Both the position numbers and the translations under genes were made by a program. Under the pieces are notes generated by a model, which had not been told where the DNA came from, did no database searches, and saw only the letters and a list, made by a program, of their open reading frames with translations. A stretch of DNA of 64,000 nt from Affinundibacterium seohonense (lineage in GTDB: Bacteria; Pseudomonadota; Gammaproteobacteria; Burkholderiales; Burkholderiaceae_D): positions 1 to 64,000 of the forward strand of contig NZ_JACOFW010000023.1 in NCBI RefSeq assembly GCF_014284305.1. Reading direction: 5' to 3'. Of the stretch, positions 1 through 64,000 are shown in pieces. How positions within the stretch are numbered: position 1 is the first letter of the stretch; every line of letters starts with the position of its first letter.

Positions 1-376
1 TGAACTCATGATGATTTCCTTTACCAAAACCGGGGACATTCCCAGCTTCAGAGTAGAAAACCATACACTTTTTACTAGTGATAATTCGTTGAGGAACAGC
101 CCACCGCGTAGCGGTTTAGTTCAACTTGTTTTAAAGTGAAAAAACCAACGTTAACACATTCTTAAAAATCTATCAATAAAGTTCCATATCCCGCGAAACC
201 CTTGTCCAGCTTAGTTCAAATCATGTACACCAATCTAAATCACGGTATAACAGAATCGACAAAAGAGGCGTGATCCTCTATTTCATTTTTATTCGGTGGG
301 TCGCCCCAAAATACACTTTTTCAAGAAACCTCTCACCCATTTTTCTACCAAATTAACTGAATCGGCAATTAGTCGC
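1..376. other. Left-edge region without a clear gene
   Basis: I see no gene inside this stretch. At the very edge an ATG on the minus strand (positions 9-7) follows an AAGGA-type ribosome binding site, so a leftward gene may begin here and leave the window; only three codons are visible. The stretch also carries one copy of a dispersed repeat, listed separately, and a small palindrome near 106-116. Confidence 0.4.
123..212 (-). repeat. Dispersed repeat, copy 1 (about 85 bp)
   Basis: This segment resembles 11603-11690, in the same orientation. Shared blocks on the plus strand include a CTTGTTNTAAAG block, an A-rich run, TTAACACAT, and AAAGTTCCA followed about 14 bases later by AAACCCTT. I estimate roughly 75 percent identity by eye. 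Read on the minus strand both copies end in an ACAAG-YTRRAC motif that resembles the core of integron recombination sites. Both lie upstream of leftward start codons. The function is unknown. Confidence 0.5.
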
Positions 377-406
377 TTGCACAAAATCAGCCCAAGAATA
401 TATACT
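377..406 (+). promoter_or_regulatory. Candidate sigma-70 promoter for the parD-like/map operon
   Basis: TTGCAC at 377-382 and TATACT at 401-406 are separated by 18 bases, close to the sigma-70 consensus, and lie about 40 bases before the antitoxin start. Two TTCATAT copies follow between the promoter and the start codon; they could be an operator for autoregulation, as is usual for antitoxins, but this is inference. Confidence 0.5.
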
Positions 407-446
407 TCACATACGATTCATATTCACTTCATATCAAGGATATTTC

Positions 447-659
447 ATGGGCATAGTCAATATTGACGAGGAACTGCACGACCAGATGCGTAAAGCGAGC
501 ACGGTTTCTTGCCGGTCGATTAACGCGCAAGCGGCGTATTGGATCAAGATTGGCATGCTGTGTGAAATGCATCCGACCTTGAGTTTTCAGCAAATCATAG
601 CGGAAGAAATGCGGGCTGCGGGGGTGGAGACGCAGGCTTTACGGGTGGCGAGCGCATGA
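447..659 (+). CDS. ParD-like antitoxin family protein
   Basis: A 70-residue protein resembling the ParD-like antitoxin family (PF11903). Its N-terminal strand-helix (VNIDEELHDQMRKAS) and the SINAQAAYWIKIG helix look like a ribbon-helix-helix DNA-binding fold. The start at 447 has an AAGGA site 7 bases upstream. No ParE-like toxin follows. Instead the stop codon overlaps the start of a methionine aminopeptidase gene (ATGA), so the two are translationally coupled. The family is often seen beside type I methionine aminopeptidase genes. Whether it acts as an antitoxin, a repressor of the operon or both cannot be told from sequence. Confidence 0.75.
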   Translation: MGIVNIDEELHDQMRKASTVSCRSINAQAAYWIKIGMLCEMHPTLSFQQIIAEEMRAAGVETQALRVASA

Positions 660-1435
660 GTAGTGCCATCATTAAACAACCCGACGAAATTGCCTTGATG
701 GCTGAAGCGGGCAAATTGTTAGCGCAAGTGTTCACCCACCTAGATCAATGTCATTTGATTGGGATGTCGACCATGCAAGTGAATGATTTGGTTGATCATT
801 ACATCACGCATGATTTACAGGCGCGTCCGGCGAGCAAGGGGCAATATGGCTATGCGTATGCATTGAATTCTTCGCGCAATCAAGTTGTCTGCCATGGTGT
901 GCCCTCGCCTACTGAGATTTTACAGAATGGCGATATCGTGAATTTTGATATCACGCTGGAAAAGCATGGTTTTATTGCGGATTCTAGTAAGACGTATTTG
1001 GTCGGTGAAGTTGCGCCTGCGGCAAAGCGTTTGGTGCAAGTGACGTATGAAGCTTTATGGAAAGGCATCAAGACTGTGCGGCCTGGTGCGCGTTTAGGCG
1101 ATATCGGCTTTGCGATTGAAAGCCATGCGCGCAAACATGGTTACACGGTGGTGCGCGAGTATTGTGGTCACGGTATTGGTCGTGAAATGCACGAAGCGCC
1201 CGAAGTGCTGCATTGGGGTAAGCCGCGCACCGGATTGACACTACGTGAAGGCATGGTGTTTACCATTGAACCCATGATTAACCAAGGTAAGGCAGCGGTC
1301 GATACCGAGGATGATGGCTGGTCGGTGGTGACGGTCGATGGCAAATTGTCTGCGCAATTTGAACATACTGTTGCAGTGACCAAGGATGGTGTGCGTGTGC
1401 TGACTTTGCGCCCTGATGAAAAGCTTGGGGGTTAA
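656..1435 (+). CDS. map: Type I methionine aminopeptidase
   Basis: This 259-residue enzyme removes N-terminal methionine from nascent proteins, using a dinuclear metal centre in the cytosol. The family signature is complete: the NFDITLEKHGFIADSS segment carries metal-ligand aspartates, GHGIGREMHEAP carries the ligand histidine, and TIEPM and QFEHTVAVT carry the ligand glutamates. Length fits the bacterial type I family. The start overlaps the upstream antitoxin-like gene by four bases. Burkholderiales usually carry a housekeeping map elsewhere, so this is probably a second copy; that cannot be checked here. Confidence 0.93.
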   Translation: MSSAIIKQPDEIALMAEAGKLLAQVFTHLDQCHLIGMSTMQVNDLVDHYITHDLQARPASKGQYGYAYALNSSRNQVVCHGVPSPTEILQNGDIVNFDITLEKHGFIADSSKTYLVGEVAPAAKRLVQVTYEALWKGIKTVRPGARLGDIGFAIESHARKHGYTVVREYCGHGIGREMHEAPEVLHWGKPRTGLTLREGMVFTIEPMINQGKAAVDTEDDGWSVVTVDGKLSAQFEHTVAVTKDGVRVLTLRPDEKLGG

Positions 1436-1466
1436 GGGAGCTTCACAAGTGGGATTTCTGATAATA

Positions 1467-1632
1467 CCCCCTCTCCCGCGAGCGGGAGAGGGTTGGGGTG
1501 AGGGAGGTTGAGAGGCGAGAAATCATATCGCCTGCATACGCTTTCAATACCGAACGCAGCATTTAAATGCATTTCGTCAATCTGAACTCCCCTCATCCCT
1601 GCCTTCTCCCGCACGCGGGAGAAGGCGTTTTT
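1467..1632. repeat. REP-like palindromic element with terminator-like end
   Basis: Two strong hairpins flank about 100 bases. The first has arms 1469-1479 and 1482-1492 (CCCTCTCCCGC type). The second has perfect 12-bp arms 1601-1612 and 1615-1626 followed by GTTTTT. Between them GGGGTGAGGG and CCCCTCATCC are roughly complementary, so the whole can fold as one. The motif family is a common intergenic repeat in proteobacteria. The second hairpin with its T run may terminate the map transcript. The remaining spacer to 1792 shows no gene. Confidence 0.6.
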
Positions 1633-1792
1633 AATCGAACTTGAACTTATGTAGACACCTATGGCTTGTGGCAGAGAGGACATTGACACCTCTACTTTTC
1701 GCTGCGGATCAAAGGCGAAACGCCTATATCCAAATTCAATTGGAAAATTGTGGCTTTTTCTATCACAATGACGGAATACGAAGGAGGATGCA

Positions 1793-1840
1793 ATGACATT
1801 CCCTCAATTCCCCAACCACGATGCGGATAGCCCATGTTAA
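1793..1840 (+). CDS. Possible 15-residue leader peptide of the fds operon
   Basis: A short frame (MTFPQFPNHDADSPC) starts at 1793 with the best ribosome binding site of the region, AAGGAGG at 1781-1787, spaced 5 bases. It ends at 1840, overlapping the fdsG start at 1834 in another frame. fdsG lacks a good site of its own and cannot be extended upstream, because a TAG lies in frame at 1828-1830. Ribosomes therefore probably load at this leader and re-initiate on fdsG. Coding function of the peptide itself is unproven. Confidence 0.4.
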   Translation: MTFPQFPNHDADSPC

Positions 1841-2346
1841 GCGACCATCAACGAGAGACGGTGCATAGCGCGATTCTCGAACACCAGTCTAAGCAATTTA
1901 ATCAAGGCAGCTTGCTGCCGATTCTTCATGCGATTCAAGATCGCCTCGGTTTTATTCCAGCCGACGCAACGCCAATCATCGCCAAGGCCATGAATTTGTC
2001 GCGGGCGGAAGTCCATGGCGTGATCACGTTTTATCACCACTTTCGTCAAGAGCAACCAGCTAAGACCATCGTGCAAATTTGCCGTGCGGAAGCTTGTCAG
2101 TCTATGGGGGCAGAAGCTTTATGGCAGCACGCTTGCCAACGTGCTAGTAGCGACGGCGCTATCACATTGGAACCCGTGTATTGCTTAGGACTCTGTTCGA
2201 CAGCACCTGCAATGAGTGTGAATGAACGCCCCTATGCCCGAGTGAATGTCTCACGATTTGATCAACTGCTTGAACGCCATCACGATGCGCAAACTCGCAG
2301 TGCGGCATTAGCAGAATCAGCACAATCTGCGAAGGAGAACACATAA
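1834..2346 (+). CDS. fdsG: NAD-dependent formate dehydrogenase gamma subunit
   Basis: A 170-residue NuoE-like subunit with a thioredoxin-like fold that binds one [2Fe-2S] cluster. The four ligand cysteines are visible in QICRAEACQSMG and VYCLGLCSTAP. It passes electrons between the clusters of FdsA and the FMN subunit FdsB in the soluble formate dehydrogenase. The start is fixed by an upstream in-frame stop at 1828. Translation is probably coupled to a short upstream frame. The stop codon overlaps the fdsB start by one base (TAATG). The N-terminal helical region (SLLPILHAIQDRLGFIP) is typical of the family. Confidence 0.92.
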   Translation: MLSDHQRETVHSAILEHQSKQFNQGSLLPILHAIQDRLGFIPADATPIIAKAMNLSRAEVHGVITFYHHFRQEQPAKTIVQICRAEACQSMGAEALWQHACQRASSDGAITLEPVYCLGLCSTAPAMSVNERPYARVNVSRFDQLLERHHDAQTRSAALAESAQSAKENT

Positions 2347-3926
2347 TGGGTGTGCGTATTTATGTGCCTGCAGACACCGCAGCCATCGCCTTAGGTGCAG
2401 ACGAAGTCGCGGAAGCGATCCTCGCCCAAGCCCAACAGCGCGGTGTTTCAATCGACTTAGTTCGCAATGGCTCACGCGGCTTATTTTGGTTAGAGCCGCT
2501 GGTTGAAGTACAAACCGATGCAGGTCGTGTTGCCTATGGTCCAGTGCAAATAGAAGATGTGGCTTCGCTATTTGCAGCGAATTTCTTGCAAGGCGGCACC
2601 CATGCTTTATCGCTAGGCTTGACCGAGGAAATTCCTTACCTCAAAAAACAAGACCGCTTGTGCTTTAGTCGCATGGGCGTGACCGATCCCTTGTCTTTAA
2701 GCGATTATGAAGCGCATCAAGGTTATGCTGGCTTACGCCGCTGTCTACATTTAACGTCGACGCAGATTGTGCAAGAGGTCTTAGATTCGGGTCTGCGCGG
2801 ACGCGGTGGTGCAGCTTTCCCAACCGGAATCAAATGGAAGACCGTGGCCGCAGCGACAGCGCCACAAAAATACATCGTCTGCAATGCCGATGAAGGTGAC
2901 TCCGGCACATACTCGGATCGCATGACGATGGAAGGCGATCCCTACATGCTGATCGAGGGCATGACGATTGCCGCCATTGCGACGGGGGCGACACGCGGTT
3001 ACATTTATATTCGTTCCGAATATCCACGAGCCTTGACTGTGATGCAAAGCGCGATTGAACAAGCGACAGCCGCAGGCTACTTGGGTGACAACATCGCTGG
3101 CTCGAACTACGCGTTTCATCTGGAAGTACGCAAAGCCGCTGGTTCGTATGTATGCGGTGAAGAAACCGCGATGTTAGAAAGCATAGAAGGCAAGCGCGGC
3201 GTGGTGCGCGCCAAGCCCCCTATTCCAGCTTTACAAGGTTTATTCGGCGCGCCGACGGTGATCAACAATGTGATTAGTTTTGCATCGGTGCCATTGATAC
3301 TCGAACGCGGTGCGGCGTTTTACAAAAACTTTGGACTCGGTCGTTCGACTGGAACACTACCTATCCAATTGACTGGCAACATCCGCTTTGGTGGCTTGAT
3401 AGAAAAAGCCTTCGGCGTCACTTTGCGTGAACTCTTGTTTGACTTTGGCGGTGGCAGTGCCAGCGGCCGTCCTATCAAAGCGGTGCAAGTGGGCGGCCCC
3501 TTAGGTAGTTATGTGCCAGAACAGTATTGGGACCTGCCTTTTGACTACGAAGCCTATGCCGCGGTCGGTGCAACCTTGGGGCATGGCGGCATCGTCGTGC
3601 ATGATGATTCGGCGGATATGTCGAAACTAGCACGCTATGCGATGGAATTTTGTGCGCTGGAATCTTGTGGCAAATGCACACCATGTCGCATTGGCTCCAC
3701 GCGTGGTGTCGAAGTGATTGAACGCTTGGTGCAAGCTGATGCGAATTCTGCGCTCAAACCTACGCAAGAAAAACTCTTACGCGATTTGTGCAACACCATG
3801 CAATACGGCTCGCTGTGCGCGCTCGGTGGTATGACGCCGAATCCGGTGATCTCTGCACTCAACTATTATCCGCAAGACTTTGGTCTAGCTGCGGCAAATC
3901 CGGCGTCGGATCAAACCAAGGCCTAG
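2346..3926 (+). CDS. fdsB: NAD-dependent formate dehydrogenase beta subunit (FMN/NAD-binding)
   Basis: A 526-residue NuoF-like subunit that binds FMN, NAD and a [4Fe-4S] cluster, and reduces NAD+ with electrons from formate. The N-terminal ~120 residues form the family's thioredoxin-like extension. The NADH/FMN site is seen in GLRGRGGAAFPTGIKW and NADEGDSGTYSDR. Cluster cysteines are in ESCGKCTPCRIGSTRG with the distal cysteine in YGSLCALGG. It overlaps fdsG by one base and is followed by fdsA after 9 bases, with AGGAG before the fdsA start. Length and order match fds operons of Cupriavidus and Rhodobacter. Confidence 0.93.
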   Translation: MGVRIYVPADTAAIALGADEVAEAILAQAQQRGVSIDLVRNGSRGLFWLEPLVEVQTDAGRVAYGPVQIEDVASLFAANFLQGGTHALSLGLTEEIPYLKKQDRLCFSRMGVTDPLSLSDYEAHQGYAGLRRCLHLTSTQIVQEVLDSGLRGRGGAAFPTGIKWKTVAAATAPQKYIVCNADEGDSGTYSDRMTMEGDPYMLIEGMTIAAIATGATRGYIYIRSEYPRALTVMQSAIEQATAAGYLGDNIAGSNYAFHLEVRKAAGSYVCGEETAMLESIEGKRGVVRAKPPIPALQGLFGAPTVINNVISFASVPLILERGAAFYKNFGLGRSTGTLPIQLTGNIRFGGLIEKAFGVTLRELLFDFGGGSASGRPIKAVQVGGPLGSYVPEQYWDLPFDYEAYAAVGATLGHGGIVVHDDSADMSKLARYAMEFCALESCGKCTPCRIGSTRGVEVIERLVQADANSALKPTQEKLLRDLCNTMQYGSLCALGGMTPNPVISALNYYPQDFGLAAANPASDQTKA

Positions 3927-3935
3927 GAGAACAAC

Positions 3936-6839
3936 ATGCTTTCTCATTTAAAAGACAAAGATTTCGGCACGCCACGTCGAGAATCAGACCAGACCGTCAG
4001 CCTAGAAATCGACGGTGAAATGATTACTGTACCAGCGGGCACCTCGCTGATGCGCGCCGCCGTCGATGCTGGTATTCAAGTTCCAAAACTCTGTGCCACC
4101 GATAGCCTAGAACCTTTCGGCTCCTGTCGCTTATGTTTGGTGGAAATTGAAGGTCGCAAGGGTTTTCCGGCATCGTGCACCACGCCTGCTGAAGCTGGCA
4201 TGAAGGTCAAAACCCAAAGCCCACAATTGCAAGAATTACGCAAAGGCGTGATGGAGTTATACATCTCTGATCACCCACTCGATTGCTTAACTTGTTCTGC
4301 GAATGGCAATTGCGAATTGCAAGATATGGCTGGCGTGACAGGCTTGCGCGAAGTACGCTACGGCGTCGGTGCTGGCAACGGTGTCACAAATGGTGGCAAA
4401 CATCATCTCGATAGTAAAAAAGATGAGTCGAACCCGTACTTCACTTATGACCCGTCCAAATGCATCGTCTGTAATCGCTGCGTCCGCGCATGTGAAGAAA
4501 CACAAGGCACCTTTGCCTTAACGATCAGCGGTCGTGGTTTTGAGGCACGCGTTTCACCGGGCCAAGATCAACCATTTATGGAATCGGAATGTGTGAGTTG
4601 CGGTGCGTGCGTTGAAGCCTGCCCTACCGCGACTTTGCAAGAAAAAACTGTGATCATGTTAGGTCAAGCTGAGCACAGCAAGATCACCACTTGCGCGTAT
4701 TGCGGTGTGGGCTGCGGCTTTAAAGCGGAGATGAAAGGCAACCAAGTGGTACGTATGGTGCCGTGGAAAGACGGCAAAGCCAACGAGGGACATTCCTGCA
4801 TCAAAGGTCGCTTTGCTTGGGGCTATGCGACACACAAAGATCGCGTGACCAAACCCATGATACGCAAGAGTATTCACGAAGCGTGGCGTGAAGTCAGTTG
4901 GGACGAAGCCATCAACTATGCCGCTTCGGAATTCCGCCGCATTCAAGCTAAGTATGGCAAAGACGCCATCGGCGGTATCACCTCATCACGTTGCACCAAT
5001 GAAGAAACCTACTTGGTACAAAAGCTGATACGTGCCGCGTTCGGCAATAACAATGTCGATACTTGCGCGCGCGTTTGCCATTCACCAACAGGTTATGGCC
5101 TCGGTCAAACCTTTGGTACCTCGGCAGGCACGCAAACTTTCAAATCAGTCGAACACGCTGATGTGATCATGGTGATCGGCGCGAATCCGAGTGATGCGCA
5201 TCCGGTGTTTGCATCACGCATGAAAAAACGCCTACGCCAAGGAGCCAAGTTGATCGTGATCGACCCACGTCAAATTGATCTGGTCGATGGGCCGCATGTC
5301 AAAGCGGATTATCATTTACAACTCAAACCCGGCACCAATGTCGCGATCATCAGCGCACTGGCGCACGTGATCGTCACCGAAGGCTTGGTTGCCGACGCGT
5401 ATGTGCAAGAGCGCTGCGACGATAAGTCATGGCGCGAATGGAGTGCATTTGTCGCACGTCCCGACAATTCGCCAGAAGCGATTACAGCCATTACGGGCGT
5501 CCCCGCAGAAACCGTTCGCGCAGCCGCGCGTTTGTATGCAACCGGCGGCAATGCAGCGATTTACTACGGTTTGGGCGTAACCGAACATGCGCAAGGCTCG
5601 ACCATGGTCATGGGTATCGCCAACCTCGCGATGGCAACGGGCAATGTCGGGCGTGAAGGCGTTGGCGTGAATCCACTGCGCGGTCAAAACAATGTGCAAG
5701 GCGCTTGCGACATGGGTTCTTTCCCGCACGAATTACCAGGCTATCGTCATATTTCTGATAGCACAGTACGTTCGCAATTTGAAGCGGCATGGGGCGTGAC
5801 ATTAAACCCTGAGCCGGGCTTACGGATTCCGAACATGCTCGACGCTGCACATGCTGGTGAATTCAAAGGCATGTATTGCGAAGGTGAAGATATCGTTCAA
5901 TCTGATCCGAATACCCAGCACGTGACATCAGCGTTAATGGCAATGGAATGCTTGGTCGTGCAAGACATTTTCTTAAATGAAACCGCCAAATACGCGCACG
6001 TGTTTTTACCGGGCTCGTCTTTCCTCGAAAAAGACGGTACTTTCACCAATGCTGAACGACGCATCTCACGCGTTCGCAAAGTGATGCCACCGAAAGCTGG
6101 TTACGCGGATTGGGAAGTGACGATGAAGCTCGCGAATGCACTCGGCTATCCTATGCAATATCAACATCCTAGCGAAATCATGGCCGAGATCGCCGCACTG
6201 ACACCGAGCTTCCGCGGAGTTAGTTATGAAAAAATTGATCAACACGGCAGCGTGCAATGGCCATGTAATGAGAACACCGAAGAAACGGGCACCGCGATTA
6301 TGCACGTTGACAAATTTGTGCGCGGCAAAGGCCGCTTCATCATTACGCAGTATGTCGCCACCGATGAAAAAGTCACGCGCAAATTTCCATTGCTCTTAAC
6401 GACGGGGCGTATCCTTTCGCAATACAATGTGGGCGCACAAACGCGTCGCACAGAGAACAGTCAATGGCACCATGAAGACCGTCTGCACATTCACCCACAC
6501 GATGCAGAAGAACGTGGCATCCAACATGATGCGTTCGTCAAAATCGAAAGCCGCGCTGGCGATACGGTCTTGCGCGCGTTTGTTACGCAAACAATGCAGC
6601 CGGGTGTGGTGTACACGACTTTCCATTTCCCAGAATCGGGAGCGAATGTCATCACCACTGACAACTCAGATTGGGCGACGAATTGTCCTGAATACAAAGT
6701 CACTGCGGTGCAAGTGTTGCCAGTGATGGCGACGGCGCATCAATCAGAATGGCAGCACGCGCAACAGCAATTTGATGCCGAACAATTGGCGCTGGCGCAA
6801 GCTGCTTGGAGCAGTAACAATGTGAGACCAAGCACTTGA
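3936..6839 (+). CDS. fdsA: NAD-dependent formate dehydrogenase alpha (catalytic Mo) subunit
   Basis: A 967-residue molybdopterin enzyme that oxidises formate to CO2. The N-terminal ~240 residues hold a [2Fe-2S] ferredoxin domain (CRLCLVEIEG), a NuoG-like cysteine/histidine cluster region (DHPLDCLTCSANGNCELQ) and two [4Fe-4S] motifs (CIVCNRCVRAC, CVSCGACVEACP). A further [4Fe-4S] motif (CAYCGVGCGF) opens the bis-MGD catalytic domain. The metal-ligand cysteine is in ARVCHSPTG, followed by the conserved histidine. The C-terminal dinucleotide-binding domain begins near LLLTTGRILSQYN. Cysteine ligation rather than selenocysteine matches the oxygen-tolerant Fds class. An AGGAG site precedes the start. 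Confidence 0.95.
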   Translation: MLSHLKDKDFGTPRRESDQTVSLEIDGEMITVPAGTSLMRAAVDAGIQVPKLCATDSLEPFGSCRLCLVEIEGRKGFPASCTTPAEAGMKVKTQSPQLQELRKGVMELYISDHPLDCLTCSANGNCELQDMAGVTGLREVRYGVGAGNGVTNGGKHHLDSKKDESNPYFTYDPSKCIVCNRCVRACEETQGTFALTISGRGFEARVSPGQDQPFMESECVSCGACVEACPTATLQEKTVIMLGQAEHSKITTCAYCGVGCGFKAEMKGNQVVRMVPWKDGKANEGHSCIKGRFAWGYATHKDRVTKPMIRKSIHEAWREVSWDEAINYAASEFRRIQAKYGKDAIGGITSSRCTNEETYLVQKLIRAAFGNNNVDTCARVCHSPTGYGLGQTFGTSAGTQTFKSVEHADVIMVIGANPSDAHPVFASRMKKRLRQGAKLIVIDPRQIDLVDGPHVKADYHLQLKPGTNVAIISALAHVIVTEGLVADAYVQERCDDKSWREWSAFVARPDNSPEAITAITGVPAETVRAAARLYATGGNAAIYYGLGVTEHAQGSTMVMGIANLAMATGNVGREGVGVNPLRGQNNVQGACDMGSFPHELPGYRHISDSTVRSQFEAAWGVTLNPEPGLRIPNMLDAAHAGEFKGMYCEGEDIVQSDPNTQHVTSALMAMECLVVQDIFLNETAKYAHVFLPGSSFLEKDGTFTNAERRISRVRKVMPPKAGYADWEVTMKLANALGYPMQYQHPSEIMAEIAALTPSFRGVSYEKIDQHGSVQWPCNENTEETGTAIMHVDKFVRGKGRFIITQYVATDEKVTRKFPLLLTTGRILSQYNVGAQTRRTENSQWHHEDRLHIHPHDAEERGIQHDAFVKIESRAGDTVLRAFVTQTMQPGVVYTTFHFPESGANVITTDNSDWATNCPEYKVTAVQVLPVMATAHQSEWQHAQQQFDAEQLALAQAAWSSNNVRPST

Positions 6840-6871
6840 ACACCGTGACCAATTCCATGCAAGGCGAGGAG

Positions 6872-7690
6872 ATGAGCGCCGATGAAAAAGGCTCTCAGTC
6901 TCAAAGCGTGACACGCCTGCGTGATGGTCAATGCCAACATGGCGAAGACCAAGTCGCGCAAGAAATCGCGGTGGCGTTGGTGTTCAACGGGATTGCCTTC
7001 GCCGTCATGATGGCAAGCCCGACCGCACTCGAGGACTTCGCCTACGGATTTGCTTTTTCTGAAGGCATCATCGAACACGTTGCTCAGATCTATGATGTTG
7101 AAGCGACTGAGAGCGCACAGGGAATCACGCTCGATATCACCATTGCGGCGGTCTGCTTTGCCGGTTTAAAAGACAGAAAACGCCAATTGGCAGGACGCAC
7201 AGGTTGCGGCTTATGCGGCGTAGAAAGTTTAGCGCAAGCGATACGTCAACCTGCGCCTGTTCTATCCAACCTAACTCTGCACGCAACAGCCATCTCAAGC
7301 GCCATCGCTGCGATGCGCGAACAACAAATTTTGTTGCAAGCAACTGGCAGTAGTCATGCTGCTGCGTGGTGCAGCGCTGACGGCACTGTTCAAGTCATTC
7401 GCGAAGATGTCGGCAGACATAATGCACTCGACAAAGTCATTGGTGCTTGTCTACGAAAAGGAATCGCCCCATCGCAAGGTTTCATTTGCATCACCAGCCG
7501 CGCTAGTTACGAAATGGTGCAAAAGACCGCATCTGCTGGTATCCCTGTGCTCGCCGCCGTATCGGGCGTCACCAGTCTTGCTATCGACATCGCACAACAA
7601 GCGGGCGTCAGTTTATTAGGATTCACCCGTGGTAAGGATTTGAGTATCTATAGCCACCCACAACGCATACACATTCAAGACCATGAATAA
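6872..7690 (+). CDS. fdhD: Formate dehydrogenase accessory sulfurtransferase FdhD
   Basis: FdhD (FdsC in this class) moves sulfur from a cysteine desulfurase to the molybdenum cofactor before insertion into FdsA. The conserved CXXC is in GRTGCGLCGVESL, and the ENDVGRHNALDK-type motif appears as REDVGRHNALDKVIG. The C-terminal SRASYEMVQK motif is also present. I chose ATG 6872 because AAGGCGAGGAG lies directly before it. The frame is open back to a TTG at 6836 that overlaps the fdsA stop, so a 12-residue longer form is possible. It ends inside the start of fdsD (8-base overlap). Confidence 0.92.
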   Translation: MSADEKGSQSQSVTRLRDGQCQHGEDQVAQEIAVALVFNGIAFAVMMASPTALEDFAYGFAFSEGIIEHVAQIYDVEATESAQGITLDITIAAVCFAGLKDRKRQLAGRTGCGLCGVESLAQAIRQPAPVLSNLTLHATAISSAIAAMREQQILLQATGSSHAAAWCSADGTVQVIREDVGRHNALDKVIGACLRKGIAPSQGFICITSRASYEMVQKTASAGIPVLAAVSGVTSLAIDIAQQAGVSLLGFTRGKDLSIYSHPQRIHIQDHE

Positions 7691-7940
7691 TCTCGACACT
7701 ATCAACAAGTTAATCAAAATGGCGAACCAGATCGGCACATTTTTTGAGAGCTTTCCGGACCGTGAAGAAGCCTTGGACGGCATTGCCAATCATTTGAAAA
7801 AATTTTGGACACCAGCGATGCGCGCCAACTTAATTGATGGGATAGATGCAAACACCGCCAGTGAGCTGCACCAGATTGTGACGCAAGCCATCCTCAAACA
7901 TCGGGCAAGCTTGCTGAGTGGTGTTGCGAACAGCCATTGA
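7683..7940 (+). CDS. fdsD: Formate dehydrogenase delta subunit
   Basis: An 85-residue small subunit of the FdsD family, found at the end of fds operons. The typical pattern LIKMANQIGTFFESFPDREEALDGIANHLKKFW is visible in consecutive parts, with a C-terminal helix. It is reported to be needed for full activity or maturation of the complex; its precise role is less clear than that of the other subunits. It overlaps the fdhD end by eight bases, so it is translationally coupled. It is the last gene of the operon; the next gene converges from the other strand 43 bases away. Confidence 0.88.
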   Translation: MNNLDTINKLIKMANQIGTFFESFPDREEALDGIANHLKKFWTPAMRANLIDGIDANTASELHQIVTQAILKHRASLLSGVANSH

Positions 7941-7983
7941 TTCGCTAAGAAACAATCAGTGCAATATTGGCCAATCAAACAAA

Positions 7984-8586
7984 TCAGAGCACATCAACAC
8001 TTTCCACTCGAATTAACTCACATGCACCAGCGCCAGTGTCCTCACGCGTTAGTGAGGATTGCCAACGCCAACCATCTGGCGCGCTGACAGCGACTAATTT
8101 TCCGCGCAATTTAATAACTTGGCCGGCACGTAGCTCTTTCAATGTATTTTCAATCTGTGCGTTTGCCGGAATCATATGCATGTTCGCGCTATGACTCGCT
8201 ATCTCCGCTGGTGGGCGTGGTGGTTGGTCTTCCCATCGATAATAGTAGAAACGATTACTCTGCGAAATCGTCAACGAAGACAAGACTTCAGAATCTGACA
8301 TTGATCCCCACCCCAAGGCCAAATCGACAGGCGATAAATCGGCCTCGCGACCAATCCGATACAGCTCCTTCGCCAAGACACGCGCTTCAATTTCAAAATC
8401 GGCCAAGGCTTTTATCGTGTAGTCGCCTTTTTGCCAATTATCCCCGCGATCAAGCATGGTTTGCACCGGCTCACTTTGCACCAATACACCATTCGAACGC
8501 GGAATCGGTTTTTGCGCACGCTGCTGATACTGATGCCAACCGCCAAATACGATCACGGCCGCGAAGAACCAACGCCAAGAAAACAT
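7984..8586 (-). CDS. Hypothetical membrane-anchored protein
   Basis: I do not recognise this 200-residue protein. It has an N-terminal hydrophobic segment (residues about 5-17, FFAAVIVFGG core) that would anchor it in the inner membrane, then a periplasmic domain with conserved-looking patches (LALGWGSMSDSEVLS and YYYRWEDQPPRPPAEI). The start has an AAGGAT site 5 bases upstream. The gene lies 9 bases after the GNAT gene on the same strand, so the two probably share a transcript. It marks the left border of the cassette-like array and has no attC-like site of its own. Confidence 0.7.
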   Translation of the reverse strand: MFSWRWFFAAVIVFGGWHQYQQRAQKPIPRSNGVLVQSEPVQTMLDRGDNWQKGDYTIKALADFEIEARVLAKELYRIGREADLSPVDLALGWGSMSDSEVLSSLTISQSNRFYYYRWEDQPPRPPAEIASHSANMHMIPANAQIENTLKELRAGQVIKLRGKLVAVSAPDGWRWQSSLTREDTGAGACELIRVESVDVL

Positions 8587-8595
8587 GTTTTATCC

Positions 8596-9027
8596 TTAAA
8601 GCTTCATATGCAAAATCGGAAATGGTTTTCCCATACTATCGAGCGGTGAGCGAGCAATGATCTTAAAGCCCATGTGCTGATAAAAACCGACCGCCTTTGG
8701 ATTCTGCTCATTGACATCGACCTCGGTTGCGCCAAGTTGTTCCATAGCATACTGCAACAGAATCTTACCCACACCTTGTCCTCGCGCTTCATTTAAGATG
8801 AACAGCATCTCAATCTTAGCATCGTGTACACCGACGAAACCCACAATCGAACTAGCTTCATTTTTCACGCATCTTAATGTGAACGCCGGAAAAGCCTGTT
8901 CAATGATCATCGGTTTAAAAAACGCGATATCGTCTTCAGTAATGAAATCATGCGTCGCGCGAACGGAGTTTTCCCAAACATCCAGCATCTCTGCGTAATC
9001 TTCTGGGCGCACATTTTCTACCTGCAT
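8596..9027 (-). CDS. GNAT family N-acetyltransferase
   Basis: A 143-residue GNAT-fold acetyltransferase that would use acetyl-CoA; the substrate is unknown. The CoA-binding loop is visible as ARGQGVGKILLQYAME, preceded by the beta-4 strand KIEMLFILNE and followed by VDVNEQNPKAVGFYQHMGF, a classic GNAT C-terminus. Start 9027 has AGGAA 6 bases upstream. It is followed after 8 bases by a membrane-anchored unknown gene. It lies at the downstream end of a series of leftward cassette-like genes; acetyltransferases are common cassette cargo, but I cannot define an attC site around it with confidence. Confidence 0.85.
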   Translation of the reverse strand: MQVENVRPEDYAEMLDVWENSVRATHDFITEDDIAFFKPMIIEQAFPAFTLRCVKNEASSIVGFVGVHDAKIEMLFILNEARGQGVGKILLQYAMEQLGATEVDVNEQNPKAVGFYQHMGFKIIARSPLDSMGKPFPILHMKL

Positions 9028-9163
9028 CTTGTTTCCTATAAAATTGATTTGGATTGCTTCGTTTGAGATCGCAGTGCATTCATCGCGCCTTTAGATTGTT
9101 TACTCTCAAAAAGACGACAAGCGCAACATGTTAGACCAAAGAATTCATAATTCAAGAAACTTG

Positions 9164-9529
9164 TTATTTAGCGTTCTGACGAATCTCTTGAATCTTTTGT
9201 CGAATGTGCGTCCAGTGATCTTGCGTATAACGACGTAAAATCCACGGCTTTCGCTTACCAAAGCGATGGTGAGCAAGCACCCGCTTTACCAGCCAATCCA
9301 ATTGAAAGCCAGCCCACTCTGGCGCAGGCAGAATGAACATATTAAATCTAAGAGCAGGCAGTACCTCATTAAACAATATGTTCTCCAACTCGTCGATATT
9401 GTATTTAGATTCAGCGCATCTTTGAGCGATGAAGTCATAGGATAATGTGACATCCGTATCCATATATAAATCCTGCATACAATCCCAGATTGGGGTTCTA
9501 TCTTCTATGTCATGTTCGGGAGGATTCAT
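9164..9529 (-). CDS. Hypothetical protein, cassette-like (DUF7079-like)
   Basis: A roughly 121-residue protein beginning MNPPEHDIEDRTPIWDCMQ. The IEDRTPIWDCMQDLYMDTDV opening followed by a conserved tryptophan/arginine-rich C-terminus resembles the DUF7079 family, as far as I can judge by memory. Its role is unknown. An upstream extension of 17 codons is possible but would run through the attC-like site, so I prefer the ATG at 9529, which follows that site directly. The lack of a clear ribosome binding site is usual for cassette genes. The stop lies inside a TAAC motif near 9163-9169 that could be part of another degenerate site. Confidence 0.6.
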   Translation of the reverse strand: MNPPEHDIEDRTPIWDCMQDLYMDTDVTLSYDFIAQRCAESKYNIDELENILFNEVLPALRFNMFILPAPEWAGFQLDWLVKRVLAHHRFGKRKPWILRRYTQDHWTHIRQKIQEIRQNAK

Positions 9530-9638
9530 CTTAAGCCGAATGCAGAGTGCGTAATGCAGTAGTGAAAGTAGGCCGCGCACAATTTAATAAAACAGGGAAT
9601 CAAGTTAAGATAAGTCCAATCGCTTTTCCTAATTAGGC
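9530..9638 (-). other. attC-like site 4 (degenerate)
   Basis: Between two leftward genes. On the minus strand it starts with GCCTAAT, which contains the stop codon of the upstream gene, and ends with GCTTAAG directly before the next start codon. The ends match RYYYAAC and GTTRRRY only with mismatches, and the inner arms are poorly paired. I call it from position and spacing together with the better sites 2 and 3. Confidence 0.35.
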
Positions 9639-10022
9639 AACATAGGCAATATCTTCGAGACAAGCGTAATACGCTTGGTCCTCGTTCGTAATAATGAGTG
9701 TCGCCAATAACTCACCTGTATCGTTATCGAGCGGTAAAAAACACTCTACCAATCCGAAAAGACCAGAGCTATTAGGCTGCCCAAAATAACTCACCTGTAT
9801 CCGTGGTTCATGAGCTAAACCGATAACCGAGGAACGCCCTTCACCCCCCAGACAGAAATCAATATCGGAAGCGATCGCTTCTGCAATTGGCCTATCATAA
9901 GCTAAGGCATAAGCAAAACGTTCTGCAATCAAATGGTAGTCACGATCTTTGATCATTCTTACCAGTTCCGCGCCAATATCGGTTAATGGTGCTTGATAAG
10001 TTTGGTTGTGTGTGATCTTCAT
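9633..10022 (-). CDS. Hypothetical protein, cassette-like
   Basis: I do not recognise this 129-residue soluble protein. It has a helical N-terminal half (IGAELVRMIKDRDYHLIAERF) and a glycine/beta-rich C-terminal half (FLPLDNDTGELLATLIITNEDQ). No signal peptide or membrane segment is seen. The start codon lies only five bases after a canonical attC end (GTTAGAT), leaving no room for a Shine-Dalgarno site, and the stop codon lies within the next attC-like start. Both are hallmarks of integron cassette genes. Small acidic proteins of this type are frequent in cassettes and are sometimes immunity or antidefence factors, but nothing here shows that. Confidence 0.6.
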   Translation of the reverse strand: MKITHNQTYQAPLTDIGAELVRMIKDRDYHLIAERFAYALAYDRPIAEAIASDIDFCLGGEGRSSVIGLAHEPRIQVSYFGQPNSSGLFGLVECFLPLDNDTGELLATLIITNEDQAYYACLEDIAYVA

Positions 10023-10027
10023 AAAAA

Positions 10028-10106
10028 ATCTAACGTGATAGGTAAAATGCGCGCAGCTTTTTTTGCGACCGGCACCGCAGGCGCGTAGTTGATAGAATTG
10101 TTAGTA
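10028..10106 (-). other. attC-like site 3 (best preserved)
   Basis: This 79-bp site, read on the minus strand, starts TACTAACAATTC and ends ACGTTAGAT. The end box GTTAGAT fits GTTRRRY exactly, and the first box ends in CTAAC as expected, with the stop codon of the upstream gene embedded in it. The arms form an imperfect inverted repeat (CTAAC to GTTAG outside, GCGCC to GGC/GCGC inside) with central CCGGTCGC and an A run. This is the strongest evidence that the region is an integron cassette array. Confidence 0.6.
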
Positions 10107-10676
10107 GCGATGCTCGCAATGAGGCAAGATACGCTGCCACCTTTGCAATTCTTCTTCACCCTTAAACCCGTATTTTCCATTCGTATATGAATCGATCATA
10201 AACTCCACAGCGTATTGGTAGCGTTGTTCGGCAGCCATGCGGATATAGCGAAGGCCTACTATTTCGTTTTTCTCAATGCCATTGCCATGCAATACATCTA
10301 GACCGTAACACCATTGCGCTGGAGCATAGTCTTCTTGAGCAGATTGAAAATAAAAATCGATGGCTTCAGATATTTTGCCTTCATCATAAAGTTTGCAGCC
10401 ATGACTATACTGAGCCTCAGGGCAGCCACCTTCAGCGGCTAAACGTAACAGCTCCAGGTGTTTAGAATCAAATTATTGCTCGCTTAAAGTGGAATCCTCG
10501 CCAATATTAGGCATTCCTGACTTAAGCCATAAAGCTCTAGGATGGGCAACTCTCAAATACGGTTCTAGAATTTTCTTAGCCATCGACAGTAGAGAATCAT
10601 ACTGATTTTCGTCAGAGCACCAAACTAGTGCATTCAATATAAATTCTGCTTGTCTTAATTCACTATCGTTTTCCAT
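10101..10676 (-). pseudogene. Sel1/TPR-repeat-like gene broken by an in-frame stop
   Basis: One reading frame runs from ATG 10676 to 10101 and is interrupted only by a TAA at 10473-10475. The first part (MENDSELRQAEF to DSTLSEQ, 67 residues) and the second (FDSKHLELLRLAAEGGCPEA to LPHCEHRY, 124 residues) are in the same frame. The second part shows Sel1-like repeats: LAAEGGCPEAQYSHGCKLY, FQSAQEDYAPAQWCYGLDVLHGNG and IRMAAEQRYQYAVEFMI. A one-base change would restore a continuous ~191-residue protein. Internal starts after the stop (TTG at 10292) make the second part at best a fragment. The gene lies between two attC-like sites. Confidence 0.7.
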
Positions 10677-10694
10677 GACTCGGATCTTATGTGC

Positions 10695-10781
10695 TAATAA
10701 CGCCGAGCTAAACGGAACTGCGCGCAACGCGCCGTAACCGAAAAGCAGATGGTTGAAAAAATGCCGAGCGTCGTGTTAGCG
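10695..10781 (-). other. attC-like site 2
   Basis: An 87-bp site. On the minus strand it begins GCTAACACGACGCTCGGC and ends GCTCGGCGTTATTAGC. The outer ends pair (GCTAA with TTAGC), the next boxes are near-complementary, and a GC-rich inner palindrome (around GGCGCGTTGCGCGC) fills the centre. The end box GTTATTA differs from strict GTTRRRY but resembles Vibrio VCR ends. It lies just after the stop codon of the upstream gene. Confidence 0.5.
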
Positions 10782-10788
10782 AAAGCGA

Positions 10789-11070
10789 TCACTTGCCCCC
10801 CAATTCTGTAAGCCATTGTTTAAGAAGTGCAAGCTCACTTTTCTCATTAAGCTGAGAAGAAATAACCTCGAAAACTCTTTCACCTTTATTTTCGGCATCG
10901 TAGCGCCACAAAGTTAACCAGCCCTCTCGGTTGTCACTTACGATTTCGTAGCGCTCCCGTTTAAACTTGAAATGGGCACGCCAATTACCAAAAAATTGAG
11001 GATGGTCTTCGAAGACAAGTATCTCACAACCTAATGCTCGAAATGTCGTATAGAGGTCGATTTGATTCAT
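10789..11070 (-). CDS. Hypothetical protein, cassette-like
   Basis: A 93-residue protein starting MNQIDLYTTFRALGCEILV. I do not recognise the family. It is a compact alpha/beta protein with many aromatic residues (HPQFFGNWRAHFKFKRERYEIVSDNREGWLTLWRY), ending in a charged helix (SELALLKQWLTELGG). No signal peptide is seen. The frame is open 13 codons further upstream, but ATG 11070 is preferred because it follows the attC-like site 1. Its orientation and size match its neighbours. Confidence 0.6.
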   Translation of the reverse strand: MNQIDLYTTFRALGCEILVFEDHPQFFGNWRAHFKFKRERYEIVSDNREGWLTLWRYDAENKGERVFEVISSQLNEKSELALLKQWLTELGGK

Positions 11071-11085
11071 GCGCGCTATCGTTTG

Positions 11086-11166
11086 AGTTAACCGGCAGGC
11101 GACAAGCACTAAAATGAGCGAAGCGCTCGGCCTTGTTGACTGTGCGCGTTGAACAAGGGATTAGGC
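11086..11166 (-). other. attC-like site 1 (degenerate)
   Basis: Read on the minus strand the site begins GCCTAAT and ends GTTAACT, 81 bp, between two leftward genes and just after a stop codon. Inside are GTTCAACGCGCAC and a perfect GAGCG-CTTCG-CTC type hairpin. GTTAACT misses the consensus at one position. It is supported mainly by its context with sites 2 and 3. Confidence 0.4.
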
Positions 11167-11178
11167 CGTGATCTGAAT

Positions 11179-11598
11179 TCATTTTTTTGCATACTGTTTC
11201 AAGACCCCGTTCAAATATTTTTGAAATTCATTTTGCTCTTCCACCATTTCTGGGCCGAGATCAGGCATGGTGTAAGGGTTTTCTAAGCGATACTTTACAG
11301 CTTCATGAATGTTTGTTGAGTCTTGAGTTGCAAACTCGGGAAATAACCATTTGAAGTTGCTTTCAACCCAGCGCCCATGTAAAGCAATTTGCCCATTTAG
11401 GCTAATTTCTTTCTCAGTAATAAGTGGTTCGATGCACCCCTTTTTAAGGCATTTAAGCGCATAAACGTCAAGAAGGGCTTTATTTTGAGCATCGCCGATC
11501 ATGGCTTGGTAGGCGCCAACACGAGAGCCAATAATAAAAGCTGCACCAAAGAGCACAAAACTGTACAGAGCAAATAGTGTTAACCGTTTCCAGTTCAT
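11179..11598 (-). CDS. Hypothetical membrane-anchored protein, first gene of the cassette-like array
   Basis: A 139-residue protein with one N-terminal membrane segment (LTLFALYSFVLFGAAFIIG, about residues 6-24) and a charged periplasmic part containing a cysteine pair (CLKKGCIEP) that could form a disulfide. I do not recognise the family. The start codon lies 4 bases after the end of dispersed repeat copy 2, whose end (GCTAGAC) resembles a recombination core box. It would be the first cassette after a putative attI-like sequence, but no integrase gene is present to the right. Confidence 0.6.
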   Translation of the reverse strand: MNWKRLTLFALYSFVLFGAAFIIGSRVGAYQAMIGDAQNKALLDVYALKCLKKGCIEPLITEKEISLNGQIALHGRWVESNFKWLFPEFATQDSTNIHEAVKYRLENPYTMPDLGPEMVEEQNEFQKYLNGVLKQYAKK

Positions 11599-11602
11599 AA
11601 AG

Positions 11603-11690
11603 GTCTAGCTTGTTGTAAAGTTAAAAAACCGAAATTAACACATCACCAACTTTCCATCAACAAAGTTCCAAACCTCTCTAAACCCTTACT
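11603..11690 (-). repeat. Dispersed repeat, copy 2
   Basis: Second copy of the repeat seen at 123-212, same orientation. Read on the minus strand it ends TTTACAACAAGCTAGAC, four bases before a start codon. The last part resembles the AAAACAAAGTTRRRY ending of attI sites in integrons. That likeness is short and could be chance; the repeat itself is clearer than the interpretation. Confidence 0.5.
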
Positions 11691-11877
11691 ACTTGGGAAT
11701 GCCACTCAGTTAAGGTAGCAAACTCAGAGCTTATCGTTTCTGCGCACGCGCACCTCCGTCTTGTACAAAAACAGGTGTGTCGTGAAGATGCCAGTTACTA
11801 ATTGCTTTCAAAAGAGTATGGTTCAATTTGACTTGAACTTTCGAAGTTCATCGCGAGAGCAATTTGAGCGATGAGTT

Positions 11878-11992
11878 CCCTCCCTCTTCAAGAGGAGAGC
11901 TAGGGTGGGGATGGGTTTTGTTGATGAAACCTAGCAAGCAAATGACAGAAACCCATCCCCATCCCAACCTTCCCCTTGAAGGGGAAGGAGTT
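11878..11992. repeat. REP-like composite palindrome
   Basis: A palindrome CCTCTTCAAGAGG, then AGGGTGGGGATGGGTTT (11902-11918) whose near-complement lies at 11949-11965, then a second palindrome TCCCCTTGAAGGGGA. The layout is the same as the element at 1467-1632 with different hairpin sequence. It sits in a 535-base spacer (11599-12133) that otherwise shows no gene. It may act as a transcript end between the hydrolase gene and the cassette region. Confidence 0.6.
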
Positions 11993-12133
11993 AGTCTAAG
12001 CAAACTGAAATATCAGGAATAGTATTCCAGAATGCAGTGCGCCTACACGAGAATAACTGTCTACCTTGTAGAACTTAGTAGAACACGCACCACGCCCTAC
12101 TCTTTTTTGTTAGGACTACCGTGAACACCTTCA

Positions 12134-14434
12134 CTATTTCACGCGCCAAGGCTTTAGCGGAATCACAAGCTGACTATCCGAGAACCATTTGATTTGCAAA
12201 GGCTCTTTACCATCCGCACTCGTTTCGTCGCTCACGTCTTTTCCTGTTCCCATATTCACTTGCGCGTTAGGGTTCTTGTTCACGTCCAGCACCATGACAA
12301 GTCGGCTACCCGGTGGGAGTAATTTTGCCGTCATTCGCGCGTTCACAATCGGCAATTGTGTTTTCTTGCCGGGGGTCAGCAATTTGCGCACCGACATATC
12401 ATGGGCGTAACTGGCGCGACCTATGTAGTAGCTGAGAAAGACTACTTCACCTTCAGGCGATATCGCATAAAAATTGTAGCCAATATCGACATCACGTTTA
12501 TTGATGGCGATTGAAAAGTGACCGGTGATGCTTCCCGCTAGTTGCATCGCTTCCGTCAATGGTTCGGTGATAAATACGAGTCCATTACTTTTTGGAAGCT
12601 GCTTATGAATCAGCGGCCACATGCCAGATTCATTATTGATGGTATCTCGATCGGCTAAATCCACTGTTTGCGAAACAAAATCAAGCGCCCGCGGTTTGCT
12701 TCTCGACAGGAAATAATGGCCATCCTTATCTTTGGTTGTATTCAGATAAAAGCGCTGACCTTCTTGATTTAATTTCTGCAAAGATGGATGGTGCTGCCAC
12801 GTGTTACTGCCCATCAGTTGATAATTGACTTTGTCTTTGAGCAGCGAAGGACGAGCTTTGTTGTGGAACACATAGTCGAACCATTGAAACGTAATTTCTT
12901 CCGTGTCTTTTTCTAAGGCGACTGGATCAAGTTGGTAATTACTATGATGAGAATACGGTATACCTTGCGCGGTGCCGTGACTATACGGGCCGATCAGCAA
13001 AGTGTGATTCGCTTGTGGATTGTATTTGTAGTGCTGCTTTAAGAAATCGATGGCTGAAATTTGCCCACCATCGAAGTAGCCAGTAATCGACAGCACAGGG
13101 ATAGTGATTTTCTTGTAGTCATTTTTGTAGGGCAGCATTTGTTGGTAATAGCTGTCATAGTCTGGATGCTTGAGCCACTTTTGAAACCACGGATTCGGTT
13201 TGCCTTCGACTTTGTCGATGTCTCGGAAAGCGCGACCACTTTTATATAAAGTTTCAAATACATCGTCCCAATACTTCCTATCGGCATACACAGAGTGATC
13301 CATCGTCTTATTATTTGTCACATGAAATGCCCATTGATAATTGGGCGTGATAAAAATGTTGTTCTCGATAGGCAAACCCGTCAATGGATTAGCTGCAGCA
13401 TAAGGTACGATGGTTTTTAATGCGGGGTGCATGTATTTAGCAGCAGCCCACTGCGTGAATCCCAAGTAGCTACCGCCATACATGCCAACACGGCCATCAC
13501 TCCACGTTTGTTGGATGATCCAATCGATCACTTGCGTGGCGTCTTCGCCGTCTTTTTCCCAGGGAATGATCTCGTCTGGGCTAAGTCGTTTTCCACGCGT
13601 ATTGGCGATCACGCCCACATAACCGTGTGCGGCTGCATGGATTGCCGTTTTGATGTGCCACGCTTCATCGGCATAAATCGAAAACTGAAAAGCAGTCGGA
13701 CGTTTGCCTGCGTTTTGCTTTGGCCTCACCACCACCGCCGATAAGCTCACGCCCGATTTTGTCTTGATGAGCACATTCGGTTCGATCACATAACGCTTTT
13801 CATTTTCGGCAGACAAGACTTGATTTCCAGTCGCTAAAATGCGCTCGTACACTTTGTAGAGCTGGTAGTTGGTCACGAGTTTGACGATGTTATTCTTATC
13901 GAGCGTTGGGTTGGACTGAAGTTGTTTAAACAAACCCAACATATAGTCTTGCCCCATCTCAAGTGACCAGCCTAGGCAATAGCTCACCTTGTATAAATCC
14001 TCGTTAGAAAAAGCACTAAGCTTTGTCGTCATGAGCGCGTGCAGTGCTTCTGTAGCATTCTGATTTTTGTCGGGCGTGGTTTGGCTCAGCCATGCATCGC
14101 TTGAATAATGAAAGTAGCCCAAGGGATTTTTTTGTTTGGCGATGAGGCGATGCGTTTGTTTAAAATCATCTAAGAAAGAAGCAACAGCGATTTTGTCGTC
14201 ATCCCTGCTGGCATCATCAACGCTGAGGTTCGCGCGCTTGACTAAATCCTTCAACTCTTGGTGAAACAGATCGGATTGCAATAAATGATAGGCATCCGCT
14301 CTTTGCTCCATTTTGGCGCCAGCTAGACTAACAGGCTTTAGATAGGTTTCATTAGACCAAGTATTGGCGGCGATCAGCATTTGCAAAATTAGCACGATGA
14401 ATGTCATGATGCTGGTCGACTTTATATTTCTCAT
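12134..14434 (-). CDS. Secreted CocE/NonD family hydrolase (X-Pro dipeptidyl-peptidase-like)
   Basis: A 766-residue serine hydrolase of the S15/CocE family. The start chosen (MRNIKSTSIMT) has GGGAG upstream and is followed by a signal peptide ending near AANTWS. After an alpha-helical N-terminal region comes the alpha/beta hydrolase core with the nucleophile in MYGGSYLGFTQ, the aspartate near TGYFDGG and the histidine in GPYSHGTAQG. The C-terminal ~200 residues form the jelly-roll domain typical of X-Pro dipeptidyl-peptidase and cocaine esterase. It probably acts on peptides or esters in the periplasm. It is divergent from a membrane regulator gene, suggesting control by it. The true substrate is unknown. 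Confidence 0.88.
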   Translation of the reverse strand: MRNIKSTSIMTFIVLILQMLIAANTWSNETYLKPVSLAGAKMEQRADAYHLLQSDLFHQELKDLVKRANLSVDDASRDDDKIAVASFLDDFKQTHRLIAKQKNPLGYFHYSSDAWLSQTTPDKNQNATEALHALMTTKLSAFSNEDLYKVSYCLGWSLEMGQDYMLGLFKQLQSNPTLDKNNIVKLVTNYQLYKVYERILATGNQVLSAENEKRYVIEPNVLIKTKSGVSLSAVVVRPKQNAGKRPTAFQFSIYADEAWHIKTAIHAAAHGYVGVIANTRGKRLSPDEIIPWEKDGEDATQVIDWIIQQTWSDGRVGMYGGSYLGFTQWAAAKYMHPALKTIVPYAAANPLTGLPIENNIFITPNYQWAFHVTNNKTMDHSVYADRKYWDDVFETLYKSGRAFRDIDKVEGKPNPWFQKWLKHPDYDSYYQQMLPYKNDYKKITIPVLSITGYFDGGQISAIDFLKQHYKYNPQANHTLLIGPYSHGTAQGIPYSHHSNYQLDPVALEKDTEEITFQWFDYVFHNKARPSLLKDKVNYQLMGSNTWQHHPSLQKLNQEGQRFYLNTTKDKDGHYFLSRSKPRALDFVSQTVDLADRDTINNESGMWPLIHKQLPKSNGLVFITEPLTEAMQLAGSITGHFSIAINKRDVDIGYNFYAISPEGEVVFLSYYIGRASYAHDMSVRKLLTPGKKTQLPIVNARMTAKLLPPGSRLVMVLDVNKNPNAQVNMGTGKDVSDETSADGKEPLQIKWFSDSQLVIPLKPWRVK

Positions 14435-14627
14435 AAGTACACTCCCTGTTGAATGAAGTGAATGAGCATAAAAAAACACCACAAAAATGTCGTGACGTAG
14501 ACATTACTTTTGATGACTTTTGATGACTTAGGCGGTTTTTCGCCAATTCCTCCTATGATGCTGCCTCACAAAACACGCTGAACGTGATACTTTTCTAACT
14601 GATGACATTTCTTCACCCCAAAAATTC

Positions 14628-16790
14628 ATGCGCTGGCAAATCGAACAATTCCTTTTTTGCGATCAACAACAAACCCTGAGCAGCAATGAGCAAGTACAGC
14701 AGCTTGAACCTATGGCGGTCGAGTTGTTAAGCTATTTCTGCCAACATCCAGATAGCATCGTGAGCCGGGATGAACTCATCAATTCGGTTTGGCTTGGTCG
14801 CGTTGTGACAGATAGCGCCGTGAATAAAGTCGTCACCAAACTCAGAAAACATTTTGACGACGATGCCAAAAGCCCGCGTTTCATCGCCACTTTTCCAAAG
14901 AAGGGCTATAAGTTCATCGCACAAGTTCGCGCCATAGAATCCATCAAGCCCTTTGCAGACATCACAGAACTTGGTCAGTCCGAAACGGATCAAATAGATA
15001 GCACGAACATCAATACAAATACGCATTCATGGGAATCCACTACAAAAAAAATATCACAAAAACCATCCCACAAATTTGTTTGGGCAGCCGCTGCCATATT
15101 TGTGATTGCGTGCCTCATTGGTCTCGTCCAATTCATGTCATTCAAACAAACGCCAGTGCTCACCACCACTGGCAAATCAGTTGCACTCACGCGTGACGCG
15201 GGTGCCGATGTGTTTCCTAACTTGTCTACTGACGGAAAACTATTAAGTTATGTAGAAGTGCGTGATCGCAAAATGATCCTCAAGGTGAAGAAGCTGTCTG
15301 ATGAAAGCGTGTTCGTATTCGACCATGGTGATGAGAAAACGACCTCGGTTGGCCCGGCCGATTGGAGCGATGACGGCACGCAGATCGTCTATTTGGTCAC
15401 CACTCCCGAATCCTGCCAATATTTCATTCGAACGGTTCAAGCGCAATCATTTTCTGAGCCGCAGCTGATTCATAATTGCCCGGTTGGCAGTTACGGAAAA
15501 ATAGAATTCACCCACGATGTGAATAGACTAATTTACGCCGAATCTGAAGGGCACAATGCGCCATATTCTTTGTTTGAACTCGATCGAAAAACCGGGAAAA
15601 AACGCCGGCTTTCACAACCTGAATTAGTCATTGGCGGCAATAGCCAGTTTGACCTACATCCAACACAAAATAAGCTATTGATCTCCTCTCCCGACAAACA
15701 ACAATGGGAAGGCTTTTATGAACTGAATTTAGATACTGATCAACTCAAGCTACTATTCAAACTTGACGCCTATATTTGCTGCGGCATTTGGAGCCAGCAA
15801 GGAGATCGCGTGATTCTGATGGGTGAACATCCGGCGAATCAATTACTCAGCTACGATTTAGGCGGAAAGAATGTCTACCCGATTTATTCTGGAAATTTAA
15901 ATTTAAGAGCACCGACACGACATAGCAACGGCAAAGATTATCTCTTTCCCGCTGGCGAATCGAATCAAAACATCCTTCAATTTCGCTTTGACACACAAGA
16001 CTCAGTAGAACTGGTAACGAACTCAGTCGATGATAGGCTGGCGACTTTTTCTGAGAAAAATCAAACCCTCGCGTTCATTAGCTTAGCGAGTGGTGGCGAG
16101 GAAATATGGCTGCGACAGATCACTCCCAATGCCGCATCCAATATTGCTTCAAATATGGCAAACAACACCGCAAAAAGGCTAAGTCAATTCAATGACGGCA
16201 GACATTATATTGATCTGCAATGGCGTCCCGACGGCAAGCAATTACTGGCACTTAGCCTCAATGAAATTCATCTCATCGATGCCACATCAGGCTCATGGTC
16301 GAAAGCAAAATTGCCCCAAAGAGAAATGCGCGCAGTTTCATACAAAGACAATCAAACCATCGCATTTAGTGTCAACGTCAACGGCAAGTGGCAGATCAAC
16401 TACTACCACCTCGACACTGAAACAACTTCGCTAGAAAAAGACCAATGGCAGTATGCTAAATTTTCTGAACGAAAAGACGACTCGCTTTGGATCGACCAAG
16501 CAGGCGATCTCTATGCGGGAAGCACGCCAGAAAAAGTGCTGGAACTCGATGAGAAAAAAATAGATTGGCTAGCAGGACGAGTTTTCAATATACAAAAACA
16601 TGGCGATGCTTGGTACTGGCAACGCCGTTCTGATCATCGCTTGCAACTCCTACAAAAGAAAGCAAATCAATCACCAAAAATCATCGTGACCACCGACAGC
16701 TATCACTTCGATGTGAGTAAGAGTGGCGTTTACTATCACCAGTCACCACCGCAAAATATTGATATTTATCGGACGGGGATAGTGCAGTAA
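14628..16790 (+). CDS. CadC-like transmembrane regulator with C-terminal beta-propeller
   Basis: A 720-residue one-component regulator. Residues 1-105 are an OmpR-type winged helix (VELLSYFCQHPDSIVSRDELINSVW, SPRFIATFPKKGYKFIA), and a single membrane helix follows near residues 160-180 (WAAAAIFVIACLIGLVQFM). The rest is periplasmic and consists of PD40/TolB-like propeller blades (DAGADVFPNLSTDGKLLSYV, GPADWSDDGTQIVYL, LQWRPDGKQLLALS). This layout suggests that ligand or peptide sensing in the periplasm is passed to DNA in the cytosol without phosphorylation. It is divergently placed to the secreted hydrolase, its likely target. Such proteins are common next to peptidase genes in xanthomonads and relatives. 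Confidence 0.85.
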   Translation: MRWQIEQFLFCDQQQTLSSNEQVQQLEPMAVELLSYFCQHPDSIVSRDELINSVWLGRVVTDSAVNKVVTKLRKHFDDDAKSPRFIATFPKKGYKFIAQVRAIESIKPFADITELGQSETDQIDSTNINTNTHSWESTTKKISQKPSHKFVWAAAAIFVIACLIGLVQFMSFKQTPVLTTTGKSVALTRDAGADVFPNLSTDGKLLSYVEVRDRKMILKVKKLSDESVFVFDHGDEKTTSVGPADWSDDGTQIVYLVTTPESCQYFIRTVQAQSFSEPQLIHNCPVGSYGKIEFTHDVNRLIYAESEGHNAPYSLFELDRKTGKKRRLSQPELVIGGNSQFDLHPTQNKLLISSPDKQQWEGFYELNLDTDQLKLLFKLDAYICCGIWSQQGDRVILMGEHPANQLLSYDLGGKNVYPIYSGNLNLRAPTRHSNGKDYLFPAGESNQNILQFRFDTQDSVELVTNSVDDRLATFSEKNQTLAFISLASGGEEIWLRQITPNAASNIASNMANNTAKRLSQFNDGRHYIDLQWRPDGKQLLALSLNEIHLIDATSGSWSKAKLPQREMRAVSYKDNQTIAFSVNVNGKWQINYYHLDTETTSLEKDQWQYAKFSERKDDSLWIDQAGDLYAGSTPEKVLELDEKKIDWLAGRVFNIQKHGDAWYWQRRSDHRLQLLQKKANQSPKIIVTTDSYHFDVSKSGVYYHQSPPQNIDIYRTGIVQ

Positions 16791-17461
16791 AGAGGCTGTT
16801 TTTCATTGTTATTCAACTTAAAGCGTCATCTGTTTTTGCGACAATAGAGCACTACCTTGTGGGCTTGACGCAATTTCGTGGTCATTTCAAGTGATCAGAG
16901 GCGACATTGACATTGGGAGTCAGTGATTAAAAATCTGGAGTGAAAAATGTATATATGACGACTCAAATAACTATAGAGATTTCAGTTTTCTATGCATATT
17001 CATCTATTCAAATGACACCTAAAAAAATTGTAGGTTGCGGCAGAGCATAGTGAAGCCCAACGTAGGAAATTCACTTAAAATCAGAAGCCAACATAATCGT
17101 ACGTGCTAAACAATCCAACTTAACATTTTTTCAAAAATTAACTCGAGTTCATCCCTAAATGTGGTTTCACTAAATAGATCTAAAATAAAAACGGTTTCGA
17201 AGCACAATTTTTATCGTTCCAGAAAGTACAGTGACAAAATAGATCTACATTAGATGAATGTTTTTGGCCATTACAACTCTCAAAGAATACAAAAAGAGAT
17301 GTGAAGTGGAGTCTAAAATTTGTTGTCTGCTATACAGAACTGCAACAACCATCATCGGCACGACTGTTATCCGGATTTGCGCCAGAACAAACGTTAATTT
17401 TGAATTTGAGTGTGACCAAATTCTGCCCCGTTGTCGCCTTCGAACTTGGCCTTAGGTATTT
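16791..17461. other. Intergenic region, possible degenerate REP
   Basis: No convincing gene. A few short frames here have poor starts and are probably chance. A segment at 17030-17066 (GTAGGTTGCGG and AGCCCAACG) resembles a decayed form of a common proteobacterial intergenic palindrome. Base composition is AT-rich compared with the neighbouring genes. Confidence 0.4.
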
Positions 17462-18250
17462 TCAAACGTCGATCAGTATTTCCCCAATCTTGTACGTAAG
17501 CGCATAGCCAGCAACAACCACGGTATTTTGCTGATCCTCACAATACAGATCGCCTATTCTTTGGGAAACTTGTCTGGCTGTCAGTACCGTCTTGCCCAAT
17601 CTGTTTGCCCAATAGGGAATGAGCGTGCAATGTGCGGAGCCTGTAACAGGGTCTTCAAGGATTGTCGATTGTGGCGTGAAATACCTTGAAACAAAGTCGA
17701 CCGTAGACCCGGGAGAAGTCACACACAGTCCACCAGGATCGAGGTTAATTTGATTAAACAGCTCTGTTTTGATCCAGATGTTTTTCACATCCTCTTCGTT
17801 ATCGTAAACGAATAGATAGTCACGAGATTTTAAAACTGCAACTGGCTTTACGTTGACGGAATCTAGCAATATCTGCGGAGGTATCGCGATTTCCGGAATT
17901 CGCCTTGGGAGCAACATTGATATTAATCCGTCTTCAATTTTGATATCGAGTGTATCGGTTGAGGATACAAATTGGATATGGCTAATACTCTCCAGGTAGT
18001 TAGCGACCACATGTGCCGCTGCGAGCGTTGCATGTCCGCAAAGATCCATTTCGATATCAGGCGTGAACCATCTGATTTGGTACTTACCATGAGCCCCGAT
18101 GATGAAAGCAGTTTCCGCCAATCCGTTTTCTCTGGCGATATTGAGCAAAGTAGCATCTTCAAGCCAACTGTCGAGGATACAGACACCAGCTGGGTTGCCA
18201 CCAAAGGTTTTTTTTGTAAAGGAATCAATGTGATAGTAAGGGATCTTCAT
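17462..18250 (-). CDS. PhzF family isomerase/epimerase-like protein
   Basis: A 262-residue member of the PhzF family, which shares the two-domain diaminopimelate epimerase fold. Family motifs are intact: FGGNPAGVCIL at the N-terminus, GLAETAFI with the likely catalytic glutamate, DLCGHATLAAAHV, and EDPVTGSAHCTLIPYW in the second domain. Outside phenazine clusters the substrate of these proteins is generally unknown, and no other phenazine gene is present. It lies downstream of the SDR gene on the same strand, 279 bases away, in a spacer with no gene. A role linked to the nearby LysR regulator is possible but not shown. Confidence 0.88.
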   Translation of the reverse strand: MKIPYYHIDSFTKKTFGGNPAGVCILDSWLEDATLLNIARENGLAETAFIIGAHGKYQIRWFTPDIEMDLCGHATLAAAHVVANYLESISHIQFVSSTDTLDIKIEDGLISMLLPRRIPEIAIPPQILLDSVNVKPVAVLKSRDYLFVYDNEEDVKNIWIKTELFNQINLDPGGLCVTSPGSTVDFVSRYFTPQSTILEDPVTGSAHCTLIPYWANRLGKTVLTARQVSQRIGDLYCEDQQNTVVVAGYALTYKIGEILIDV

Positions 18251-18529
18251 TCCTCGTCCATTAATGAATCATTCTATGCAACGCATGCTAAAAAAATGCG
18301 AAATATTCTGGGTATTGCGGGATCTATTGAACATAAAATAGCGTGAGCTACTGAAGGCTTCATCGCTTTAAACTAGAAAATTATCTGACCAAGTCGCGAT
18401 CACTACGTCTGAACCAATTGAGAAAAAATGTAATTGGCTGCAAGCATCGATCTTACGATCGCTCATACCTGCGCCAATTAAATAGTTATCCGGTCGGTGT
18501 CTCATCGAAAATCGCGTTAAGACAAAGCT

Positions 18530-19138
18530 TTATGCATCAACAAATAGAACTTGGCCAGTAACAAAACCATCGACAGATCGTTCAAATGCCTTTCCGACCA
18601 GAGCCCCCGGAACCGGCTGAAATCCGCGCAACATGTCTCCATACACATCCATCGCCTCCTCCAATACAGTGGGATTGACTACATTAATGCGAATTCCACG
18701 AGGCAATTCATGTGCAACGCATTTTACGAAGGTGTCAATCGCCCCACTTGTAGTAGCGTCAGCGATGGCCTGCGGCACCGGTTTCATGTTTAGTATTCCA
18801 GAAATCAAGGTAAAAGAGCCGCCATCCTTGATATATTCAAGGCCAACATGAACGACATTGATTTGGCCAAGCATCTTACTTTGAATCGTTGTTGCCCATT
18901 GGTCAGAGGTCATTTCTTGAAACGGTGCATATTCGCAATGGCCCACGGTATTAACAACCGCATCAAACTCGCCAACAGATTCAAACAATTTGCGCAATGA
19001 ATCCTTATTTGTAATATCTACTTGAAAGTCACAGCCCTTACCCGATCGACTCGCTGTGACTACCTTGTGCCTCGTTAACCCACTAAGTGCTGCTTGTCCC
19101 ATCATGCCAAGTGCTCCGATTACGACGACAGTTTTCAT
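18530..19138 (-). CDS. Short-chain dehydrogenase/reductase
   Basis: A 202-residue SDR enzyme. The cofactor site is VIGALGMMGQAAL, an atypical glycine pattern, and the region NTVGHCEYAPF corresponds to the NNAG-type motif. The usual YxxxK catalytic pair is not obvious: where Tyr is expected the sequence reads ADATTSGAIDTFVK. It matches the small group of short SDRs annotated as family oxidoreductases without the canonical tyrosine. I chose ATG 19138 over a 20-codon longer frame because the Rossmann strand starts right after it. It is divergent from a LysR regulator across 92 bases, so that regulator probably controls it. Confidence 0.8.
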   Translation of the reverse strand: MKTVVVIGALGMMGQAALSGLTRHKVVTASRSGKGCDFQVDITNKDSLRKLFESVGEFDAVVNTVGHCEYAPFQEMTSDQWATTIQSKMLGQINVVHVGLEYIKDGGSFTLISGILNMKPVPQAIADATTSGAIDTFVKCVAHELPRGIRINVVNPTVLEEAMDVYGDMLRGFQPVPGALVGKAFERSVDGFVTGQVLFVDA

Positions 19139-19230
19139 AAATTTATCTCGAATAATTGAAAGAGAGGAGATTCTAGGAGGCGGGTGATACAATGACAAAC
19201 AGAGATTACCTGTAAGAGATACAAATATTT

Positions 19231-20112
19231 ATGATGGACAAGATAGAAATCAGGCACATGAGAGTTTTCGTCAAACTCGTCAAAGAAAAAAACGTCTCCA
19301 AGGTCGCGTCCGAGACCGGTTTGACACAGCAAGCCGTCAGTGGGTATTTGAAGAAATTAAGAGAAGAATTCAAAAACGAGCTATTTTTGCGTCAAAGCAA
19401 CGGCCTAAAACCTACCGACTTTGCCTACGAACTTTGCTCAAGGTTTGAGCGTGTCATACACGAGTTCGACAATGTCTATGAAACTCTTCCATTTGACCTG
19501 GCATCCATCAAAAAGACATTCACCATCATAGCGAATGAATACGCACAGCTTTCTTATGTACCACTCATTGTGCAAGCCGCCGTAAGATCTGCACCAAATA
19601 TAAAATTCAAAATCCTGGACTTTGATCAAAGAACCCACGAAGAAATGCTGGCATCGGGGGAGGCCGACATTTTAATTGGCTTCAAAGATTTTATTGATGA
19701 CAGGCTTAACCAGACATTGATCAAGGAGGACTACTACTCGTGCATCGTCAACGCAAAATCAAGAATACCCGATGCAGTACAAAATCTCAGTGACCTGTCA
19801 AAATTTCCTCATGTCGCTATGAACAATAGTGCTTTTTATTTTAGCGATACGGTCGATCATTTTCTAAATCAGCAAGGTGTGACGAGGAACGTCATTGCCA
19901 CATTGCCGTGCTACACATTCTTACAGAGCTTCCTGTCTGTAAATGACGTAATCGCCTTTATTCCTTCTGCGATGGCTCGCCTTGGAAATTTTAGAACACT
20001 CAAATTTGATGCAAACCCACAATCCTTCGGTGTAGTGGCGGCATGGCACCGGAGGGTAGCGGAAAATCCTCTTCACAATTGGGCTATTGAGACAATCCTC
20101 AGTATCAGGTAG
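19231..20112 (+). CDS. LysR family transcriptional regulator
   Basis: A 293-residue LysR-type regulator. The N-terminal winged helix is clear (VFVKLVKEKNVSKVASETGLTQQAVSGYLKKLREEF), followed by a linker helix and an effector-binding domain with the usual two-lobed pattern (IIANEYAQLSYVPLIVQAA, ADILIGFKDF, PSAMARL). It is transcribed away from the SDR gene and most likely regulates it, and perhaps the PhzF gene beyond. Two adjacent ATG codons (19231 and 19234) are possible starts. The effector is unknown. Confidence 0.9.
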   Translation: MMDKIEIRHMRVFVKLVKEKNVSKVASETGLTQQAVSGYLKKLREEFKNELFLRQSNGLKPTDFAYELCSRFERVIHEFDNVYETLPFDLASIKKTFTIIANEYAQLSYVPLIVQAAVRSAPNIKFKILDFDQRTHEEMLASGEADILIGFKDFIDDRLNQTLIKEDYYSCIVNAKSRIPDAVQNLSDLSKFPHVAMNNSAFYFSDTVDHFLNQQGVTRNVIATLPCYTFLQSFLSVNDVIAFIPSAMARLGNFRTLKFDANPQSFGVVAAWHRRVAENPLHNWAIETILSIR

Positions 20113-20125
20113 TAAGCATTGCCGT

Positions 20126-20460
20126 TCATTTCATCTTCGATTTCAGATCAAACAAACATCGCAGTATAAGAACCTCGCCTTTGGCTATATCCATCACTGC
20201 GATGACCCCGACTTTCGGTTTCGTCGCATAGATCCCCCCAAGTTTACCTTGCGTGGTTGACAATGATAGTATTCGCCACGCCTCTTGGTGTACCGCTATT
20301 GCTAAACAGATTATGTTGATACTGTTACTGTCGGCTGGTCCGCGATGCTCGATGCAAGATTCTTGTGCCGTCGTCACACCAAGTGGAAACAGGCACTTGC
20401 CAATCAAGACCAGCCATCTTAAACGCGCTTTCGGCGCTACATTTACCTTTTTCGACTACT
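20126..20460 (-). pseudogene. Possible decayed IS5-type transposase remnant
   Basis: No intact gene lies here. On the minus strand a frame includes FKMAGLDWQVPVST, which resembles the conserved start of IS5-group transposases (KLAGLDWEVPDFST), and a second frame gives GPADSNSINI, loosely like the GPLHLLIDSTGIK motif that follows in those enzymes. The frames shift and stop often. If right, this is an old inactive fragment next to the complete IS3 element. The likeness is from memory and short. Confidence 0.3.
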
Positions 20461-20913
20461 ATGAAATTTTTCTTTTTAACTTTGCTAACAATCTCTATCG
20501 CGTCATCGGCATATGCTGCCCCATCGGACACGGCCACAAACAAAAAGATCGTTGTCGATTTTTACGATATGGCTTTTACCCAGCGAATGCCGACAAAGGC
20601 TGCATTAAAATTCATATCACCAACCACTTATATACAGCATAACCCTGAAGGAAAAGATGGGCGCGACAACTTTATCAATGGTTTCGCCAAGTTCGTCGAG
20701 AATGGCACCTTGAAATGCGTCATCAAACGTGCCATCGCAGAAAAAGATCTCGTGGTGATTCATAGCCACTGTTTAGACAATCCAGCCGACCTCAATGAGC
20801 GTGGCCAAGCCTATGTAGACATCTTCCGTGTGCAGGGCGGAAAGATTGTCGAGCATTGGGATGTTGGTCAGCCAATCCCTGAAAAATCAGCAAACTCGAA
20901 CACAATGTTTTGA
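20461..20913 (+). CDS. Secreted SnoaL/NTF2-like protein
   Basis: A 150-residue protein with a signal peptide (MKFFFLTLLTISIASSAYA) and an NTF2-like domain of the SnoaL type. Typical segments are VVDFYDMAFTQRMPTKAALKFIS, TYIQHNPEGKDGRDNFINGFAKF and YVDIFRVQGGKIVEHWDVGQPIPE. Proteins of this type are small cone-shaped folds that bind or turn over small polar molecules; no specific reaction can be assigned. The start at 20461 is chosen because the signal peptide begins there; the frame is open upstream through sequence of other origin. It is flanked by a possible transposase remnant and an IS3 element. Confidence 0.8.
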   Translation: MKFFFLTLLTISIASSAYAAPSDTATNKKIVVDFYDMAFTQRMPTKAALKFISPTTYIQHNPEGKDGRDNFINGFAKFVENGTLKCVIKRAIAEKDLVVIHSHCLDNPADLNERGQAYVDIFRVQGGKIVEHWDVGQPIPEKSANSNTMF

Positions 20914-21010
20914 AGTCGATATTTTTTATAACGCAAACATCGCTTAAATGTGGACTTCCCCTAATTCAGTAGACATTTAATAATGTCAAAAACTGAGAAG
21001 GAAGTGCATC

Positions 21011-21295
21011 ATGAGAAAAAGTCGATTTACCGATGAATTTAAAGCTGAAGCGATCAAACAGATAACGGAACGTGGCCATAAGGTGGTCGATGTAGCGCAA
21101 AGGTTAGGTGTCTCAGATAAGAGTCTCTATCTATGGTTGAGGCAAAGTAACGGAAAGCAATCGATAGCGTCAACCGATGATGTTGTTGCTTTGAAGGCAG
21201 AAATGTCACGTCTAAAAGCCGAGTTAAAAAGAACGACCGAGGAGCGAGACATCCTAAAAAAGGCCACCGCGTACTTTGCCAGGGCGTCAGAGTAA
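21011..21295 (+). CDS. IS3-family transposase OrfA
   Basis: A 94-residue OrfA with the helix-turn-helix of IS3 elements (FKAEAIKQITERGHKVVDVAQRLGV, then SDKSLYLWLRQ) and a C-terminal leucine-zipper-like coiled coil (VALKAEMSRLKAELKRTTEERDILKKA). It binds the element ends and joins OrfB through frameshifting. A GAAGGAA site precedes the ATG. It ends 47 bases before the first ATG of orfB, but the orfB frame is open across that gap. Confidence 0.93.
   Translation: MRKSRFTDEFKAEAIKQITERGHKVVDVAQRLGVSDKSLYLWLRQSNGKQSIASTDDVVALKAEMSRLKAELKRTTEERDILKKATAYFARASE
21256..21262 (+). promoter_or_regulatory. Programmed -1 frameshift site (A6G)
   Basis: The heptamer AAAAAAG lies near the end of orfA in the phase needed for -1 slippage (A AAA AAG). 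After the slip the frame reads GHRVLCQGVRVKYAFIDAHQ and runs into orfB without a stop, giving the OrfAB fusion transposase usual for this family. Confidence 0.75.
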
Positions 21296-21342
21296 AGTAC
21301 GCATTCATCGATGCACATCAAAACCGATATCGTTTAACTAGT

Positions 21343-22152
21343 ATGTGCCGGGTCTTAAAAGTGAATCGCAGTGGATATTACGCTTGGAAGAAAACGCCTC
21401 TATCGAATCGTGCGATTGAAGATGCCCGGATTTTGGAGGAGATAAAACAGGCACACGTTGAAAGTGGCGGTATTTATGGTAGTCCGCGCATTCACAAGGA
21501 CTTAAAAGAAGCGGGCATTGCTTGTAGTGCGAATCGAGTTGCAAAGATCATGCGCATGGCGCAGATCAAGTCAGCACGGGGATATCGGAAGCCAAGATTC
21601 AAGGCTGGCAAGCCAGTGATCGCAGCACCGAATCGATTGGAACAACAATTTAATGTTGAACAAGCTGATACAGCATGGGTCACCGATATCACTTACATCC
21701 GAACCTACGAGGGTTGGCTTTATCTTGCAGTTGTGATTGATCTCTACTCGCGTGCAGTTGTTGGCTGGTCGATGAAATCAACGATGGCAACAGAAATTGT
21801 TCTCGATGCGTTATTGATGGCTGTTTGGAGACGACGTCCAAAGAAACCGATCATTATTCATTCAGATCAAGGTAGTCAATTTGGCAGCGATGATTTTGCT
21901 CGCTGGTGTAAAGAGCATCAACTTGTTCCAAGCATGAGTCGACGTGGGAATTGTTATGACAATGCGGTTGCTGAATCCTTCTTTAGTAACCTAAAGAAGG
22001 AACGCGTCAAACGGAAAATCTATGCAACAAGGGAAGAAGCGCGATCAGATATTTTTGATTACATCGAAGTGTTCTACAATCGCAAACGGCGGCATAGCTA
22101 TCTCAATCAAATGAGTCCCCTAGCGTTTGAGCAACGCCAATTTGGAAGTTAA
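21343..22152 (+). CDS. IS3-family transposase OrfB (DDE catalytic domain)
   Basis: A 269-residue OrfB with the HTH_21 region (GGIYGSPRIHKDLKEAGI) and an rve integrase core. The DDE residues are in WVTDITYIRTYEG (first Asp), IIHSDQGSQFGS (second Asp) and YDNAVAESFFSNLKKE (Glu). The sequence is full length and ends RRRHSYLNQMSPLAFE, typical of IS3. Its natural product is probably the OrfAB fusion through the upstream slippery site, rather than a protein started at 21343. Confidence 0.93.
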   Translation: MCRVLKVNRSGYYAWKKTPLSNRAIEDARILEEIKQAHVESGGIYGSPRIHKDLKEAGIACSANRVAKIMRMAQIKSARGYRKPRFKAGKPVIAAPNRLEQQFNVEQADTAWVTDITYIRTYEGWLYLAVVIDLYSRAVVGWSMKSTMATEIVLDALLMAVWRRRPKKPIIIHSDQGSQFGSDDFARWCKEHQLVPSMSRRGNCYDNAVAESFFSNLKKERVKRKIYATREEARSDIFDYIEVFYNRKRRHSYLNQMSPLAFEQRQFGS

Positions 22153-22182
22153 GTGTTGTCTACGAAATTAGGGGAAGTCCAC

Positions 22183-22562
22183 TCTTTGCTCTATCGTATT
22201 GGTGGAAAAAACAAGGTCAATACATCTTTCGTCCATTCTCCGTTAGTTGCGGAATAGATTTCAATTAGCATTTACGCCTTATCTGGCTATCGAAAGACTC
22301 ACCCGCATTCGCGCTGGGCGTCAGACCGATATAAGGAAAGTGGTCATCTCAGTAAATCAAAATTAGCAGATATTTGATCAAATTAGCACAATATTTGCAC
22401 ATAGACATCATGCACCGCTGTCTATGCTAGTGTATAAGCCTAACGCATACTGTTAGCACAACAAGTGATTGGCGTAGTTCAATGCCACCTATGACACTTG
22501 CGAAGCTAACTCAATTTAACTCAATTCGTTAAGCTTCACTCTCATAGTTCGAACGGACTCTC
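22183..22562. other. Spacer between IS3 element and ampG-like gene
   Basis: No intact gene. On the minus strand a short piece (22245-22340) translates as FPYIGLTPSANAGESFDS before stops; it may be a gene remnant but I do not recognise it. Two near-identical direct repeats, AAATTAGCAGATATTTG and AAATTAGCACAATATTTG (about 22359-22397), lie 165-200 bases before the permease gene and could be a regulator binding site. Confidence 0.35.
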
Positions 22563-23864
22563 ATGACAGCAAATTTGACACAAAAGAACGGACTATGGTG
22601 GATACCAAGCTTGGCATTCCTTGGCGCTATCCCGTTTATCATTGCACAACAGCTTTCTAGCGTCTTGTACAAAAACTTGGGTGTTTCGAATAGCGACATT
22701 ACTTTTTACACTAGCTTGCTTTACTTGCCATGGGTGATAAAACCATTATGGTCACCACTGATCGACATTTTCAAGACTAAGCGTGCTTGGATTATCGCCT
22801 TGCAAATGGCAATTGGTGCAGGATTAGCGGCACTCTCCTTAAGTCTGCATACGCCCTATTTTTTCGCGATTAGCCTACTGGTGTTTTGGTTCATTGCATT
22901 TGCCTCCGCCAGTCATGATATTGCAGCAGACGGTTTTTACATGCTGGCACTCAACAGCTCAGAGCAGGCGGCTTTCGTCGGTGTCCGTAGTTTATTTTTT
23001 CGTGTAGCAAACATTGTCGGTGGTGGTGTGCCGGTTATTTTTGTCGGACGACTGACGCAACACAATCAAGATATCACGCAGTCATGGTCGATTGTATTGA
23101 TGGTCATAGCTGCTATCTTTATTGCACTAACCCTCTACCATGCAGCGATATTGCCGCGCCCGACGAGTGATCAAAGTACTCTTGCTGCGTCAGAGTGCAA
23201 GCTGACTAGTCAACAGGTTCTTGCTGAATTTGCCGCGACTTTTCGCGAGTTCTTTCAAAAGAAGCAGATTCTTTTTGCGATTCTTTTCATCCTCTTATTT
23301 CGCCTCGGCGAAGCACAGGCCTTAAAGGTCGTGAGTTTATTTATGCTCGACCCACGCGCCAAAGGCGGCTTAGGTCTCAGCAATCAAGAGTTTGGCATCG
23401 TCTATAGCATCGTTGGAATCGCTTTTTTGACGATAGGCGGATTGCTCGGCGGTTGGTTGATTTCGCGGTATGGCCTAAAGCGAATGTTATGGCCTATGGT
23501 GCTGACTATGCATTTACCCAATCTGGCGTTTGTTTTCTTAGCGCTGGTACAACCGGAAAGTTTAACGATCATTGCTACTGCTCTGGCGATTGAGCAATTT
23601 GGGTATGGCTTCGGCTTTACCGCATTTTTAATGATCATGATGATGATTGCCGACGGTCCGAAAAAAACCTCACACTATGCGCTTTGCACAGGTTTCATGG
23701 CTGCAGGCATGATGATACCGGGCGCTTTTAGTGGTGACTTATCCCAATATCTTGGCTATGGAAGTTTCTTTATTTGGGCTTGTCTTTGCACAGTGCCCGG
23801 CTTGATATTGACCGCTTTTTTAAAGATAGAATCGGATTTTGGAAAAAAAGTCAGTGGCGCCTAA
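22563..23864 (+). CDS. AmpG-like muropeptide permease (MFS)
   Basis: A 433-residue polytopic membrane protein of the major facilitator superfamily, AmpG/PAT branch. The signature opening is LAFLGAIPFIIAQQLSSVLYKNLGVSN, followed by LPWVIKPLWSPLID and ASHDIAADGFYMLAL, which match AmpG-type proteins. AmpG carries GlcNAc-anhydroMurNAc peptides into the cytosol for recycling. About twelve membrane segments are visible. This is the first gene of a 28-kb stretch rich in peptidoglycan functions, which supports the call. AmpG homologues with other substrates (for instance siderophores in the same superfamily branch) exist, so substrate is inferred. Confidence 0.78.
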   Translation: MTANLTQKNGLWWIPSLAFLGAIPFIIAQQLSSVLYKNLGVSNSDITFYTSLLYLPWVIKPLWSPLIDIFKTKRAWIIALQMAIGAGLAALSLSLHTPYFFAISLLVFWFIAFASASHDIAADGFYMLALNSSEQAAFVGVRSLFFRVANIVGGGVPVIFVGRLTQHNQDITQSWSIVLMVIAAIFIALTLYHAAILPRPTSDQSTLAASECKLTSQQVLAEFAATFREFFQKKQILFAILFILLFRLGEAQALKVVSLFMLDPRAKGGLGLSNQEFGIVYSIVGIAFLTIGGLLGGWLISRYGLKRMLWPMVLTMHLPNLAFVFLALVQPESLTIIATALAIEQFGYGFGFTAFLMIMMMIADGPKKTSHYALCTGFMAAGMMIPGAFSGDLSQYLGYGSFFIWACLCTVPGLILTAFLKIESDFGKKVSGA

Positions 23865-24038
23865 GCCCTTCATAATGACTGCGTACTTTATACACGGATT
23901 TAGCACGCGTTATCCACACTAGATCTCGAACTAGCCCTCAGCCATAACTTGCGGTAATGCGAACCCAGTAAAGTCTCATTAGTAAGAAACGTTCTGACGG
24001 TCTATCCTAGCATTTCACGTACTTGATATGGTGGAGTT

Positions 24039-24668
24039 ATGAGATGGACTTTTTCTCGCTTGCTGATGGCTTTGATCAGCTTTGCATTGCTGCTAGCTAG
24101 CTTGTCCGCATGCACCTCAATGACCAAATCCGCTACCAATGCGAAAGCACAACAGCAAGTGCTACTCGTGTCTGTGCCCGAACAAAAAATGCTGTTCATC
24201 GAGAACGGTCAAGAACGCGAATTTTTTCTCATTTCCACCGCAAAAAAAGGCATCGGTGATGTGCCTGACAGCTATATGACGCCGGCCGGCACGATGGAGA
24301 TCGCTGAAAAATTTGGTGACAATTTGGCGCTCGGTAGTGTCCTAAAAGACCGTGTAGCTACTGGCGAAGTGGTACCGATAGAAGCCCCTGGACGAGACCC
24401 CATCGTCACCCGAGTTTTGTGGTTACGTGGACTAGAGGAACGCAATCGCAATGCCTATCCGCGCTTTATCTATATCCATGGCACGCCACAAGAAAGTCTA
24501 TTGGGGACAGCGGCTAGTTTTGGTTGTATCCGTATGCGCTCTGTCGACATTGTCAGACTTTACGATGCTATCGCTGTTGGCGCGAAAGTGGTGGTCAGCG
24601 AAGCGCCATTGGAGTCGCTCAAAGCACATTGGATGCTGGCGACAATGAGCGCAAGTGTGGATGAGTAA
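24039..24668 (+). CDS. L,D-transpeptidase (YkuD) family lipoprotein
   Basis: A 209-residue predicted lipoprotein: after a hydrophobic segment the lipobox LSAC gives a lipidated cysteine near residue 27. The YkuD catalytic domain has the conserved histidine in YIHGTPQE and the nucleophile cysteine in SFGCIRMRS. Enzymes of this fold cross-link peptidoglycan stems at meso-DAP, attach lipoproteins, or act as hydrolases. Located between the permease and D-amino-acid dehydrogenase genes, it fits the peptidoglycan theme. Length is compact, with no LysM or other binding domain. Confidence 0.88.
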   Translation: MRWTFSRLLMALISFALLLASLSACTSMTKSATNAKAQQQVLLVSVPEQKMLFIENGQEREFFLISTAKKGIGDVPDSYMTPAGTMEIAEKFGDNLALGSVLKDRVATGEVVPIEAPGRDPIVTRVLWLRGLEERNRNAYPRFIYIHGTPQESLLGTAASFGCIRMRSVDIVRLYDAIAVGAKVVVSEAPLESLKAHWMLATMSASVDE

Positions 24669-24733
24669 CGCCAATCAACGCGAACTTACCTGATCATTTT
24701 TTGAATCCTCCTTCCACCTACCACACAAATCGT

Positions 24734-26023
24734 ATGCATAGTTGCGTTCTCGGAGCCGGTGTTATCGGCGTCACTACGGCTTATCAGTTGTTAATGGCCG
24801 GGCATGAAGTTAGTCTGATTGAAGAACAGAGCCAAGTCGCGCAAATGACTAGCTTAGGCAATGGCGCGCAGCTCAGCTATTCCTATGTTGCCCCATTGGC
24901 CGATGCGTCAATTTGGAGAAAGTGGCCTGAATATTTATTCAGTCAGCATTCGCCACTGCGCCTTAAACCACAACTTGATCCTGCTTTGTGGCACTGGTTG
25001 TGGCAATTCTTAATGGCATGTAATCATCAAAGAGCCAATATCAGTAGCCGTCAACTTCTCACATTGGCGCAATTAAGCCAGGTGCAAATCGAACAGATTC
25101 GCGCACAACATGGATTTGACTTTCAACATCAAACCTCTGGCAAATTGGTGATGCTGAGCGACCAAGCGTCAATCGACGCGGCGGCTGGCCAGATTGCGTT
25201 TCAAGCGCAATATGGTTGTCAGCAGTCAATCTTAGGTATCAATCAATGTATAGAATTGGAGCCCGCATTAGCACACGCGCAAACCCGCTGGCTCGCTGGT
25301 GTTTACACCCCAGCAGAAGAAGTCGGAGATTGTGCAAGTTTTTGCCAACACTTATTGGCTACCATGGCGCAGTCACCGCGTTTTCAGTTTCTACCCAATG
25401 CACGTATCGAGTCGGCGCACCTCGTGGGCGGCAAGGTAAGTCACATCAACTTACGTCAAACGGAGACTGCAACTGGTTCTCCAACAACCCGTCATACCGC
25501 TGATCATTTTGTCGTCGCCATGGGGATAGAGAGCGCGCGCTTTGCTAAGATGCTCGGCTTTCGGCTTCCGGTGTACCCATTGAAGGGATATAGCATTACG
25601 GTACCGATTCGCGATGCAAATAGCGCATCGGCGCCACATATTTCCATCACGGATCTGTCCCAAAAGATCGTGTATGCACGGCTTGGTGATCGTCTTCGTG
25701 TGGCGGGCCGGGTCGAATTGGTTGGTCACGATTTACGCATACCGCCAGAAGCGATTGCCGAGTTGGTCAAAGCGACTCAGACTTTATTTCCTGAGAGTGG
25801 AGACTTAAACGCTGCAGAGCAACTATCGCCATGGGCGGGCTTGCGTCCCGCAACGCCGACCGGCGTTCCTATCTTGGGTAAATCGCCTATTGCCAATGTG
25901 TATTTGAATGTCGGTCACGGCGCACTCGGCTGGACATTGGCCTGCGGTAGTGCAAGCTTATTGCGCAGCGTTATTTGTGGCGAAACACCCGCCATTGATA
26001 TGACGGGCTTTGCCTTCCGCTAG
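24734..26023 (+). CDS. dadA: D-amino-acid dehydrogenase (DadA-like flavoprotein)
   Basis: A 429-residue FAD-dependent oxidoreductase of the DAO family. The N-terminal dinucleotide site is CVLGAGVIGVTTAYQLLMAGHEVSLIEE, and the DadA-type segment SLGNGAQLSYSYVAPLAD follows. The C-terminus has LSPWAGLRPATPTGVPILG and NVGHGALGWTLACGSA, as in DadA. It oxidises D-alanine and other D-amino acids to 2-oxo acids, passing electrons to the respiratory chain. Beside DacB and D,D-peptidases it would burn the D-alanine released from murein. A TTG 11 codons upstream is an alternative start; neither has a good ribosome binding site. Confidence 0.85.
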   Translation: MHSCVLGAGVIGVTTAYQLLMAGHEVSLIEEQSQVAQMTSLGNGAQLSYSYVAPLADASIWRKWPEYLFSQHSPLRLKPQLDPALWHWLWQFLMACNHQRANISSRQLLTLAQLSQVQIEQIRAQHGFDFQHQTSGKLVMLSDQASIDAAAGQIAFQAQYGCQQSILGINQCIELEPALAHAQTRWLAGVYTPAEEVGDCASFCQHLLATMAQSPRFQFLPNARIESAHLVGGKVSHINLRQTETATGSPTTRHTADHFVVAMGIESARFAKMLGFRLPVYPLKGYSITVPIRDANSASAPHISITDLSQKIVYARLGDRLRVAGRVELVGHDLRIPPEAIAELVKATQTLFPESGDLNAAEQLSPWAGLRPATPTGVPILGKSPIANVYLNVGHGALGWTLACGSASLLRSVICGETPAIDMTGFAFR

Positions 26024-26054
26024 AACATTTTTTTCCTCGCGAATTCCGCTACGA

Positions 26055-27635
26055 TTATTGTAGAGGTGCGCTGACCGAGGATTGGCGACTCATAGGTTCC
26101 GCTGCGGCTTGTGCTTGCGTTAGTCCTTCCACTGCTTCACTTTCGACACCCGATGCCACCCACGCAATCAAAGCATCGAGCGCAGGTCGCGCTTTTGCTG
26201 CGTATTCGTGGTTAATCATACCGACCACGACCCAATGACGGTTTTGTTGATCGCGCACATAACCAGCCACCGCTACGGTATCGCGTAAAGTACCGGTTTT
26301 AATACGGGCGCGCGCTGCTGCCACTGTCCCGACTAAACGCTTACGCATAGTGCCATCCACCGCCACGATCGGCAAACTAGCGCTAAATTCAGCAAACCAA
26401 TTGCTCTGGCTTAGATGCAGCAAAAATGAACTCATTTGTTTGGCAGAGATACGTTCACTGCGAGACAACCCAGAGCCATTCTCGATCACAAAACCTTGGT
26501 CATCAATCCCTTGCTGACGCATCCATAGACGTACCCGCTCCTCTGCCGCATTGAAGCTAGTCACACCAGTCATCTTCGTACTCAATCCAGCGCTCAACTC
26601 GGCGCCCAGACTTAAGTACAATAAACGGGTCATGGCATTGTCGGAGCGTTTATTGATGATTCTAAGATTGTCCGCCAAAGTATCCGAGGATTTTTCCACC
26701 AGGGCGGTGGCAGTCGGAGGCACAGTGCCATCGATAGCGCGCCCTTTCCATTGCCCGCCCATTTCGGTCCAGAGTTGGCGCACCAAACTCTCGATATACA
26801 AGTTGCGATCAAGGATATTGAGACTATTTGTGATCTTGCAATCGCGCGGAAATTCGCCGCTTAGCGTGATTGTGGTGCGATGTCGGCGATCGGTTTTGAT
26901 GGTAGGCGGGATCCAACGTTGTTCCCACTGCGCGCAAGGAAAGTCTCCAACAGTCATGCGGTTATTGAGTCGTACTCGCGCCATCGGCGAAGACAAGCGC
27001 GTTTGCATTTTTTTCTGCGTACTGTCGAGTTCAAAACTCGTCAAATTACTATTCACTAGCAAGGCATCAGGAATCACGTTGTAGTACGCATCCGGTGTCT
27101 CATCAAATGGGGGCAAGTTCAGATCAAAACGACTCGGTTCAAAAAAACTACGATCGAGTATCAGATCCCCCTCAATACGATGAATACCTTGATCGTAAAG
27201 TGTTCTCAACATCATACCGAGGCGTTCCCAGCTCAAGTCAGGTGCGCCACCGCCACGCAAGTACAAGGGGCCACGCAAAGTATTTTTTTTCGTACTCCTA
27301 TTCGATGGCATTTTCCATGACTCGTCGCTGAGCAATTGCGTCTTCCATTTATAGGTTGGCCCCAGCACTTCCAAGGCAACTCCGCTGGTGACCAATTTCA
27401 TGGTCGATGCTGGACTCATAGGGACGTCCTCATGTATCGCCAATTTGGGTGCGCTACGATCGACAGGCTGTACTATCACCGCCAATGCAGAAGTGGGTAC
27501 ACCTGCCTGCTGCAAGGCTAGGGTCACACTTTGCGGCAAACTCTGCTGCGCTTGTACTTGTGCAGATACAAAGGGCAAACAACACCCGATGAATCCAAGA
27601 CAAAGTTGACGGTGCATCGATCTAACAGTAATCAT
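26055..27635 (-). CDS. dacB: D-alanyl-D-alanine carboxypeptidase/endopeptidase PBP4
   Basis: A ~526-residue periplasmic penicillin-binding protein of the S13 family. It has a signal peptide (HRQLCLGFIGCCLPFVSAQVQA) and the three active-site motifs: SxxK in SPASTMK near residue 77, SxN in KRSDNAMTRLL, and KTG in RIKTGTLRDTVAV. It removes terminal D-alanine and can cut D-Ala-mDAP cross-links. I chose ATG 27635 because AGGG lies 8 bases upstream; starts at 27650 and 27617 are also possible. It ends with an alanine-rich tail. It is convergent with dadA, which would use its D-alanine product. Confidence 0.92.
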   Translation of the reverse strand: MITVRSMHRQLCLGFIGCCLPFVSAQVQAQQSLPQSVTLALQQAGVPTSALAVIVQPVDRSAPKLAIHEDVPMSPASTMKLVTSGVALEVLGPTYKWKTQLLSDESWKMPSNRSTKKNTLRGPLYLRGGGAPDLSWERLGMMLRTLYDQGIHRIEGDLILDRSFFEPSRFDLNLPPFDETPDAYYNVIPDALLVNSNLTSFELDSTQKKMQTRLSSPMARVRLNNRMTVGDFPCAQWEQRWIPPTIKTDRRHRTTITLSGEFPRDCKITNSLNILDRNLYIESLVRQLWTEMGGQWKGRAIDGTVPPTATALVEKSSDTLADNLRIINKRSDNAMTRLLYLSLGAELSAGLSTKMTGVTSFNAAEERVRLWMRQQGIDDQGFVIENGSGLSRSERISAKQMSSFLLHLSQSNWFAEFSASLPIVAVDGTMRKRLVGTVAAARARIKTGTLRDTVAVAGYVRDQQNRHWVVVGMINHEYAAKARPALDALIAWVASGVESEAVEGLTQAQAAAEPMSRQSSVSAPLQ

Positions 27636-27688
27636 CCTATGTTCCCTCATTTCCTCAAGTGCTCAGGCAAACCATGCTGAGCCTACAT

Positions 27689-27782
27689 AGGACTTACGCA
27701 AAATTGCGCTAGCTAGGCGCGTCGCCTAAGAAATTGTGCGGCGAGTCGACGGCAACGCCAGCGTCTATTTTGCGTAAGTCCT
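27689..27782. mobile_element. MITE-like element with 16-bp perfect inverted ends
   Basis: A 94-bp sequence bounded by AGGACTTACGCAAAAT (27689-27704) and its exact complement (27767-27782). It holds no coding frame and a GC-rich centre. Ends of the type GGACTTACGCAAA occur on IS5/IS4-like elements and related miniature elements in many bacteria. No target duplication is obvious. It lies just upstream of dacB. Confidence 0.7.
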
Positions 27783-28093
27783 GTTACAAAGTCATAGTCT
27801 ACGGGCATGAATTACCAATCGCCTATGGTTTTTTTGCATCTGCCTATAACGCTTGGGTATAGCATTTTTTATGAAAAATGCCGATCTTAATAGTTGAGTG
27901 CATAACTTTTACCTATACGTCATGATCAAAAAATCAATCGCATCAAATCGTAAAAGATGAAAACATAGACTTCATTCTTCCGTGACTATTCAGCTAATGC
28001 CAATTGAACTGTACTACGTCAAGAATAGGCGCCTCAACCCCCCACATTTGAGACGTTTAACTATTCACCTTCTCCCCAAGACTGGTGAATCTA

Positions 28094-28123
28094 GAAAGAG
28101 GGCGCGCAAGCGCCCTCTTTTTT
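28094..28123 (+). terminator. Strong intrinsic terminator in the nagX leader
   Basis: A hairpin with arms AGAGGGCGC and GCGCCCTCT, loop GCAA, followed by six T. It ends 22 bases before the nagX start. No plus-strand gene lies upstream within 2 kb, so it must stop either a leader transcript of nagX or read-through. A second, weaker stem (ATTCACC/GGTGAAT, near 28062-28089) precedes it. The spacer 27783-28093 has no gene. Confidence 0.7.
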
Positions 28124-28145
28124 CAAATTTTGGTGAGAATCGACA

Positions 28146-29300
28146 ATGCACGCTGCCAAGCCTAGACTACTGTCCTTAGATGCCTTTCGCGGGATGACGA
28201 TTGCCGCCATGTTTTTGGTAAATAATCCTGGTGACTGGGCGCACATCTATCCGCCATTGGCGCATGCCGCCTGGTCTGGTTGGACTCTGACCGATTGTAT
28301 CTTTCCATTTTTTCTTTTTATCGTCGGCGTTTCGCTGCAACTATCAATCGCCAATAAAACCGATTTACCCGAACATCGACGCCTACACTATTCGAAATTA
28401 TTGCGCCGTGCGGCGACTATTTTTTTGATCGGTCTAGTCCTCAACTTCATCCCGAGTTTTGACCTCTTGAGTCTACGCATTCCTGGTGTTTTGCAACGCA
28501 TCGCGCTTACCATCATGTTGGCTGGCGCTATCCTTATTTACTTCACGTGGCGTCAACAATGCGCGTGGATCTTCGCCATTCTTATCTTCTATACTGGCGT
28601 GATGTTACTAGTGCCAGCTCCTGATGCCGAGGGCGTTTGGGGGCGCGGTGTATTGGAACCAGGGCGCGACTTCGGTGCTTGGTTGGATCGTAGCCTCATG
28701 GAAGGACATCTCTGGAAGAAATCAAGAACCTGGGATCCGGAAGGTCTGTTTAGCACATTGCCTGCGACTGCGAGTGTGCTGTTTGGTGTATTGACCGGGC
28801 GTTTTTTAGGTAGCGCGATACCGCCACGTCAGCAGGTTTTCGCGCTCATCATATTCGGTATTGTTTGCATATTGCTAGGCCAAGTGATGGATCACTATTT
28901 AATGCCGATTAATAAGAGCTTGTGGACCAGCTCTTTTTGCGTCTTGATGACAGGTTGGGCTGTGCTCACTTTCACTGTGTTCTATTATCTACTCGATGCC
29001 AGCACGTCACTCCACTTAAAACAAAGGATGCGCACACTCAATTTGCCATTCACAATGTATGGACTCAATGCGCTATTTCTGTTTGCTTTAGCCAGTCTCT
29101 TGGCCAAGCTGATGGGATTTATACAGATTGGGCAAAGTGATGGCAGTGTCATGTCTTTACAAAAAACCTTATTCACACCGCTGACGACACTTCCCATTTC
29201 TGCATACAATGCGTCATTGTTGTTCGCCATACTGTTTAATTTACTGATGCTGACGATTGCCTATTTGATGTGGAAAAAATCGTGGTTTATTAAAGTGTAA
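28146..29300 (+). CDS. nagX: NagX-like membrane protein (heparan-alpha-glucosaminide N-acetyltransferase family)
   Basis: A 384-residue polytopic inner-membrane protein (COG4299/DUF5009). The family start LLSLDAFRGMTIAAMFLVNNPGDW and WTLTDCIFPFFLFIVGVSLQLS are clear, with about ten membrane segments and an invariant-looking LPATASVLFGVLTGR. Bacterial members named NagX are linked to N-acetylglucosamine utilisation and transport. Animal relatives transfer acetyl groups to glucosamine across the lysosomal membrane. Here it heads a run of plus-strand genes that includes a glycan hydrolase, an outer-membrane receptor and a peptide transporter, suggesting transport or acetylation of murein amino sugars. 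Confidence 0.82.
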   Translation: MHAAKPRLLSLDAFRGMTIAAMFLVNNPGDWAHIYPPLAHAAWSGWTLTDCIFPFFLFIVGVSLQLSIANKTDLPEHRRLHYSKLLRRAATIFLIGLVLNFIPSFDLLSLRIPGVLQRIALTIMLAGAILIYFTWRQQCAWIFAILIFYTGVMLLVPAPDAEGVWGRGVLEPGRDFGAWLDRSLMEGHLWKKSRTWDPEGLFSTLPATASVLFGVLTGRFLGSAIPPRQQVFALIIFGIVCILLGQVMDHYLMPINKSLWTSSFCVLMTGWAVLTFTVFYYLLDASTSLHLKQRMRTLNLPFTMYGLNALFLFALASLLAKLMGFIQIGQSDGSVMSLQKTLFTPLTTLPISAYNASLLFAILFNLLMLTIAYLMWKKSWFIKV

Positions 29301-29336
29301 TGTCGGTGAATCCACCCTTTTCTTTTACTTGTAAAA

Positions 29337-30998
29337 ATGATCAATTGTCACCTTTCAAAGACGTCGATTCTTACGCGTATCAACAGCATCTCAGGCAAGC
29401 AAGTTGGCAGCATCATCGTCAGTTTCTTACTACTATTGTTAATGCTATTCTTGCTCAGTGCCTGTACCACAGCGGTGCAAGCTCCCGTTAATAAGATCCC
29501 AGAAACCGCAAACCCGAAGACGGCATCCTTGCCTCAAGATTTGGCACGGACGGCACCAACATCACTTGCAGCTGCACCAGCAGCACCGCGAGAATTCCGC
29601 GCGGCATGGGTCGCAACGGTATCCAATATTGATTGGCCAAGTCGACCTGGTCTAAGTAGTCAGCAGCAGCAAGACGAGATCATCGCGATTCTCGATCAAG
29701 CCAAAGCAATTGAACTCAATGCCATCATCTTGCAAGTGCGGCCTAGCGCCGATGCCATTTATCCTTCCGCGCTAGAGCCTTGGAGCGAATACCTGAGCGG
29801 CGAACAGGGGCGAGCGCCACAAGTTTGGTACGATCCTTTGCAGTTTTGGATAACACAAGCGCATCAACGTGGTCTGGAATTACACGCTTGGTTTAATCCC
29901 TATCGCGCCAAAACCGCGCTTTCAAAAGCAAACCTTAGCCCACAGCATGTCAGTAACAGAAAACCATCCGCCGTCAAAAAATATGGCGACTTACTATGGA
30001 TGGATCCCTCTGATGCCGACGCCGCAACGCAAACCCTCAACGTGATCATGGATGTAGTACGCCGATATGATATCGACGGGGTTCACATTGATGACTATTT
30101 TTATCCTTACCCGATCAAAGACGCGGCGGGCCAAGAAGTCGATTTCCCCGACGAAGAGAATTGGGTGCGATATCAAAACGAGGGTGGCGCACTCGCGCGT
30201 GCTGACTGGCGCCGCCAGCATGTCAATCATCTTGTTGAAAACATCGCACATAAGTTACGTCAAGAAAAATCGTGGGTAAAATTCGGCATTAGTCCATTTG
30301 GCATCGGGCGACCAGATCGCTTACCGCCGGGAATCACGGGCTTTAGTCAATACGATAAATTGTATGCCGATGTCGAGCTGTGGCTAGCACGTGGCTGGCT
30401 TGACTACCTCGCACCGCAATTGTATTGGCCTATCGACCAACCCGCTCAGGCGTTTCAGGTCTTACAAGATTATTGGACTCTTCAAAATACCATGGCACGT
30501 CATGTGTGGCCAGGTCTTTACACCAGCCGAATCGATCACAGCGACAAGTCTTGGACAAGTGAAGAGATACTGAATCAAATCAGCATCACCCGCGCGCAGG
30601 CGAGTGCCGGACATATTCACTTTAGTATGGTGGCATTGATGCAAAATCGCAAAGACATCGCCCAGCGACTGCGCCAAGAACGCTATCTCACGCCCGCGCT
30701 TGTCCCGGCAACGCCATGGTTATTTGCTGGCACCGTCACAACTCCGCGATTAATACGCACGGCAGATCCACAACATATCGAGGTCGCGTTTGACGATCAC
30801 CAAGCAATACGCTCAATAGCCATTTGGCGGCGCTATGAACATGATATGAAATACGAATGGATTTTCTCGTTACAACATCCTAGTGCAAAAAGCATTGATC
30901 TGAGCGACGACCTTCAACGAGGCAAGCTCACCGAGGTCGTCGTTAGCTTGGTGGATCGCGTGGGTCAAGAGAGTCAGCGCGCTCACTTCATTAAGTAA
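29337..30998 (+). CDS. GHL10-family glycoside hydrolase lipoprotein (DigH/YngK-like), first copy
   Basis: A 553-residue predicted lipoprotein (hydrophobic stretch then lipobox LLSAC near residue 43). The catalytic (beta/alpha)8 domain opens with REFRAAWVATVSNIDWPSRPG. It contains IILQVRPSADAIYPS, LHAWFNPYRA and DGVHIDDYFYPYP, whose paired aspartates are the likely active site, then DYLAPQLYWPI. A short C-terminal domain follows. E. coli DigH (YddW) of this family cuts denuded peptidoglycan glycan strands. The gene lies 36 bases after nagX, so it is probably co-transcribed. A related enzyme is encoded at 40256-41722. Confidence 0.87.
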   Translation: MINCHLSKTSILTRINSISGKQVGSIIVSFLLLLLMLFLLSACTTAVQAPVNKIPETANPKTASLPQDLARTAPTSLAAAPAAPREFRAAWVATVSNIDWPSRPGLSSQQQQDEIIAILDQAKAIELNAIILQVRPSADAIYPSALEPWSEYLSGEQGRAPQVWYDPLQFWITQAHQRGLELHAWFNPYRAKTALSKANLSPQHVSNRKPSAVKKYGDLLWMDPSDADAATQTLNVIMDVVRRYDIDGVHIDDYFYPYPIKDAAGQEVDFPDEENWVRYQNEGGALARADWRRQHVNHLVENIAHKLRQEKSWVKFGISPFGIGRPDRLPPGITGFSQYDKLYADVELWLARGWLDYLAPQLYWPIDQPAQAFQVLQDYWTLQNTMARHVWPGLYTSRIDHSDKSWTSEEILNQISITRAQASAGHIHFSMVALMQNRKDIAQRLRQERYLTPALVPATPWLFAGTVTTPRLIRTADPQHIEVAFDDHQAIRSIAIWRRYEHDMKYEWIFSLQHPSAKSIDLSDDLQRGKLTEVVVSLVDRVGQESQRAHFIK

Positions 30999-31289
30999 AA
31001 AACGAGGGCCAATCTGATAGGCTTGGCTATTTGTCGCTATTTGTCGCTTTTTGACAACCATTGTCAAACATCCGCCATCCAAATTTGATAAATAATATGG
31101 CTGAAATTGCGCAAACACCCACCTTTTACAAGCTAACATCATGATCTTGCATGGCACTTCACGCCAAACGAATAGCTTTTGGCGAGACTATATCTTTTAG
31201 TTATTGAGCGCATGGGTTTTTTCATTTGTCACGCTATCAAAGAAACCTCTACTCTTGACCTGAGTCTGCGATTATCGTTGCCGATTTTG

Positions 31290-31465
31290 AACCGAAATTT
31301 TCCATTCGGTGCAACAGAAGTGGTATTTAAGCTTTGACGTCGCATTTTCAGTAGGATTTGACTTTCTTCGAAGCCCATGGCATGCCGTGAGTTCCCAATG
31401 CAGGCCAAAACAGTTTCGAAAAGTGCAGTCATCATCAATTCCAATCCTAATGGAGAATTTCGGTT
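31290..31465. repeat. Inverted repeat upstream of the TonB receptor gene
   Basis: AACCGAAATTTTCCATTCGG at 31290-31309 and its near complement at 31446-31465 (18 of 20 matching) enclose about 136 bases. It could be a miniature element or a large hairpin in the 573-base spacer 30999-31571. A minus-strand frame (31229-31483) starts at a poor TTG and is not convincing. No gene is seen in the spacer. Confidence 0.4.
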
Positions 31466-31571
31466 TAGCTGAAGCGGTACCAAGCTCTCCTACTTTGTGA
31501 GAGTAGTCCAGGACAGACATGTTTCTGAAAAAAGCGAATAATTCATTAATCGAATCAAATAGGAGAATGTA

Positions 31572-34322
31572 GTGAAACTAACAACCATAGCCCATTGTAT
31601 CGCTTTAATCGGTGTCTCAAATCTTGCTGCTGGCATCACTTATGCACAGAGTTTGCCCGTTGAGAAATTACAAAAAGTCGAGATCACCGGCTCAAGTATC
31701 AAAGCGGTACAAAAAGAAGGCGCACTGCCGATTCAAGTCATCACCGCGGAGCAAATAAGCCGTTCAGGAACCACTAGCGTCGAACAATTAATCGCGACCT
31801 TGTCGGCCAATGGCACCACGGCGGATAACTTATCCTCACAAGCAGGTATTCAGCTTGGCTCCAATGATCGCAATAACAATGGTAACTCGAGCGCCAATTT
31901 GCGCGGTCTGGGTGCTGGTAGCACCCTAGTACTTCTGAATGGTCGTCGCGTTTCTTTGCATGGCGCTAAAGGCAATGCAGTTAACCTCAACTCGATTCCA
32001 TTAGCGGCGGTTGAGCGTGTTGAAGTTTTGACCGATGGTTCCTCCGCGATTTACGGTACCGATGCGATCGGTGGCGTCATTAACTTTATTTTGAAGAAGA
32101 ATTTTAATGGCGTAAATCTCAGTGCGCGCACCAACGTCACCCAAGGTGGTGGCGGCAATACCAAGGGCATTTCTATCGTTGGTGGCATGGGCGACATGGA
32201 CAGCGAAGGCTACAATCTAATGGCTACGCTGAGCTACGATAAACAAGCCATCTTAAATTCACATCAACGTTCATTCGTAAATGGTTTTCAACCTGAACGT
32301 GGCTTATCACCGGACACGACTGGGACACCGTTTGCTACGCAAACAGGTGGCGCTGGGACGGCGATTGGTTCCAGTTACAAATTACCGACAACAGGCGCAC
32401 AAACCTACAACCGCGCCAACTTATTGAGCTTCCAAGGCAAGTGCGAGTCTGGCTTTGGCATGACGCAATATCAGAGCACTTTATGGGGCAATCCACAGTT
32501 CGGAACCTCCTGTGCCTACGATTACACCGGACAGGCAGTGTTGATTCAGCCTGTGGACAATCTTAATCTCGTGACACGCGGCACTTTAAAGATCGATAAC
32601 GATACCAAAGCGTATTTCGAGGTGGTTGGTTCGCGTTCAACCGCCACCAAGCAATTTGAGCAGAGTCAAATCACCACCAGCATTGCGGCAAAAAATGCCT
32701 ATCCAGTTGGCGGTCCGTATTATCAAGATCTCTCGAGTTACATTCCCACCTTTGATAAGACCAAGCCCATCGCCTATCGCTGGCGCTGTTTGGAGTGCGG
32801 TGGTCGCACCATCCAAACCGTGTCTGAGCAGTCGCGCATTTTAGCGGGCATTGATGGGGTGATTGGCGGGTGGGACTACAGCTTAGGCGTATCTACTGCC
32901 AAGAGCTACGCCAATTCTGTCTTAGGCGAAGGCTATATGAAGCGCGCAGAGTTTGATGCGGCTTTAGCCTCAGGCAAAATTAATCCATGGTTGAAGGCAG
33001 GAGAGACGCAGACTGCCGAGGCATTAGCCTTGATTCAAGGAGCAAAAGCTGCCGGAACATCGCTTTTCGGCGGTAGGGCTTCCTTGACACAAATTGACGG
33101 AAAAATTTCTGGTGAGTTGTTTTCACTCCCGGCTGGTATGGTAAGTGCCGCCGCCGGTTTTGATTTGCGTCGTGAATCGTATCAATTCAAATCCGATGAG
33201 AGCGCAACTGTGCCAGTGCGTGACGCGCCATTTGATGCGACGTTTGCAAAGGTGTCACGCGACATTACGGCGATCTATGCAGAAATGGCGGTACCAGTAT
33301 TTAAAGGCTTTGACGCACAACTGGCGATTCGAGGTGATAAATACAGTGACTTTGGTAACACGGTCAATCCAAAGATTTCTTTCCGATATGAGCCGATAGA
33401 AAAAACCCTGATGTTCCGTGGCTCTGTGAACTCTGGTTTCCGCGCTCCGAGCTTCTTCCAATTGTATTCTGGCGTTTCGATTTCACCTTTGCCTGGCAAC
33501 GTAGATGACCCTGTTTTGTGTCCAAAAAATCCAGGCAATTTGCAGTATTGTGGTATTCGCCCAGATCAAAAAGCCGGTGGAAATATCAATTTGAATCCAG
33601 AGAAGTCTAAGCAATGGTCGATCGGTACCGTGATTCAACCGCTTAACTGGATGGCAGTAACAATCGACTTATGGGATATCAAGCGCGATGGCATCATCAC
33701 CGAGCTTGATGGTACTGCAGTCATCAAGAACCCAGAAACTTTCCCGAATAGTTTGATCCGTGATGCCAATGGCGAGATCGATTATATTCAAGCTGGCTAC
33801 GTGAATGCCGATGGCGATAAATTACGCGGCATCGACCTTGCATTGAAGATGAACGGCAATCTGGGAACAGCGAAATGGGATGCTGGCATAGAAGGCACTT
33901 ACATGAAGAGCTTCAAATCCCGTATCTTTAAGCGCGACACGTACACAGAACTGGTGGGCGAATGGTATCCACGAAATCTCTATGTGCGTTGGAAGCACAA
34001 TGCCTTTGTCACGTACTCAGAAGGCAATTGGAGTACCACATTCTCACAACGCTACACAGCTGGTTACAAAGATGAACGCCCTAGTGGCGTTGTGCCAGCA
34101 GGCTTTGTTGCCGACGTTAAACCGTACACGACCTACAATTTATCAACCAGCTATTCGGGCTTCAAAGACTTGTCTATCAATGTTATCTTGATTGACCTGT
34201 TTGATCGGACACCGTCCTTTACTGCTCACAATGTGGACTTCGCAGGTGGTGCAGGTTGGGATCCACGCGTCGCTAGCCCACTTGGGCGTCGCTTATCAGT
34301 CAGCGCGAATTACAAGTTCTAG
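31572..34322 (+). CDS. TonB-dependent outer-membrane receptor
   Basis: A 916-residue TonB-dependent receptor. It starts with GTG at 31572, supported by AGGAG six bases upstream, then a signal peptide ending ITYAQ. The plug domain shows VEITGSSIKAVQKEGALPIQVITAEQI, LRGLGAGSTLVLLNGRRVS and the VEVLTDGSSAIYGTDAIGGVINF block. The C-terminal barrel ends in aromatic SVSANYKF. Receptors of this subgroup in related bacteria import oligosaccharides, peptides or large cofactors rather than only iron. Flanked by glycan-hydrolase and dipeptide-transporter genes, it probably takes up peptidoglycan fragments, which is inference. No FecI/FecR pair is adjacent. Confidence 0.9.
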   Translation: MKLTTIAHCIALIGVSNLAAGITYAQSLPVEKLQKVEITGSSIKAVQKEGALPIQVITAEQISRSGTTSVEQLIATLSANGTTADNLSSQAGIQLGSNDRNNNGNSSANLRGLGAGSTLVLLNGRRVSLHGAKGNAVNLNSIPLAAVERVEVLTDGSSAIYGTDAIGGVINFILKKNFNGVNLSARTNVTQGGGGNTKGISIVGGMGDMDSEGYNLMATLSYDKQAILNSHQRSFVNGFQPERGLSPDTTGTPFATQTGGAGTAIGSSYKLPTTGAQTYNRANLLSFQGKCESGFGMTQYQSTLWGNPQFGTSCAYDYTGQAVLIQPVDNLNLVTRGTLKIDNDTKAYFEVVGSRSTATKQFEQSQITTSIAAKNAYPVGGPYYQDLSSYIPTFDKTKPIAYRWRCLECGGRTIQTVSEQSRILAGIDGVIGGWDYSLGVSTAKSYANSVLGEGYMKRAEFDAALASGKINPWLKAGETQTAEALALIQGAKAAGTSLFGGRASLTQIDGKISGELFSLPAGMVSAAAGFDLRRESYQFKSDESATVPVRDAPFDATFAKVSRDITAIYAEMAVPVFKGFDAQLAIRGDKYSDFGNTVNPKISFRYEPIEKTLMFRGSVNSGFRAPSFFQLYSGVSISPLPGNVDDPVLCPKNPGNLQYCGIRPDQKAGGNINLNPEKSKQWSIGTVIQPLNWMAVTIDLWDIKRDGIITELDGTAVIKNPETFPNSLIRDANGEIDYIQAGYVNADGDKLRGIDLALKMNGNLGTAKWDAGIEGTYMKSFKSRIFKRDTYTELVGEWYPRNLYVRWKHNAFVTYSEGNWSTTFSQRYTAGYKDERPSGVVPAGFVADVKPYTTYNLSTSYSGFKDLSINVILIDLFDRTPSFTAHNVDFAGGAGWDPRVASPLGRRLSVSANYKF

Positions 34323-34341
34323 TCCGCATCTGCACTTGACC

Positions 34342-34378
34342 TCAGTATCATGCCGGATTGGATCCAGCATGATACTGA
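34342..34378. repeat. Perfect 12-bp inverted repeat between receptor and dppA-like gene
   Basis: TCAGTATCATGC (34342-34353) and its complement (34367-34378) with a 13-base loop lie 20 bases after the receptor stop codon. There is no T run, so it is more likely an RNA-stabilising or Rho-linked hairpin, or a regulator site, than an intrinsic terminator. Confidence 0.55.
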
Positions 34379-34499
34379 AGCGGGTTTCAGGGTCACTCTC
34401 CTTAAGCCTGAACATTCCGCAAATTGCCCGTTCAATTTGGTATGATCTAAGAACAAAGTCGTCATCGGCGAACAGGAACCGCTCGTCCACAGGAATGTC

Positions 34500-36137
34500 A
34501 TGAACAAACAGCTGGCTTTTTTTTCTCTATTTTTTTTGATGGGCCTTACTGCCAATGCGACTGGTAATGCATCTGGTAACGCATCTGGCAATACTTCTAT
34601 CGCTGGATCTATCTCGACCAATAAACCTATCATCTATTGCGCCGATGCGTCGCCCGAAGGATTTGATCCAGGCTTATGGGACAGCGCCAGCACCAGTAAT
34701 GTGACCAATCAAATGTTTCAAGGTCTTTTGACGTTCAAGCGTGGCACCACTGAACTAGTGCCGCAACTTGCGCAGTCGTGGACATTTTCTAGTGATGCGA
34801 AGAGTCTGCGTTTTGTTCTGCGCGATAATGTGCGTTTTCATCAAACACCGTATTTCACCCCAACCAGAACACTCAATGCAGATGATGTGATGTTTACATT
34901 TGAACGCATGACCAACCCGCAGCATGTGTTTAATAAGGCCTTTCCCGCTTCTTTTATCTATCCGCAAAGTTTAGGCTTGGCGGCACAAATCAGTTCAATA
35001 AAGAAGATCGATCAGCGCACCGTGGATTTTGAGTTAAAGACCGCCAATGCGGCTTTTTTATCTTATTTCGCGATGGCGTTTTCAGCCATCCATAGTGCTG
35101 AATATGCGCAACAATTACTACTCAAAAAGCGTGCTGCAGATATCAACAACTATCCGATAGGCACCGGCCCCTATCGTTTTCGTAGCTATAAAAAAGACGA
35201 TGTGATCCGCATGGAAGCCAATCCAGATTACTGGCGCGGTCCACAAATCACCCAAAAACTGATTTACTCCATCAGCCGCGAACCCAATGTGCGTGTACAA
35301 AAATTGCGCTTGGGCGAATGCAATATCACGGCACCAATTCGTGATGTCGACATCACGGTTTTAGACGGCAACCCACGCGTCAAGGTCGCCAAAATTCAAG
35401 CTTTAAATATCTCTTACCTCTCCTTTAATTTAAGAAAAGCACCTACTAATAATCGCTTGGTACGAGAAGCCTTAGATATCGCGGTGGATCGGGATGCCCT
35501 GTTTCGAGTGCTGTTTCCACGTGGCGATGCGATGCAAGCGATCAGCGCTTTCCCGCCTTCAATACCTGGTTACAACAAGCAATTACGGAATGAATACAAT
35601 CCAGCAAGAGCGCGCCAATTGCTCGCCAGCGCGGGCTTTAAAGACAATATAGAACTGGACTTATGGGCTCTTCCAGTGAGTCGCCCGACCAATCCCAACG
35701 GGCAATTGATGGCGCAAATGATCCAACAAGATTGGGCGAAAATTGGGGTCAAGGCTCATATCAAAACTTACGAATGGGGCGAATATCTGAAGCGCGCTGC
35801 CAAGGGAGAACATGATGTATATATGAGCGGATGGTCAGGTGATAGCGGCGATCCCGATGATTTTTTAGCGACCAATTTGACCTGTGCATTAAACAAAAAT
35901 GGCGTGAAGTTTTGCAATAAGGAATTCGACGCCATGGTGGAAGGCGGACGCTCAACCACAGACCCAAAACGACGTGCCGAATATTACGAAAAAGCCCAAG
36001 TGATTTTCAAGTATGAGCGCCCGTGGATGACGATGGCACATTCCACCGTCTATATCCCCATGTCACAAAAACTGGAGGGATTTATCATGGCGCCCAATGG
36101 CAGCGTGTCGTTCGAAAATGTGTATGTACGTCCATAG
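34500..36137 (+). CDS. dppA: Periplasmic dipeptide/oligopeptide-binding protein (DppA-like)
   Basis: A 545-residue SBP_bac_5 protein with a signal peptide (LAFFSLFFLMGLTANA) followed by a short Gly/Asn/Ser repeat (GNASGNASGNTS), an unusual linker. The mature part starts IIYCADASPEGFDPGLWDSAST, typical of DppA, and continues NVTNQMFQGLLTF and YPIGTGPYRFRSYK. Relatives in this cluster bind dipeptides, haem or murein tripeptide (MppA). The position within a murein locus suggests stem peptides or D-Ala-D-Ala as ligand. AGGAA precedes the start. It is followed by the permease and ATPase genes in order. Confidence 0.9.
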   Translation: MNKQLAFFSLFFLMGLTANATGNASGNASGNTSIAGSISTNKPIIYCADASPEGFDPGLWDSASTSNVTNQMFQGLLTFKRGTTELVPQLAQSWTFSSDAKSLRFVLRDNVRFHQTPYFTPTRTLNADDVMFTFERMTNPQHVFNKAFPASFIYPQSLGLAAQISSIKKIDQRTVDFELKTANAAFLSYFAMAFSAIHSAEYAQQLLLKKRAADINNYPIGTGPYRFRSYKKDDVIRMEANPDYWRGPQITQKLIYSISREPNVRVQKLRLGECNITAPIRDVDITVLDGNPRVKVAKIQALNISYLSFNLRKAPTNNRLVREALDIAVDRDALFRVLFPRGDAMQAISAFPPSIPGYNKQLRNEYNPARARQLLASAGFKDNIELDLWALPVSRPTNPNGQLMAQMIQQDWAKIGVKAHIKTYEWGEYLKRAAKGEHDVYMSGWSGDSGDPDDFLATNLTCALNKNGVKFCNKEFDAMVEGGRSTTDPKRRAEYYEKAQVIFKYERPWMTMAHSTVYIPMSQKLEGFIMAPNGSVSFENVYVRP

Positions 36138-36199
36138 GACTCGTTACTTTACACAAACAAAAACTCAAACCAATTCAATAAAACCAGATCGATACGCTC

Positions 36200-37207
36200 A
36201 TGCTGCTGTTCATCACAAAAAAAATTCTCAGTGTCATCCCGACTTTTATCGGCATTACCTTGGTCGCGTTTTTCCTGATTCGTTTAGTTCCAGGTGACCC
36301 TATCGAGGTCATGATGGGTGAGCGTCAAATGGACCCAGCCCAACATGCCGAGATGATGCATCGCATGGGGCTCGATTTGCCTTTGGCTGAGCAATACTGG
36401 GTGTATCTTCAAAAACTGGTACAAGGCGATTTTGGCGTCTCGCTAGTCTCTCGCGAACCAGTGGCAAAGGAATTCGCTGCGCTGTTTCCCGCCACGATGG
36501 AGTTAGCTTTATCCGCGCTACTTTTGGCCTGCGTTTTCGGTCTTGTATTGGGTGTGATCGCGGCACTCAAACGTGGCTCTTTAATTGATCAAGGCGTGAT
36601 GGGTTTGGCGACGGTCGGTTATTCGATGCCGGTGTTTTGGTGGGGCTTAATCTTGATGATGTTTTTTTCTGTCGATTTGGGTTGGACACCGGTTTCTGGA
36701 CGGATAGCGATTGAATATGACATTTTGCCGCGGTCCGGTTTTATGCTAATTGATAGCCTATTATCCGATGAAGATGGTGCTTTTGGCTCTGCCCTGCGCC
36801 ACCTACTGTTACCCACCGTGGTGCTGGGTACCATACCCATGGCCGTGATCGCCCGCATGACGCGCTCATCGATGTTGGAGGTGTTACGCGAAGACTATGT
36901 GCGTACCGCGCGCGCTAAAGGATTATCGCCAAGTCGTATCGTCATTATTCATGCAATGCGCAACGCGCTCATTCCAGTATTGACCGTGGTCGGCATGCAA
37001 ACGGGTAGTTTATTGGCAGGCGCAGTGCTCACTGAGACAATTTTTTCTTGGCCCGGAATTGGAAAATGGTTAATCGATTCAATTGCGAGGCGCGATTATC
37101 CCGTCGTACAAACGGCTATTTTAGTATCAGCCAGTATTTTCATCTTCGTCAACATGATGGTCGATTTACTCTACCTCGTTGTCAACCCACGACTGCGCTC
37201 AGAATGA
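36200..37207 (+). CDS. dppB: Dipeptide ABC transporter permease DppB
   Basis: A 335-residue inner-membrane permease. Family features: the opening KILSVIPTFIGITLVAFFLIRLVPGDP, six membrane segments, and the EAA loop that contacts the ATPase (EVLREDYVRTARAKGLSPSR). It forms the channel together with DppC. It starts 62 bases after dppA and is followed directly by dppC. Length matches E. coli DppB (339 residues). Confidence 0.93.
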   Translation: MLLFITKKILSVIPTFIGITLVAFFLIRLVPGDPIEVMMGERQMDPAQHAEMMHRMGLDLPLAEQYWVYLQKLVQGDFGVSLVSREPVAKEFAALFPATMELALSALLLACVFGLVLGVIAALKRGSLIDQGVMGLATVGYSMPVFWWGLILMMFFSVDLGWTPVSGRIAIEYDILPRSGFMLIDSLLSDEDGAFGSALRHLLLPTVVLGTIPMAVIARMTRSSMLEVLREDYVRTARAKGLSPSRIVIIHAMRNALIPVLTVVGMQTGSLLAGAVLTETIFSWPGIGKWLIDSIARRDYPVVQTAILVSASIFIFVNMMVDLLYLVVNPRLRSE

Positions 37208-37220
37208 AAATACAATCATC

Positions 37221-38177
37221 ATGAATAAAAACCACCTCAATAATTTAGCCAACTCAGCAAACACAATGAATCTCAGCGCTGCCGAAGACAAAGTCGCGAT
37301 GCTCAAATCGCCACAGCCTGCGTGGCGACTATTTATTCAACAATATAGCCAAAATCGCGGTGCCTTGGCGGCGACCATTGTGTTTCTGCTGATTGCATTC
37401 GCCGCACTCTTTGCGCCTTGGCTAGCACCTTATGATCCGATTGAGCAATTTCGTGATCACATGTTGGTTCCACCGGTATGGGACGCGCGGGGCAGTTGGC
37501 AATTTTTGCTAGGTACCGATGAATTGGGGCGCGATATACTTTCGCGCCTAATGTACGGCGCTAGAGTGTCGCTCATGATAGGAAGTCTATCAGTGATTTT
37601 TTCGCTGATACCTGGCGTTTTCCTTGGTTTGCTAGCGGCTTTCTTTACGCGCTTTGCTAGCCCGGTGATCGTCCGCCTAATGGATATTTTATTGGCCTTA
37701 CCTGGCTTACTGTTAGCGATTTGCATCATCACCGTATTGGGCCCAGGTTTAGTTAATACGATGATCGCGATCTCGATTGGTGCCCTGCCCTCTTACACCC
37801 GTTTAACGCGCGCCGCTGCCTTAGCAGAAGTGAATAAGGACTATGTGATTGCCAGTCGGGTCGCCGGTGCGGGTACGCTACGTTTAATGTTAAACACGGT
37901 TTTGCCGAATTGCATGCCGCCCTTAATCGTGAATGCCAGCCTGAGTTTTTCAGCCGCCATACTCGAAACCGCTGCACTCGGTTTTCTGGGTTTGGGCGTA
38001 CAAGCCCCAACACCAGAATGGGGAACTATGCTGGCAGCCGCACGCGATTACATTGATCGTGCGCCTTGGGTGGTGACCATGCCAGGCTTGAGTATCTTGA
38101 TTTCTGTATTGAGTATCAATCTGATGGGCGACGGTTTGCGTGATGCACTTGATCCTAAATTGAAACGTCTAGGATAA
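37221..38177 (+). CDS. dppC: Dipeptide ABC transporter permease DppC
   Basis: A 318-residue permease, with the start taken at ATG 37221, just after dppB ends. The N-terminal cytoplasmic tail is followed by a membrane segment ([21 protein letters not shown]) and the OppC-type motif [21 protein letters not shown]. The EAA loop reads [20 protein letters not shown]. The C-terminus carries [21 protein letters not shown], conserved in DppC. No clear ribosome binding site is present, so translation may be coupled to dppB. A TTG at 37179 inside dppB is a less likely start. Confidence 0.92.
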
Positions 38178-38181
38178 AACC

Positions 38182-39189
38182 ATGAGCTTACTAACTGTCA
38201 AAAATCTCAGAGTCGAATTCGGCGAAAAAAAGCAATCAAGCATCGCCGTCGATGGCATTGATTTGAACGTAGCGCAAGGGCAACGCATAGGCATCGTCGG
38301 CGAATCTGGTTCAGGAAAATCCGTCAGCATGATGGCCATTATGGGACTGATCGATGCACCAGGGCGCGTCAGTGCGGATGTCTTAAGCTTCAACGGCCAA
38401 GATTTGCTAGGTTTATCAGCCAGCGCCCGCCGCAAAATTATTGGCAAAGATATCGCCATGATTTTTCAAGATGCACTGAGTAGTTTAAATCCCTCGTACA
38501 CCATTGGCGATCAATTAATGGAGGGGATGAAAGTCCATTTGGGTTTACGCGGAAAAGCCTTGCGTGAACGGGCCTTGGAGCTATTGAGCTTAGTCGAAAT
38601 ACCAGCCCCTGTGCGTCGCTTCGATTGCTACCCGCATCAATTGTCGGGCGGAATGAATCAACGTGTCATGATAGCGATGGCACTCAGTTGCGAACCAAAA
38701 TTACTCATCGCTGACGAACCGACCACCGCCCTTGACGTAACGGTGCAGGCACAAATTATGGATCTTTTATTGCGTTTACATCAGCAGCATCAGATGGGCT
38801 TAATTCTCATCACGCACGATTTAGCCGTGGTCTCTGAAATGACCGATGAAATCCATGTCATGTATGCAGGCCAAGTGATGGAACGCGCGCAAGTGGCACA
38901 AGGTTTAGAGCAAGCCAAACATCCATACACCCGCTCGTTGTTGGCGGCGATCCCAGAACACAATAAGGGCGCGCAAAGACTGAACGCCTTGGCTGGTGTG
39001 GTGCCGGGACGAGATGATCGACCGTCCGGGTGCCTATTATCACCTCGTTGCGTACTAGCTGACCAACTATGTGTGAGCCAACGGCCTGCATTAATTTCGG
39101 GCTTACGATGCCATCATGTTCAGCCTGTGCTGGATGAAGCAAATTCACCAGTAGACAACATGACACAGTCGTTAATGAAGCAGGTTTGA
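38182..39189 (+). CDS. dppD: Dipeptide ABC transporter ATP-binding protein DppD
   Basis: A 335-residue ATPase. Walker A is [10 protein letters not shown], the signature is [15 protein letters not shown], Walker B is [12 protein letters not shown], and the switch histidine is in [10 protein letters not shown]. The C-terminal oligopeptide-transporter extension includes [15 protein letters not shown], with cysteines that in relatives hold an iron-sulfur cluster. It lies four bases after dppC and is paired with DppF to drive transport. Confidence 0.93.
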
Positions 39190-39193
39190 TTTT

Positions 39194-40201
39194 ATGGAAG
39201 CTGAGTATCTTTCTATGCAAGACCAATTAATTACCAATGTCCCGCCTGTTTTAGAAGCACAACAATTGACGCGGCACTACAGCGTGAGTCAAGGATTGTT
39301 TCGCGACAAGGGCACCGTAAAAGCACTCAACGGCGTCTCTTTCACTTTGAAAAAGGCGAGTACCTTGGCCGTGGTAGGTGAATCAGGCTGTGGCAAATCG
39401 ACCTTAGCGCGCCAATTGACCATGATAGAAAAACCCAGCTCGGGTCGCTTGCTGATTGATGGTGTCGATGTCGCCACCAACGGCGGTGCCAATAATCCAG
39501 CCTTACGGCGCCAACTACAAATGGTGTTTCAAAACCCTTACGCTTCACTTAATCCGCGTAAGTCTATCGATGCGACTTTGCAAGAGCCTTTGCGCATCAA
39601 TACCGCACTCACCGCCAGCGAGCGACGTGAGCGTGTCGATGCGATGCTACAACAAGTTGGTTTGCGTCCAGAATTTGCTTCGCGTTATCCGCATATGTTT
39701 TCTGGTGGACAGCGACAACGGGTAGCGATCGCGCGCGCCATGATGCTCAATCCGGCAGTGGTGGTGGCCGACGAACCGGTCTCGGCATTAGACGTCTCAA
39801 TTCAAGCGCAAATTCTCAATCTCTTCATGGATCTGCAAGCCTCGTTTAACACCAGTTATGTATTCATCTCCCACAATCTCAGTGTGGTGGAGCATGTGGC
39901 AGATGAGGTCTTGGTGATGTATTTAGGCAGCGCGGTCGAATATGGCAGCAAGCAAGCGCTATTTGAAAACCCTTTGCATCCTTATACGCGCGTATTGATC
40001 AGCGCCACCCCAGCGATACGCGCACAAGACCGCAAAGAACGTATACGCATTACTGGCGAACTTCCTAGCCCCTTACACCCACCAGCAGGATGCGCGTTTT
40101 CACCTCGCTGTCCATTTGCCCAAAGCCGATGCCACACCGAAGCCCCTGCCTTGCGCCAAGTCGAGGGACGCTTGGTGGCTTGTCATATTGTTGGCACTTG
40201 A
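39194..40201 (+). CDS. dppF: Dipeptide ABC transporter ATP-binding protein DppF
   Basis: A 335-residue second ATPase. It has Walker A GESGCGKST, signature FSGGQRQRVAIARAM, Walker B VVVADEPVSALD and switch histidine in FISHNLSV. The C-terminal Cys motif is GCAFSPRCPFAQSRC. The N-terminal part shows the DppF-type LTRHYSVSQGLFRDKGTVKALNGVSF. It starts four bases after dppD and ends the transporter operon; a hairpin follows. Confidence 0.93.
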   Translation: MEAEYLSMQDQLITNVPPVLEAQQLTRHYSVSQGLFRDKGTVKALNGVSFTLKKASTLAVVGESGCGKSTLARQLTMIEKPSSGRLLIDGVDVATNGGANNPALRRQLQMVFQNPYASLNPRKSIDATLQEPLRINTALTASERRERVDAMLQQVGLRPEFASRYPHMFSGGQRQRVAIARAMMLNPAVVVADEPVSALDVSIQAQILNLFMDLQASFNTSYVFISHNLSVVEHVADEVLVMYLGSAVEYGSKQALFENPLHPYTRVLISATPAIRAQDRKERIRITGELPSPLHPPAGCAFSPRCPFAQSRCHTEAPALRQVEGRLVACHIVGT

Positions 40202-40225
40202 GATTCTGATTCGCAAGAGTTACGA

Positions 40226-40260
40226 GCTAAATATCCTGATCATTGACCCGGATATTTAGC
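40226..40260. terminator. Hairpin between convergent dppF and GHL10 genes
   Basis: GCTAAATATCC (40226-40236) and its exact complement (40250-40260) with a 13-base loop lie between two convergent genes. The right arm includes the stop codon of the leftward gene. There is no T run on either strand, so it is a weak or Rho-assisted terminator at best, but its position suggests a shared bidirectional end. Confidence 0.5.
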
Positions 40261-41722
40261 GCTGCAATTCTTGCATTTCCTGACGTCGATCCACGATTAA
40301 CTCGACACGCGAACATCCAGCAGGAACTAGCACATCGACCATGCCCTTGTTAGCCGCTGAAATCGTCACAACTTGATCAAGGTAGCGCCAACCGTGCTGG
40401 TCATGGACGATCACTTGATAGCGCCCGACTTCCATTTTAGGCGACTGCCAGCGCTCAATTTTCGCTGCATTTTCCGTTGCGTTTTGTTTGAGTAGTGGAA
40501 TCGATACCTGTCGCCATCCTGCCGGAAAATGCGGTGAAATCGCGGCACCGCTGTCTTGATAAAACGCGCGCAATTGTTCTGGGTAGAGATCGAGTACGCC
40601 ACGGCTATACCACAGCACATGTCCCGCATTTTTATTTGTTCGAGTCAATTCTATGGATTGTCGTAGCTGCTCCCAGCTTGAGTCTCTGCCATCCCCAACG
40701 ATACGAATTCCAGCAACGAGTTTCGCTGCTTGACTATCGCCATAAACTCGCATTGCGTCTATTTGTTGCTGCCATGTTTTTGCAAAATCAGGATAACTAA
40801 AACGATACGCTTGTGGAATGAATTCATCCCAATCAGCCTTAGGCTTTAACGTGGAAGTTGACCATACACTCCACTGCGGCCAAGCCAATAGATGATGCTG
40901 CCATGACCAGGGATACACAGCGGGACTAAGGGAAATAATCAAGCCCGGTCTTTTTGCGCGCACTGCTTGCACAAATCGCTGAGCAAATTGTGTCACTTTA
41001 TCCGCCCGCCACTGCATCCATTCAGGATCAAGATAATTGTTTGGTGGCGATTGCCCCGCATGCTCTTGCGCATAGAGCGCCATCGTATAAGCATCGTAGC
41101 CCATACGAATATCAGGCCAGACAATACGGTCATCCAGTTGAATCCCATCAAGATCATAGACATCAACCGCTTCAAGTACGAGCTCAAGTAAGAATTGTTG
41201 GGCTTCTGGATGTAAAGGATTTAGCCAAACAAAACCGTTACTCGCGACCTCATTGCCATCGCGGTCTCGACTCAACCACGCTGGCTTTTGTATCCGGAGG
41301 TGATTCATGGTGGACTTATGCGCTGCCATAAAACCATATTCAAACCAAGCGACGTAGATTAGCCCTTGGCGATGTGCGGCTATCAGTGTTTCTTGGAGTA
41401 GATTACGACTGGTCGTGCTTTGGCTTTGTTGTACATCGCTAGGATCTTGCAAAAGGTATGGAGGACGTTGAGTGACTCCTAAAGTACGCTGCAATACCTT
41501 TGACGGGAACTGCGTATAACCGTTTTTCCAGCTTTCCACATAGACCGTGTTTAGCCCGATCTCTTTGATTCGGCGCATACTTTGTTCTGTGTTTTCAGGG
41601 TTGGAAATTGCCGTATTGGCTGTCGTTGTCAACCATGTTCCACGCACCTCACGCTGGATCGCAAACAATGAATCGATACTTCCTAGCAGGCAAAGCAGAA
41701 CCGCACATTTCAACAGAAACAT
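40256..41722 (-). CDS. GHL10-family glycoside hydrolase (DigH/YngK-like), second copy
   Basis: A 488-residue secreted enzyme. I place the start at ATG 41722: AGG lies upstream and a signal peptide (FLLKCAVLLCLLGSIDSLFA) begins there, whereas the longer open frame lacks such features. The domain opens REVRGTWLTTTANTAI and includes TVYVESWKNGYTQFPS, YVAWFEYGFMA, DLDGIQLDDRIVWPD (paired aspartates) and EFIPQAYRFSYPDF. It is related to the gene at 29337-30998 but clearly divergent and probably not a recent duplicate. It should attack glycan strands, in line with DigH, from the periplasm or outside. Confidence 0.85.
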   Translation of the reverse strand: MFLLKCAVLLCLLGSIDSLFAIQREVRGTWLTTTANTAISNPENTEQSMRRIKEIGLNTVYVESWKNGYTQFPSKVLQRTLGVTQRPPYLLQDPSDVQQSQSTTSRNLLQETLIAAHRQGLIYVAWFEYGFMAAHKSTMNHLRIQKPAWLSRDRDGNEVASNGFVWLNPLHPEAQQFLLELVLEAVDVYDLDGIQLDDRIVWPDIRMGYDAYTMALYAQEHAGQSPPNNYLDPEWMQWRADKVTQFAQRFVQAVRAKRPGLIISLSPAVYPWSWQHHLLAWPQWSVWSTSTLKPKADWDEFIPQAYRFSYPDFAKTWQQQIDAMRVYGDSQAAKLVAGIRIVGDGRDSSWEQLRQSIELTRTNKNAGHVLWYSRGVLDLYPEQLRAFYQDSGAAISPHFPAGWRQVSIPLLKQNATENAAKIERWQSPKMEVGRYQVIVHDQHGWRYLDQVVTISAANKGMVDVLVPAGCSRVELIVDRRQEMQELQR

Positions 41723-42141
41723 ACGACCTAAAAATCGAGGCGATGTAGGCACCAAGACGCATAAGTGATCAATCATATCTTTGAACGAAAGACATCCAAT
41801 AACCCAGACGAATGTCTGCTTGCCATTGAATTGTTGAGAGGACAAAAAGTTCATCAATGAGAATGAAAATTGAGGCGGACAATCGAAGAAAGCTAAAGCT
41901 ATCACCAGCGCCGTGTAGGTGACACAAGCATCATAGACGAAAATCCGCCAGTAGACTGCGTCGTTCGCCATCCATCAACGATACCAATGATGGCGCATCC
42001 ATACCCAAAAGTTATAGTGTGAGCACAAGCATTCATTTGTTATTCAAATCCGCGAGGGATAAGGTATGGTCAGTGCATGAGTTGCTTAGTGAATATTTAA
42101 GTAAATACACAAGTGCGCGCGTTTTACACAGGAGAGCCCCT
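41723..42141. other. Spacer between divergent GHL10 and murQ genes
   Basis: The reading frames of both flanking genes stay open into this stretch, but neither extension carries recognisable domains, and both genes have better starts at its borders. It most likely holds the divergent promoters. I could not define a clear operator. Confidence 0.4.
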
Positions 42142-43032
42142 TTGAAACTGCAAACCGAAATCCCAAGTACGCAACACCGCGAGCTTGATTTGTATCCTAC
42201 CGAGCAGCTAATTGACGCGCTAATCGATGATCAATTTGATGCGGTGCGTGCGGTACGTTTAGCCTCACCACAAATCGCGAACGCCGTCACCCAAGCCTTG
42301 CCACGCATTCGTGATGGTGGTCGTTTGATCTATGTCGGTGCAGGTACTTCTGGTCGTTTGGGCGTACTTGACGGGGTTGAACTGACGCCCACTTTTTCAT
42401 GGCCAAATGAACGGGCGATTGGTTTACTGGCGGGCGGTCATACGGCCATGTTTACCGCCGTCGAAGGCGCGGAGGATGATGCGCAACAAGGGGCAGACGA
42501 CTTACGCGCACTCAACATTCAAATCCAAGATGTGATCATCCTACTAGCCGCCTCTGGTGCCACTCCGTATGTATTGGGTGCTCTGCAGGCCGGACGCGAG
42601 GCAGGTGCGCTGACGATAGGCATCGCCAATAATGCCGATGCCCCCATTACCCTAGAAGCTGATATCGGTATCACATTAGAGACGGGAAACGAGATCATTT
42701 CTGGCAGCACGCGACTCAAAGCGGGCACCGCGCAAAAGATCACCTTAAATAGCTTTTCTAGCGCTTTGATGGTGCAGTTGCATAAGGTATATGGCAACTT
42801 GATGGTGGATGTCAAACCAACCAATGCCAAGTTAGTACGCCGCACGATTAACTTGACCATGTTTGCCACTGGCTGTGATGAGGCAATGGCAAAAGACACT
42901 TTGTCCCAGTGCCAGTACCATGTCAAAACCGCCATCGTGGCGATTCTGAATCAGTCCAGCGTGCTTGCAGCGCAGGCGCGATTATTGGCAAATGACGACG
43001 ACGTGCGCCGTGCAATACAACAGAAAGAGTGA
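42142..43032 (+). CDS. murQ: N-acetylmuramic acid 6-phosphate etherase
   Basis: A 296-residue SIS-fold lyase that removes D-lactate from MurNAc-6-phosphate to give GlcNAc-6-phosphate. The signature is intact: RLIYVGAGTSGRLGVLDGVELTPTF contains the catalytic glutamate, with GGHTAMFTAVEGAEDD and SGATPYVLGALQ following. The start is a TTG at 42142 with AGGAG seven bases upstream; this gives the usual length of about 298 residues, whereas an ATG/GTG-type extension to 42019 adds 41 residues unlike the family. No MurP phosphotransferase is nearby, so the phosphorylated substrate may come from the sugar kinase at 48637. Confidence 0.93.
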   Translation: MKLQTEIPSTQHRELDLYPTEQLIDALIDDQFDAVRAVRLASPQIANAVTQALPRIRDGGRLIYVGAGTSGRLGVLDGVELTPTFSWPNERAIGLLAGGHTAMFTAVEGAEDDAQQGADDLRALNIQIQDVIILLAASGATPYVLGALQAGREAGALTIGIANNADAPITLEADIGITLETGNEIISGSTRLKAGTAQKITLNSFSSALMVQLHKVYGNLMVDVKPTNAKLVRRTINLTMFATGCDEAMAKDTLSQCQYHVKTAIVAILNQSSVLAAQARLLANDDDVRRAIQQKE

Positions 43033-43098
43033 CAATACATTTCCATGCGGTAAAATGATTTTTCCTTTTTCACTGCATCATCTTCCATCTTATTCACT

Positions 43099-44013
43099 AT
43101 GCGTTTACGTCATATCGAAGTGTTTCACGCCATCATGCAAGCAGGTACGATCAGTGGTGCTGCGCAGATTTTGAGTATTTCTCAACCGGCAGCAACTAAA
43201 GTCTTGCAGCACTGCGAATTGCGACTTGGTTTAAAATTATTTGAACGCATCAAAGGCAAATTACATCCGACACCAGAAGCACGCAAATTATTTGTCGAAG
43301 TCGATAAATTAAACCGTGATTTACAAGCAGTGCGCCGCCTAGCATCGAATCTAAAAAACAATCCCGACGAAGCGGTCAGATTGGCATCAACACCCACTTT
43401 GTCGATGACAATTATTCCAGCCGCCTTATCAGCATGGCGAAGCAAATTCCCCAAAGTGCATTGTTCTTTAGCCTCGCAACACACGAGTGAAATCGTCAGT
43501 GCTTTATTGCTTGGTGATGTGGATTTTGCGATTTCCTTGTACGATCCGAATCACCCTAGTATTGCCGCAGAATCCTTAACGCAAGGTCGAATGACGGCGA
43601 TTGCGCCCAAAGGAACATGGGCAGCCACACTGGATAACACACCACTACCGATTAAAGAACTGCCAAAAGAATTAATCGCGCTTGATTTGGATGATCACTT
43701 GGCGGGTCGGGTTATGGACGCTTGCTCTGAACAGGGCTTGCAATTTAATACCTATACCGTGGTGCAAACGTATTTATTGGCACGCACGATGGTCGAACAC
43801 GGTGCGGGCTCGGCTGTGATCGATCCGTTTACCGCTGCCACTGCTGATCATCAACGCGTGCAATGTCGCCCCATCATCCCTGTGGTGCCAGTCGATTTGT
43901 ATTTATTGACGATGAAGTCAATTCCTCTATCGCGCTCGGCTTTGGCCTTTGTGCAAAATCTGCGCGACGTCGCCGCCGACTGCATAGCCAAAACTAACGG
44001 CGCTAGGTCATAG
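43099..44013 (+). CDS. LysR family transcriptional regulator
   Basis: A 304-residue LysR-type regulator. The winged helix reads IEVFHAIMQAGTISGAAQILSISQPAATKVLQHCELRLG, followed by an effector domain (VRLASTPTLSMTIIPAALSAWRSKFP, GDVDFAISLYDP). It follows murQ by 66 bases on the same strand and may be co-transcribed. It probably controls part of the murein locus; classical murQ regulators are RpiR-type (MurR), so a LysR here is different. The effector is unknown. Confidence 0.9.
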   Translation: MRLRHIEVFHAIMQAGTISGAAQILSISQPAATKVLQHCELRLGLKLFERIKGKLHPTPEARKLFVEVDKLNRDLQAVRRLASNLKNNPDEAVRLASTPTLSMTIIPAALSAWRSKFPKVHCSLASQHTSEIVSALLLGDVDFAISLYDPNHPSIAAESLTQGRMTAIAPKGTWAATLDNTPLPIKELPKELIALDLDDHLAGRVMDACSEQGLQFNTYTVVQTYLLARTMVEHGAGSAVIDPFTAATADHQRVQCRPIIPVVPVDLYLLTMKSIPLSRSALAFVQNLRDVAADCIAKTNGARS

Positions 44014-44135
44014 TCATTTAGTCTCTGATAGTCTCAGCGCACAAGGTGCTGAGATTACGTTCTTACGACCGCGCAAGACCCTAGTCACTCAGTCTTTGAT
44101 AATCTCAGCGTACAAGGCACTGAGTATGCGTTCTT
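44011..44135. repeat. Degenerate direct repeat of a gene 3' end
   Basis: 44011-44064 and 44082-44135 match with about 80 percent identity. The right copy encodes the last residues of the serine hydrolase (ERILSALYAEIIKD, then stop). The left copy, read in the same frame and strand, gives ERNLSTLCAETIRD and a stop. It looks like the relic of a duplicated gene end, now overlapping the stop codon of the LysR gene. Confidence 0.7.
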
Positions 44136-45489
44136 CCCATGGGCTCAGACTAGAATATTCACCAAACAAAGCTTCGGAATCGGCTGACAAACCGCCTAAC
44201 GCAAAGATCATGCCGTTTCGTGTGACAGGGTCAAACATAAAACCGGAATTCAAACCATAGGCTTCACCCAAATGTCCAAAACCAGTGAACGACGGCGTCT
44301 GCCTGACTAAGCGATCACCATAATGTGCCGCGCTAACGTCGGTAAAATGTTGAAAGCCCAAACTCCAAGATAGAAACATACCACGATCATTATCGCCGTT
44401 CTTGCGTGCCGCATCGTAGCGCCATTGCACCTGCAATAGTTGTGCGACGCTGGCAGGCTGCAATATACGCACGCCATCAAGCTCACCTTGATTCATCAAC
44501 ATTTGCATTAAGCGCGCCAAGCCCCGCACAGTGGTGCGAAGTCCACCTTGCGGACTAAAGAGGCTCGCATTTGCGCCTAACACATAGCTGTCTATCCCAG
44601 CTCGCTTGAGCGGTGCTTTGCCGCGATAGTCATCGACTTGAACGATCCACGGCCCACTTGGATTCCACACAGTGTCATGTTCTTTTTTCTTGCGATAAAG
44701 GACGGCGACATTGGCGAGTTCTTCCACACTCAATTCCTCAGGATTGTAGCCACCGGCCATACCCAAAGGACGCAACAACTGATCGCGCATGAAATGATCA
44801 AAACGTTGACCACTCACTGCTTCCATCACCGAGCCGAGGATGCCCCAATTCAAATTAACGTAGCGAAAAAAATGTCCGGGGGCATGCGACGATTCTTGAC
44901 TGGCCTTATCCCATTGTGACCCGTCGCCGTAATGCGCTCCGCCCGGCACCAAGAAACTCTTCAAATTGACCTTGATTGGAAAATTGTAACCAGCATCATC
45001 GCGCAATGACGAGGTATGGCTCAACAACATACGGGTAGTAATCGGCGCAGTAGGAAAATGAGGATTGCGGATCTGAAAACCGAGATAGCGACTAATGTCC
45101 GCATCCAGATCGAGTTTGCCTTGTTCAACCAAAATCATCGCACCAACAGCCGCCACCATCTTTGACACCGAGGCCATGCGGTACAAGGTCTGATCATTAG
45201 CCAGCATGTCTTGCGCAGCATCCTCAGGATGAATATAACGACGACCAAATTGGTTTTCGTACACCACCTTGCCCTGCTTGATCGCGATCACGGAAAGACT
45301 AGCCAGAGCTTGGCTTGGGTGATTGACAGTTTGCTGTAGAACTTGATCGGTGTTTTGCGTCATGGGCGTACTCCTTTGAGGCGGCGACATCGCTTGTGTC
45401 TGCTCGTGGCAAGTCAGGGCAAAGAAAGAAAACAGCAGCATGGCTGCACTTTTTTTGTGGGTATCGTTCAGGCTGAGTAGCGTAGACAT
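44089..45489 (-). CDS. Beta-lactamase-fold serine hydrolase (class C-like)
   Basis: A 466-residue protein of the beta-lactamase/DD-peptidase superfamily (S12). After a signal-like segment (MLLFSFFALTCHEQTQA) come SxxK in MASVSKMVAAVGAMIL, YxN in FFRYVNLNWGIL and an HxG-type motif in FTGFGHLGEAYG. Members include AmpC, D-aminopeptidases and esterases. Sequence alone does not show antibiotic resistance. Lying four bases after a D-Ala-D-Ala dipeptidase gene it probably acts on D-amino-acid peptides from murein. The 3' end is partially duplicated downstream. Confidence 0.85.
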   Translation of the reverse strand: MSTLLSLNDTHKKSAAMLLFSFFALTCHEQTQAMSPPQRSTPMTQNTDQVLQQTVNHPSQALASLSVIAIKQGKVVYENQFGRRYIHPEDAAQDMLANDQTLYRMASVSKMVAAVGAMILVEQGKLDLDADISRYLGFQIRNPHFPTAPITTRMLLSHTSSLRDDAGYNFPIKVNLKSFLVPGGAHYGDGSQWDKASQESSHAPGHFFRYVNLNWGILGSVMEAVSGQRFDHFMRDQLLRPLGMAGGYNPEELSVEELANVAVLYRKKKEHDTVWNPSGPWIVQVDDYRGKAPLKRAGIDSYVLGANASLFSPQGGLRTTVRGLARLMQMLMNQGELDGVRILQPASVAQLLQVQWRYDAARKNGDNDRGMFLSWSLGFQHFTDVSAAHYGDRLVRQTPSFTGFGHLGEAYGLNSGFMFDPVTRNGMIFALGGLSADSEALFGEYSSLSPWEERILSALYAEIIKD

Positions 45490-45493
45490 ACGA

Positions 45494-46093
45494 TTAATCG
45501 ATTCTTAAGTAAGTTTGCCGAACCACATCGGGATCGCCAAAATTAAAATGCCACCATTCACTATTAATGCCACGAAACCCAGCACCAAACATGGCCTCGC
45601 GCAATAACTGACGATTTTCGAATTGACTAGGTGTGAGCGTGCCATTGGCCAAAAATTCTAGTTCCTGCTTGGGGTGCGATTTCTCTACCAATGCATCAAA
45701 TCCTGTTCCCATATCGAGCTCTTGCCCATGTTCATCGAGTATCGTCACGTCCAAGGCCATACCAAAAGAGTGTATAGAACCGCGCGCAGGATCGGCGACA
45801 TAAGAGCGCAAAGTGGTTCCCTCTAAATGCTTCCATAACATTTCTTGCACCCGATGCGGACGCAAAGCATCGAGTACCACCAATCGATAAGTCGGTTGTT
45901 TGGCGCGCAAGATCGCGACCGCATCGACTAGTCCTTGTGCCGCTTCCCTATGCAGCCAACGACAATCTAAACTGCCATAAAGATCGCGTCCAACAAAATT
46001 GTTATCTCCTACGTAACGCAGATCGATGACAATGCCAGCGATGTCATCAAGGCGTTTAAATTCAGCGTGATCTTTTATGTCTTCACACAACAT
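45494..46093 (-). CDS. ddpX: D-alanyl-D-alanine dipeptidase (M15D, DdpX/VanX-like)
   Basis: A 199-residue zinc dipeptidase. The metal motif SxHxxGxAxD is seen in GSIHSFGMALDVTI, with the catalytic glutamate and third ligand in SEWWHFNFGD. The N-terminal IVIDLRYVGDNNFVGRDLYG also matches VanX/DdpX. It splits D-Ala-D-Ala. No vanH, vanA or vanRS is nearby, so it is a catabolic enzyme like E. coli DdpX, not a resistance determinant. It lacks a signal peptide, so it acts in the cytosol on imported dipeptides, consistent with the Dpp-type transporter. It forms an operon with the serine hydrolase. Confidence 0.92.
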   Translation of the reverse strand: MLCEDIKDHAEFKRLDDIAGIVIDLRYVGDNNFVGRDLYGSLDCRWLHREAAQGLVDAVAILRAKQPTYRLVVLDALRPHRVQEMLWKHLEGTTLRSYVADPARGSIHSFGMALDVTILDEHGQELDMGTGFDALVEKSHPKQELEFLANGTLTPSQFENRQLLREAMFGAGFRGINSEWWHFNFGDPDVVRQTYLRID

Positions 46094-46248
46094 CTAGGTT
46101 TTCCTTATTGGTGGCGTTGCTCAGCTTGGCTTGATTGGCGCTAGATTGAAAAATTCAAAAGCAGGATAAAGGCGGTGGATATGCCCGACAAATGAAAATA
46201 ATCATAGTCGCCATAACATCAAGGTATGACTCAGGCACCAGCTACCGA

Positions 46249-47271
46249 CTACCCCCTCTGCAAGCGTTGACTGGATTTTGCCAAGTAAAACCATTCTTCA
46301 TTTTTTTTAGCATTGGCGTCGGGGAAAATAATTCTGGCATCCATCTCGGCTCGTATTTCAGTCCCGTCGTCACGTACCCCGATAACGTCACCTTGTTTGA
46401 GCGTATCAAAACTCGCCCAAGCGCGGACAAAGCGATCATCGTCATGCTGTTTATCGACGACTTCATAGATCCGTAAAGTCTCCATGTCACCAGGTGCTTC
46501 ACCTGTCGGTACTTCATTCATCGGCGCAGCGATCAATTGCAAGCAAGCCATCGCGTTGATGATGGCCTGATAAGCAATCTCCTTCGACTTTGGGTCTTGA
46601 TGTTGGCCACATTCTAAGGTGAGTGCGTAGCCGCCAACGCTGCGCATATACTCGGTGGTCCCCATACCAAATGCGGCATCAATGGCGCAACTCGGATCGC
46701 CATCTTCAACAGTGATTTGATCACGCCGCCGCGCTACGCCTTTCGCATACGTCGTCAACCAACCATCAACAAAACGCTGTACGCCCAAAGCTTGTGCTAA
46801 TTTTTCTTCTTGCGCGGAGAAACTAAAGGCTTCAATTTCACCTTGATTATTTTCAGGGCCGACCATAACAAAGGCCTGCCCTTCACCGCGAAACGAATGC
46901 AAATCCAACAGGACTTCATGTTGCTGCATCAAAGGGCATAGCCAATTGGCGACATGATCTTCAAATTCTTGCGGCGTCGATGTCGGACGTAAGCGCCGGT
47001 TTAAGTTGCGATCGCCCTCACGCTGCTGACGCTGATAGGCAAGCGGATTCGCCACTGGCACAAACGTCACGCTGCCACGCTGAAGTAAAATTTCCCCAGA
47101 TTCGATTTGCGCCATCACTCTCCGTATCGCTTCGGTGCCACAAATCTCATTACCATGCACTGCGCCGGTGATCAACATCCGCACCCCAGCTTGTGGTGAA
47201 GTGAAATTGTGACTTTGAAAATGCAAGGATGGGCTTAACTCGCCGCCTGCCGCTGGTTGTGTTGATGTCAT
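46249..47271 (-). CDS. M14 family succinylglutamate desuccinylase/aspartoacylase-like protein
   Basis: A 340-residue zinc hydrolase of the AstE/AspA branch of M14. Zinc ligands are in ITGAVHGNEICGTEAI (H and E) and LLDLHSF (H); a conserved arginine/asparagine pair is in EGDRNLNRRL. The C-terminal ~90 residues form a small beta domain (IYEVVDKQHDDDRFVRAWASFD). The start at 47271 is preferred over a GTG eight codons upstream. The substrate is uncertain. MpaA, the murein tripeptide amidase, is also M14, so a role on gamma-D-Glu-DAP bonds is possible here, but the sequence does not prove it. The spacer to ddpX is 155 bases. Confidence 0.8.
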   Translation of the reverse strand: MTSTQPAAGGELSPSLHFQSHNFTSPQAGVRMLITGAVHGNEICGTEAIRRVMAQIESGEILLQRGSVTFVPVANPLAYQRQQREGDRNLNRRLRPTSTPQEFEDHVANWLCPLMQQHEVLLDLHSFRGEGQAFVMVGPENNQGEIEAFSFSAQEEKLAQALGVQRFVDGWLTTYAKGVARRRDQITVEDGDPSCAIDAAFGMGTTEYMRSVGGYALTLECGQHQDPKSKEIAYQAIINAMACLQLIAAPMNEVPTGEAPGDMETLRIYEVVDKQHDDDRFVRAWASFDTLKQGDVIGVRDDGTEIRAEMDARIIFPDANAKKNEEWFYLAKSSQRLQRG

Positions 47272-47621
47272 AAAGCTCTCTCTGAAATTTGGCACGCAAT
47301 CCTCACAAGCGCTGCTCGCATCGCGCTCAATCTATTGCTGATCGACGCACCTAAACCTCTGGTAGATATTGTTGATATGTAGCAAGCATTTTCCCAGAAA
47401 AAAGCAGGTTCCGCGAGTCACTTTTCCTCGGCTATCCATACATTAAGGTTATGGCACTAACGCTTCTTTTCATTGTTACGCAAAGCTCTTCACACTTAGA
47501 CTAAACGCATCTCACCTGAGGTTTGCTTCTAACTTTACAAGTGTCTTACTCATTTCCCTAGATGCAGAAACATCGGCAATGTAGTCAGTCAATGTCTTTA
47601 GCTCGTTTTGGATACTTTATT
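47272..47621. other. Spacer between divergent M14 and cyclodeaminase-like genes
   Basis: About 350 bases with no gene. It should contain the two divergent promoters. I see no strong hairpin or convincing operator. Confidence 0.4.
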
Positions 47622-48536
47622 ATGCACATGATTACCGACCAACAGGTCGCTCAAGTCTTGACTATGCGCGAGGCAATTGATGCGCTACGTCAGGCGTTCA
47701 TTCAATTTGGCAATGGCGCTGGTGCCGTCTTAGCTAGAGGACGCGCCACCGCAGAGTTTGAAGGCCGCGCAAGCACCATCAGTGCGATGGGGGCCGCCTT
47801 GCCTGGAACGGATGTAGTCGGTACCAAGGTGTACTCGACCGTCAATGGCCAATTCAATTTTGTGATCGTCCTATTTTCAGCAACAACTGGCTCTTTATTG
47901 GCGACGATGCAAGCGAATCAACTCACCAGATTGCGCACAGCAGCAGCCACTGCGCTTGCAGCTGAAAAGTTAGTGAGAAAAGATGCCCGTGTTCTGGCAA
48001 TTTTTGGTAGCGGTGTGCAAGCACAGGCCCATATCGAAGCCTTGCTATTGGTGCATCCCTTCACCCAAGTTTTGGTTTGTGCGCGTAGCAACGCCCAGCA
48101 GTTCGCAACCGACATTACCGCCAAGTACAAAATACCAACCGCGGTGGTTGATGCCATGACCGCAGCATCGACTGCAGACGCCATTGTTACTTGCACCCGA
48201 TCTAATGAGAGTTTGTTCGATGGGAACTTAGTCAAAGCAGGCTGCTTTATAGCAGCGGTCGGCTCCAGTAAACCCATCGCGAGAGAAATCGACGATACTT
48301 TATTGTCTCGCGCCGCCCGCATTGTGGTGGAATGGTTGCCTGCGGCAAAGGCCGAAGCGGGCGAGTTTGTGCGAGCCGCCGCCGGTATTATCGAAGACGA
48401 TAAAGTCGTGGAACTAGGTCACGTACTAGCAGCCAACGAGGTTCGCAATGACCATGACATCGTGATTTACAAATCGGTCGGCATTGGTCTTGAAGATATC
48501 GCGATTGCCAAATTGATAGTTGATAAAATTGGGTGA
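47622..48536 (+). CDS. Ornithine cyclodeaminase/mu-crystallin family protein
   Basis: A 304-residue NAD(P)-binding enzyme of the OCD family. The Rossmann site is LAIFGSGVQAQAHIEALLL, preceded by NQLTRLRTAAATALAAEKLV; GKVYSTV-like and AVGSSKPIAREIDD segments are also typical. The family includes ornithine cyclodeaminase, archaeal alanine dehydrogenase, and imino-acid reductases. Next to amino-acid-releasing murein enzymes, an alanine or DAP-related dehydrogenase activity is possible; the sequence does not decide. ATG 47622 is taken because the conserved fold starts there; the frame is open 20 codons further upstream. Confidence 0.82.
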   Translation: MHMITDQQVAQVLTMREAIDALRQAFIQFGNGAGAVLARGRATAEFEGRASTISAMGAALPGTDVVGTKVYSTVNGQFNFVIVLFSATTGSLLATMQANQLTRLRTAAATALAAEKLVRKDARVLAIFGSGVQAQAHIEALLLVHPFTQVLVCARSNAQQFATDITAKYKIPTAVVDAMTAASTADAIVTCTRSNESLFDGNLVKAGCFIAAVGSSKPIAREIDDTLLSRAARIVVEWLPAAKAEAGEFVRAAAGIIEDDKVVELGHVLAANEVRNDHDIVIYKSVGIGLEDIAIAKLIVDKIG

Positions 48537-48636
48537 AATTTTGTGTGCAATACGTTCGTTTCGATTTGACTCGCCTCAAACGATCAAACGCTAAGTATTC
48601 AACTTCGACATTGTTTTCTAGGAAGCTATCGTATTT

Positions 48637-49644
48637 ATGGAATCGACCACAAGCACCATGCCAGGACAGCATCGCCCACAAGCGATCAGCGCGACTGGTT
48701 TGGGGATAGACATGGGCGGCACGCAAACCCGTTGGGCCTTAGCGGATGAAGCTGGCACTATTTTGTCGGAAGGTGCAGTCGATGGCGCGACCGCTTTGCA
48801 ACTAGGCAATCTGGCTGGGCAGGTGGCACTACAAGCTTTGTTTTCTTCAATTGCCCAACAATTACAACGTGCGACAGATCTGCGCCACGAGATTTTCTCA
48901 CTACAAGCAGGACTGACTGGCTATAGTGGTGATGCGACCGCAGCAAAGCAGATGTTGAGTTCACTCTTTGCGCTACCTGAGAACGCTATCCACATCAGTA
49001 ACGATATTGAAATTGCTTACCTCGATACCTTTCAACCGGGCGAAGGTTACCTTGTTTATGCTGGGACGGGATCGATTGCGGCCTTCATCGATCAGGCAGG
49101 CAATTTTCATCGTGCAGGCGGTCATGGCTATGTGTTGGACGATGCTGGCAGCGGGTATTGGATCGCCCGCGAAGCACTCAAGCGCATTTGGCGAGAAGAG
49201 GATTTTCACCCTGGCGCATGGCGCTCATCTCCCATGGCGACAGCAATGTTTGCCCTAATTGGTGGCGAGGAGTGGAAGCATACGCGCGAATTTATTTATC
49301 AACGATCGCGCGGCGAAGTGGGTAAATTGGCTTTAGCACTTGGCACAACCGCCGACATGGATAGAACTGCTTACACCATTTTAGAAAATGCGGGTATCGA
49401 ATTGGCGCGTTTGGCACGTGCCTTGTGTCACCGGTTTGGCCAAAAGCCCATCGCCTTGTCAGGGCGTGTACAAGAACTACATCCGATTATTGCCGAAACG
49501 ATGAAAAAGCACCTGCACGATACCAGCGACCTCCGACTCTGCGAAAATCTCGGTCATCACAGTGCGGCCCGCATCGCAGCATCGCGCATCCCACAAGGTC
49601 CTGAACGCATCGCTGTTCGCACCGAACAAATCAATCGCACATAA
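48637..49644 (+). CDS. N-acetylglucosamine/N-acetylmuramate kinase family protein (BadF/BcrA type)
   Basis: A 335-residue sugar kinase of the NAGK/BadF ATPase family. The phosphate-1 motif is GIDMGGTQTRWAL; YAGTGSIAAFID and GHGYVLDDAGSGYWIAREAL follow, as in NAGK. MurK of Clostridium, in the same family, phosphorylates both MurNAc and GlcNAc at O6. With MurQ in the same locus and no MurP, this kinase would supply MurNAc-6-phosphate. It is followed after 24 bases by the amidase gene, in an apparent operon kinase-amidase-carboxypeptidase. Confidence 0.85.
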   Translation: MESTTSTMPGQHRPQAISATGLGIDMGGTQTRWALADEAGTILSEGAVDGATALQLGNLAGQVALQALFSSIAQQLQRATDLRHEIFSLQAGLTGYSGDATAAKQMLSSLFALPENAIHISNDIEIAYLDTFQPGEGYLVYAGTGSIAAFIDQAGNFHRAGGHGYVLDDAGSGYWIAREALKRIWREEDFHPGAWRSSPMATAMFALIGGEEWKHTREFIYQRSRGEVGKLALALGTTADMDRTAYTILENAGIELARLARALCHRFGQKPIALSGRVQELHPIIAETMKKHLHDTSDLRLCENLGHHSAARIAASRIPQGPERIAVRTEQINRT

Positions 49645-49668
49645 ATACTCATAGAATCGACCATCGAC

Positions 49669-50475
49669 ATGAAATCTCTACTAGTCTTATTCCTTAGCTT
49701 AGGTCTACTCAGCGCGTGTTCAACAACGCGACCTTTTACGATGGATCAGCTCAATACCTCGATCACGGCGAAAAGCCAGGCGAGTCGCGCCCGGTTTTTA
49801 ATATTGCACTACACCGCTTTAGATCAAGCGCGTTCCTTGCACGTGCTAACAGAACAAGCTGTCAGTAGTCACTATTTGGTGGGCGACGACCAACCCAACA
49901 CGGTCTACCGATTAGTCGATGAATCGCGCATGGCACTCCACGCGGGTGTCAGTAGTTGGAAAACACACGCGCAACTCAATGCCAGTTCGATAGGCATAGA
50001 GATCGTTAATTTGGGATATGTAGAGACGCCGACGGGACGGCAATACCAAGCCTTTCCGCAACAACAAATTGATACGGTGATTACCCTCATCAAGGACATC
50101 GTGGCACGGCATGGCATCAAACCAGAAAACATCTTGGGACATGGAGAAATAGCGCCCCAACGCAAGCCAGATCCGGGACCGCTCTTCCCTTGGAAACAAC
50201 TTGCAGACGCGGGTTTGATCGAGTGGCCAAACGCGGACGCGGTAGCAGCTCAATTACTGATCTTTCAACAAGCCTTGCCCGATGCTGTTTGGTTTCAAAC
50301 AAAATTAGCTGAGATTGGCTATGCGACACCCAAAACTGGCATTTGGGATCAAGAGAGCAAAAACGTCTTAATCGCTTTTCAATGCCGCTACCGACAACAC
50401 ACATTTGACGGCATACCAGATGCAGAATCTGCCGCCTTGTTAGAAGTCATCACGAGCAAGAAAAAACTTCCATAA
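49669..50475 (+). CDS. amiD: N-acetylmuramoyl-L-alanine amidase lipoprotein (AmiD-like)
   Basis: A 268-residue lipoprotein (lipobox LLSAC at residue 17). The amidase_2 domain has zinc ligands in ILHYTALDQARS, SRMALHAGVSSW and HGEIAPQRKPDPGPLFPW, matching E. coli AmiD. A C-terminal peptidoglycan-binding domain (IGYATPKTGIWDQESKNVLIAFQ) follows from about residue 205. It cuts MurNAc-L-Ala bonds on the inner face of the outer membrane, releasing stem peptides. Two lipid-anchored or secreted murein hydrolases (this and GHL10) in one locus suggest coordinated attack on glycan and peptide. Confidence 0.92.
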   Translation: MKSLLVLFLSLGLLSACSTTRPFTMDQLNTSITAKSQASRARFLILHYTALDQARSLHVLTEQAVSSHYLVGDDQPNTVYRLVDESRMALHAGVSSWKTHAQLNASSIGIEIVNLGYVETPTGRQYQAFPQQQIDTVITLIKDIVARHGIKPENILGHGEIAPQRKPDPGPLFPWKQLADAGLIEWPNADAVAAQLLIFQQALPDAVWFQTKLAEIGYATPKTGIWDQESKNVLIAFQCRYRQHTFDGIPDAESAALLEVITSKKKLP

Positions 50476-50485
50476 GCGTGACAAT

Positions 50486-50992
50486 ATGAGCTTGATAATT
50501 TTAGAAGAACTAGGAATCGCTGAGGAACTCATACAGCGACGTGGCTTACCGCTGCATGCTGAGGAAAGCGACTTGATCGTGGCAGAAACGCAGCAAGATG
50601 GTCGAACATTTTTGTTGACACCAGCGACCGCCCAGGCTTGGCATGCCATGAAACACCAAGCATCGATAGACGGCATAGACCTAGTGATGATTTCTGCCTT
50701 TCGCAGTGTCGAAAGACAGGCAAGCATCATTCGTGACAAGATCACTGAGGGATGTGAGATCAACGCCATACTCGAAGTCTGCGCACCACCCGGCTATAGT
50801 GAGCACCACACAGGACGCGCGATTGACATTGCCTCGATTGACGATCCACATTTAGAAATTCGCTTTGAGCTTACACCGACCTTTGATTGGCTCACAAAGC
50901 ATGCGGCACAATTTGGTTTCTCTATGTCCTATCCGAGAGAGAATCCTTTTGGATTCCAATATGAACCTTGGCATTGGTGTTTTAGGCCTTGA
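50486..50992 (+). CDS. D-alanyl-D-alanine carboxypeptidase, VanY-like (M15B)
   Basis: A 168-residue zinc carboxypeptidase. Ligands are in YSEHHTGRAIDIAS (SxHxxGxAxD) and YEPWHWCF (ExxH-type). VMISAFRSVERQASII precedes them, as in VanY. No signal peptide is seen, so it probably acts in the cytosol on imported peptides, or is exported by another route. It removes terminal D-alanine from stem peptides. It starts 10 bases after amiD. There is no van regulon nearby. Confidence 0.88.
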   Translation: MSLIILEELGIAEELIQRRGLPLHAEESDLIVAETQQDGRTFLLTPATAQAWHAMKHQASIDGIDLVMISAFRSVERQASIIRDKITEGCEINAILEVCAPPGYSEHHTGRAIDIASIDDPHLEIRFELTPTFDWLTKHAAQFGFSMSYPRENPFGFQYEPWHWCFRP

Positions 50993-51571
50993 AGTAGGAT
51001 GACTATTCAGCCCGCTACAGTAAGCTGTTTTCTTCATGATCCAGATCCATGCTTCAAGGGCTTAATATCGAATTTTGCATAAAAAAGAGAAGTTTTCTTT
51101 TTTAAATATTCTTTTTCTTCCATTAAATTTCTGCTTCCAAATCTTCCCAAAGCGCGACATAGCCCAGCTGATCAAGAATGGCATTGTCTGCTGGAATTTC
51201 CCGTTTTTTAACCGAGCGCTGAAAGAAGAGGTAGAGGAAACGCACAAATCTGATTTGGATTAAATCACCGCGTTGAGCATTCCCTCGGATGACAATGCAA
51301 TCTACTAACCAGACACGGTCCGTTTCTCTGTGGACGAAAGTAGTTTTGCTATTGCAAGTCGTTGGCCTACCACTTACCGACTGAATTAGGGAAAATCCAG
51401 AATAGTCACAAAGTTGATATGTCGGACTTAAATAGCGGCATGACCTGTCTCTTATCTTACAATAAGTCAGTCATCAGTTAGAACCACATCGCGGTGAATT
51501 TAGTGAATTGACCTCAATCACTTTACAAGAATTTTCGAGAAAATCAACGAATTGGAAGACTCAAATTTATG
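50993..51571. other. Spacer between vanY-like gene and glmS terminator
   Basis: About 580 bases of AT-rich sequence. Frames of about 60 codons exist on both strands at 51062-51263 but look like nothing I know and lack good starts, so I do not call a gene. No repeat or RNA was recognised. Confidence 0.4.
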
Positions 51572-51610
51572 CAAAAAAGCCCAAATTTGAATATCTCAAA
51601 TTTGGGTTTT
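51572..51610 (-). terminator. Intrinsic terminator of glmS (bidirectional)
   Basis: Perfect 11-bp arms CCCAAATTTGA and TCAAATTTGGG (51580-51590 and 51596-51606) with a 5-base loop. On the minus strand the hairpin is followed by CTTTTTTG, a good U tract 85 bases after the glmS stop codon. On the plus strand four T follow, so it may also stop transcripts from the murein locus. Confidence 0.8.
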
Positions 51611-51694
51611 GAAATCTACTTTTTAAGTTTACGACTCTAATATCTAGTTCACGACATTAATTGCAAAGAATACTTGTTTTTGAACGAACCGCGC

Positions 51695-53524
51695 CTATTC
51701 GACTGTGACGCTCTTTGCGAGGTTACGAGGCTTGTCTACATCTGTCCCACGCGCTAACGCAGTGTGATACGCGAGCAATTGCAAAGGCACAGTATGCAAA
51801 ATCGGTGACAACATGCCGTAGTGTTCTGGCAGGCGAATCACGTGTACGCCTTCGCTTGGGGTAATGCGTGAGTCGGCGTCGGCGAAGACGTAAAGTTCAC
51901 CGCCACGGGCGCGGACTTCTTGCATATTCGATTTGAGTTTTTCAATTAGCGTGTCATTTGGTGCGACGGTGACTACTGGCATGTCTTTAGTCACTAAGGC
52001 TAGTGGGCCGTGTTTGAGTTCGCCTGCTGGGTAGGCTTCAGCGTGGATATAAGAAATCTCTTTGAGTTTTAATGCGCCTTCGAGTGCGATCGGGTAATGC
52101 AAACCGCGGCCTAGGAATAAGGCATTTTCTTTGCGTGCGAATTCGTCTGCCCAGGCGATGATTTGTGGTTCCAATGCGAGGACTGCGGTGATCGCAACTG
52201 GTAAATGGCGTAGTGCTTTGATGTGATCTTGCTCTTGCGTTTCACTCAAACGACCTTTGCTTTGTGCTAGTGTCAGCGCCAATAAAAACAAGGCTGCGAG
52301 TTGTGTGGTGAATGCTTTGGTCGATGCCACGCCAACCTCAACGCCTGCGCGTGTGATGTAGGCAAGCTCGCACTCGCGTACCATGGCGCTGGTCGAGACA
52401 TTGCAGATTGTCAGGCTGTGCGGCATGCCGAGTTCGCGTGCGTGTTTGAGTGCTGCCAAAGTATCTGCCGTTTCGCCACTTTGTGAAATGGTGACGACCA
52501 AACTCTTTGGATTTGGCACGCTGTCGCGATAGCGATATTCACTCGCGATTTCTACGTTGACTGGAATTTTGGCGATGGATTCTATCCAATACTTTGCTGT
52601 CATGCCTGCGTAATAACTGGTACCGCAAGCGAGGATGAGGACATTGTCGATCTCTTGAAACACGCGGTAGGCTTTATCACCAAACAACTCAGGCATGATG
52701 TTGGTGATGCCTTCTAAAGTATCGCCTAATGCGCGTGCTTGTTCGAAGATTTCTTTTTGCATGTAGTGACGATACGGCCCTAGCTCTGCCGCACCCGTAT
52801 GGGCGTGCACTGTGCGCACTTCACGCTCTACTTGTTTGCCATTCACATCGGCGATCCACACGCGTTGTAATTGCAAATCGACGACGTCGCCCTCTTCCAA
52901 ATAAATGATTTGATCGGTGGTGCCTGCCAATGCCATGGCATCGGATGCCAAGAAATTTTCGCCTTTACCAACGCCGACGATTAATGGTGAGCCTTGGCGC
53001 GCACCAACTACGCGGTGTGGTTCATCACGACAAAATACGGCAATTGCATACGCGCCAGTTAAACGCTTGACCGCTTGTTGTACGGTTTCAAATAAATCGC
53101 CGCTGTACAAATGATCGACTAGGTGGGCGATGACTTCCGTGTCGGTTTGACTCTCGAATACATAGCCCGCTTGCGTGAGTTCTGCGCGTAGCTCTTCGTG
53201 GTTTTCGATAATGCCGTTATGCACGAGTGCGATGCGGGCGTTGTCGCCATTGCGAGAAAAGTGCGGATGCGCATTCGCAGAGGAAGGCGCACCGTGAGTC
53301 GCCCAGCGTGTGTGCGCAATGCCTGTGAATCCTGCCAAACCAGTTTGCTCAACCTGCGCTTGCAGTTCAGCCACACGTGAAGTGCTGCGTGAGCGCTGCA
53401 ATTTGCCATCCACATGCAATGCCACGCCGCAGGAATCGTAGCCGCGGTATTCGAGGCGCTTAAGGCCTTCTAACAAGATAGGAGTGATATTGCGTTGTGC
53501 TACTGCGCCGACGATGCCACACAT
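51695..53524 (-). CDS. glmS: Glutamine-fructose-6-phosphate aminotransferase (isomerising)
   Basis: A 609-residue enzyme that makes glucosamine-6-phosphate from fructose-6-phosphate and glutamine, the first step to UDP-GlcNAc. After Met1 comes the nucleophile cysteine ([12 protein letters not shown]). The glutaminase domain has [18 protein letters not shown] and [12 protein letters not shown]. Two SIS domains follow, with [27 protein letters not shown] and [14 protein letters not shown]; the C-terminus is [11 protein letters not shown]. Full length. It is divergent from an Lrp-family gene, which might regulate it. No glmS ribozyme-like structure was recognised in the 183-base upstream region. 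Confidence 0.97.
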
Positions 53525-53707
53525 AGAGACCTCCGCTGAAAGAATGAGTCAAACCTGACTGATGATTCGCATCCTAATATAGACCAGATGAAATTTTCTT
53601 CCAAAATTTATCAATCAATGATTTAATAATTCAACAGATCACTTCAATGCCTATTTATTTCATCAATAGTCACAGTGTGAAATATTTAATCATATAAATT
53701 TACTCAA

Positions 53708-54172
53708 ATGACAATACTAGATGAATTAGATAAGCGCATCTTGCAGGTATTGCAAGTCGACGCCTCACTTAGCAACCACGAACTGGCGCAGCGCGTCCAC
53801 GCATCGCCACCCACATGCTTACGCCGCGTCAGTCGTCTGCGCAAAGAAGGTGTGATTAATAAGCAAGTCGCCATCTTATCGCCGGACAAAGTCGGTGCTG
53901 GTCTCACGGCGATTGTCGAAATCACGCTTGATCATCAAGCAACGGAATACCAAATCCATTTTGAAAATCTGGTCGCCAACGAGGCCGCAGTGCAGCAGTG
54001 CTATCGAGTTTCACCCGGGCCAGATTTTGTACTGGTGATCCAAGTGGCCGATATGACGGCCTATCATGCTTTAGCCCATCGCCTGTTTGCAACGCAGGCA
54101 AATGTGCGCAATGTACGCAGTTTTTTTTCCATTACGCGCAGTAAATTTGAAACGCAAATCGTGATTGCGTAG
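53708..54172 (+). CDS. Lrp/AsnC family transcriptional regulator
   Basis: A 154-residue Lrp-type regulator. The N-terminal helix-turn-helix is LDKRILQVLQVDASLSNHELAQRVHASPPTCLRRVSRLRKEG and the C-terminal RAM/AsnC ligand domain includes VLVIQVADMTAYHALAHRLF and VRNVRSFFSITRSKFET. It is divergent from glmS across 183 bases and probably autoregulated. The effector is probably an amino acid; its position between amino-sugar and murein genes makes alanine plausible but unproven. Confidence 0.92.
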   Translation: MTILDELDKRILQVLQVDASLSNHELAQRVHASPPTCLRRVSRLRKEGVINKQVAILSPDKVGAGLTAIVEITLDHQATEYQIHFENLVANEAAVQQCYRVSPGPDFVLVIQVADMTAYHALAHRLFATQANVRNVRSFFSITRSKFETQIVIA

Positions 54173-54711
54173 ACAAAAACGCGATACAAGTGATCGCAAT
54201 CAATGTAAATTATTTACAAGAGCATCCAAACACTTTAGCAATTGGTATGCATCAACTCGCTCAAAAATATTACGTCGAAAAAAAAATAAGCTTGGCCTAT
54301 CAAGGTGCCGATAGCATCACATCGGCTTACCACATCATCGAGACGAATAACTTACACGTTAAAAAAAGATGACGCCCGCAATCCACGTGAAAAAATAGCT
54401 CGCCAATAACAATTGGATAGTAAAAGATCTAGAAAACATCGCAAACTGTCGATTTCGCTCATAAAAAAAGAGAATAAAAGATAATTTTTCGTATTAAAAC
54501 AGAGACAAAATTCCAAATTTCATCGTCATTTTATGCAAATATTTCTTGACGATGACAAGATATACAATTTATGAATGATTGACATTACTAATCAAAATTA
54601 TATTTATATTTATCGCCTTGCTATGATTCTGCCTGTCGCAACGATGCAAGAAAAAACGCAAAGAAACGACAAATTTAATCACCAATCTTAATCACTAAAT
54701 AAGGAAATATT
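54173..54711. other. AT-rich spacer with promoter-like sequences
   Basis: About 540 bases, strongly AT-rich. A 60-codon frame at 54190-54372 starts at GTG without a ribosome binding site and is not convincing. Two promoter-like sequences occur: TTGACG (54546-54551) with TTATGA 17 bases later, and TTGACA (54579-54584) with ATTTAT 17 bases later. Either could transcribe the small ORF at 54712. Confidence 0.4.
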
Positions 54712-54807
54712 ATGTTGAACGCATTCGTAGAAATCCAACTGGTAGTAACAATGATCGCTGTAGTTGCTGCATTCTCCACCTACTTGCTCGATAACACGAC
54801 AAACTAA
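54712..54807 (+). CDS. Candidate 31-residue hydrophobic small protein
   Basis: A 31-codon frame (MLNAFVEIQLVVTMI to STYLLDNTTN) with an AAGGA site about 7 bases upstream and promoter-like sequence further up. Residues 7-26 (EIQLVVTMIAVVAAFSTYLL) could form one membrane helix. It stands alone in a long AT-rich spacer between the Lrp and glmU genes, and its codons look like those of expressed genes nearby. It resembles no small protein I can name. Coding status is likely but unproven. Confidence 0.5.
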   Translation: MLNAFVEIQLVVTMIAVVAAFSTYLLDNTTN

Positions 54808-55020
54808 TTTTGACGCTTGTAAAGCATCAAATATTAGACGTAATTAGTAAGTCATCGTCACAAGTCGTCGTAAGCCATTAAGGCAACGAAAAAGGCAACA
54901 AAAACATTTGTAACATGTGTCGGTAGTTTAGGCACTAAGTCGTATAGCAGTAGATGACATCATTAGCTGAGTTGAAACCCAGGTTGGATCGCTAATGAGT
55001 AGTAAGTCGGTAGTAAAAAA

Positions 55021-55121
55021 AGACGCCTTATTCATGCATGCTGATGAAAATCGCCCCCATTATTTCGGGGCACATGAAGGGCGTCTGTCTAGGGGGAAAT
55101 TCTTCCCCCTGTTTTGTTTTT
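55021..55121 (+). ncRNA. Structured transcript end, possible small RNA or 3' UTR
   Basis: Three nested or serial stems: AGACGCC (55021-55027) with GGCGTCT (55080-55086), an inner GCCCC/GGGGC stem (55053-55071), and a terminator AGGGGGAA-ATTC-TTCCCCCT (55091-55110) followed by GTTTTGTTTTT. On the plus strand this is a strong intrinsic terminator, 284 bases after the small ORF. It may be the end of that transcript or a separate small RNA. It also lies just beyond the glmU stop codon on the other strand, where the GCCCC stem could help end glmU. Confidence 0.4.
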
Positions 55122-55174
55122 GGAGCAGACGTTTTCGTTTGACTGCCAAACATCCACTCCACTGTTTTCCCAAT

Positions 55175-56542
55175 TTATTTCTTCAATTTTTGTGGCCGCT
55201 GCCAACCTTCGATCGTCATTTGCTTGGCACGCGAGACCGTTAATTTCCCTTCAGGCGCATCTTTTGACAATGTCGTTCCCGCACCTAGCGTTGCCCCTTT
55301 ACCGACCCGCACTGGCGCGATCAACTGACTGTCACTGCCGATGAAGGCGTCGTCCTCAATGATGGTACGGAATTTATTCACCCCATCGTAGTTACAGGTA
55401 ATCGTACCCGCACCAATATTGACACGACTACCCACCGTCGCGTCACCGATATACGCTAAATGATTCGCTTTGCTATGCGCTGCAATTTGGCTGTTTTTGA
55501 CTTCGACAAAATTACCAATATGAACGTCTTCCGCCAATTCGGCGCCCGGACGCAAACGCGCGTAAGGACCGATCTGCCCTTTCGCGCCAACCACAGCATT
55601 TTCTATATGGCAAAAAGGCTTGATCTCAGCCTCCTGACCAATCTTGGCATTTTTAATGAAACAATGTGCTGCGATCTTGACGCCATCAGCGAGTTCAACA
55701 TCACCCTCAAACACACAACCCACATCAATACTGACATCGCGCCCACATTGCAAACTACCACGCACATCCAGACGTGCGGGATCGAGCAATGTCACGCCCT
55801 GCTCCAGCAAGGTCATCGCGATATTTGTTTGATGCAGCCGCTCTAGCTCGGCCAACTGTACTTTGCTATTGACGCCCATGGTTTCCCAGATTGCGTCGGG
55901 TTGTGCGGAAGTGACTTCTACACCGTCCGCTACTGCACTGGCGACAATGTCGGTCAAATAGTATTCCGCTTGCGCGTTATGATTCGACAGTTTTCCTAAC
56001 CATGTTTTTAAGGCGATTGTCGGTGCGATCATGATGCCGGTATTGATTTCTGTCACTGCGCGTTCTGCCTCATTCGCATCTTTTTGTTCTACGATCCGGC
56101 GGATTTTTCCGTCTTCACGAATGATGCGTCCTAAGCCTGTGGGGTTGTCCATGTGCGCCGTCAAAATAGCCAGTTTATTTTCTCCAGCAGCTTCCACCAG
56201 CCGCTGCAAACTACTGGCACGCGTCAACGGTACATCACCATATAAAATCAAAGTCGGTACGGCATCATCTAAATGCGGGATAGCTTGTGCTACCGCGTGC
56301 CCTGTACCGAGCTGCGGCTCTTGTTTGGCGAAACAAATGTCTGCCGCAGCAACTGCACTAGGAACCTGTTCCCCGCCATGTCCATAAATAACACAGATCT
56401 TCGCCGCATGATGGCTATGTAATTGACGAGCGGTACTGATCACATGCTGCAACATAGGCTTGCCTGCAATCGCATGCAAAACTTTCGGTAAATTTGATTG
56501 CATGCGTTTGCCCATGCCGGCAGCGAGAATGACGACGTTCAT
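55175..56542 (-). CDS. glmU: Bifunctional UDP-GlcNAc pyrophosphorylase/glucosamine-1-P acetyltransferase
   Basis: A 455-residue enzyme catalysing the last two steps to UDP-GlcNAc, the precursor for peptidoglycan and LPS. The uridyltransferase domain opens [28 protein letters not shown] and includes [10 protein letters not shown]. The C-terminal left-handed beta-helix shows hexapeptide repeats ([53 protein letters not shown]). Full length. It lies on the same strand as glmS but with the Lrp gene and the small ORF between them. Confidence 0.97.
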
Positions 56543-56655
56543 ATGATTTTTTAAAATAAGAATGGGGAAACAACAAGTTTAGCATGCGCATACGTCTTGG
56601 AGCATGCGAACGACAGTGTCATAATCAAGCATTCATTTGATCAGAACGCCATAGC

Positions 56656-57327
56656 ATGACACCAGAACTGCGCAAAGAAGCTTCCGAGCTTCAACTACAC
56701 AAACGCGGCATACGCATTAATGTACAACTACACGTGATCGAAGCCGATGAAGAAATTCAAATCCGTGATGCTGAACAGCTAAAACATCGGCTACTCGCCC
56801 TTTGGGCTGTGAGCCAGGCAGCCATCAATGACAATCGCCAGGTCATGTATCTCTATCTCAAGACTCAAAACTTATTGCCAGTACTGTCAAAAAACGAGGC
56901 AAACTTCCTGCAACAAGATGTGGTGACGGAGGAACAAGTGCAAAGCTTCCAAGACCGACAACATGCATTTCACTTCCTTGCTTGGTGCGCGAGCCTGTTA
57001 GACAAGATCGATCTTGGCAATAAACCGATTGACCATGACAAAATCTTGCAGCACTTTCCCGCTCTGGATCAGCCAAATCAAAGTGACAGCAACATGGCAA
57101 TTCACTTAGCTGCTCTAAAAGTGCGCCGCAAAGACGTCATTATGGACTGGTCAGATCTACTATATCGCTTACATTGGGCAGTAAGGCACGCGGCACTCAA
57201 TCACAAACCTAGCCCCGGGAACATCGATGCAGTCATGGTGCGGGAATGGCACCAAGCCGTGAATTGGATGTGTCGCTATGATGACGAGAATAATTGGGAC
57301 CAAGTTAGCACCGAAACCACGGCGTAA
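56656..57327 (+). CDS. DUF4272 domain-containing protein
   Basis: A 223-residue soluble protein that fits the DUF4272 family: an N-terminal RKEASELQLHKRGIRIN, a central helical part (LKHRLLALWAVSQAAIN, EANFLQQDVVTEEQVQSFQDRQ) and the C-terminal MDWSDLLYRLHWAVRHA block. The function of this family is unknown. It is divergent from glmU. No signal peptide or metal motif is seen. Confidence 0.75.
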   Translation: MTPELRKEASELQLHKRGIRINVQLHVIEADEEIQIRDAEQLKHRLLALWAVSQAAINDNRQVMYLYLKTQNLLPVLSKNEANFLQQDVVTEEQVQSFQDRQHAFHFLAWCASLLDKIDLGNKPIDHDKILQHFPALDQPNQSDSNMAIHLAALKVRRKDVIMDWSDLLYRLHWAVRHAALNHKPSPGNIDAVMVREWHQAVNWMCRYDDENNWDQVSTETTA

Positions 57328-57448
57328 TCAGGTATCGACGGGAACCTTGATTAAACATCATGGTCTGACAATCTGACTAAGAATCACGACGAGTAGCAAA
57401 AAAAATAGCAACAATCAACCGGCAATTATTCATACGAAAAGGAATAAC

Positions 57449-58780
57449 ATGAGACTACGCACCCGCACCAAACTACCGATGGCTGTGATCATCGCAGCAC
57501 TCTTCGTCAGCGCTTCCGGCACAGCTATCAGCTACGCGACACCATCTACCCAAAAAGTCTCTGCCGAACAAGCTTTGATTGCCAAGGCAAAAGGTATTCA
57601 TCAACGAGTGCTAACCCTCGACACGCACGATGATATCGACATTAATAATTTTGCTTACTCACGCAATTATTCACAGGATTTAGAAAATCAAGTCACGCTG
57701 CCCAAGATGATCGCGGGTGGTTTAGATGCCTCATTCTTTATTGTGTACACCGGACAATCGACCGAACCCGATGCGTTCGAAGCAGCGGGCTATAAACGCG
57801 CCTACGACAATGCCGTGAATATGTTCGAAGGCATCCATCGCATGACCACCGTGCTGGCACCGAATCAAATTGAATTTGCTCGCAGCGTTGCAGACGTCAA
57901 TCGAATTTATGCCAAAGGCAAAAAAGTCGCACTCATTGGCGTTGAAAATGCCTATCCACTTGGCGACGACAAGGTGGCGATTAAGCGCGTCAAACAATTT
58001 TATGACCGTGGCGCTCGCTACATGTCTTTGGCACACCAAGGCCATAGCCAACTGTCTGACTCCAATACCGGCGAGCAAATCGGTTGGAAATGGAATGGCT
58101 TATCGCCACTTGGCAAGCAGGTCATTGCAGAAATGAACAAGTGGGGCATCATGGTCGATGTCTCACATCCATCCAAAGAATCGATGATGCAAACCTTGGC
58201 GATCACCAAAGCACCTATCATCGCCTCACACTCGTCCGTACGTGCCTTGTGCGATGTCAGTCGCAATATGGATGACGAACAATTATTGGCATTAAAAGCA
58301 AACAACGGCGTAATTCAAATCGTTGGCTTCAGTGCTTATTTAAAAACTGATTCCGCTGAAAGACGTGCAGCCTTAAAAACACTGCGCGACGAATACCAGC
58401 TCCCCAACAATGTCTCCACACAAGCAGTCAAGCGCGGCCCTGTCGGCGGCATCAGTGAAGAGCAAAGAGAGACACTCATTAAACGCTTGGCGGAAGTCGA
58501 CGCTAAATTCCCGCCACCGAGCCGAGCTACCGTAAAGGACTTAGTCGACCATATTGATTATGCCGTCAAAAAAATCGGCATCGATCATGTTGGCATTTCT
58601 TCAGACTTTGATGGTGGTGGCGGTATCGATGGCTGGAATCATGCAGGCGAGACGTTTAACGTCACACTAGAGTTAGTCCGTCGCGGCTATACCGAAGCGC
58701 AGATTGCCAAACTATGGAGTGGCAACTTACTGCGCGTGATGGCAGATGTTGAGAAAGTAGCGAAAGAAATTCAGAAATAA
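57449..58780 (+). CDS. Secreted membrane-type dipeptidase (M19, renal dipeptidase family)
   Basis: A 443-residue zinc dipeptidase. A signal peptide (MAVIIAALFVSASGTAISYA region) is followed by the metal HxD motif in TLDTHDDIDIN, the bridging glutamate in LIGVENAYPLG, histidines in SLAHQGHSQL and IIASHSSVRALCD, and the conserved GISSDFDGGGGI. M19 enzymes split dipeptides and tolerate a D-residue at the C-terminal side, so it may complete digestion of murein dipeptides in the periplasm; that link is inference. An AAGGAA site precedes the start. A terminator follows. Confidence 0.9.
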   Translation: MRLRTRTKLPMAVIIAALFVSASGTAISYATPSTQKVSAEQALIAKAKGIHQRVLTLDTHDDIDINNFAYSRNYSQDLENQVTLPKMIAGGLDASFFIVYTGQSTEPDAFEAAGYKRAYDNAVNMFEGIHRMTTVLAPNQIEFARSVADVNRIYAKGKKVALIGVENAYPLGDDKVAIKRVKQFYDRGARYMSLAHQGHSQLSDSNTGEQIGWKWNGLSPLGKQVIAEMNKWGIMVDVSHPSKESMMQTLAITKAPIIASHSSVRALCDVSRNMDDEQLLALKANNGVIQIVGFSAYLKTDSAERRAALKTLRDEYQLPNNVSTQAVKRGPVGGISEEQRETLIKRLAEVDAKFPPPSRATVKDLVDHIDYAVKKIGIDHVGISSDFDGGGGIDGWNHAGETFNVTLELVRRGYTEAQIAKLWSGNLLRVMADVEKVAKEIQK

Positions 58781-58802
58781 CATTAAGCTAGCGCAAAAAA
58801 GC

Positions 58803-58840
58803 AAACGCAGACCAGAACATCATTCTTGGTCTGCGTTTTA
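58803..58840 (+). terminator. Intrinsic terminator of the M19 dipeptidase gene
   Basis: AAACGCAGACCA (58803-58814) and TGGTCTGCGTTT (58827-58838) form a 12-bp stem with a 12-base loop, followed by TTTTA. It lies about 22 bases after the dipeptidase stop codon. Confidence 0.85.
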
Positions 58841-58917
58841 CTTTGCATTCGAAACGCCAGCAGCTCTGGCGCAATGGCGATCGACAGCTTACTATTGCCT
58901 CACAAACGACTGCACAC

Positions 58918-59454
58918 TCACAGCTGTTGTTTGAACAAATCTGCCAGCCTTCGGGCTATTGCGTGACTACCAGAGAAAGAGTCGTAAACTTCTTCCGCCC
59001 AACGCCACACCAGATCGATGTATTCCTCTTCATCGTGACTGGCATCAACATCAATCACAGTAATAGTCGGTCGATGATTCGGATCTTGTTGAATAATTTT
59101 TTCATCTGGATGCGAAATTTTATACGCGTCCAGCACTTCCTGAAGTAGGGGAGACAATTCAAAATCCCATTCAATTTCATCGACTAAGATTAAATGCAAA
59201 CGTGCCAGATGAAAATGATTATTCCAGCGACCATGAATTAAAGTATGTTGCAAGGCATGCGCATCAACACAGAGAAAAAGCGTCATGTGTTCAATGCCTT
59301 TTTCCTGACTGATCTTGTGCGTAATTTTGCTCGCAGTAGCGACGCATTCGGTGATGCCATGAAAGGTATCGGATCCACAAAGTTGGCATTGGCCATCTTC
59401 GAGTATCTCTAAATCATTCTTTGCTGCCTGCTCTAACCATTTTGGCATAATCAA
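58918..59454 (-). CDS. DUF5946-like hypothetical protein
   Basis: A 178-residue protein with an N-terminal CxxC pair (GQCQLCGSDTFHG) and the segment LFLCVDAHALQHTLIHGRWNNHFHLARLHLIL, which resembles the VDAYALQHP motif of DUF5946 proteins. The C-terminus is acidic, then helical (DLVWRWAEEVYDSFSG). The function is unknown. The CxxC could bind zinc. It converges with the dipeptidase gene. The family call is from memory and moderate. Confidence 0.55.
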   Translation of the reverse strand: MIMPKWLEQAAKNDLEILEDGQCQLCGSDTFHGITECVATASKITHKISQEKGIEHMTLFLCVDAHALQHTLIHGRWNNHFHLARLHLILVDEIEWDFELSPLLQEVLDAYKISHPDEKIIQQDPNHRPTITVIDVDASHDEEEYIDLVWRWAEEVYDSFSGSHAIARRLADLFKQQL

Positions 59455-59517
59455 CCTCCATTGCTATAACGCACATTGAGACTTCATATTCATCATAAAA
59501 CAGGCAGCAAAATTAAA

Positions 59518-60069
59518 CTAGCGTTGTCGTTCTTTTTCCCACAATACATCACTACCGCCCGCAAAACGATTGAGTACGCGCGACAAAACGAATAACAAAT
59601 CTGACAATCTGTTCATATACTGGCGTGGTGCCTCATTGATTTGTTCTGCTTTGCCAACACTAACGATTGCTCGTTCGGCACGACGGCAAACGGTGCGACA
59701 GACATGCGCCATCGATGCTGCGCGTGAACCGCCTGGCAAGATGAAATCCTTTAACGGTGGCAAATCAGCATTGTATTTGGCAAGCAATGCATCGAGTCGC
59801 AACACCTGCGCCTCAGTGATCATGGTGTAACCAGGAATACACAACTCACCGCCCATATCAAACAGATCATGTTGAATTGAAAACAGCTCGTGCTTCAGTG
59901 CTTCCGGAATATCCTCGCAAATCAAGGCACCGATATGCGAATTGAGTTCATCGACATCCCCCATCGCGTGTACACGCAAGGCATCTTTATCAATTCGCGT
60001 TCCGTCACCTAAGCCGGTGGTGCCCTCATCACCCGTACGAGTGGCGATTTTTGAAAGTCTGTTACCCAT
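59518..60069 (-). CDS. Cob(I)alamin adenosyltransferase (PduO type)
   Basis: A 183-residue ATP:cob(I)alamin adenosyltransferase that makes adenosylcobalamin. The N-terminal ATP loop is KIATRTGDEGTTGLGDGTRIDKD, followed by GDVDELNSHIGAL, and the C-terminal active-site helix has SRAASMAHVCRTVCRRAERAIV and QYMNRLSDLLFVLSRVLNR. Full length. No cobalamin genes are adjacent, so it probably serves cofactor salvage. Confidence 0.94.
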   Translation of the reverse strand: MGNRLSKIATRTGDEGTTGLGDGTRIDKDALRVHAMGDVDELNSHIGALICEDIPEALKHELFSIQHDLFDMGGELCIPGYTMITEAQVLRLDALLAKYNADLPPLKDFILPGGSRAASMAHVCRTVCRRAERAIVSVGKAEQINEAPRQYMNRLSDLLFVLSRVLNRFAGGSDVLWEKERQR

Positions 60070-60153
60070 AATAATGTCTCAGAAATTTAATCAAGCCGAA
60101 AGGATACGCGAATTTATTGCGGATGCGCGTATGCCCATTTCGAATGCAGGGAT

Positions 60154-60195
60154 TTACCTCAGCCGAATTACCTCAGCCGAATTACCTCAGCTGAA
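60154..60195. repeat. Three tandem 14-bp repeats
   Basis: TTACCTCAGCCGAA occurs twice and TTACCTCAGCTGAA once, directly after one another, ending at the kinase stop codon. It lies in the short spacer between the kinase and cobalamin genes. It may be a slippage product or a binding site. Confidence 0.75.
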
Positions 60196-61596
60196 CTAGG
60201 TCGGCAAAATCAGACTAACGATCAAACCACCGCCTTCACGATTATTCAGACTGATGCGACCGCCATGGGCTTCGATAATTTCGCGTGTTAGTGCGAGTCC
60301 CAATCCAGTGCCATGTCGCTTCGTTGAATAAAATGGAACCAAGGCGTTTGACATGACCGCATCGCTCATGCCGGTACCACGATCAGCAACTTCGATACGC
60401 ACGCCTTCAACGATAGGCTTTACTTCGAGCGAAACGCCATCTATTGAAGAACCAGACTCCAGCGCATTTTTTAATAAATTCAGCAATGCCTGCTCCATTT
60501 GTGCCAGATCGAATTGAGCAATATCTTCAGGCAAATGACCATGCACTTGAAAGTGAATTTGTGATTGCAAGCGTTCGATAAAGTGTTGCCAGCTAGTCGA
60601 TTCTAAACGGGGCGTCGGGAGTTTGGCGAATCTCGCATAGCCGTGAATAAAGCTCTCCAGATGCTGGGCGCGCTCTTCAATCGTTTTCATGATTTCTGGT
60701 AATCGCTCATATTGACCACGACTGATCAATGCACCTGCGGAATTTGCTAAGGACGCGACAGGCGCCAAAGAATTATTTAATTCGTGACTAATTACGCGTA
60801 TCACTTTTTTCCAGGTTTGTACTTCCTGCCGACGCAATTCCACCGTTAAATGACGGATCAAAAATAACTCGTGTTCAGCGCCATTCAAAATAAAATGCCG
60901 ACGCGACAGATGATAAATTTCATCTTCATCACTCTCCTCGGCAGAAGCAACGGCATCTTTCCTTACCGTATCTGCACTCACGGTAAACAAGCCATCACCG
61001 CCTTGTGCCATCGCTTCACGCAAGGATTGTGAAACTTGTTGCAATACCTCTTCTAAGCTATGACCTTCTAATTTACGACCATGATTGAGTAACTGCCTCG
61101 CCGTGATATTCCCAAATACAATGTGGCCGCGCATACCAACTAACAACATCGCAACCGGTGTATTTTGCAGCATACTATCGAGCAGTAATTCACGCTGCAC
61201 CAAATCCAAACGCTGCTCGCGCAAAACCTGCCCCAACTCGTTATGAGCATCGACCAAATCAGCTAATTCGTCATTGCGTCGCCAATGTAAACCGAATGAA
61301 AAATCTCGATCCTGATAGCTCAACACAGTGCCACTCATTGCACGAAATAATTCTAAAATAGGTCGCAACTGTGCTCTAACCAGAGCAATTGAGATCGGTA
61401 TAAATACCAACAAACAAGTCGCGGCAATCAACAAATTATCGTGTGGGAAAAAGTGAGCCGCAGTCATCACACAAGCTAAAGCCGCACTTAATATACCAAT
61501 CAGCAATAAGGAAAAACGTGCTGCCAAAGACATCCGGCGAGCACGTTTGCGCTTAGGGTTTTGCCCAGCTTGGTTTGCCTTATGCACGATAGTCAA
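60196..61596 (-). CDS. Sensor histidine kinase (NtrY-like)
   Basis: A 466-residue membrane kinase. Two N-terminal membrane helices (FSLLLIGILSAALACVM and LLIAATCLLVFIPISIALV) are followed by a HAMP-like region and a PAS-type domain (LLDSMLQNTPVAMLLVGMRGHIVFGN). The phospho-acceptor is in VISHELNNSLAPVASLAN, with N-box LLNLLKNALES and G-boxes VADRGTGM and GTGLGLAL. HELNNSL is typical of NtrY-like kinases. No response regulator lies in the window beside it; the partner may be encoded elsewhere. It starts 12 bases after ttcA on the same strand. Confidence 0.9.
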   Translation of the reverse strand: MTIVHKANQAGQNPKRKRARRMSLAARFSLLLIGILSAALACVMTAAHFFPHDNLLIAATCLLVFIPISIALVRAQLRPILELFRAMSGTVLSYQDRDFSFGLHWRRNDELADLVDAHNELGQVLREQRLDLVQRELLLDSMLQNTPVAMLLVGMRGHIVFGNITARQLLNHGRKLEGHSLEEVLQQVSQSLREAMAQGGDGLFTVSADTVRKDAVASAEESDEDEIYHLSRRHFILNGAEHELFLIRHLTVELRRQEVQTWKKVIRVISHELNNSLAPVASLANSAGALISRGQYERLPEIMKTIEERAQHLESFIHGYARFAKLPTPRLESTSWQHFIERLQSQIHFQVHGHLPEDIAQFDLAQMEQALLNLLKNALESGSSIDGVSLEVKPIVEGVRIEVADRGTGMSDAVMSNALVPFYSTKRHGTGLGLALTREIIEAHGGRISLNNREGGGLIVSLILPT

Positions 61597-61608
61597 TCAT
61601 CTTCAAAA

Positions 61609-62565
61609 TCAATCGGCATCCTCAATCAGATTCAGATTGATCATCGTCGTAGTTGGCGTTGCGCATGGTTCTTCATCGAATGCGATATCACCGTTTGGCA
61701 TCGTCTCACCAGTCAAAGCCAAGTCGCGGAAATTGAACAAGTCTTTGTCCATCAAATGTGATGGGACTACCGTTGATAAGGCGGAGAAAATATTATCGAC
61801 GCGACCTGGATGCTGCTTATCCCAATCGCGCATCAATTGCTTGATGTGCTTACGCTGCAAATTCTCTTGAGACCCGCAAAGATTGCAAGGGATGATAGGA
61901 AACTGTTTGACTGCCGCATAACGTTCGGTATCTATCTCCTTCACATAGGCCAAAGGGCGAATCACAATATGACGACCATCATCTGATTGCAATTTGGCAG
62001 GCATGCCTTTTAGCTTACCGCCAAAGAACATATTCAGAAAGAAGGTTTCCATGATGTCGTCACGATGGTGGCCTAAGGCGATTTTAGTCGCACCTAACTC
62101 ATCGGCAACACGATACAAAATACCGCGACGCAGACGTGAACATAATGAACAAGTCGTTTTACCTTCAGGCACCAGACGTTTGACGATGCTGTAAGTATCT
62201 TGATTTTCAATGTGATAGGGAATGCCTAATTTATCTAAATAAGCTGGCAAAATATCTTCAGGAAAACCGGGCTGTTTTTGATCGAGATTAACTGCCACGA
62301 TGTCAAAGTTAATCGGTGCACGTTCCCGTAACGTCATCAGAATATCGAGCAGAGCGTAGCTGTCCTTCCCTCCCGATAAACACACCATGACTTTATCGCC
62401 GTCTTCAATCATATTAAAGTCGCCAATCGCTTGGCCGACTAGACGACACAAACGCTTATGCAATTTATTATTTTCGTAAGCGATCTTTTCAGGCGATCTG
62501 GTCGAAGCTGTTTGCGCATTCGTAGTAGGCATTGGCATAGAGATGACTTGCATATGTCGACTCAC
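61609..62565 (-). CDS. ttcA: tRNA 2-thiocytidine synthetase TtcA
   Basis: A 318-residue PP-loop ATPase that thiolates cytidine 32 in tRNAs using an iron-sulfur cluster. The PP-loop is [21 protein letters not shown] motifs are in [13 protein letters not shown] and [15 protein letters not shown], and the [16 protein letters not shown] segment is typical. The ATG at 62565 overlaps the folB stop by four bases. A 30-residue N-terminal extension before the core is common in the family. Confidence 0.95.
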
Positions 62566-62960
62566 GCTTCCGATTTAATTTGAAACACTTCGACCCCAAC
62601 ACCTTCACAGTCTGGATAGACATCTGGCTTCATGGTTGAGACTCGCACGGCGCGTACCCGTGGATGCGCCAACATAATTTTGGCAACGTCATCGCACAAG
62701 GTTTCTTGCAAATGTACATGACCTTGCGCAACTCGGGCAGCAATTGTGCCGCGCATAAAATCGTAATCCACGACCTCATCAAGCTGATCGTCTTTTGGTG
62801 TCGATAAGGACAATGGAATGTAAAGATCGACATTGATCATCACACGTTGTTCACCCTTTTTTTCAAACTCATGTACGCCGATGTTGATTGAGATTTCGTA
62901 GTTGCGTAAGAACAAACGACGACAATCGGTGAGTTGCGGGTGGTGAAGAATGGATAACAT
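62562..62960 (-). CDS. folB: Dihydroneopterin aldolase
   Basis: A 132-residue FolB enzyme of folate synthesis that splits dihydroneopterin to hydroxymethyl-dihydropterin and glycolaldehyde. Visible motifs are [38 protein letters not shown] and [15 protein letters not shown] with the conserved glutamate. It lies between a pteridine-reductase-like SDR gene and ttcA in an apparent operon. Confidence 0.93.
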
Positions 62961-63020
62961 AGATGCTCGCTTAAAAAACTAATCAATAGAAATAAATAAA
63001 ATGCCGCGTCTAACGCAACA

Positions 63021-63821
63021 TCAAGAATTTGCTTTGGCTGTCGCCAAAAACATCACGTCGCGCTGAGTCGGGACTAGATGCTGTCCGCCATCCACTAAGA
63101 TGGTCGTGCCAGTAATTGCCTTGGCGGTCGCTACATAACATACCGCTTCGGCGATGTCTTCTGGTGTGCTAGAACGTCCTAGTGGCGTCACTTTATGCGC
63201 CGCTTGAAAATCATTGGCACTCTGGTCTCCTGACATCATCGACAAACCAGGGGCGATCCCCACGACCCTGACCTTAGGCGCCAAGGCTTGCGCTAACATC
63301 GTCGTGGCCGTCTCTAAAGCTGCTTTCGATAAGGTGTAGGAGATGTAATCAGGATTTAAATTAAATAATTTTTGATCCAAAATATTAATCACCGATGCGA
63401 TACCGGCGGGCGCATCGTCAGGTACCGCAGCATATAGAGCTTGCGCCAACATTAACGGCGCCATGACATTGGCATGCATGTGCTTGTCTAGGCAGGCCTG
63501 TGAAAAATTATCGATACTATCTTCTTCAAAAAGTGAAGCATTATTCACCACACAGTCGAGCCTGCCAAATACCGCTAGTGCTTTTGGTATTATTGCTTTA
63601 ACTTGTTCTGGATCACCCAAATTCGCCTGCACGGCGAATGCACGCCTTCCCAATTGTTCAATCTCTGCCACGACGTCCACGGCTTCCTGTGCAGACTTTC
63701 CATAATGCACAACAATATCCCAACCGCGCTGCGCCAGAGTCAAGGCAATTTGACGTCCAATACGTTTTGCGGCACCGGTGACCAATGCTACCGGGGTCGA
63801 TGAAATGTGTTCCAGACTCAT
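63021..63821 (-). CDS. Pteridine reductase-like SDR (FolM-like)
   Basis: A 266-residue SDR. The cofactor motif is VTGAAKRIGRQIALTLAQRG; the TGxxxRxG form marks pteridine reductase and FolM types that prefer NADPH. CVVNNASLFEEDS and YISYTLSKAALET carry the NNA and catalytic YxxxK motifs. Next to folB, it probably reduces dihydrobiopterin, dihydromonapterin or dihydrofolate. I chose ATG 63821; a TTG at 63848 is an alternative. The stop lies 60 bases before folB. The remainder to the window end shows no complete gene. Confidence 0.87.
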   Translation of the reverse strand: MSLEHISSTPVALVTGAAKRIGRQIALTLAQRGWDIVVHYGKSAQEAVDVVAEIEQLGRRAFAVQANLGDPEQVKAIIPKALAVFGRLDCVVNNASLFEEDSIDNFSQACLDKHMHANVMAPLMLAQALYAAVPDDAPAGIASVINILDQKLFNLNPDYISYTLSKAALETATTMLAQALAPKVRVVGIAPGLSMMSGDQSANDFQAAHKVTPLGRSSTPEDIAEAVCYVATAKAITGTTILVDGGQHLVPTQRDVMFLATAKANS

Positions 63822-64000
63822 AGTCTTCGTTCTTTCTAGATAACTCAATGCGATTACATAATGCCTTTAACAGCACGGATAACACTAATAATTCGAAATT
63901 CCTACGAGCTCAAGCACCATATCAGGATTTCTCAACTTGTTTGATACCGCAATAAGCGAAAATGTTTTCACTTATTAGTGGGATTCGCACTGCTTTTTAA

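Follow-up and report, generated by a model that had tools for sequence, protein, structure and literature searches.

A candidate MurQ-based locus for catabolic peptidoglycan utilization in Affinundibacterium seohonense

We propose that positions 22563-50992 of the analyzed window, a stretch of 64,000 nucleotides from the genome of Affinundibacterium seohonense, a relative of Massilia, represent a MurQ-based catabolic locus for the utilization of peptidoglycan (muropeptides). We give this reading, which rests on gene families and their genomic neighborhoods, a probability of roughly 0.6. Genes for peptidoglycan degradation and uptake were assigned across the region by profile searches (Pfam, NCBIfam) and structure matches; the families, their linkage and conservation, and the separate position of the AmgK-MurU genes were established directly. 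An earlier note on this DNA had described a dedicated clustered system for peptidoglycan degradation and uptake, which is backed by gene content and conserved linkage, and each gene class it named gave a profile match at the coordinates given below. The flanks are also as claimed, with an IS3-type transposase ORF (21343-22152, + strand; rve 1.6e-32 in Pfam, HTH_21) as the upstream border outside the system and glmS (51695-53524, - strand; SIS 3.3e-54 and GATase domains) on the other side. Additional to the earlier list are a YkuD/ElsL-like lipoprotein, a LysR regulator, an S12/beta-lactamase-fold hydrolase, and an enzyme of the ornithine cyclodeaminase family. The locus genes use both strands and thus form several transcription units.

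Enzymes, transporters, and proposed route

Two GHL10 enzymes are the candidates for cutting glycan strands. The lipoprotein GHL10a (29337-30998, +; PF02638 9e-63) is a putative Cwp19-like lytic transglycosylase or glycan hydrolase, and its similarity to Cwp19 is clear, with residues 84-439 aligning to Cwp19 residues 24-371 (5oq2, 1.4e-69). Cwp19 is a demonstrated lytic transglycosylase according to PMC6016235. The second enzyme, GHL10b (40256-41971, -; PF02638 5.8e-52), matches Cwp19 at only 2.4e-6; its start is likely downstream, and by eye a Sec-like signal follows there. DigH is presumably a GHL10 protein as well. A mention of GHL10 was not found in the DigH paper, but its abstract describes a hydrolase whose target in Escherichia coli is septal glycan of the cell itself, so that GHL10a may hydrolyze glycan instead of forming anhydroMurNAc.

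Peptide-cutting enzymes include PBP4/DacB, an S13 DD-carboxypeptidase/endopeptidase (26055-27650, -; TIGR00666, 191 bits, above the cut-off of 108), and the S12/beta-lactamase-fold hydrolase (44089-45489, -; PF00144 6.7e-46), which is probably exported and has the PBP-related beta-lactamase-fold protein 2qmi and carboxylesterases as its best solved relatives. The YkuD lipoprotein (24039-24668, +; PF03734 1e-16), with a lipobox-like LLASLSAC seen by eye, is a candidate ElsL-like L,D-carboxypeptidase (NF040925, 1.4e-32, 113/270 bits). An amidase lipoprotein of the AmpDh2/AmiD type with a PG-binding domain (49669-50475, +; PF01510 3.3e-28, PF01471) matches the structures of AmpDh2 (4bpa, 1.2e-85) and AmiD (2bh7, 3.5e-50). 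No signal peptide was seen in the VanY (M15B) carboxypeptidase (50486-50992, +; PF02557 6.6e-37) or in the DdpX-type (M15) D-Ala-D-Ala dipeptidase (45494-46093, -; PF01427 1.9e-31; PRK10178). The protein listed earlier as an M14 enzyme (46249-47295, -) is present, yet PF24827 (1.9e-16) and the folds of succinylglutamate desuccinylase and EutE place it in the AstE/AspA type (Foldseek 3na6, 9.7e-16; mean pLDDT of the model 75). Its nearest fold neighbors are these two proteins and aspartoacylase; Csd4 ranks 44th, no MpaA-titled entry occurs among the best 50 of 94 fold matches at E 0.001, and a role as MpaA-type M14 murein peptide amidase is unsupported by sequence or fold search.

MurQ, the MurNAc-6-phosphate etherase (42019-43032, +; NF003915, 361 bits, above the cut-off of 168; TIGR00274, 297/302 bits), is encoded by a single copy in this genome, at the locus (search at 1e-30). 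Most of its homologs align from residue 31-45 onward only, and its true start probably lies about 40 codons downstream of the one given here. The BadF-type, NAGK/MurK-like kinase (48637-49644, +; PF01869 6.6e-15) matches NagK (1zc6, 4.3e-10) and a MurNAc/GlcNAc kinase (8zo3, 5.5e-9) about equally; the Asp that aligns with the catalytic residue is preceded by an Asn, a feature shared with 8zo3. According to the Tannerella MurK paper, sequence does not reveal whether such a kinase binds MurNAc. The locus also encodes a DadA-type D-amino acid dehydrogenase (24701-26023, +; NF001933, 445 bits, above the cut-off of 383) and the ornithine cyclodeaminase/mu-crystallin family enzyme (47562-48536, +; PF02423 1.5e-48), the only locus gene without an obvious murein role, which is found at the same place in genome G558 (71%).

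The AmpG-like MFS muropeptide permease (22563-23864, +; TIGR00901 7.7e-55) is one of three AmpG-like proteins that a search at 1e-30 recovered from the genome. None of the three reaches the cut-off, and the one on contig C76 scores higher (264/350 bits) than the locus permease; misframed rows (L117, L116, L135) were left out of the alignment of the locus permease before later alignment and structure work. A TonB-dependent outer-membrane receptor (31572-34322, +; PF00593 2.9e-36, PF07715 1.6e-18) has homologs of 43-51% identity in relatives, whose alignment yielded identities and invariant columns only. The region does not qualify as a SusC/SusD-type utilization locus: the receptor reaches 19.6 bits against the cut-off of 46.2 for the SusC signature TIGR04057, and Pfam detected a SusD domain in none of the locus proteins. 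A DppA-type peptide-binding protein (34500-36137, +; PF00496 9.4e-91; dipeptide-binding protein 1dpe, 7.5e-133) is followed on the same strand by DppB (36200-37207), DppC (37179-38177), DppD (38182-39189), and DppF (39194-40201), all assigned by profiles and DppF by Pfam only. The NagX-like membrane protein (28146-29300, +; NF046061 1.5e-45) is a transacetylase candidate, with His40 of HA.W.G kept in 21/21 matches. It could possibly be a MurT-type transporter; NagX and MurT are described as distantly related (PMC9007349). Scores of the AmpG-like permease (186/350 bits), NagX (156/480), the kinase (73/370), DdpX (149/176), and DppA (478/1005) are below the NCBIfam cut-offs, and these proteins are therefore regarded as family members and not as confirmed equivalogs.

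From these families we infer all reactions and their sequence, what each transporter carries, and the inducer. PBP4, the S12 hydrolase, and the YkuD protein would trim peptides and open cross-links, GHL10a and GHL10b would cleave the glycan at MurNAc, with anhydroMurNAc ends as the probable result, and the AmpDh2-like lipoprotein would strip off the peptides. Soluble fragments would then cross the outer membrane through the TonB receptor. At the inner membrane, NagX might re-acetylate the amino sugar or help its import, while the AmpG-like permease would import the sugar part and, in this strain, Dpp the peptides. Once in the cytosol, the disaccharide would be split by a NagZ-like GH3, AnmK and the locus kinase would form MurNAc-6-P and GlcNAc-6-P, and MurQ would convert MurNAc-6-P into GlcNAc-6-P and D-lactate, with NagA and NagB-II supplying glycolysis. 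VanY, DdpX, the AstE-like protein, and DadA may dismantle the peptides in the cytosol.

The LysR-type regulator (43099-44013, +; PF03466/PF00126; best NCBIfam match PRK11013, 122/288 bits) might switch the system on in response to a murein product. Within the window's intergenic stretches, neither exact dyads nor shared 9-mers pointed to a common operator. Scanning 105 upstream stretches for dyads returned mostly GC-rich and A/T-rich ones, in up to 14 stretches, against a best per shuffle of 4 to 6 in 20 mononucleotide shuffles. As the shuffles ignore dinucleotide and codon bias, and the stretches come from related genomes and overlap coding DNA, nothing was concluded about a shared LysR operator.

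Conservation and related genes elsewhere in the genome

The earlier note would have abandoned its reading had relatives carried these genes scattered, which is not what we found. In the family sample, the window's own genome included, GHL10a and MurQ are at most 15 kb apart in 37 of the 42 GHL10a-bearing genomes and at most 5 kb apart in 32, and each of eight genera includes one or more genomes in which the two are linked. This linked recurrence makes chance assembly less likely. Among 20 relatives, the surroundings of GHL10a contain PBP4 in 19, the AmpG-like permease, DdpX, the kinase, and the amidase in 17 each, MurQ in 16, LysR in 14, and the S12 hydrolase in 11. The TonB receptor (13/20, absent from the stretches of the other seven) and a DadA-like protein (11/20, 37-40% identity, none near GHL10a in the five relatives of the genus) belong to large families, TonB receptors and FAD oxidases, of which some members may lie near GHL10a by chance. 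NagX (5/20), AstE (4/20), YkuD (4/20), and VanY (1/20) are rarer, and no match to Dpp (>40% identity), GHL10b, or the ornithine cyclodeaminase family enzyme lay near GHL10a in any of the 20.

Named records with the MurQ-AmpG-GHL10a core include Massilia, Duganella, Roseateles, Inhella, and Pelomonas. Undibacterium squillarum has the block without MurQ or receptor within the 21.5 kb covered, three GHL10a genomes gave no MurQ match (G085, G040, G120), two have MurQ on another contig, and in G562 the MurQ matches fall into two pieces with stops, so that the gene may be broken. Neighborhoods outside the family, scanned with the locus proteins only, gave no match except ABC ATPases around GHL10a of G461, and only ABC ATPases, plus a 27% GlmS match in G744, around MurQ of G839, G800, G744, G159, and G584.

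The earlier claim of a full clustered route was rejected, given the genes missing near GHL10a in all 20 relatives and those located outside the locus: AnmK is encoded on contig C98, and the NagZ-like GH3, NagA, and NagB-II on contig C90, where NagA and NagB-II belong to a nag cluster that has a TonB receptor and a kinase too. A GHL10a acting as a lytic transglycosylase, as Cwp19 does, would yield anhydroMurNAc, for which AnmK is required. AmgK-MurU is encoded on contig C109, separate from the locus. MurQ and AmgK-MurU were treated as alternative branches in two 2017 papers, and the presence of either one or the other was stated as a rule for beta- and gammaproteobacteria (PMC5371407); co-occurrence of MurQ and MurU in 45 of 50 chosen genomes runs against this rule.

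Source of the murein and alternative explanations

The main murein source is likely external, i.e., the walls of other bacteria. This is the best inference because the receptor occurs in 13/20 clusters and because AmgK-MurU, AnmK, and another AmpG-like gene are located elsewhere. Bacterivory, as suggested earlier, has no direct support, and no locus protein resembles a prey-killing weapon. All murein enzyme classes of the locus are also found in ordinary recycling, which counts for the alternative that the locus chiefly salvages what the cell sheds in turning over its own wall, as a catabolic arm for surplus murein with the TonB receptor recapturing leaked fragments. Several enzymes also look by eye like lipoproteins or periplasmic proteins rather than secreted ones, and DigH targets the cell's own glycan. 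We nevertheless consider own turnover unlikely, as the genome has recycling genes apart from the locus (AmpG-like on C76, AnmK on C98, AmgK-MurU on C109) and MurQ is patchy in the genus (13/36 genomes, some incomplete), although wall turnover is general.

It is improbable that the locus chiefly serves GlcNAc-containing glycans (chitin, chitosan) with the murein genes as side members: none of MurQ, DdpX, VanY, PBP4, YkuD, and the amidase is known to act on chitin, Pfam found no chitinase domain among the locus proteins, and the nag cluster on C90 already offers a receptor, kinase, NagA, and NagB-II. This holds even though the locus kinase resembles NagK and NagX is common in chitin operons and required for glucosamine use (PMC9007349). 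Mixed strands, a gene order that varies between genera, and unrelated genes interspersed in some relatives would suit a loose accumulation of wall genes around glmS/glmU that do not work together, which we regard as similarly improbable given the linkage of GHL10a and MurQ across eight genera; GlmS was matched in none of the 20 relatives' stretches, so proximity to glmS does not hold the block together. A beta-lactam sensing or resistance island of the ampC-ampR kind (S12 hydrolase, LysR, AmpG, amidase) was rejected as very improbable. A beta-lactamase-fold gene does adjoin the LysR gene, with AmpG- and AmpD-type genes in the locus, but the hydrolase scores too low for a class C beta-lactamase (NF033085, 41/415 bits), occurs in only 11/20 relatives, and is encoded convergently with LysR and not divergently; an AmpR model is absent from the 11 NCBIfam matches of LysR (1e-15), in a library that may hold none.

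Implications and comparison with known systems

Massilia- and Undibacterium-like bacteria live in soil and fresh water. If the locus does serve muropeptide catabolism, it offers a genetic handle on murein as carbon and nitrogen source in a widespread bacterial group, a candidate for a muropeptide receptor of the outer membrane, and a cell in which the catabolic (MurQ) and anabolic (AmgK-MurU) branches are both open to MurNAc-6-P. It is tempting, but only tentative, to propose that many of these bacteria recycle their own wall via AnmK/AmgK-MurU and burn foreign wall via a TonB-linked GHL10-AmpG-MurQ locus, with a LysR-type protein akin to the diaminopimelate-responsive LysR as a possible sensor. 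Such a division would mean TonB-dependent murein feeding in proteobacteria and a break with the MurQ-or-AmgK-MurU rule.

The murQRP-amiE-nagZ-namZ muropeptide rescue operon of Bacillus subtilis is likewise clustered, includes MurQ, and serves external or turned-over muropeptides, but differs in PTS import, secreted enzymes of other families, and the lack of an outer membrane. YbbC of Tannerella forsythia is of the NamZ type. Caulobacter nag clusters share TonB-dependent amino-sugar uptake but serve GlcNAc, and a MurQ homolog was not found in Caulobacter (PMC13046382); the C90 cluster is their closer match than the locus. AnmK-MurQ recycling in E. coli uses the same MurQ chemistry with a catabolic fate via GlcNAc-6-P but lacks the AmgK-MurU route (PMC5371407), whereas the genome studied here has both.

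The locus is best read as a counterpart of the ampG-murTKQ operon of T. forsythia. The Tannerella operon, ampG-ybbC-murTKQ (PMC5388701, PMC7670621), likewise clusters an AmpG permease, MurQ, and a sugar kinase, and an AmpG-family permease (22563-23864) is linked to MurQ (42019-43032) here; a MurT-type membrane protein would be shared too if NagX is MurT-like. Differences are that Tannerella is a MurNAc auxotroph, that its nine-gene operon has YbbC, and that the figure legend names no GHL10, TonB receptor, Dpp, LysR, DdpX, or DadA (PMC5388701). The murein source of the Tannerella operon is environmental, and Tannerella shares with the genome studied here the presence of AmgK-MurU besides the MurQ route, with MurK-MurQ described as the catabolic route and AmgK-MurU as the route to UDP-MurNAc (PMC7670621).

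Gene content and predicted location of the products

The peptidoglycan gene cluster at 22563-50992 is real and conserved. The best interpretation is catabolic utilisation of muropeptides, by a system whose general kind is known and whose lineage and form are new. Foreign murein likely serves as food; predation is not indicated. In the open literature, we found no title or abstract opening on a TonB receptor for muropeptides or on a MurQ cluster in Oxalobacteraceae, although a paper on the latter may still exist.

The earlier note had listed murein hydrolase, uptake and recycling genes from sequence alone, and profile searches recovered each of these gene classes at its coordinates. They also added four genes, encoding a YkuD lipoprotein, a LysR regulator, an S12-type hydrolase and an ornithine cyclodeaminase-family enzyme (OCD). 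MurQ, the MurNAc-6-phosphate etherase (42019-43032; 361 bits, cut-off 168), DadA (445 bits, cut-off 383) and PBP4 (191 bits, cut-off 108) were the best-supported assignments. Because the AmpG-like permease, NagX, the kinase, DdpX, DppA and YkuD scored below the NCBIfam cut-offs, their exact roles are putative. The amidase is closest to AmpDh2 (4bpa, 1.2e-85), with AmiD (2bh7) at 3.5e-50. Cwp19 matches one GHL10 enzyme (GHL10a, 29337-30998) across the domain (1.4e-69) and the second (GHL10b, 40256-41971) weakly (2.4e-6); DigH of E. coli is presumably also a GHL10 protein. Lytic transglycosylase activity, plus some reducing-end products, has been demonstrated for Cwp19 (PMC6016235). The paper on DigH calls it a hydrolase of denuded glycan (PMC12288456), and a search of its text returned no mention of GHL10.

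Upon inspection of the translations by eye, lipobox-like signals were apparent in GHL10a, the amidase and YkuD, and Sec-like signals in GHL10b (with a later start), PBP4, the S12 hydrolase, DppA and the TonB-dependent receptor (31572-34322). No signal was seen in MurQ, the kinase, DdpX, VanY, the AstE-like protein, OCD or DadA. This pattern suggests that some locus products act in the envelope and others in the cytosol.

Elsewhere in the window, ARAGORN called a tRNA-Ile (GAT) at 57469-57560 on the minus strand, within the first part of a plus-strand ORF of 443 aa (57449-58780). One of these two calls may be in error.

Conservation in the family and wider spread

GHL10a is present in 42 of 145 family genomes, including the window's own (6/7 genomes of the genus, 8/44 genera of the family). 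The proposed locus would have lost its basis if relatives carried its genes scattered; this outcome was not seen, as GHL10a and MurQ lie within 15 kb of each other in 37 of the 42 genomes (within 5 kb in 32). The two genes are on separate contigs in two genomes, and MurQ had no match in three (G085, G040, G120). For 20 of the 41 relatives, the surroundings of GHL10a (about 40 kb; about 26 kb in G120) were searched with the window's proteins (E 1e-10, 40% of length). PBP4 was found in 19/20, the AmpG-like permease, kinase, amidase and DdpX in 17/20 each, MurQ in 16/20, LysR in 14/20 and the S12 hydrolase in 11/20. The counts for the receptor (13/20) and a DadA-like protein (11/20, 37-40% identity; none in the stretches of the five genus relatives) contain some chance share, because the families of TonB receptors and FAD oxidases have many members. 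NagX (5/20), AstE and YkuD (4/20 each) and VanY (1/20) were less frequent, and GHL10b, OCD and Dpp matches above 40% identity were found in none of the 20 stretches, where weak Dpp-family matches (21-34%) do occur. In G063 and G104, the AmpG-like gene lies just beyond the edge of the stretch.

Five further MurQ-bearing genomes of the genus carry the same block, whole or partial. Its fullest form (G542, G564) reads NagX-GHL10a-receptor-YkuD-MurQ-LysR-S12-DdpX-binding protein-AstE-AmpG-kinase-amidase-VanY, in which the binding protein has 20-22% identity to DppA; one copy, in G119, was confirmed as SBP_bac_5. This lone SBP_bac_5 protein stands between AstE and DdpX in relatives (e.g., L039, 7384-9246), and the window has none there. 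Its neighbours in relatives included no matched permease gene, and it might share a permease encoded elsewhere. Unrelated genes interrupt the block in some relatives, as an arsenical pump and ArsA gene lie between YkuD and the receptor in G063 (L041, 9008-12895).

Among the best 80 of 595 confirmed GHL10 matches in a scan of genome contigs, 23 had a MurQ match and 23 an AmpG-like match in the flank (up to 10 kb, some contigs being shorter; two of the 80, L126 and L128, are probably the same genomes as G045 and G027). Records labelled Massilia, Duganella, Roseateles, Inhella and Pelomonas among these 80 contain the core, as do MAGs labelled Methylibium and Holophagaceae; Massilia (G045/L126) and the window belong to one GTDB family. 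The Holophagaceae-labelled MAG (L134) holds a MurQ-AmpG-NagX-GHL10-kinase-amidase block at 45-59% identity, reflecting either transfer between phyla or misbinning. The Dpp link recurs in the same 80 matches, as Inhella crocodyli and Roseateles noduli carry DppBCDF in their blocks at 61-72% identity, and an uncultured beta proteobacterium does so at 37-48%. GHL10-AmpG pairs in Planctomycetota, KSB1 and Melioribacter records (L136, L152, L170, L173, L200), likewise from the best 80, suggest that this association extends across phyla. In six Bacteroidota records of the 80, no more than 10 kb separates MurQ from GHL10. In the phylum sample, GHL10a was found at 1e-40 in 16/398 genomes, 13 of them from one family. 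The window probably comes from Undibacterium or a close relative of it: U. squillarum has the genus-type gene order (AstE 57%, LysR 66%), with no match to MurQ or the receptor in its 21.5 kb stretch.

NagX, the regulator and the AstE-like protein

Gene families, linkage and partner enzymes elsewhere in the genome form the observed part of the mechanism. The histidine of the HA.W.G motif, which we take to be the HGSNAT catalytic histidine, is kept in 21/21 NagX-like matches examined, a set that includes a paralogue on contig C82 and two pairs, each pair probably from one genome. NagX has been proposed as a transmembrane enzyme that acetylates glucosamine, and the same source notes that it is distantly related to MurT, the MurNAc transporter of Tannerella (PMC9007349).

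The AlphaFold2 model of the AstE-like protein (mean pLDDT 75, built from 8 sequences) retrieved succinylglutamate desuccinylase, EutE and aspartoacylase-type structures as leading Foldseek matches (3na6, 9.7e-16). CphZ, a hydrolase of cyanophycin dipeptides, follows from rank 25, and the murein peptidase Csd4 is at rank 44. Only the company of its gene points to a murein peptide as substrate.

The nearest model to the locus LysR is PRK11013, presumably that of E. coli LysR, at 122 bits and thus far under the cut-off of 288. For the E. coli protein, diaminopimelic acid is the compound that elicits a response (PMC5002191). That a murein-derived product induces the locus regulator is a fair guess, no more; the inducer, like localisation, substrates and order of steps, belongs to the predicted part of the mechanism.

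Two MurNAc routes

The only MurQ match in the window's genome is inside the locus. The same genome encodes MurU (C109; 316.8 bits, cut-off 250) adjoining an AmgK-type kinase (400.7 bits, cut-off 550), AnmK (C98), and, on C90, a GntR regulator, NagA, NagB-II, a BadF-type kinase, a TonB receptor and a NagZ-like GH3 (208 bits, cut-off 207). Two more AmpG-like genes are found on C76 (264 bits) and C82 (162 bits; cut-off 350). The latter (C82:29827-31029, L212) adjoins another NagX-like gene, which encodes an HGSNAT domain; the two make a second small AmpG-NagX pair, and the permease is the third AmpG-like one of this genome.

In 50 genomes picked, not at random, for GHL10a (42) or MurQ (8), MurU was above cut-off in 48 (absent from G019 and G027), MurQ was present in 47 (absent from G085, G040 and G120) and both occurred together in 45; AmgK was checked in the window's genome alone. 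The MurQ of G562, counted here, consists of two overlapping pieces with stops (C1:1277279-1278180), and the gene may be broken. MurQ is patchy in the genus (13/36 genomes, some incomplete) and was found at 1e-40 in 11/323 genomes of the class sample, a distribution that fits an optional trait.

Beta- and gammaproteobacteria are described as having either route (PMC5371407), and Gram-negatives as having one of two pathways (PMC5371409). The latter source has a figure covering 1,773 taxa, in which co-occurrence of MurQ and MurU may already be visible. Like the window's genome, Tannerella possesses both routes, and its MurK-MurQ route is termed catabolic (PMC7670621).
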